From assembly GCA_001871075.1 (NCBI GenBank), contig MNUP01000020.1:1-21129 (forward strand): 21,129 nucleotides of DNA, written 5' to 3'. The translations under genes and the position numbers were made by a program. Below the pieces are notes generated by a model. The model was not told where the DNA came from and searched no databases. It saw nothing but the letters and a program-made list of their open reading frames with translations. Of this stretch, positions 1-21,129 are shown piece by piece. This stretch comes from Candidatus Desantisbacteria bacterium CG1_02_49_89. Lineage in GTDB: Bacteria; Desantisbacteria; UBA1551. Position 1 is the first letter of the stretch; each line of letters starts with the position of its first letter.

Positions 1-2
1 AC

Positions 3-71
3 ATAATTATTGAAGACAGTAAAAGATTGAAGAAAGCGGTTAAACTAAGTAAAGCAAAGCCCCATAAGTAA
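3..71 (+). CDS. C-terminal end of an upstream gene (5' end outside window)
   Basis: An open frame enters at the left edge and stops at TAA (69-71). It gives 22 residues, ending in a lysine-rich tail (...KLSKAKPHK). The next gene starts 40 bases later on the same strand, so this may be the last part of the gene before it in an operon. A basic tail of this kind would suit a small DNA-binding regulator such as an ArsR protein controlling the permease, but nothing diagnostic is visible. Coding status rests only on the open frame and its position. Confidence 0.35.
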   Translation: MIIEDSKRLKKAVKLSKAKPHK

Positions 72-111
72 TATTTCCTCATTTATATAATAGACGGATT
101 AAGGAGGATTT

Positions 112-1134
112 ATGCTGGCAAAACTTTTATCTGCGGGATTCCAGGCAATACTTGAATATCTTTCTGCGCACGTGCTTACCTGCCTTATCCCTGCTTTTTT
201 CATAGCGGGCGCGATATCGGTTTTTGTTTCACAGGCGTCGGTTATGCGTTATTTTGGGCCCAAGACGAACAAAATTAAGTCTTACGGGGTTGCTTCTGTG
301 TCCGGCACGATCCTTGCAGTTTGTTCCTGCACGGTGCTTCCGTTGTTTGCGGGTATATACACCATGGGCGCAGGACTTGGGCCTGCAATAGCTTTTCTTT
401 ATTCAGGGCCAGCGATAAACATCCTTGCTATTGTTTATTCGGCAAGGTTGCTGGGATTTGACATAGGCCTTGCCAGGGCAATAGGAGCAGTATCTTTTTC
501 CATTATTATAGGATTATTGATGGCGTTCTTCTTCAGGAATGAGAAAAAGAAAGAAGCGCCTGCTGTTATAATGCCTGAAGATTCGGCGGTCAAAAGCGGA
601 TGGATCACCATTGCTTATTTCGCCTCGCTTGTCTGCATACTTATTTTCGGCGCGGGGAAAAACTGGATATTGGCTGCGATTTCACTCATTGCCCTTTTCC
701 TTATTTTATATAAGTGGTTCACAAAAAAAGAAATAAAACAATGGTTTTCTGCCACATGGAACTTTGTCAAAATGGTAACCCCGTGGCTTTTAGCCGGAGT
801 ATTTATCGCCGGAATGCTGAAAGTCCTGATCCCCCAGGAAATAGTTGGCAGGCTTGTGGGGGGTAATAGTTTCATTGCCAACTTCATCGCGTCGGTATTC
901 GGCGCTTTTATGTATTTTGCCACCCTTACAGAAGTGCCGATAATAAAAGCGTTTATGGAAATGGGGATGGGTAAAGGGCCGGTGCTTGCCCTCCTGCTTG
1001 CAGGACCTACCTTGAGCCTGCCCAGCATGCTTGCCCTGGGAAAGATAATGGGCGCGAAAAAAACTATCGTGTATGTGTGCCTTGTGGTAATTATGTCAAC
1101 CTTTGCCGGCATGGTTTTCGGATTAATCCGGTAG
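112..1134 (+). CDS. COG0701/DUF318 (ArsP/YraQ-like) inner-membrane permease, full length
   Basis: A 340-residue polytopic membrane protein with about eight to ten hydrophobic segments in two related halves, split by a charged cytoplasmic loop near residues 142-162. The first half carries CSC at residues 71-73 followed by a short proline-containing stretch, then a GPAINIL motif near 99-105. The second half repeats the pattern with TEVPI and AGPTLSLPS. This is the layout of the COG0701 permeases, which include the organoarsenical exporter ArsP and metal-efflux relatives, so export of a thiol-reactive metal or metalloid is plausible but the substrate cannot be read. The ATG follows a strong AAGGAGGA (101-108), and a TATAAT lies at 86-91 without a good -35. 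It leads a run of same-strand redox genes. Confidence is high for the family and low for the substrate. Confidence 0.9.
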   Translation: MLAKLLSAGFQAILEYLSAHVLTCLIPAFFIAGAISVFVSQASVMRYFGPKTNKIKSYGVASVSGTILAVCSCTVLPLFAGIYTMGAGLGPAIAFLYSGPAINILAIVYSARLLGFDIGLARAIGAVSFSIIIGLLMAFFFRNEKKKEAPAVIMPEDSAVKSGWITIAYFASLVCILIFGAGKNWILAAISLIALFLILYKWFTKKEIKQWFSATWNFVKMVTPWLLAGVFIAGMLKVLIPQEIVGRLVGGNSFIANFIASVFGAFMYFATLTEVPIIKAFMEMGMGKGPVLALLLAGPTLSLPSMLALGKIMGAKKTIVYVCLVVIMSTFAGMVFGLIR

Positions 1135-1167
1135 ATAAAAAGTAAAGTGGTTTAATAAGGAGAAAAT

Positions 1168-1500
1168 ATGGCTAAGGTTAAAACAAATATAGAAGCAGGG
1201 GTATGCGGTTTTAAAACCGAAGTAACTGCAAATTCGGAAGATACGCAGAATGTAAGCTTTAATATTGTCACGGACTGCGAAAAAATAGGAAAACTGGCAA
1301 AGGAATTGACTGAAGTGGACGCGTATAACGAAATAAAAGAAGGATTTGAAGGAAAATTATACGGCATAATAAGAAAAAACCTTACGGGCTGCTGTTCCGG
1401 CTGTGCGGTCCCTGTCGGAATTTTCAAAACAATGCAGGTAGCTGCGAACCTTGCGCTCCTGAAAGACATAACTATAAAAATGAAAAAGGAGGAACAGTGA
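1168..1500 (+). CDS. Small cysteine-rich protein, uncharacterised (possibly DUF6951-type)
   Basis: A 110-residue soluble protein preceded by AAGGAG. Cysteines lie at residues 13, 37, 75, 76 and 79; the last three form a CCSGC cluster followed by AVPVGIFK. There is no signal peptide, so it should be cytoplasmic. The cluster could bind a metal or metalloid, or act in thiol exchange. Its stop codon overlaps the GTG start of the next mini-thioredoxin gene, so the two are translationally coupled. I recognise it only as a conserved small companion of COG0701 permeases and redox proteins; no reaction can be assigned. The family name is from memory and uncertain. Confidence 0.75.
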   Translation: MAKVKTNIEAGVCGFKTEVTANSEDTQNVSFNIVTDCEKIGKLAKELTEVDAYNEIKEGFEGKLYGIIRKNLTGCCSGCAVPVGIFKTMQVAANLALLKDITIKMKKEEQ

Positions 1501-1736
1501 AAATTGAGATACTCGGAACAGGCTGCCCGAAGTGCAAGAAAGTAACTGAAAACGCGGAAGCGGCAGTAAAAGAATTGGGTATTGATGTTGAAATTGTAAA
1601 GGTGCAGGAAATAAATGAAATAATGAAGCGAGGAGTTATGCTCACGCCGGCGATTGCCATTGAAGGCGAGGTCAAGGCTTCGGGAAAAATCCCAAGTGTG
1701 GATGAGATTAAAAAGTGGCTTGAAGAGAAAAAATAA
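1497..1736 (+). CDS. Mini-thioredoxin (redox-active disulfide protein 2 family)
   Basis: A 79-residue single thioredoxin fold. The N-terminal strand leads straight into GTGCPKC, with active cysteines at residues 10 and 13. A cis-proline-like motif (LTPAIAI) and a final helix follow. The length and the GCPKC motif match the small glutaredoxin-like proteins often found beside COG0701 permeases. It would donate electrons in the cytoplasm to a disulfide or metal-thiol partner, probably a neighbour in this cassette. The GTG start overlaps the preceding TGA (GTGA), with AAGGAGG just upstream at 1486-1492, which supports this start. The stop codon is followed immediately by a C-rich palindromic repeat. 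Confidence 0.88.
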   Translation: MKIEILGTGCPKCKKVTENAEAAVKELGIDVEIVKVQEINEIMKRGVMLTPAIAIEGEVKASGKIPSVDEIKKWLEEKK

Positions 1737-1878
1737 CCCCCGCCCTTCCCTCCCCCGCTCCGAAGGAGTCCGCATGACTCTTCGGTCCGATGACTCCGAA
1801 AGGACGGAGTATACGGACTCTTCGGAGAGTTCATCGGACTTGTGGGGAGGGATAAAGGAAGGGGGAAGAAGGGGGATT
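1737..1878. repeat. Composite long inverted repeat with C-rich and G-rich arms
   Basis: The left arm (1737-1757, cccccgcccttccctccccc type) is complementary in outline to the right arm (1843-1877, ggggaggg...ggaaggggg). The loop holds a second layer of palindromes built from TCCGAAGGA, GACTC and CTTCGG words. The right arm shares an exact 18-base stretch with a second copy at 5161-5178. Loop bases 1759-1785 match 25 of 27 bases of 17820-17846 on the other strand. The element starts at the base after the stop codon of the mini-thioredoxin gene. It looks like one repeat inserted inside another. Confidence 0.7.
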
Positions 1879-1879
1879 T

Positions 1880-1932
1880 GTAGCGGTGCGACGTTTCGTC
1901 GCACAATAAATGTAATGGCAGAGTTTACTCTG
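1880..1932 (+). repeat. Pair of REP-like palindromes with GTAG and GTAA heads
   Basis: A GTAG tetranucleotide at 1880-1883 precedes a perfect 8-bp hairpin (GTGCGACG, loop TTT, CGTCGCAC, 1886-1904). A second unit has GTAA at 1912-1915 and a 6-bp hairpin (CAGAGT, TT, ACTCTG, 1919-1932). The second hairpin ends just upstream of the ribosome-binding site of the next gene and may influence its translation. The first 12 bases of the first unit are identical to the repeat at 12019-12030. Confidence 0.7.
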
Positions 1933-1943
1933 AGGAGGTTGAA

Positions 1944-2426
1944 ATGTCTGCTCAACACGAATTTAGAAAGCTCATTTTCATTTTCTGCGGGCTGTGCATA
2001 ATTTGTTTTATGCCTAACGGTTTGTTTGCGGCTCAGGCGAAAAGCTCCAAGGCCTCCAAACCGGAAACCAAAACAGTTGCAGCAAAAGACCTGCAGCAAA
2101 AAACGGTTAAAAAAACCGCGGATGAAACTCCGGTTGCGCCCAAAATAAAGGTTACCTTCGTGGAACTGGGTTCTGTGGGATGCATTCCCTGCAAGATGAT
2201 GCAGCCGATAATGAAGGAAATAGAAAAAGAGTACAAAGATCAGGTAAGGGTTATTTTTTACGATGTCTGGGAGCCGGACGGCAGGCCCTATGCCGAGAAA
2301 TACAAAATCCGCGTTATCCCGACACAGGTCTTTCTTGACGAAAACGGCAAGGAATATTTCAGGCACGAGGGTTTTTTTCCCAAAGAAGAATTAATTGAAG
2401 TTCTAAAGGAGAAGGGGGTAAAATAA
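1944..2426 (+). CDS. Secreted or membrane-anchored thioredoxin-fold protein with CIPC
   Basis: A 160-residue protein. A hydrophobic N-terminal segment (about residues 9-29) forms a signal peptide or anchor, followed by a lysine-rich linker (31-66). The thioredoxin domain has an active-site CIPC at 80-83 and a VIPT cis-proline loop near 125. The ATG follows GAGGAGG. It should act outside the cytoplasmic membrane as a thiol oxidoreductase. The adjacent CcdA-like protein could pass electrons to it from cytoplasmic thioredoxin, as in known CcdA-ResA and DsbD-type pathways. Which substrate it reduces is unknown; the context suggests a thiol-bound metal(loid) or a permease or secreted partner. Confidence 0.88.
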   Translation: MSAQHEFRKLIFIFCGLCIICFMPNGLFAAQAKSSKASKPETKTVAAKDLQQKTVKKTADETPVAPKIKVTFVELGSVGCIPCKMMQPIMKEIEKEYKDQVRVIFYDVWEPDGRPYAEKYKIRVIPTQVFLDENGKEYFRHEGFFPKEELIEVLKEKGVK

Positions 2427-2428
2427 CA

Positions 2429-3127
2429 ATGATGGCTCTATTCGGATGGCTTACCAAGGCAGTTGGATCATCGCCCGCCATTGCATTGTCCGCTTCTTTT
2501 ATCTGGGGGGTATTGAGCATAATCCTCAGCCCCTGCCACCTTGCCAGCATACCTCTTATTGTCGGATTTATTGACGAGCAGGGCAGGATTCCAACGCGCA
2601 GGGCATTCTGGATATCTCTGCTTTTTGCATCGGGCATCCTTGCAAGCATTGCAATTGTCGGGTTTGTGACCGCAATGCTGGGCAGGATGATGGGAGATGT
2701 GGGAAAATACGGAAATTATTTTGTTGCCGTGATTTTCTTTCTTGTGGGGCTTCATCTTCTTGACGTGATCCCGATGCCCTGGTCAGGGCCAAGCGGGAGT
2801 AAATTCAAAGGCAAGGGAATGCTTGGCGCCTTTCTTTTAGGGCTTATTTTCGGCATAGCCCTGGGTCCCTGCACTTTTGCTTATATGGCGCCGATGCTCA
2901 GCATTACATTCAAGCTTGCGGCAACCAGGCTTGCTTATGGCATATCCCTGCTTCTTGCCTACGGGATAGGGCATTGCTCTGTGATAGTCCTTGCCGGGAC
3001 AAGCGCTGAAATGGTCCAGCGCCTTTTAAACTGGAATGAAAAATCAAAGGGAACGATCATCGCAAAAAAAATCTGCGGGATACTGGTAATTCTGGGCGGG
3101 ATATATCTTGTTCTAACAAGCAGATAA
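2429..3127 (+). CDS. CcdA-family transmembrane electron carrier
   Basis: A 232-residue protein with about six transmembrane helices. The two redox cysteines of the CcdA/DsbD-beta fold are visible: LSPCHLAS (Cys36) in the first core helix and LGPCTFAY (Cys148) in the fourth. Proteins of this family carry reducing equivalents from cytoplasmic thioredoxin to an extracytoplasmic thioredoxin-like partner. The gene lies 2 bases after the secreted CIPC thioredoxin, the expected partner. ATG 2429 is followed at once by a second ATG, and either could start. No cytochrome c maturation genes are nearby, so a role in this metal/redox cassette is more likely than haem attachment. Confidence 0.88.
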   Translation: MMALFGWLTKAVGSSPAIALSASFIWGVLSIILSPCHLASIPLIVGFIDEQGRIPTRRAFWISLLFASGILASIAIVGFVTAMLGRMMGDVGKYGNYFVAVIFFLVGLHLLDVIPMPWSGPSGSKFKGKGMLGAFLLGLIFGIALGPCTFAYMAPMLSITFKLAATRLAYGISLLLAYGIGHCSVIVLAGTSAEMVQRLLNWNEKSKGTIIAKKICGILVILGGIYLVLTSR

Positions 3128-3192
3128 GAACCTCTGCGAGAACCTTGTTGCTCGTTAGCGTGGTCGATAAAAAGTCGCAATAGAAGGAATAA

Positions 3193-3642
3193 GTGGCTAA
3201 ACAAAAGATGAAGGCAAGTAAATGCGCGTGCGGGAGCGCCGGCGCAATGGTTTTTGCATGCAGCGGCGGTTCTAACGTGGGGCAGATAGCAAACGATGCG
3301 GCAGTCAGGCTTAACGATCAGGGTACCGCAAAACTTTATTGTCTTGTAGGCGCTGTTTCGCACATACCGGGGATGGTAAAAGGGGCGGAATCAGCAGAAT
3401 ATATAATAGCCATTGACGGCTGCCCTGTAGGATGCGCAAAGAAAGCCCTTGAGCATTTGAAATTAAAAATTGATGAATATATTGTTGTAACCGAAAAAGG
3501 CATAAAGAAAACGTATGATCTGCATCCGCGGAAGGCTGATATTGATAAAATATTAAAAAAACATTATTGGAGAAAAGAATGGAAAAAAAGTTTGTGCTTG
3601 CGTTTGAAGAAAAGGAATGGCAGGAAGTGCAGAGAATCGTGA
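3193..3642 (+). CDS. DGC-domain putative zinc-binding protein
   Basis: A 149-residue cytoplasmic protein with cysteines at residues 11, 13, 23, 50, 77 and 81. It has a FACSGGSNVG motif near 21-30 and the hallmark DGCPVGC near 76-81, which identifies the DGC family of putative metal-binding proteins. Its function is unknown, but it recurs beside COG0701 permeases and thioredoxin-like genes. The GTG start is supported by AGAAGGA at 3182-3188. The C-terminal 20 or so residues are very basic and overlap the next gene by 64 bases in another frame, which is long for a bacterial overlap. A compact family member could end near residue 120, so the tail may be a late read-through acquisition. Confidence 0.83.
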   Translation: MAKQKMKASKCACGSAGAMVFACSGGSNVGQIANDAAVRLNDQGTAKLYCLVGAVSHIPGMVKGAESAEYIIAIDGCPVGCAKKALEHLKLKIDEYIVVTEKGIKKTYDLHPRKADIDKILKKHYWRKEWKKSLCLRLKKRNGRKCRES

Positions 3643-3779
3643 TAGACAGAGATAAAGACGCTGCGCTGCAATTACTAAAAGACTCTGTTAAAAAGATTGA
3701 AAGGCAGTCAGAGGGCGGGTGCAAGCCTGCGTTTGAAGTAGAAGGGCTCAAGTCCAATGTAAGGAAGTACGGCGGTTAA
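3579..3779 (+). CDS. Small unknown protein, 66 residues
   Basis: The likely start is ATG 3579, with GGAG at 3569-3572. An in-frame TTG at 3567 would add only four residues and has no better site. The protein is mainly helical and charged with one cysteine (GGCKPAF near the C-terminus), and no domain is recognisable. Its first 64 bases overlap the end of the DGC gene, and its TAA touches the ATG of the Fe-S gene (TAAATG), so it sits in a tightly packed operon. Operon position and a ribosome-binding site support that it is real. Confidence 0.6.
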   Translation: MEKKFVLAFEEKEWQEVQRIVIDRDKDAALQLLKDSVKKIERQSEGGCKPAFEVEGLKSNVRKYGG

Positions 3780-4334
3780 ATGGATGCGCTGCTTCACAGC
3801 ATTACGATTACCAATGCCCTGCCCTGTCTTGCAGACCCCGTATTAATACGCGTCTGGGCGGATTTTTCAGATGACATAAGCGGGATAATGCCATACCTTA
3901 ATGCCGTGGTGCCGGGGATAATATACAATCCTAACGGCCTTTCGGTCACAATAAAACGGGGCGGAAGATTGATAACCGCCTATGCGGGTCAGATCGCAAT
4001 AGGAAAATTGGCTGATATTAACGATGCGCACCGGACCCTTGAGTGGTTTAAGGACCTGGTTAATGATACTTTCGCAAAAAAAGACAAAATTACCCCGGTA
4101 TATGAAAGGCGTAAAACCCTTAGCGCAGTTGACATATATAAATTACTCCCGGGTGAGAACTGCGGTAAATGCGGGGTCCCTACCTGCCTTGCGGTTATCA
4201 CCCAAATTCTTTCGGGAGATTTCAATATTATGAAATGCGGCCCGCTCTTCGGCGCTGAATTCCGGGACAGACGCAAAGAACTGCTGCGCATCCTGCAGGC
4301 AGCGGGCTACGAGGTACCCGGGGAATTTCTTTAA
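3780..4334 (+). CDS. 4Fe-4S cluster protein with an RnfB/AcsC-type cysteine motif
   Basis: A 184-residue soluble protein. The N-terminal part (about 1-95) is a mixed alpha/beta region that I do not recognise. The C-terminal domain has cysteines at 128, 131, 136 and 153 (Cx2Cx4Cx16C, ENCGKCGVPTC...KCGP), the pattern of the Fe-S domain found in RnfB, the corrinoid/Fe-S protein of the acetyl-CoA pathway and related electron carriers. It probably holds one 4Fe-4S cluster and passes electrons in the cytoplasm. It starts directly after the previous stop codon. Membership of a thiol/metal cassette suggests it links metabolic electrons to that system, which is inference. Confidence 0.8.
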   Translation: MDALLHSITITNALPCLADPVLIRVWADFSDDISGIMPYLNAVVPGIIYNPNGLSVTIKRGGRLITAYAGQIAIGKLADINDAHRTLEWFKDLVNDTFAKKDKITPVYERRKTLSAVDIYKLLPGENCGKCGVPTCLAVITQILSGDFNIMKCGPLFGAEFRDRRKELLRILQAAGYEVPGEFL

Positions 4335-4349
4335 AATGGAGGTAGGACT

Positions 4350-4664
4350 ATGCGTATCTTCGATATTCAGAAAATAAAGGCGTATCCTTATGAGGAAAGA
4401 GAAAAGAACGTGTTATACGCCTGTAAAGACTTCAAGACAAGAATTATTCAATTGCTACCGGGAAAAGAGATTCCTTCCTGTGATATGCCGTCCTGGGTCC
4501 TATTTTTATGCCTCAGGGGAGAAGCACGAATACAGATTAACTCAAAGAAAAAAGTTATCAGAAAAGGCCAGCTGCTGATCAGTGAACCGGGGAAATTCTC
4601 TATGAAAACAGAAAAAGGAGTGCGGATAATCGGCGTTCAGATTCCGGAGGGTAAAAATGTTTAG
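4350..4664 (+). CDS. Cupin-fold protein
   Basis: A 104-residue protein with a short beta-rich core. FKTRIIQLLPGKEIP, a LRGEARI turn, KKVIRKGQ and an ISEPGK motif follow the usual two-motif cupin layout. The classical metal-binding histidines are absent: motif 1 has cysteine and aspartate (SCDMPSW) where HxH would lie. It may therefore be a sensor or binding domain, not an enzyme. The ATG follows a good ribosome-binding site (GGAGG). The end overlaps the next permease gene by 8 bases, giving translational coupling to it. Confidence 0.75.
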   Translation: MRIFDIQKIKAYPYEEREKNVLYACKDFKTRIIQLLPGKEIPSCDMPSWVLFLCLRGEARIQINSKKKVIRKGQLLISEPGKFSMKTEKGVRIIGVQIPEGKNV

Positions 4665-5133
4665 CTTTGTAATTTCGTTAATAGCCATAATTTTTCTAAT
4701 AGTTTCAGCTGTTTCCAGCCGCGAAAAAACCCTGCTTGCGCTTAAAACTGCCGGCAAAACAGCCGCGGGAATACTTCCGTTCCTGCTTATAATAATTGTC
4801 ATCATCGGGTTCCTGCTGACCTTTGTGCCGCCGCATGTTATAGCATCGCTTATCGGCAGGCGCGCGGGATTCTGGGGCGTTCTTATCGCGTCAATAATTG
4901 GATCAATACTCCTCGTCCCCCACTTCGTGGCAGCGCCGCTGGCAGCGTCCTTGCTGCACCAGGGAGCGGGAATACCTGCAATAGCGGCATTTGTAACAAC
5001 CCTTGTAATGGTAGGGATAGTCACCATGCCGATGGAAATGGAAGTGATGGGCAGGAAATTTACTATATGGCGCAATCTCCTCAGTTTTGGGTTTGCCCTG
5101 CTGATAGCGCTGATAATGGGGGCATTACTGTGA
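4657..5133 (+). CDS. COG0701-type half-permease, first half
   Basis: A 158-residue membrane protein with about five hydrophobic helices. GILPFLLIIIVIIGFLL and a GSILLVPHFVAAPLAAS stretch match one half of the DUF318 permease fold. With the next gene (172 residues), the pair adds up to about the length of the full permease at the window start (340 residues). Adjacent half-size permeases are a known arrangement in this family, so a heterodimer is likely. The TGA stop at 5131-5133 is immediately followed by a C-rich palindrome. The conserved CSC of the full-length protein is missing here, so the transport residues may differ. Confidence 0.83.
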   Translation: MFSFVISLIAIIFLIVSAVSSREKTLLALKTAGKTAAGILPFLLIIIVIIGFLLTFVPPHVIASLIGRRAGFWGVLIASIIGSILLVPHFVAAPLAASLLHQGAGIPAIAAFVTTLVMVGIVTMPMEMEVMGRKFTIWRNLLSFGFALLIALIMGALL

Positions 5134-5179
5134 AATCCCCCTCAATCCCCCTTTTGTAAAGGGGGAAGAAGGGGGATTA
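5133..5179. repeat. C/G-rich palindrome abutting a stop codon
   Basis: AATCCCCC at 5134-5141 pairs with GGGGGATT at 5171-5178, and inside it CCCCCTTT (5147-5154) pairs with AAAGGGGG (5158-5165) around TTG. The repeat starts within the stop codon context of the first half-permease. Its left arm (5133-5155) is identical over 23 bases to 5708-5730, and its right arm shares 18 bases with 1861-1878. As RNA it would form a strong hairpin between the two half-permease genes. Confidence 0.8.
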
Positions 5180-5189
5180 GGAAATTGAG

Positions 5190-5708
5190 ATGTCTACTCG
5201 GCAAAAAAAGTTATTAGGGCAATATTGCATATTCTTCGGGCTTGCCGCTCTTACACTGCTGATCTACAGGTGGCAGCCGGGAAAGGCAATTTCAATATGG
5301 AAAACTTCCGGGAACTATTTTTTTGAAATGCTCGGGATCCTTCCTTCCATACTTATACTGCTGGGACTTATGGATGCCTGGGTCCCAAAGAAAATTATAG
5401 AAAGGTTATTGGGAAAAGATTCCGGGATAAGCGGTATCGGGGTTGCAATTTTGGCAGGTACCGCCGCGGCAGGACCCCTTTACGTTGCTTTTCCTGTGGC
5501 CGCGTCTTTATTAAAAAAGGGGGCGCGTATTTCAAATGTGGCGATCTTTCTTTGTTCCTGGGCAGCCATAAAAATACCTATGGTCATGTTTGAAATCAAA
5601 TTCCTCGGATGGCAATTTACCGGTTTGCGGTTATTGCTTACGGTTCCAAGCGCGATTTTTATCGGCTTGATAATGGAAAAGGCCCTTACGCCGAAGGCGG
5701 CACATTAA
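5190..5708 (+). CDS. COG0701-type half-permease, second half
   Basis: A 172-residue membrane protein with about five helices. It contains GILPSILILLGLMDAW, an LAGTAAAGPLYVAFPVAAS stretch equivalent to the pore-facing loop of the family, and a short charged tail. It is best read as the partner of the preceding half-permease. The ATG is preceded by a weak site (AGGAAATTGAG). The gene is bracketed on both sides by direct copies of the same C-rich repeat arm (5133-5155 and 5708-5730), so it could have been inserted, or duplicated and trimmed, by recombination between repeats. It is the last gene before a terminator. Confidence 0.83.
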   Translation: MSTRQKKLLGQYCIFFGLAALTLLIYRWQPGKAISIWKTSGNYFFEMLGILPSILILLGLMDAWVPKKIIERLLGKDSGISGIGVAILAGTAAAGPLYVAFPVAASLLKKGARISNVAIFLCSWAAIKIPMVMFEIKFLGWQFTGLRLLLTVPSAIFIGLIMEKALTPKAAH

Positions 5709-5800
5709 AATCCCCCTCAATCCCCCTTTTACAATCTCGATGCTTTGATGCGGGATCCCGTACCGAAAGGTCGGGAAGGGGGGAATGAGGTGGATTAGGA
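5707..5800. repeat. Second C/G-rich inverted repeat with an inserted loop
   Basis: The left arm is the same 23 bases as the copy at 5133. The right arm (about 5773-5800) is degraded but still G-rich and ends in the same GATTAGGA. The loop carries extra DNA with a perfect CGGGATCCCG palindrome (5751-5760) and an ACCGAAAGGTCGG stem. It therefore looks like the repeat at 5133 plus a nested insertion. It overlaps the TAA of the second half-permease. Confidence 0.7.
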
Positions 5801-5909
5801 AGTTTTAGCTCCCGTTCTTTACAAGAGCCTGCTTTTGGCAAGTAAGTGAGCCTACTTTTGGTAGTTCCCTGTAAATTTTCAGTATAAATCCTATCGGCAT
5901 AAAGATAAC
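5801..5909. repeat. Non-coding stretch with a dispersed repeat (5819-5864)
   Basis: No gene is visible between 5709 and 6028. The segment 5819-5841 (ttacaagagcct, then gcttttggcaa) recurs on the other strand at 13181-13205 with few changes. A partial second unit (gagcctacttttgg) lies at 5849-5862. The remaining bases show nothing beyond the flanking palindrome, terminator and promoter that are listed separately. Confidence 0.55.
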
Positions 5910-5940
5910 AAAAACTACTATTCTTGCAGTAGTTTTTTTG
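5910..5940 (+). terminator. Rho-independent terminator closing the redox/permease cassette
   Basis: The stem AAAACTACT (5911-5919) pairs with AGTAGTTTT (5928-5936) around the loop ATTCTTGC, and the T run continues to 5939. This is a normal intrinsic terminator shape with a modest-GC stem. It separates the permease cassette from the arsR promoter. Confidence 0.7.
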
Positions 5941-5958
5941 TTTTTATTTACAAAAAAC

Positions 5959-6006
5959 TTGACAAAATAAAAAAATTGTGATATTATGTATGTATAATCG
6001 TTTATA
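5959..6006 (+). promoter_or_regulatory. arsR promoter with an overlapping dyad operator
   Basis: A perfect -35 (TTGACA, 5959-5964), a 17-base spacer and TATTAT (5982-5987) make a good sigma-70-like promoter. Just downstream, TATAA (5993-5997) and TTATA (6002-6006) form an inverted repeat around TCGT, spanning the expected transcription start. ArsR repressors typically bind AT-rich dyads in this position and release when As(III) binds. Autoregulation of the whole ars operon from here is the likely arrangement. Operator assignment is inference. Confidence 0.65.
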
Positions 6007-6028
6007 GGTATATAGGCGGGGGGTAAAC

Positions 6029-6385
6029 ATGAAAGATGAATTAAGTTTATTTAGGTGCTTATCAGACGAAACACGCCTGAGGATCATGCTGCTGTTATCA
6101 ATAAAAGAACTATGTGTCTGTCAGTTAGAATGGGCTTTAGAATTAATTCAGGCAAAGGTATCTCGCCATTTAACTGTGCTGAAAAACGCCGGGCTTGTCC
6201 GGGATAGGCGTGATGGTTTATGGATATATTATTCTTTAACTAAACCCAGAAACGAACTGGAAAAAATCATCCATAAATATCTTAGAAAATATTTAACAAC
6301 AAAACACAACCTATTCAAGAAGGATATTACAAACATGAAAAAGTGTGTTGTAAAACCATTAAAAAAAATAGCAACCAGGAAATAA
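6029..6385 (+). CDS. arsR: ArsR/SmtB-family As(III)-responsive repressor
   Basis: A 118-residue winged-helix protein. LSDETRLRIMLLL and then the ELCVCQL motif (Cys29 and Cys31) lie at the start of the recognition region. The helix AKVSRHLTVLKNAGLV is followed by the wing DRRDGLWIYYSL. ELCVC is the classical As(III)/Sb(III) site of the ArsR type found in E. coli plasmids. A further cysteine occurs in the basic tail (KKCVVKP). The start follows GGGGGG spaced about 6 bases from the ATG. It is the first gene behind a promoter with a dyad, so it most likely represses its own operon. Confidence 0.92.
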   Translation: MKDELSLFRCLSDETRLRIMLLLSIKELCVCQLEWALELIQAKVSRHLTVLKNAGLVRDRRDGLWIYYSLTKPRNELEKIIHKYLRKYLTTKHNLFKKDITNMKKCVVKPLKKIATRK

Positions 6386-6469
6386 TTCCATAAAGCATAT
6401 TTTGGGTTGTTGCCAAATATTGTAAAAAAAGCACAAAAGCCGTAAGAATTTTAAGAGGGGGTGAGGTTG

Positions 6470-6676
6470 ATGGATGAAAAAATAAGGGAATTAACTGGTA
6501 TCGCTGCGGCAGTCGCCGGTCATTGCCAGAAATGCTTTATATATCATTATAGCGAAGCAAAGAAGTTTAAAATTGAGCAAAAGGATATCGAGGAAGTTAT
6601 TGAATTTGCCAAAGCCATCCGTTCAGCCGGTAATAAGGGCATGGATGAATTTGTAAAAAATACAGTGAGCCAGTAA
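6470..6676 (+). CDS. AhpD-like (carboxymuconolactone decarboxylase family) CxxC mini-protein
   Basis: A 68-residue protein from ATG 6470, supported by AGAGGGG at 6454-6460; the upstream in-frame GTG 6461 lies inside that site. It has HCQKCFIYHY, with cysteines at 19 and 22 and His26, matching the CxxCxxxH core of the AhpD/CMD fold. Short versions like this often occur in arsenic and other metal-resistance operons. The cysteine pair may serve as a thiol reductant or an As(III)-binding site in the cytoplasm. It lies between arsR and arsD, which fits a helper role. No exact reaction can be assigned. Confidence 0.82.
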   Translation: MDEKIRELTGIAAAVAGHCQKCFIYHYSEAKKFKIEQKDIEEVIEFAKAIRSAGNKGMDEFVKNTVSQ

Positions 6677-6697
6677 CGATTTTAACAAGGAGGATAT

Positions 6698-7060
6698 GTG
6701 AAGAAAATTGAAATTTATGATCCACCAATGTGCTGTTCAACCGGAGTTTGCGGCACGAAGGTTGATAAAAAGCTGATAGAGTTTGCCAATGCTTTAAGAA
6801 CATTGTCTCTTTCCGGCGTTATTGTTGAGCGTTTTAATATGGCCCAAACACCTCGGGTTTTTATTGAAAATCTCAAAGTTAAAGAGCTTCTTATAAGGAA
6901 AGGGCAAAACGCTCTGCCGTTTATTTTTGTGAATGGTGAACTTAAATGGTCCGGGAAAATTCCGTCCGCAAAGGAACTCTTAAAAGTTTTTGGGGTAGAG
7001 CATAAGCCGCAAACTATCAATGAGGGTGGTTGTTGCGGTGATGGGGGGTGTTGCGGATGA
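6698..7060 (+). CDS. arsD: ArsD arsenite metallochaperone
   Basis: A 120-residue protein with the complete set of ArsD thiols: Cys12, Cys13 and Cys18 near the start (DPPMCCSTGVC), and vicinal pairs at 112/113 and 118/119 in a glycine-rich tail (GGCCGDGGCC). In E. coli the first three cysteines receive As(III) and hand it to ArsA. The start is GTG after AGGAGG; the ATG two bases earlier is followed at once by TGA and cannot start it. The final TGA overlaps the ATG of arsA (ATGA), so the chaperone and its ATPase are translationally coupled. Confidence 0.93.
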   Translation: MKKIEIYDPPMCCSTGVCGTKVDKKLIEFANALRTLSLSGVIVERFNMAQTPRVFIENLKVKELLIRKGQNALPFIFVNGELKWSGKIPSAKELLKVFGVEHKPQTINEGGCCGDGGCCG

Positions 7061-8802
7061 AGAATCTGATATCGAAAGCCACGCGCTTTTTATTTTTTAC
7101 CGGAAAAGGCGGCGTTGGCAAAACTTCCGCTTCTTGTGTTGTTGCTGTCGGGCTTGCTGATTCGGGTAAAAAGGTCCTGCTTATCAGCACAGATCCCGCA
7201 TCTAACCTTGATGAAGTCCTGGGAACAAAATTGGTATCAAAGCCGACCGCCGTTTCTAATGTTCCCAACCTTTATGCGATGAACATAAATCCCATTAAGG
7301 CAGCCGAAGAATATCGGAAGCGGGTAATCGACCCATATAGAGGAATTTTGCCGGAGGAATCAATAAAGCAAATGGAGGAACAACTTTCAGGAGCTTGTAC
7401 GGTTGAAATCGCGGGTTTTAATGAATTTTCAAAGTTTATTGGCAATGAAGAATCTAATATTGAATATGACCACATTATATTGGATACAGCGCCAACCGGC
7501 CATACGCTTCGCCTTTTAAATTTGCCTTCGGCATGGAATGATTTTATTGCTTCAAATAAAACCAACAGTTCCTGCCTTGGACCCTTATCGGGCTTGAAAG
7601 AACAACAAAAACTTTATCAGAAAGTGGTGAATAATTTTAAAGATTCCGATAAGACTACTTTTGTTTTGGTGTCAAGGCCGGAGAAAATGAGTTTTGATGA
7701 AGCGGCAAGAGCAAGCAGTGAGCTTAAATTTTTGGGCCTGCGCAATCAAAAGCTTATTATAAATGGCGTTTTCAAAACACCATCAGAAGACAAGGTTGCC
7801 AAAGCCTTTTCATTGAGATCTGAAATTGCAATGCAAGATATGCCGGGCGCGATAAAGAAACTTGATGCGACAATTATTTATTTTAGAGCGCACGGAGTTA
7901 TAGGAATAGAAGCTTTGCGCGGCATATCAGAAGGGCAACAAGATATTGTTGATTTTAAAGCTATGGATAGGCTTGAAAGCGAACTTCCTGGGGCATTAAA
8001 CAATACCTACAAATGGCCGGATTTTTTAGAAAATCTTGAGAAAGACGGCACGGGGGTTATTATGACAATGGGAAAAGGAGGGGTTGGTAAAACGACGATC
8101 GCCGCTATGATAGCGGTACAGCTTGCCGGCCGCGGGCACAAGGTTCTGTTATCAACAACCGACCCTGCTGCGCATATATCCAAAGTACTTCAGTCGGATA
8201 TTGCCAATCTTTCCGTTGATAAGATAAACCCAAAAATAGAAACTCGAAAATATGTTGACGAAGTTTTAAATGAAAATAAGGGTAAATTATCAAAAGAAGA
8301 TATGGATCTTTTAAAAGAAGAAATGCGTTCTCCCTGCATTGAAGAGATTGCAGTATTTAAAGCCTTTGCGCGCACGGTAGCCAAGGGAGAAAATCAGTTT
8401 ATTGTGCTTGATACTGCGCCTACGGGGCACACCCTTTTGCTTTTGGATGCAACCGAATCTTATCATAGGGAAGTTGCCAAATCGACGGATACCCTTTCAG
8501 TGGATGTCAGGGAACTATTACCCCGGATCCGTAATCCAAAATTCACGAAAATCGTGATTATTTCTTTAGCTGAAGCAACCCCGACCCACGAAGCCGAATT
8601 TCTGCAAAATGACCTGCAAAGAGCGGGTATTAAACCTTTTGGGTGGGTTATAAACCGGAATTTTGCTGTTTCTGGGTCAAAAGACCCTTTGATATGCGCC
8701 AAAGGTCTCCACGAATTATCGTTTATCAGGGAAACAGCAAACAGTCTTTCTGAAAGAACGGTTATTATTCCGTGGATGGCCAATGAAAATATACATATTT
8801 GA
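7057..8802 (+). CDS. arsA: ArsA arsenite-stimulated ATPase, two-domain form
   Basis: About 581 residues from ATG 7057; in-frame GTG 7048 and TTG 7051 lie upstream inside arsD. Two homologous P-loop halves carry GKGGVGKT near residues 16-23 and 339-346, and each has a DTAPTGHT signature. The three metalloid cysteines of E. coli ArsA (113, 172, 422) correspond to Cys114 (LSGACTVEIA), Cys173 (SSCLGP) and Cys427 (SPCIEEIAVF), so the As(III) site looks intact. ArsA accepts As(III) from ArsD and powers export by the membrane exporter. Here the exporter is ACR3, five genes downstream, and not ArsB. ArsA can work with ACR3-type pumps in other bacteria. It could also relate to the ABC transporter in this operon, which is speculation. 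Confidence 0.94.
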   Translation: MKNLISKATRFLFFTGKGGVGKTSASCVVAVGLADSGKKVLLISTDPASNLDEVLGTKLVSKPTAVSNVPNLYAMNINPIKAAEEYRKRVIDPYRGILPEESIKQMEEQLSGACTVEIAGFNEFSKFIGNEESNIEYDHIILDTAPTGHTLRLLNLPSAWNDFIASNKTNSSCLGPLSGLKEQQKLYQKVVNNFKDSDKTTFVLVSRPEKMSFDEAARASSELKFLGLRNQKLIINGVFKTPSEDKVAKAFSLRSEIAMQDMPGAIKKLDATIIYFRAHGVIGIEALRGISEGQQDIVDFKAMDRLESELPGALNNTYKWPDFLENLEKDGTGVIMTMGKGGVGKTTIAAMIAVQLAGRGHKVLLSTTDPAAHISKVLQSDIANLSVDKINPKIETRKYVDEVLNENKGKLSKEDMDLLKEEMRSPCIEEIAVFKAFARTVAKGENQFIVLDTAPTGHTLLLLDATESYHREVAKSTDTLSVDVRELLPRIRNPKFTKIVIISLAEATPTHEAEFLQNDLQRAGIKPFGWVINRNFAVSGSKDPLICAKGLHELSFIRETANSLSERTVIIPWMANENIHI

Positions 8803-8884
8803 AACAATTACAAAATAATGCAGTGTGGAATTAAAATTATGCAGAATCCGGACAAAGCATAAAAATATTGCTAGGAGGCATGTA

Positions 8885-9676
8885 ATGAATAAAAGCCTGC
8901 GTATTATAAAAAATAATGGAATAGCAATCAGTGTTGCGGTTCTTTTGGTAATTTCCTTTTTGTTTTTTTCATACACTTTACCTGCGCAGGAAAACATTGC
9001 TCCTAAAACAGCTGCAGAGGCAATAAGTTTAGCGCGAAATACCGGCCGATACCTGTTTTTATTGTTTTATAAAGACAAGGATGGGTCGTTTAATACGATG
9101 AAGGGAACTATAGAGGAATTTGAAAAGGAATCTTCAAAAAAGATAATGATATACAGGGCATCCACTGCAAACGAACAAGAGAAGGATGTAGCCACGAAAT
9201 ACGGCATATTAAAGGCTCCCTTGCCGATAGTTCTTTCGTTAGCCCCGAATGGCGCTGTCACCGGCGGTTTTCCAAAAGAAGTAAGCAAACAGCAACTTGC
9301 CGGCTGCCTTGTGCCGGAACTTACAACAAGGATATTAAAACCTCTGCAGGAAGGAAAAATCGTGCTTGTCCTGCTTCAGAACAAAAATACAAAATATAAT
9401 ATGGAATCTGCGAAAGCCGCCGGTGATTTCTCGGATGAGCCGCAGTTAAAGGGATATGTTGAAATAATTATGGCGGACCCGGGCGATGCCAAAAATAAGG
9501 AATTTATTTCTCAGATAAAACTGGATGAAAATAAGAACGAGGCGGCGGTAGTATTTTTAGTTCCGCCGGGAACAATAGCGGGTGTTTTTTCAGGAAAAGT
9601 AACCAAAGAAACACTCTTCGGGGCGCTTGCTGCATGCAGTTCAGGCGGTGGTTGCGGAAGCGGCGGTTGCAAATAA
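8885..9676 (+). CDS. Secreted/anchored thioredoxin-fold-like protein with a Cys/Gly-rich tail
   Basis: A 263-residue protein. The ATG at 8885 has AGGAGG upstream (8874-8879), so the longer in-frame version from GTG 8825 is unlikely. A hydrophobic segment at about 12-33 is a signal peptide or anchor. The rest reads as two thioredoxin-like alpha/beta domains (about 40-150 and 155-245) that lack CxxC. The end is unusual: three cysteines in a glycine/serine string (CSSGGGCGSGGC, 251-262), close in style to the ArsD tail. It probably binds As(III) or another soft metal outside the membrane. It stands directly before an ABC permease/ATPase pair, so it may serve as their binding partner. Its function is not established. 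Confidence 0.75.
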   Translation: MNKSLRIIKNNGIAISVAVLLVISFLFFSYTLPAQENIAPKTAAEAISLARNTGRYLFLLFYKDKDGSFNTMKGTIEEFEKESSKKIMIYRASTANEQEKDVATKYGILKAPLPIVLSLAPNGAVTGGFPKEVSKQQLAGCLVPELTTRILKPLQEGKIVLVLLQNKNTKYNMESAKAAGDFSDEPQLKGYVEIIMADPGDAKNKEFISQIKLDENKNEAAVVFLVPPGTIAGVFSGKVTKETLFGALAACSSGGGCGSGGCK

Positions 9677-9704
9677 TGATAATAAAACAAAGGAGTTAAT
9701 AATT

Positions 9705-10922
9705 ATGGACCTGAAAAAACTGGCATTAAAAGAAATGTTCCAGCACAGAAATCAACTGTTTTCAAGCCTGATCGCAATAACGCTTGGTATAGCTGCCATT
9801 GTGGGTATTAAAAACATAACTTACTTTTCAGAAAAAGCCGTATCGAGCGAACTTGATACTCTTGGAGCAAATGTTTTGATCTTACCCAAATCCGCATCGG
9901 TACAGGATTATTACAGTGCTGATTTTCAGGAAGAAGAGATACCGGAGGATTATGTTAACGTTTTAGTAAATTCTGACATAAAAGGAATAGACAATCTTTC
10001 TCCAAAGCTTAATTTACATGTGGAAATACAAGGGCAAAAAGCAATCCTGACAGGTATTTTGCCGAAAAATGAATTTAAATCAAAAACAATATGGCAGGGA
10101 ACATTGGGAGTATTTTCCAGGCCTGAGGGCTGCGGCACACCTGCTGTTATACCTGGAATAACGGACTCAAATAAGAATATAACCAAAAAAAGAGTCATTG
10201 AGGATTTGGGTGAAAACAAAATACTGGTTGGTTCAGATCTGGCTAAAACATTAGAAGCAAAAGAAGGCAGCACAATCAAGATACTAAATAAAGATTTTAT
10301 CGTAGAAGCAGTATTGCCGGTTTCGGGAACAATAGATGACAATAGAATATTTGCTCATCTGCATACCGTACAGCAGCTGGGCAATAAAACTTCGTTATTA
10401 AATGCAATAGAAATCGTTGGCTGCTGCGCAGAAATTTCTAAAGGCCTTATCCAGAAGCTTAACAAGCTGCTGCCGGATGCAAGGGTTGTAACTATAACCC
10501 AAATTGTGCAGACGCAGTTAAATACAAACAGGCTTATGAATAAGCTGTCAATTATTGTTTTAATAATGATTGTTTTAATAGGAGGGGCAAGCATTGCCAA
10601 TTATATGTTTGCCGATGTATATGAGCGCAGCAAGGAAATAGGCATTCTTATGGCTATGGGGGCGAATAATAATTGGCTCATGAAATTGTTTTTATATAAA
10701 TCAATTGTCTTGGGCGCCATAGGCGGGATAACAGGATATTTAATAGGCACTATAATCGCTGTTGTGCTTGGCCCCAAAGTGGCAGGGATCCCTGTCTCAC
10801 CTTTGCCTATATTTGCATTATATAGTTTGGTTTTATCAATGTTGATATCGGTTGTGGCAAGCATACTGCCGGTTATTAAGGCTACAAAAGTTGATCCATT
10901 CGTTATTATGCAGGAGGAATAA
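9705..10922 (+). CDS. MacB/FtsX-type ABC transporter permease
   Basis: A 405-residue protein starting at ATG 9705 with AGGAG at 9691-9695. It has one N-terminal transmembrane helix (about 20-36), a large extracytoplasmic domain (about 45-275) and three C-terminal helices ending in the usual IKATKVDPFVIMQEE tail, matching the MacB/LolC/FtsX fold. Proteins of this type use ATP hydrolysis in the cytoplasm to drive periplasmic movement. The extracytoplasmic domain carries a GCG (Cys143) and a vicinal CC (240-241, VGCCAEI), unusual for the family and well suited to bind As(III). The gene is followed by its ATPase after 2 bases. Its substrate is unknown. Confidence 0.87.
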   Translation: MDLKKLALKEMFQHRNQLFSSLIAITLGIAAIVGIKNITYFSEKAVSSELDTLGANVLILPKSASVQDYYSADFQEEEIPEDYVNVLVNSDIKGIDNLSPKLNLHVEIQGQKAILTGILPKNEFKSKTIWQGTLGVFSRPEGCGTPAVIPGITDSNKNITKKRVIEDLGENKILVGSDLAKTLEAKEGSTIKILNKDFIVEAVLPVSGTIDDNRIFAHLHTVQQLGNKTSLLNAIEIVGCCAEISKGLIQKLNKLLPDARVVTITQIVQTQLNTNRLMNKLSIIVLIMIVLIGGASIANYMFADVYERSKEIGILMAMGANNNWLMKLFLYKSIVLGAIGGITGYLIGTIIAVVLGPKVAGIPVSPLPIFALYSLVLSMLISVVASILPVIKATKVDPFVIMQEE

Positions 10923-10924
10923 AT

Positions 10925-11578
10925 ATGTTGAAAATTGAGCATGCCAGCAAAACATTCCATCATAAACACGGCACAGTGAGTGCTTTAAACGATTTTTCTT
11001 TTGAGATAAAAAAAGGGGAATTTATAAGTATTTCCGGGCCAAGCGGAAGCGGAAAAAGCACATTGCTTTTAGCATTGGGCGGAATGAGCCATCCTGATAA
11101 CGGAAAGGTTATGTGGAACAATGAATCAATTTATAACTGGGAATTAAATAAAAGGGCACAGTGGAGAGCAAAAGAGGTAGGTTTTATATTTCAGACTTTT
11201 AATTTGATAAACTATTTGACAGTTTATGAAAATGTGGCTATTGCCCTGAATCTGGCAGAAGAAAAAGTTGACAGGAAAAGGATTATTGGTATATTGGACA
11301 AGATGAAATTGTCGAATCGCATTAAACACCTTCCTAATGAACTTAGTATTGGACAGCAGCAAAGAGTGGCTATAGCAAGAGCGCTGATAAAAAATCCCTC
11401 TATGCTGTTGGCAGATGAACCTACGGGTAACCTTGATCCGCAAACAGCGAATGATATACTTAAAATTTTAAAAGAAATAAATAATGAAGGGAAAACAGTG
11501 GTATTTATAACGCATAATCCGGATTTGGCAAAATTAGCGAATCGCAATATAAGAATAGAAGAAGGCAGAATAGTCTAA
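10925..11578 (+). CDS. MacB/LolD-type ABC transporter ATPase
   Basis: A 217-residue ATPase with Walker A (GPSGSGKST, 38-46), the Q-loop near FIFQTFN, the signature LSIGQQQR (140-147; isoleucine in place of the usual second glycine), Walker B and glutamate (LLADEPTGNLD, about 161-171) and an H-loop (ITHN). The length and the absence of fused membrane parts match LolD/MacB-partner ATPases. It starts 2 bases after the permease stop, so the two form one transporter with two subunits of each. The RBS is the GGAGGAA at the permease end. Confidence 0.93.
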   Translation: MLKIEHASKTFHHKHGTVSALNDFSFEIKKGEFISISGPSGSGKSTLLLALGGMSHPDNGKVMWNNESIYNWELNKRAQWRAKEVGFIFQTFNLINYLTVYENVAIALNLAEEKVDRKRIIGILDKMKLSNRIKHLPNELSIGQQQRVAIARALIKNPSMLLADEPTGNLDPQTANDILKILKEINNEGKTVVFITHNPDLAKLANRNIRIEEGRIV

Positions 11579-11641
11579 TTGCAAAAACTCGGTCCGGGCC
11601 TGAAATATCGATATGGAAAAGATTCTTACGCGCAAGGAGAT

Positions 11642-12022
11642 ATGTTGAAGATAATATTATTCGTCTGTGTTGAAAATTCCTGCAGGAGCCAGATGGCTGA
11701 GGGTTTCGCGAAGCACTACGGGAAAGATAAAATAGAGGTTTACAGCGCCGGGTCAAAACCTTCGGGGAAGGTAGATGAAATGGCAATAAAGGTAATGCAG
11801 GAGAAGGGAATCGACATATCGGGACAATCTTCAAAGGGTTTTTTAGAACTTCCTGTGGATAAATTTGACATCGTCGTTACAATGGGGTGCAAGGATGTAT
11901 GCCCTTTTATTCCGTCAAAAGAACATATTGAATGGGATATACCGGACCCTGCCGGCAAACCTATCGAATTTTTCAGGAACGTGAGAGATAAAATTGAAGG
12001 GAAAATAAAAGGATTAATGTAG
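11642..12022 (+). CDS. arsC: Arsenate reductase, LMW-phosphatase (thioredoxin-coupled) type
   Basis: A 126-residue protein from ATG 11642 with AAGGAG upstream; the longer frame from TTG 11579 has no good site. The P-loop CVENSCRS gives Cys9 to Arg15 (Cx5R), the arsenate-binding site. A second pair at Cys83 and Cys87 (MGCKDVCP) provides the resolving thiols, and DPAG supplies the acid loop (DIPDPAG). The spacing of the second pair is shorter than in the S. aureus plasmid enzyme, as in other compact members. It reduces arsenate to arsenite for the downstream ACR3 pump. The final TAG is formed by the GTAG head of a REP-like repeat. Confidence 0.92.
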   Translation: MLKIILFVCVENSCRSQMAEGFAKHYGKDKIEVYSAGSKPSGKVDEMAIKVMQEKGIDISGQSSKGFLELPVDKFDIVVTMGCKDVCPFIPSKEHIEWDIPDPAGKPIEFFRNVRDKIEGKIKGLM

Positions 12023-12042
12023 CGGTGCGATTTATTGCACTG
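12019..12042 (+). repeat. REP-like palindrome supplying the arsC stop codon
   Basis: GTAG at 12019-12022 provides the TAG of arsC. The next bases (CGGTGCGA) match the repeat at 1880-1891 exactly, then a hairpin closes (GTGC...GCAC, loop TTTA, with one G-T pair). The copy is slightly decayed compared with the one at 1880. Confidence 0.7.
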
Positions 12043-12064
12043 TAAGGGGAATCAGGAGGTTGGT

Positions 12065-13135
12065 ATGCAGCAGGCAGAAAAAAAACTCAGCATATTTGAA
12101 AAATATTTGACTTTATGGGTTGGCTTGTGCATTGTGGCAGGGATACTGCTGGGAAGGTTTTTTCCGGGGGTTGCCAGGTATCTTGACAGCCTGTCAGTAG
12201 CGCAGGTTTCTATACCGATAGCGATATGCCTTTTCTTTATGATGTACCCGATAATGGTCAAGATTGATTTTGCCGAGGTAGTGAAAGCCGGCAAAAACCC
12301 CAAGCCGGTGCTGCTGACGCTTGTCGTCAACTGGGGTATAAAGCCATTTACAATGTACGCGATAGCATGGTTCTTTCTTGCCTATGTATTCAAAGGAATG
12401 CTTCCCGGAATGGAGATCGTAAAAAACGGTTCAACCGTGGAACTTTTCAGGTCGTATATTTCCGGGGCTATCCTTCTGGGGATCGCGCCCTGCACCGCGA
12501 TGGTCCTGATGTGGGGGTATCTTGCGAAGGGAAACGACGGGCATACTCTTGTTATGGTGGCAATAAATTCCCTCACTATGTTATTTTTGTATGCACCGCT
12601 TGGCGGTTTCCTGCTCAGGGTCAACAGAATGCCTATTCCATGGATCACTATCCTGCTTTCAGTGCTTATATACGTAGCCCTGCCGCTGGTAGCCGGATAC
12701 TTCACCCGCAAGAAGATCCTTCAGGCCAGAGGCAGGGAATGGTTTGATAACAAGTTCCTGCCCTACCTGACACCGGTTTCGATCACGGCCCTGCTTTTCA
12801 CGCTTGTCCTTCTTTTCTCTTTCAAGGGCGAGCTTATAATAAAACAGCCTCAGGTCATCGGGCTCATTGCTATTCCCCTTACAATACAGACCTTCCTGAT
12901 CTTCGGGATCACTTACTGGCTGGCAAAAATTCTAAAGCTGACATACGAGGATGCGGCGCCGTCCGCGATGATAGGCGCGTCCAACCATTTTGAGGTGGCT
13001 ATTGCCACGGCAACGATGCTCTACGGCCTGAATTCCGGCGCAGCCCTGGCAACAGTGGTGGGGGTCCTGACAGAGGTCCCGATAATGCTGGCCCTTGTCA
13101 GGATATGCCTTGCGACCAAAAAGTGGTTTAAGTAA
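12065..13135 (+). CDS. acr3: ACR3-family arsenite efflux transporter
   Basis: A 356-residue, ten-helix membrane protein, starting at ATG 12065 with CAGGAGG upstream. It contains [12 protein letters not shown] with Cys143, the thiol in helix 4 needed for arsenite transport in ACR3 proteins, and the conserved Glu337 in GVLTEVP of helix 9. Both residues correspond to those shown by mutagenesis to be essential in the Alkaliphilus protein. It exports arsenite across the cytoplasmic membrane, driven by the proton gradient, optionally helped by ArsA. The REP-like repeat lies between arsC and this gene. It is the last gene of the + strand block, followed by a convergent MFS gene. Confidence 0.95.
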
Positions 13136-13153
13136 AAACAGGGGTAAGGGGTT

Positions 13154-13181
13154 AGGGACAAGATGTCCCTCCTGCTTTTTT
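13154..13181 (+). terminator. Candidate terminator hairpin after acr3
   Basis: AGGGACA (13154-13160) pairs with TGTCCCT (13164-13170) around AGA, followed by CCTGC and a run of six T. The shape fits an intrinsic terminator for the ars operon, though the T run starts 5 bases away from the stem. The GTTAG before it resembles the heads of the palindromes elsewhere, so it may also be a repeat copy. Confidence 0.55.
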
Positions 13182-13333
13182 GCCGAAAGTAGGCTCTTGT
13201 AAGAGTGAAAGCCCCAAAGGGATTCCTTCGGAACAAAATGGGGAGACTCGCTTATGCGGCAAGGGAAGGAAAGACTGCAATTTTAAGTTACTTACGATGT
13301 ACGAAGAACGATGCACGATGCACGAGAAACGAA
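13181..13333. repeat. Dispersed and simple repeats between convergent genes
   Basis: 13181-13205 is the reverse-complement partner of 5819-5841. Further on, 13293-13330 contains short tandem words (acgatgcacgatgcacga). No open frame here looks real. Confidence 0.5.
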
Positions 13334-14539
13334 TCAGATCTCGCGCAGCTGCGGGGTTTTTCTGAACAAAAATAAAACGGATACACCGAAGACCAACGTT
13401 CCCAGCCCTATCGCGAACGGGGCGCCGAAGAACTGCGCCAGCGTGCCCATCTGAAGACTGCCCAGGGGCGAAAGGCCCATAAAAGCAAGGGAATAGATAC
13501 CCATGATCCTGCCGCGCATCTCGTCCGGGGTTGTTATCTGCACTATCGTGTCTGAGATTGAAGACTGAAAAAGAAAGAAAAACCCCGATATCACAAGAAA
13601 AATGCAGGACAAATAGAATATTCTTGAAAAAGAGAACAGCAGTATCGCTGCGGAAAATACCGTTGCGCCCGTAAAAAACAGCCTGCCCTTCCTTCTTATG
13701 TCGCCCGCGCCTGCAATGATCAACCCCCCTGCAAGGGCGCCGATCCCCGTGCACGTCATAAGGAACCCGAAACCTTTTGCCCCTACCTTTAAAACATCCC
13801 CCGCGAATACGGGCATCAAAACTCCGTATGGCATCACGAATATCGAGCAGAGCGCCGCTATTACGATCACCGACCTTAAAACAGGGGTTGCCCGGACGTA
13901 GCGCAGACCTTCCGTGATATTTTTAAAGGTTGAGTCTTCCATTTTGCGTTCCGGGGACGGCAAGAGTTTCATCATCTTCAGCGCGACGATAAAAGCGAGG
14001 AAACTTACGGCGTTCAGAAAGAAACACCAGGAGTTGCCTATTGTTGAAACAACAATGCCGGCGATCGCTGGACCCGAGATCTGCGCAAGGTTGAAAAGCA
14101 TGGAATTAAGGGAAACCGCGCTCATGATGTCTTCTTTTCCCACAAGTTCGTATACGAATGCCAGCCTGGTAGGCATATCAAATGAGTTTGCGATCCCCAT
14201 TCCAACCGCAATAAGGGCCACGTGCCACACTTCTACTTTTCCGGTTGCCGCAAGAACACCCAGGATGAAAGCAAGGATCATCATTATGGACTGGGTAATA
14301 TAAAGCAGGCTGCGCTTGTCAACCCTGTCAGCGGTATTGCCGCCGATAAGTGACAGAAGCAGGAAAGGCACTGCCTGCGCCGCGCCTACAAGCCCGAGCA
14401 AAAACGGAGAATGCGTCAGCGTGTATACGAGCCAGGACTGCGCGATGATCTGGACAACGGTCCCGATCATTGACACGAGCAGGCCCACCCAGAAAAGCCT
14501 GAAGTTCCTGTTCGCGAACACACTGAATCTGGCAGCCAT
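13334..14539 (-). CDS. MFS transporter, EntS/MFS_3-like
   Basis: A 401-residue protein with 12 predicted helices. It starts with the FRLFWVGLLVS segment, has the family motif between helices 2 and 3 (GGNTADRVDKR) and further conserved features such as QISGPAIAG near the middle. This layout matches the EntS-like branch of the major facilitator superfamily, which exports small molecules including siderophores and drugs by proton antiport. The ATG follows AAAGG. It lies 21 bases after the RlmD gene on the same strand, so the two may be cotranscribed, although a functional link is not evident. Its substrate is unknown. Confidence 0.88.
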   Translation of the reverse strand: MAARFSVFANRNFRLFWVGLLVSMIGTVVQIIAQSWLVYTLTHSPFLLGLVGAAQAVPFLLLSLIGGNTADRVDKRSLLYITQSIMMILAFILGVLAATGKVEVWHVALIAVGMGIANSFDMPTRLAFVYELVGKEDIMSAVSLNSMLFNLAQISGPAIAGIVVSTIGNSWCFFLNAVSFLAFIVALKMMKLLPSPERKMEDSTFKNITEGLRYVRATPVLRSVIVIAALCSIFVMPYGVLMPVFAGDVLKVGAKGFGFLMTCTGIGALAGGLIIAGAGDIRRKGRLFFTGATVFSAAILLFSFSRIFYLSCIFLVISGFFFLFQSSISDTIVQITTPDEMRGRIMGIYSLAFMGLSPLGSLQMGTLAQFFGAPFAIGLGTLVFGVSVLFLFRKTPQLREI

Positions 14540-14560
14540 AAAAACCTTTCTAACTACCGG

Positions 14561-15937
14561 TTAATTGGTATTTTCAAGGTCCGCGACGCATTCTATGTGC
14601 GGCGTGTGCGGGAAAAGGTCCACCGGCTGTATGCTGTTTATCTTATAACCGAAACCGGCGAAAGCCGCCAGGTCCCTTGCCATCGTGGCGGGATTGCAGG
14701 AAACGTATATTATTTTTCCGGGTGAGATCAGCGAAATACCCTTTATTATGACGGGGCTGAGCCCTTCCCTGGGAGGGTCGGCTATCATAACATCTATGCT
14801 TTCTTTCATCCTGACCATTTGCGCGACGAAGTCCTTTGCTTCCTCAAGGAAAAATCCCGCGTTAGTAATGCCGTTCAGGCCGGCGTTCTCATTCGCGTCC
14901 TCGATCGCCTGCGGGAACGAATCCACGCCTATAACCTTCCTGGCCTCGCCAGCGACATACAGGCCTATTCCGCCCGCCCCGCAGTAAAGGTCCATCACGC
15001 TCTTCTCTTTGCCGGGCCCGGCAAGCTCCTTGATCTTTCTGTACAGCACCGCGGTCCCCCCGGAATTGGTCTGGAAAAATGAATAGGGCGAGACCTTGAA
15101 CAGCAGGTTATCAATTCTTTCCGTGATGTAATTCCTTCCCTTCAGGATGTTTGTTTTCTCCCCGAAAGCTATGTCCGAAACCTTGTCGTTCACGGTGTGC
15201 AGGAGCGAGTGGACCTCTATTCCCTCCCTGCCTGTGAAGCTCGCGAACTGGTGTATAAGGTCATCGGGCCACGCTATGAGATTGGAAGAGGTCGTTACCA
15301 GGTTTACCATCCTCTCACCCGTGTTCTTTCCTTCCCTTATTATCAGGTGCCTGAAAAGCCCCTGGTGCGTCCTGGGGTCGTATACCGGAAGGTTGAATTC
15401 TTTGGCGAACCTGCTGAAAAAAGCGAGTATCTTGTTTGATTCCGGGCTTAAAAGGACGCAGTCCTTTATTTCCACCACCCTTGAAAAAAACCCCCTTTCA
15501 TGCAGCCCGAGTACCGGCTCGTTGTTTTCGTTAAGGCTGAAAGAGAATTCCATTTTGTTGCGGTAGTGCCTCTCGGACGGGCTTGCGATGATGGGAAGCA
15601 TCGAAGACGCGTCAAGCTTTCCTATATGAAGGAGCATTTCCTTTGCAAGCTCCTCTTTTATCCTGAGCTGCTCCTTGTATGGAAGGGTCTGCCATGTGCA
15701 TCCGCCGCACCTGGGAAACACCGAGCAAAGCGGTTTTGTCTCCATGCCTGATCTCTCAAGCACCTCCAGGACCGTGCCCTCCGCGTAATTAAGCTTTTTC
15801 TTTTCGATCCTTACTTTCAGCTTCTGCCCCGGCAGGCCGCCCTGCACAAACACGACGAATCCCTCGGGTTTCGCGATACCCTTGCCGGTAGCGTCAAGCT
15901 TCTCGATTTTTAGTATTACCGTCTCGCCCTTGTTCAT
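14561..15937 (-). CDS. rlmD: 23S rRNA (uracil-C5)-methyltransferase, RlmD/RumA type
   Basis: A 458-residue protein. An N-terminal TRAM domain (about 1-62) is followed by the 4Fe-4S cluster cysteines 71, 77, 80 and 160 (PLCSVFPRCGGC...KDC). The SPYSFFQTN motif lies near 283-291, the SAM-binding site VMDLYCGAGGIGL near 314-326, DPPREGL near 388-394, and the catalytic cysteine is Cys414 (YVSCNPATMARDL). The enzyme methylates a uracil at C5 in 23S rRNA using S-adenosylmethionine. RlmD, RlmC and TrmA share the core; the TRAM domain and cluster favour RlmD, but the exact uridine cannot be settled from sequence alone. The ATG follows AAAGGAA. Confidence 0.92.
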   Translation of the reverse strand: MNKGETVILKIEKLDATGKGIAKPEGFVVFVQGGLPGQKLKVRIEKKKLNYAEGTVLEVLERSGMETKPLCSVFPRCGGCTWQTLPYKEQLRIKEELAKEMLLHIGKLDASSMLPIIASPSERHYRNKMEFSFSLNENNEPVLGLHERGFFSRVVEIKDCVLLSPESNKILAFFSRFAKEFNLPVYDPRTHQGLFRHLIIREGKNTGERMVNLVTTSSNLIAWPDDLIHQFASFTGREGIEVHSLLHTVNDKVSDIAFGEKTNILKGRNYITERIDNLLFKVSPYSFFQTNSGGTAVLYRKIKELAGPGKEKSVMDLYCGAGGIGLYVAGEARKVIGVDSFPQAIEDANENAGLNGITNAGFFLEEAKDFVAQMVRMKESIDVMIADPPREGLSPVIIKGISLISPGKIIYVSCNPATMARDLAAFAGFGYKINSIQPVDLFPHTPHIECVADLENTN

Positions 15938-15958
15938 GTTTATTTCCTTTGTGATTTA

Positions 15959-16009
15959 GGAGTAGGGGCTTTAGCCCCGTTATTTAAACGACCCTAAAGG
16001 GTCTACTCC
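15959..16009. repeat. REPIN: two palindromes with GTAG heads in inverted orientation
   Basis: The outer arms GGAGTAG (15959-15965) and CTACTCC (16003-16009) face each other. Inside, GGGGCT/AGCCCC (15965-15978) and GACCCT/AGGGTC (15990-16003) form two hairpins, separated by the self-complementary spacer GTTATTTAAAC. Two REP units in opposed orientation define a REPIN, the mobile form moved by RAYT transposases in other bacteria. It sits upstream of the rlmD gene and could lie in its 5' leader. Confidence 0.75.
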
Positions 16010-16035
16010 AAAAGATCCTATTCCGGTTCTTAAAA

Positions 16036-16109
16036 ATTCCGCGGAAATTCGTGGTTAAAAGGTTTTATGGTTTCCTCGCCCATCCTTTCAGGTGGGCGAA
16101 GTCTCGCCC
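16036..16109. repeat. Dispersed 19-base repeat and a separate hairpin
   Basis: 16036-16054 (attccgcgg, then aaattcgtgg) is nearly the same as 17695-17713. Further right, GGGCGA (16094-16099) pairs with TCGCCC (16104-16109) around AGTC, a REP-sized hairpin lying 9 bases from the end of the Nudix gene. No gene is visible between 15938 and 16118. Confidence 0.55.
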
Positions 16110-16118
16110 CCGCTTTTA

Positions 16119-16517
16119 TTAATGGCGGGTGGCGGAGTGGTCAAAATAGTCTTTTAATATTTTTCTATGGTCAAACGCTATATCATCGGGAAGGTTATTT
16201 TCTGTAAAAACGCCGATGTCAGCTGCGTCGTCGCTTGCTTCCGGTGTTCCATCGGCTTTTGCGGTGAAAACAGTGGAGATCGTATGTCCTCTTGGATCCC
16301 TTCCCGGCTCAGAATAAGTGTGGAACTGACGCAGGTCTTGGACCTTAAGGCAGGTTTCTTCCCCTGCTTCCCTTGCCGCGGCGGTTTCAAGGCTTTCCCC
16401 GCAGTCAACAAACCCTCCGGGTATAGCCCACCCGTGCGGCGGGTTTTTTCTCTTTATTAAAACTATACCGCCCTCAACCTCAATTATGATATCTACTGTT
16501 ATTCTCGGCTGTTCCAT
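16119..16517 (-). CDS. Nudix hydrolase with a variant Nudix box
   Basis: A 132-residue protein of normal Nudix length. It opens with [22 protein letters not shown] and contains the box GFVDCGES...REAGEETCL (about residues 35-57). The metal-binding core REaxEE is intact, so hydrolysis of a nucleoside diphosphate linked to another group is likely. The final conserved glycine of the box is replaced by cysteine (EETC), and another cysteine sits at VDC. Members with this kind of start often act on ADP-ribose or similar. A macro-domain gene close by on the same strand supports an ADP-ribose role by context only. The exact substrate is unknown. Confidence 0.87.
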
Positions 16518-16547
16518 TATTTCTTTCCCGTTATTGCGCTATTTTAT

Positions 16548-16569
16548 GTAGCTGCAGGGCTTGCCCTGC
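16548..16569 (+). repeat. REP palindrome, 3' side of the RAYT gene
   Basis: GTAG head (16548-16551), then CTGCAGGGC and TTGCCCTGC. The hairpin core GCAGGGC/GCCCTGC is perfect around TT. It is the exact inverted partner of 17019-17040 over 22 bases. Its last base is the first base, on this strand, of the RAYT stop codon. Confidence 0.8.
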
Positions 16570-17003
16570 TATTTTTTATCCAATTCTTCCCATTTCAATT
16601 CTTCTGCCAGGGGATTATTTTCAATATATTCCCGTATCTTTTGCAAGGCAGAATCATTTCTTATCACATGTTCGTAATAATTCGGCTGCCAGAATCTTTT
16701 TCCTTTAAAACCCACTTTCTTTGCTTTAAGGGTTGTCAGTGACTTAAAACTACCGATTACTTGCGATAAGGATACCGACGAATTTTCAAGAATAAAAATG
16801 ATATGCAGGTGGTCGTCCATCAGGTAATAATAATCAGTTTTTGTCCCATTGTATCTTTGTTCTATTTCCGCGAGCGTTGATTCAATAATCTGCCGATATT
16901 CTCCCAAAAATCTGATCTTATTGGCAGAGCATATTGTTATATAATAATAGCCGTTTGAACGGTAATCATAATTTTCTAAACGAACATGTTTTCTTAATTT
17001 CAT
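16569..17003 (-). CDS. REP-associated tyrosine transposase (RAYT, Y1/HUH family)
   Basis: A 144-residue protein from ATG 17003, with AAGAGA upstream; the longer version from TTG 17027 would begin inside a REP sequence and is unlikely. The HUH motif is MDDHLHIIF (His65 and His67). The probable catalytic tyrosine is Tyr126 in REYIENNP, preceded by WQPNYYEHVIRN. These are the marks of the Y1 transposase family that recognises GTAG-headed REP hairpins and cuts single-stranded DNA. Such genes are normally domesticated single copies, and all key residues are present here. The stop codon is the TAG of a REP end. Confidence 0.88.
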   Translation of the reverse strand: MKLRKHVRLENYDYRSNGYYYITICSANKIRFLGEYRQIIESTLAEIEQRYNGTKTDYYYLMDDHLHIIFILENSSVSLSQVIGSFKSLTTLKAKKVGFKGKRFWQPNYYEHVIRNDSALQKIREYIENNPLAEELKWEELDKK

Positions 17004-17018
17004 AATTCTCTTATTGTT

Positions 17019-17096
17019 GCAGGGCAAGCCCTGCAGCTACGTTTATTCCAAGCAAGCCCTGCAGCTACGTTTATTCCAAGCAAGCCCTGCAGCTAC
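17019..17096 (-). repeat. Full REP plus two tandem 28-base truncated REPs
   Basis: 17019-17040 is the full palindrome. It is followed by two exact copies of a 28-base unit (17041-17068 and 17069-17096). Each unit keeps the GTAG head and one arm of the REP (AAGCCCTGCAGCTAC side) but replaces the other arm with GTTTATTCCA. The outermost GTAG (on the minus strand) gives the stop codon of the macro-domain gene. Confidence 0.8.
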
Positions 17097-17608
17097 AATA
17101 TTGCTTCCCTGAATGCGTCATAAGATGCTTTATCATACAGCACGAAAACGATCTCCTTCAGCGATGAATCCGCGAACTCTTTAAGGTGCGCCTTTATTTC
17201 CTCAAGCATTATTTCCGCGGCCCTGCGCTCAGGAAACCCGCCCACGCCGCACCCCAGAGCCGGAAATGCGATCGATCCTATTTTCTTCTCTTCTGCCCTT
17301 TTCAGTGAATTGCGGACGGATGAACGTATCTTTTCTTCGTCTGTGTCAAAATCCATTCCCATTGTTGCGGCGTGTATGACATATTTAGCTTTCAGTTTCC
17401 CGGCACCCGTGACAGCCGCTTCGCCGATAGGTATGGGCCCTGCCTTGCTGCATTCTTCCTGTATCTCCTGCCCGCCTTTGCGCCTGATGGCGCCCGCAAC
17501 CCCTCCGCCCATTATCAGGCGGTTGTTCGCGGCGTTCACTATCGCTTCCGTTTCCTGTTCTGTTATATCTCCCTGCAGTACCTCAATTTCGGTCTTACCG
17601 ATTCTCAT
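17093..17608 (-). CDS. Macro-domain protein, probable ADP-ribose/O-acetyl-ADP-ribose binding hydrolase
   Basis: A 171-residue single macro domain from ATG 17608, with AGGAG upstream; the longer version from 17653 lacks a site. The conserved parts are LQGDIT (Asp14 region), VNAANNRLIMGGGVAGAI (24-41) and PALGCGVGGFP (116-126). These line the ADP-ribose pocket, and the NAAN plus GGGVA combination is typical of the YmdB/MacroD class that removes acetyl or ADP-ribosyl groups. The stop TAG comes from a REP head, so the original end could have been a few codons different. The nearby Nudix hydrolase would fit the same pathway. Confidence 0.9.
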   Translation of the reverse strand: MRIGKTEIEVLQGDITEQETEAIVNAANNRLIMGGGVAGAIRRKGGQEIQEECSKAGPIPIGEAAVTGAGKLKAKYVIHAATMGMDFDTDEEKIRSSVRNSLKRAEEKKIGSIAFPALGCGVGGFPERRAAEIMLEEIKAHLKEFADSSLKEIVFVLYDKASYDAFREAIL

Positions 17609-17655
17609 AAATGCTCTCCTGATAATTTCAGGGTCAGAGTATTGTAGCACCATTG

Positions 17656-17713
17656 GTTAAAGGGGTTAAAGGTTAAAAAGGTTAAAAGGTAAATAATCCG
17701 TGGAAATCCGTGG
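17656..17713. repeat. GGTTAAA-type low-complexity run and dispersed 19-base repeat
   Basis: 17656-17693 is made of imperfect ggttaaa/ggttaaaa words. 17695-17713 (aatccgtgg, aaatccgtgg) is itself a tandem pair and resembles 16036-16054. It lies upstream of the macro-domain gene; no coding signal is seen here. Confidence 0.5.
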
Positions 17714-17737
17714 CTGAATATTTTTGTATTAATAAAA

Positions 17738-17766
17738 AAGCTGGGCTAAAATTCACCCAGCCCTTT
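17738..17766 (-). terminator. Rho-independent terminator of the envelope operon
   Basis: On the minus strand GCTGGG pairs with CCCAGC around a ten-base loop, followed directly by six T. The position, about 95 bases past the FlgT-like gene, suits the end of the lipoprotein/FecR/FlgT-like unit. Confidence 0.7.
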
Positions 17767-17809
17767 CATTATAGCATATTCTGCCAATCGTCTAATTGTC
17801 CAATCGTCT

Positions 17810-17848
17810 CCGATGGAGTCCGAAGACTCATGCGGAGTCCTTCGGACC
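17810..17848. repeat. Dispersed GTCCGAAGACTC-type palindromic repeat
   Basis: 17820-17846 matches 1759-1785 in reverse complement at 25 of 27 bases. It is rich in the words GGAGTCC and CTTCGGAC and can fold on itself. It lies 13 bases past the stop codon of the FlgT-like gene, again at a gene's 3' end. Confidence 0.65.
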
Positions 17849-17859
17849 AGTCGTCTAAG

Positions 17860-19014
17860 CTATTTAGCTTTAGCCTGTATTGTGCTTCCCGTGACCGCGC
17901 TGACCTCTATCGGGAACCTTTTAATGCTGGAAAGATACAGGGACAGCTGCTGCGCGTTGCCGTATTTCAGGTTTATGTCAATGGAGGCGACGCCCGTGGT
18001 AGTCTCGTAAGAGCGGATATAGGTGCCGCTTACCCCCTGGTATGATTTTATGTATTCGTTAAGCACCGCGAGCCTGTTCCAGTCAGGGATGTTCGAAATG
18101 GTCAGCTGCGCCATCGCCTTCTCGCTGAGGATCTTTGTCACCGAAAGCACCATATCCTCTGACATCGACTTCGCGATCTTTGTAATAGCGGTTTTTGCCG
18201 CGTTCTCCTTTGTAAGATCAACTCCGGCACCCAGTTTGTTGGGAACAGCCCACAGGACCTCAGACGTGTCGATCTTTATGACCTTTGCCGTTACGGACGC
18301 CCTGTATGATATAAAACCGCCCAGCCCTTTGTCTGTGTTGAAATTCGACGCGGCCCTGCCCAGCACGAGTATGTCAACCTTCATATCTTTTCCGATCTGG
18401 ACGGCTGCTTCTATATCCCCGCCCATCGCTGCCTTCGCACCCGGAAGCGCGCGTATTTTCTTGACCTCTGCCTGCTCAACGATCCTGTACCCGGTATCCA
18501 TGAATTTCTGGGCTATCTCGACCTCGGCTACTGACATAGACTCCTCGGTCCCGTCAACCGTTTCATAAAAAAGGACCATGACCCTGGGGTTCCCTATGGT
18601 GGCGCCTTTTATCATCAGGCCGACAGCGTCAAGATCCCGGTTCACGTCCCCGGTCTTGACCAGCGCCTTTACTTTCATTTTCAGGGCGTCGCCCTCGCGT
18701 TTCTCAGAGAGCACTTCGTATTTTTTCACGTAGCCGTTCGTTTTGGAAAATATCTGATTGTCAACAAGCTCGGCTTTCCCGACGAGTGTCGCGGCGTTCA
18801 CGAAAACACCCACAACCAGCTCCACTGCGCGCCTCTGCGCGAGATTAAGCGCCCTTTCCCTTGCCGAAGCCACGTCGTCGTTAAGAACAGGCACCTCAAC
18901 CTCAACCTCCACGTTTTCCGCCTTGTCGGCGGCAGACTGCGCCCGCAATACTTGTATATTCCCGAAAACCAAAAGGCAGGCCAGAATTAAAATTATAGTT
19001 TTTCTTTGTGCCAT
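17860..19014 (-). CDS. Secreted FlgT-like protein (N-terminal FlgT/LPP20-like domain)
   Basis: A 384-residue protein with a signal peptide (about 1-25, ending near LRAQS). Residues 45-135 (ARERALNLAQRRAVELVVG ... VKALVKTGDV) resemble the N-terminal domain of FlgT and related envelope proteins, including a repeated hydrophobic face. The middle part (from about PRVMVLFYET, 142-290) resembles the next FlgT/LpoB-like domain, and the last 75 residues form another mixed domain. It is probably periplasmic or at the inner face of the outer membrane. No flagellar genes are near, so a motility role is not implied. It is the last gene of a three-gene envelope operon and is followed by a terminator. Confidence 0.72.
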   Translation of the reverse strand: MAQRKTIILILACLLVFGNIQVLRAQSAADKAENVEVEVEVPVLNDDVASARERALNLAQRRAVELVVGVFVNAATLVGKAELVDNQIFSKTNGYVKKYEVLSEKREGDALKMKVKALVKTGDVNRDLDAVGLMIKGATIGNPRVMVLFYETVDGTEESMSVAEVEIAQKFMDTGYRIVEQAEVKKIRALPGAKAAMGGDIEAAVQIGKDMKVDILVLGRAASNFNTDKGLGGFISYRASVTAKVIKIDTSEVLWAVPNKLGAGVDLTKENAAKTAITKIAKSMSEDMVLSVTKILSEKAMAQLTISNIPDWNRLAVLNEYIKSYQGVSGTYIRSYETTTGVASIDINLKYGNAQQLSLYLSSIKRFPIEVSAVTGSTIQAKAK

Positions 19015-19084
19015 ATTTGCCTCATTGTAAAAAAGCCTGAATTCTTATTTAAAACAATGATTTTATCGCAGATAGTGCCTGTCC

Positions 19085-19945
19085 CTATTTAATTGTCTTT
19101 ATGTCTTCTTTTTGCCTGTCTTTCAGACCTTCTATTTTTTCCTGGTTCCTTTCCTGCATATCGCTTACTTTCTTTTTCATCCCTTCGATCTTGGCTTCCC
19201 TGCGTTTGCGGATATCGTCAAGCTTTTCGCGGTTGCGCTCCACCCTTTCGTGGAACTTCGCGACAACGCTCTCGCGGTATTTGCGCATCTTTTCGGTCAG
19301 CTCCTGCGGCGTGTGCGGCGCACTGCCTTTTTCAACAAAGGTCTGCTGGTCCTGGGTAACCTTAACTGATTGCGGAGCAACCCCTGCCTCGTCGGCGGGC
19401 AAGTCTGCGCCTGCGTCTTTTTCGAAGGAGGCAGGAGAGGAAACTTCCACCTCGCCCTCGAAAACTGCGACCTCTGTCTTGTTCTCCACCGCCTCGACAG
19501 AAAACTCGGTGCCCCTGATGCCCGCTATCGCGGCGCTGGTCGCAACGCTGACCCGTGATTCCTTGTTTATAAGCTTCTTGAAGTTGTTCAGTATTTTACC
19601 GGCTCCGAGGTTCAGGAGTATGTTCTTCCTGCCATCTTCCCCTTTTCCCTCTTCCGTCTTAGAATCAATGATCTCTATCTGCGTTTTTTCCTCGATACGC
19701 AGCATGCTGCCGTCGTCTAGGATCAGTTCTGCCTCAGCTTTTGACCCGGTCTTCACCTTGTCCCCGGGATAAACAGGCATATCCTTTTCAGCCCTGCCCC
19801 AGTTCTCCTCGCCGCCGCGCAAAAGCTCGACCTTGCCCTTTACGGCAGTGAACGAACCTACAAGTATCTGCTCCCTGCACAGGCCTTCTGCCCCAAAAGC
19901 GCAAATCAGAGCCACAGAAAAAATAAAAACTACGGCTCTCCTCAA
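19085..19945 (-). CDS. FecR-domain secreted protein with coiled-coil tail
   Basis: I favour TTG 19945 as the start, since AAGGAGG lies just upstream; ATG 19963, six codons earlier, has no site. The N-terminus is a signal peptide (RRAVVFIFSVALICAFGAEG). A FecR domain follows (about 30-175), with the usual DMPVYPGDKVKTGSKAEAEL and the closing AIAGIRGTEFSV motif. Residues about 210-285 are a charged helical coil with KIEGMKKK and KIEGLKDR repeats. Outside iron-sensing systems, FecR domains of this kind occur in secreted surface proteins. No sigma factor or TonB gene is adjacent, so a structural or ligand-binding role is more likely than signalling. Confidence 0.83.
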   Translation of the reverse strand: MRRAVVFIFSVALICAFGAEGLCREQILVGSFTAVKGKVELLRGGEENWGRAEKDMPVYPGDKVKTGSKAEAELILDDGSMLRIEEKTQIEIIDSKTEEGKGEDGRKNILLNLGAGKILNNFKKLINKESRVSVATSAAIAGIRGTEFSVEAVENKTEVAVFEGEVEVSSPASFEKDAGADLPADEAGVAPQSVKVTQDQQTFVEKGSAPHTPQELTEKMRKYRESVVAKFHERVERNREKLDDIRKRREAKIEGMKKKVSDMQERNQEKIEGLKDRQKEDIKTIK

Positions 19946-20030
19946 AAAACCTCCTTGAGACATAAATATTAGCCACTGAGCGCACTGAATTCACTGAATA
20001 ACATAGTGGCAAGTATCAGTGTGCTAGGTT

Positions 20031-20066
20031 TTTAACTTTCAACTTTTAACCTTCAACTTTCAACTT
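20031..20066. repeat. TTTCAAC/TTTTAAC short tandem run
   Basis: The intergenic space (19964-20074) has an imperfect tandem of seven-base words (ttcaact, tttaact). On the minus strand it reads like the ggttaaa run at 17656. No gene lies here. Confidence 0.5.
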
Positions 20067-20074
20067 GTATTAGC

Positions 20075-20542
20075 CTACTGCGCGAGCTTGAACCCGACCC
20101 TCTTCGCAAGCCCGTTCAGGTCAATGCGCATCACCACTATGCAGCCGTCTATTTCGGCTTCCTTGTTCCTTGTCCACTCGGTGCTCACTATCTCAGCGCC
20201 CTTGATCTCGGCGTTTACTGTTGCAGCTATAACCGAATCGGTGAGCATTGCCTTCTCGATCGTGTTTCCGCCTTCCAGTTTCACGCCCTTTAACATTGTT
20301 GTGAGCTTATACTGGGCATCCACTATGGCCGCCTGCTCTGATGTCGCTTTGCGCTGCATCTCGTTCTCCATGTTCAGGTCTGCGGCAGCCATTCCCCTGA
20401 CCTCAATTATCTTCTTGTCTATCTGCTCGTTCATCATCACGTCTTTCGCCTTACCGCCCTTGGTATGCTCTGTCGAGGTTGCGCATCCCATAAGGAAAAC
20501 CGCCATTACCGCCACCAGCGCCAAACCCATAATCTTTCTCAT
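20075..20542 (-). CDS. Outer-membrane lipoprotein, LPP20-like
   Basis: A 155-residue protein. A short lipoprotein signal ends in the lipobox LMGC (Cys19), so it should be lipid-modified and anchored. The mature part is small and mixed alpha/beta, with a duplicated helical region and the C-terminal GCIVVMRIDLNGLAKRVGFKL strand, which resembles LPP20-type lipoproteins. The ATG has AAAGGAGG upstream. It is the first gene of the envelope operon, about 170 bases behind a strong promoter. Function is unknown; its partners are the FecR-domain and FlgT-like proteins. Confidence 0.8.
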   Translation of the reverse strand: MRKIMGLALVAVMAVFLMGCATSTEHTKGGKAKDVMMNEQIDKKIIEVRGMAAADLNMENEMQRKATSEQAAIVDAQYKLTTMLKGVKLEGGNTIEKAMLTDSVIAATVNAEIKGAEIVSTEWTRNKEAEIDGCIVVMRIDLNGLAKRVGFKLAQ

Positions 20543-20570
20543 TATAGTACCTCCTTTACCAATCTATTTT

Positions 20571-20622
20571 CTATTGCTCTATTTTCAGCTATTGCTCTAT
20601 TTTCCTCTATTGCTCTTTTGTT
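20571..20622 (-). repeat. 18-base tandem repeat in the lipoprotein leader
   Basis: The unit ctattgctctattttcag (20571-20588) is repeated with small changes at 20589-20606, and a shortened third unit follows. It lies in the untranslated leader between the promoter at 20718-20745 and the start at 20542. Copy number could vary between strains. Confidence 0.75.
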
Positions 20623-20717
20623 ATATTATCTCTCCAATATATTAATCTATATAATCAGAATAATCAAATCTTTTAATCGGTGTAATCAAGAATGCCGTTT
20701 TTAGGCATCCACCGTTT

Positions 20718-20745
20718 ATTATAGTCTGTTTTATAAGAAAGTCAA
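20718..20745 (-). promoter_or_regulatory. Sigma-70-like promoter for the envelope operon
   Basis: On the minus strand TTGACT (20745-20740), a 16-base spacer and TATAAT (20723-20718) make a near-consensus promoter. Transcription would start near 20711 and give a leader of about 170 bases. The -35 element ends where an insertion-sequence repeat begins (20745). Confidence 0.7.
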
Positions 20746-20777
20746 GGAAAAAACCCACTTGTGTTCCGCAACATTCA
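20745..20777. repeat. 33-base direct repeat, left copy
   Basis: Bases 20745-20777 and 21097-21129 share the outer aggaaaaaac and the inner tgttccgcaacattca, with five differences between. They lie 352 bases apart in the same orientation. The right copy runs to the window edge, so a further copy of the element may continue beyond. Confidence 0.7.
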
Positions 20778-20814
20778 AAATGTCACATTTGGGAACCTTA
20801 AAATGTCACATCGC

Positions 20815-20943
20815 TCATAGTTGGTACTCTCCAATTTTCTGCTCATCTTTTAACACAATAATCTTTCTGTTGGGGATAAGACCCACGGTTACTTCCTGTT
20901 CTGGAAATCGTCCTACTTTCCAGGTTCTGCCTTCGAGAGTACC
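20815..20943 (-). pseudogene. C-terminal fragment of a DDE (IS481-like) transposase
   Basis: Minus-strand frame ending at TGA (20817-20815) reads EGRTWKVGRF, EQEVTVGL, NRKIIVLKDEQ and IGEYQL, like the small beta-barrel that closes IS481/Mu-type integrases. There is no start codon or catalytic domain, and the reading frame upstream runs into a C/G-rich palindrome and a stop at 21013-21015. The IS family assignment is tentative. Confidence 0.5.
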
Positions 20944-20952
20944 CACCCCCCT

Positions 20953-20997
20953 CACCCTACCCCTCTCCCTCGAGGGGAGAGGATAAAGGAGAGGGTG
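20953..20997. repeat. C/G-rich palindrome inserted in the IS remnant
   Basis: CACCCT (20953-20958) faces AGGGTG (20992-20997), and within it CCTCTCCC (20962-20969) pairs with GGGAGAGG (20975-20982) around TCGAG. This resembles a widespread class of CCCTCTCCC palindromes. It interrupts the transposase remnant, so it arrived after the element degraded. The remaining bases from 21000 to 21048 show no gene or clear motif. Confidence 0.65.
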
Positions 20998-21096
20998 ATT
21001 ATTACCTGATTTTTAAACCAGCCAGCCTAAATAATTTTCCCCCGGCTATGTGACACTTTGATTGTTCACAATGTGACCTTTTGATTATTTCCGCAC

Positions 21097-21129
21097 AGGA
21101 AAAAACCACACTCTGTTCCGCAACATTCA
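21097..21129. repeat. 33-base direct repeat, right copy (cut by window end)
   Basis: It is the same repeat as 20745-20777, with five differences. It ends at the last base of the window, where the left copy continues into the first IS motif (TCAAAATGTCACA). Another IS end therefore probably follows directly. Confidence 0.65.

Follow-up and report, generated by a model that had tools for sequence, protein, structure and literature searches.

GTAG-headed REP hairpins and C-rich palindromes at stop codons in a Candidatus Desantisbacteria genome

Organization of the locus

The window, i.e. the whole stretch of DNA analysed, is contig C57 (21,129 bases) of a genome bin of 2.48 Mb that comprises 150 contigs and is 93.5% complete. 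Its left two thirds hold arsenic-type genes (ArsP-like permeases, arsA-like, arsC, ACR3-type transporter), its right part RlmD/TrmA-like, NUDIX, RAYT, macro-domain and FlgT-like genes; the names arsA, ACR3, RlmD and FlgT were assigned by eye, and two window genes (4350-4664 and 6029-6385) were left out by our own gene calls. The following features are relevant to the placement of palindromes:

1737..1879, unstranded: C-rich composite directly 3' of TAA 1734-1736, its arms enclosing CCGAAGGAGTC palindromes
1880..1904, plus strand: REP GTAGCGGTGCGACGTTTCGTCGCAC, 143 nt past a stop
5133..5178, unstranded: C-rich palindrome AAATCCCCC..., its first base being the last A of TGA 5131-5133 (ArsP-like gene 4657-5133)
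5708..5797, unstranded: C-rich palindrome with a second palindrome in its loop, starting with the final A of TAA 5706-5708
11579..12022, plus strand: arsC (LMWPc family), TAG from the GTAG head 12019-12022
12019..12042, plus strand: REP-like hairpin GTAGCGGTGCGATTTATTGCACTG
15962..16006, unstranded: two mutually inverted GTAG hairpins, GTAGGGGCTTTAGCCCC and the minus-strand GTAGACCCTTTAGGGTC, away from stops (read directly)
16548..16569, plus strand: REP copy GTAGCTGCAGGGCTTGCCCTGC, inverted relative to the RAYT gene and lying 3' of it
16569..17027, minus strand: RAYT / TnpA_REP-like gene (Y1 HUH transposase)
17019..17040, minus strand: REP copy GTAGCTGCAGGGCTTGCCCTGC, located 5' of the RAYT gene and matching 16548-16569 exactly in inverted orientation
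17024..17107, minus strand: three copies of a 28-nt repeat built of truncated REP units
17093..17653, minus strand: macro-domain gene (PF01661, E 3.6e-39)
17808..17847, unstranded: palindrome of the CCGAAGGAGTC type, 3' of the FlgT-like gene 17860-19014

A first-pass annotation of this DNA had listed palindromes at several stop codons, and its coordinates proved right on re-reading. The C-rich composite that follows TAA 1734-1736 has its partner arm at approximately 1850-1879 and encloses a CCGAAGGAGTC palindrome; the C-rich palindrome at 5133..5178 has 56 half-matches in the genome, and that at 5708..5797 overlaps by one base the stop of a further ArsP-like gene (5190-5708). The arsC product matches the PF01451 profile over its entire length (1-144/144), up to the last residue. 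Two cases are weaker than at first sight: the TAG of the macro-domain gene (17093-17095) is indeed a minus-strand GTAG, the last one of the threefold 28-nt repeat, and the REP copy concerned is thus a truncated unit of a tandem array; the RAYT stop (16569-16571) is completed by the terminal base of the REP 16548-16569, and a REP beside the RAYT stop is commonplace at such loci (PMC2817692). The palindrome ending at 17847, 13 nt past the FlgT-like stop (slightly more depending on the definition of the arm), is a member of a rare family that has no measurable stop bias.

The GTAG hairpins are REP elements

For the genome-wide comparison the first 20 kb each of contigs C1-C61, then of C62-C81, were sampled (1.05 Mb, 42% of the genome), and 891 genes were called with a self-trained script. 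The sample contains 122 GTAG hairpins, 82 of them multi-copy; per head, GTAG-headed hairpins outnumbered hairpins with other heads approximately 3-6 fold in the first sample and approximately 2 fold in the second. As in the definition of GTAG REPs, which also allows GTGG, the head lies 5' of a palindrome of 20-40 nt. The GTAGCTGCAGGGCTTGCCCTGC REP (16548-16569) recurs at 22 genome sites with at most 3 mismatches (reversed control: 0), and two REP families counted over the whole genome comprise 22 and 23 copies, dispersed in non-coding DNA. An Rfam search gave no match.

The gene at 16569..17027 is assigned to PF01797 (E 1.4e-10) and aligns with E. coli TnpA_REP (4er8; E 5e-4) including the HxH motif (HLH) and the tyrosine before I..NP, which we take to be the catalytic one. 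It is flanked by two inverted REPs (16548-16569, plus strand; 17019-17040, minus strand) that are identical over 22 nt, and the RAYT (TnpA_REP) domain is present in at least 11 genes of the genome. Based on these features, the hairpins are classified as REP elements.

Placement relative to stop codons

The first-pass annotation had asked for the distances between hairpins and stop codons to be compared with random placement. With random positions inside the same intergenic gaps as control, 0.9 GTAG hairpins would be expected within 1 nt of a stop; 15 of 85 were found there. Likewise, the count it proposed of head TAGs that are themselves the gene stop came to 13 of the 78 hairpins with an upstream gene on the same strand, as compared to 0.4 predicted from local density. 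With D defined as the position of the first TAG base of the head minus that of the first base of the upstream stop, D was 0 in 13 of the 78 sense cases, 1-12 in only 2, 13-60 in 20 and negative in none; given a local density of 0.37 per nt, the spike at D=0 has a P of 2e-16. Two of the 13 cases sit in a partial duplication (L083), leaving 12 that are independent. In the second sample alone, scored more strictly, D=0 was found for 2 of 11 GTAG hairpins, and for 0 or 1 with each of the other heads. One loop family shows the spike more strongly than the rest (8/22 versus 6/62), possibly for a family-specific cause; genome-wide counts for the two families mentioned above give 4 of 17 and 4 of 20 sense copies with D=0.

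Besides this spike there is a broad bias: in co-directional gaps, 61 of 78 GTAG hairpins are closer to the stop than to the next start. This general 3' bias explains part of the pattern, and the exact-stop spike is additional to it.

The C-rich palindromes are a family separate from the GTAG REPs, with A-rich ends that overlap stops. Of 23, 6 touch or overlap a stop (expected: 1.1), and 9 lie within 13 nt of one, a distance at which placement alone predicts 6.1. The overlap amounts to 1-3 nt, the A or TAA end of the palindrome thus forming part of the stop. Their inverted-repeat structure is clear in many copies; a target duplication was not evident by eye. For the CCGAAGGAGTC palindrome no effect was seen in its 5 copies in 1.05 Mb, 3 of them usable, and with so few copies a stop bias was rejected for it. 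Of the proposal that several palindrome types gather at stops, the part concerning GTAG hairpins and C-rich palindromes, both placed non-randomly, is therefore retained, and the part concerning CCGAAGGAGTC is dropped.

Strand orientation

In the sample, 856 of 891 genes (96%) are located on the locally G-rich strand. Multi-copy REPs are oriented 64:10 in the sense of the upstream gene, whereby REPs inside arrays are not independent of one another; adjacent REP pairs form head-to-tail arrays (22:4 in the same orientation). In the two families counted genome-wide, the ratio is 37:1 sense. Between convergent or divergent genes, whose direction does not decide the strand, 8 of 9 REPs lie on the G-rich strand (P 0.04). 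REP orientation thus follows the G-rich strand, which is presumed to be the leading one (origin unmapped). According to PMC6006769, IS200/IS605 elements insert, strand-specifically and in single-stranded form, into the lagging-strand template; provided that the G-rich strand is leading, insertion of this kind would result in the orientation bias seen here, and the first-pass idea that lagging-strand single strands are involved fits this orientation.

Occupancy of genic and intergenic GTAGs

GTAG tetramers inside genes bear a hairpin in 20 of 2,369 cases (0.8%, the chance level), as compared to 96 of 603 in intergenic DNA or at stops, where the genic rate would account for about 5 of the 96 by chance. 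The background frequency of GTAG is 0.14% of positions. The difference in occupancy bears out the suggestion of a preference for gene ends and of the removal of insertions from within genes. Occupancy amounts to 13/53 (25%) for GTAG stops, 63/342 (18%) for sense intergenic and 20/208 for antisense intergenic GTAGs; the former two being alike (P 0.35), an extra preference for stops is not needed.

Logos of the flanks revealed almost no conservation beyond GTAG and hairpin, so that the flanks do not tell target and element apart. A search for empty sites inside the genome gave 47 alignments over joined flanks, none of them clean; most reflected an exchange of units among REP arrays, or repeats unrelated to one another.

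Gene ends with and without REPs

It had been proposed that a GTAG head generating a TAG makes in-frame landings self-limiting, a built-in safety feature. In that case about 26 out-of-frame read-throughs would be predicted beside the 13 in-frame stops; within 150 nt a single one was found, and the proposal is not upheld. Nor were any shortened proteins detected among the 7 REP-TAG-ended proteins that could be judged. Beyond the end of the respective family model, FabF extends by 3 residues, HolA by 3, the GxxExxY protein by 1 and the T9SS-type tail by 2; the corresponding values are 10 for PIN, 13 for RpiB and 22 for DciA.

Orthologues were taken from the relative G001, which shares only its order with the genome of the window. 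The FabF copy of G001, which carries no REP, ends VVRKFK-TGA and the copy studied here VVRKFR-TAG, i.e. at the same end residue, which speaks against the proposed safety feature. The alignment of arsC with its G001 orthologue reaches the same last residue, after which the G001 gene enters a different palindrome; indeed, both arsC and the macro-domain gene of G001 have different palindromes fused to their ends. The REPs seem to be seated at natural gene ends and not to cut genes short.

Origin of the exact-stop spike

The hairpins occur only in non-coding DNA, mainly on the 3' side of genes, and in about one sixth of the cases have their TAG exactly on the upstream stop. The explanation we prefer, at a probability of roughly one half, is that REPs spread by RAYT proteins occupy GTAG sites wherever this is tolerated, TAG stops preceded by G included, and leave the proteins untruncated. 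RAYT (TnpA_REP) single-strand transposases would spread the GTAG hairpins by insertion that probably uses the single-stranded lagging-strand template; with 96% of the genes on one strand, this mode of insertion would place GTAG on the coding strand. Copies landing in genes or just upstream of them would be purged by selection. The GTAG tetramer would be part of, or matched to, the landing site, which would give rise to the exact-stop spike: a G-preceded TAG stop would be one of the few near-gene GTAGs where insertion is harmless, and the head would keep or replace the stop so that proteins are not truncated. We infer that occupancy of GTAG sites caused the spike, in preference to random landing or a selected function. 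The narrower claim, that REPs in this genome insert at existing GTAGs on the lagging-strand template and that the stop codon is the target of insertion and not its product, is put forward only tentatively. Several points count against the preferred explanation: in published biochemistry, RAYT cleavage at CT/CA sites is guided by a GTAG that lies inside the element and is not a host-derived target (PMC8266576), E. coli REPs at D=0 amount to 0/29, the search for empty sites gave no clean one, and the strength of the spike in one loop family might have a cause specific to that family.

The recognised GTAG being an integral part of the REP in the systems studied (PMC8266576), the tetramer might instead be brought along by elements that land uniformly, the stops then being in-frame landings in the last codons that were turned into stop codons, as in the safety feature discussed above. 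The proteins that end 10-22 residues past their family model would be in line with this, as they imply flexible ends. However, one out-of-frame against 13 in-frame cases deviates strongly from the 1:2 ratio of uniform landing (P 6e-6), the 13 cases exceed the 1.8 expected even with five open codons per gene (P 8e-8), and both the absence of shortened proteins among those judged and the unchanged end residue of the REP-free FabF disagree with it, so that we regard uniform landing as improbable. A similarly low likelihood is attributed to broad insertion followed by selection that keeps the hairpin at the stop for tuning of translation or protection of mRNA. REPs of E. coli situated within 15 nt of a stop do lower translation (reviewed in PMC12306157), and those studied here are 3' of genes and on the coding strand; yet such an effect should be similar at D 1-12, where only 2 cases occur, and REPs keep to the G-rich strand even between genes of opposite direction.

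Gene 3' ends themselves, by way of terminator hairpins or single strands, could also be preferred by the transposase or the replication fork irrespective of sequence. This would agree with the broad 3' bias (61/78) and with the different palindromes fused to the G001 arsC and macro-domain gene ends, but predicts positions scattered across some tens of bases past the stop and not a spike in one register with few cases at 1-12; moreover, the broad bias is equally well explained by avoidance of the promoter and ribosome site of the next gene. We therefore consider this reading unlikely, too. Compact packing, by which short gaps (e.g. 5134-5189 and 12023-12034) put every insertion near a stop, would by placement alone give 6.1 of the 23 C-rich palindromes within 13 nt (9 seen), and is adequate for the CCGAAGGAGTC palindromes. 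Within 1 nt, however, the same-gap random placement yields far fewer cases than the 15 GTAG hairpins and 6 C-rich palindromes seen, and packing alone is thereby refuted for the exact-stop spike; as a general explanation it has hardly any credibility left.

Comparison with known systems and significance

REP occupancy of GTAG sites, as favored here, has to be seen against known REP systems. That GTAG REPs supply TAG stops has already been reported by Di Nocera et al. 2013 (PMC3733652). The elements of that study resemble the present ones in the combination of GTAG head and hairpin, in the many families per genome and in their position mostly 3' of genes; they differ in that the present genome belongs to another phylum, that orientation here tracks the G-rich strand, and that neighbouring units, mostly opposite there, mostly have the same orientation here. 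As in RAYT REPtrons (Nunvar 2010, PMC2817692; PMC8266576), two inverted REPs flank the RAYT gene and a REP abuts its stop, although the RAYT described here is similar to the solved E. coli protein only at the level of 5e-4. The REP/BIME elements of E. coli K-12 share the GTAG head and the intergenic location mostly 3' of genes. In contrast to the present genome, the TAG was the stop in none of 29 sense REPs in 350 kb of E. coli K-12, a small sample of REPs found by pattern (difference in the spike: P 0.018); in its co-directional gaps REP orientation was 6:5, i.e. without bias, which on these numbers does not differ significantly from the present genome (P 0.11). Lagging-strand, strand-specific insertion as in IS200/IS605 (PMC6006769) would give the orientation bias seen, but unlike in IS200/IS605, non-autonomous hairpins dominate here.

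REP heads that serve as stops are a known phenomenon; new are the lineage and the controlled effect size, the strand bias, the lack of out-of-frame landings and the finding that a C-rich palindrome unrelated to the REPs behaves similarly. PMC8266576 describes the spread of REPs as still poorly understood. REP heads on stops at more than 30 times the local density, together with the orientation along the G-rich strand, make the question of the REP target site testable, as do the missing out-of-frame landings, which random insertion predicts.

Spacing of hairpins and gene ends

In the sampled 42% of the genome (81 stretches, 1.05 Mb), the GTAG heads of hairpins were located 1-12 nt past the upstream stop in 2 cases versus 20 cases at 13-60 nt; the scarcity at the shorter distance perhaps reflects avoidance of the terminating ribosome. 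The locally G-rich strand carried 96% of the called genes in these 81 stretches, 72 of which had nearly all genes on one strand, i.e. the gene strand bias is extreme.

The RpiB gene (L211 4174-4647) continued for 13 residues beyond the end of the family model, across a AGAGTCAAAGAGTC repeat, with the TAG of a REP as the subsequent stop. In the closest relative compared (G001, same order only), the C-termini of the macro-domain and arsC genes were fused in frame to other palindromes (CATTGCGAG...GAAGCAATC; GGGACTG...CTGTCCCC), placed at or near the REP head position of the macro-domain and arsC genes in the window's genome:

L089 5570-5640, C-terminal palindrome
L239 1230-1270, C-terminal palindrome
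L263 2270-2330, C-terminal palindrome

Arrangement of the repeats

Head-to-tail arrays combined different REP families that faced the same way (22 of 26 neighboring pairs), in contrast to the inverted pairs known from gammaproteobacteria; a GTAG hairpin pair of a third family was inverted and lay far from any stop:

L071 1024-1558, head-to-tail array
L084 2595-2757, head-to-tail array
C109 (own genome) 10074-10341, head-to-tail array
Window 15962-16006, inverted pair, between NUDIX and RlmD/TrmA-like gene

The loop of C-rich palindromes harbored a second, GGGATCCCGTA-type palindrome, as if palindromes had inserted into palindromes:

Window 5708-5797, nested palindromes
L216 15476-15569, nested palindromes
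L226 3741-3831, nested palindromes
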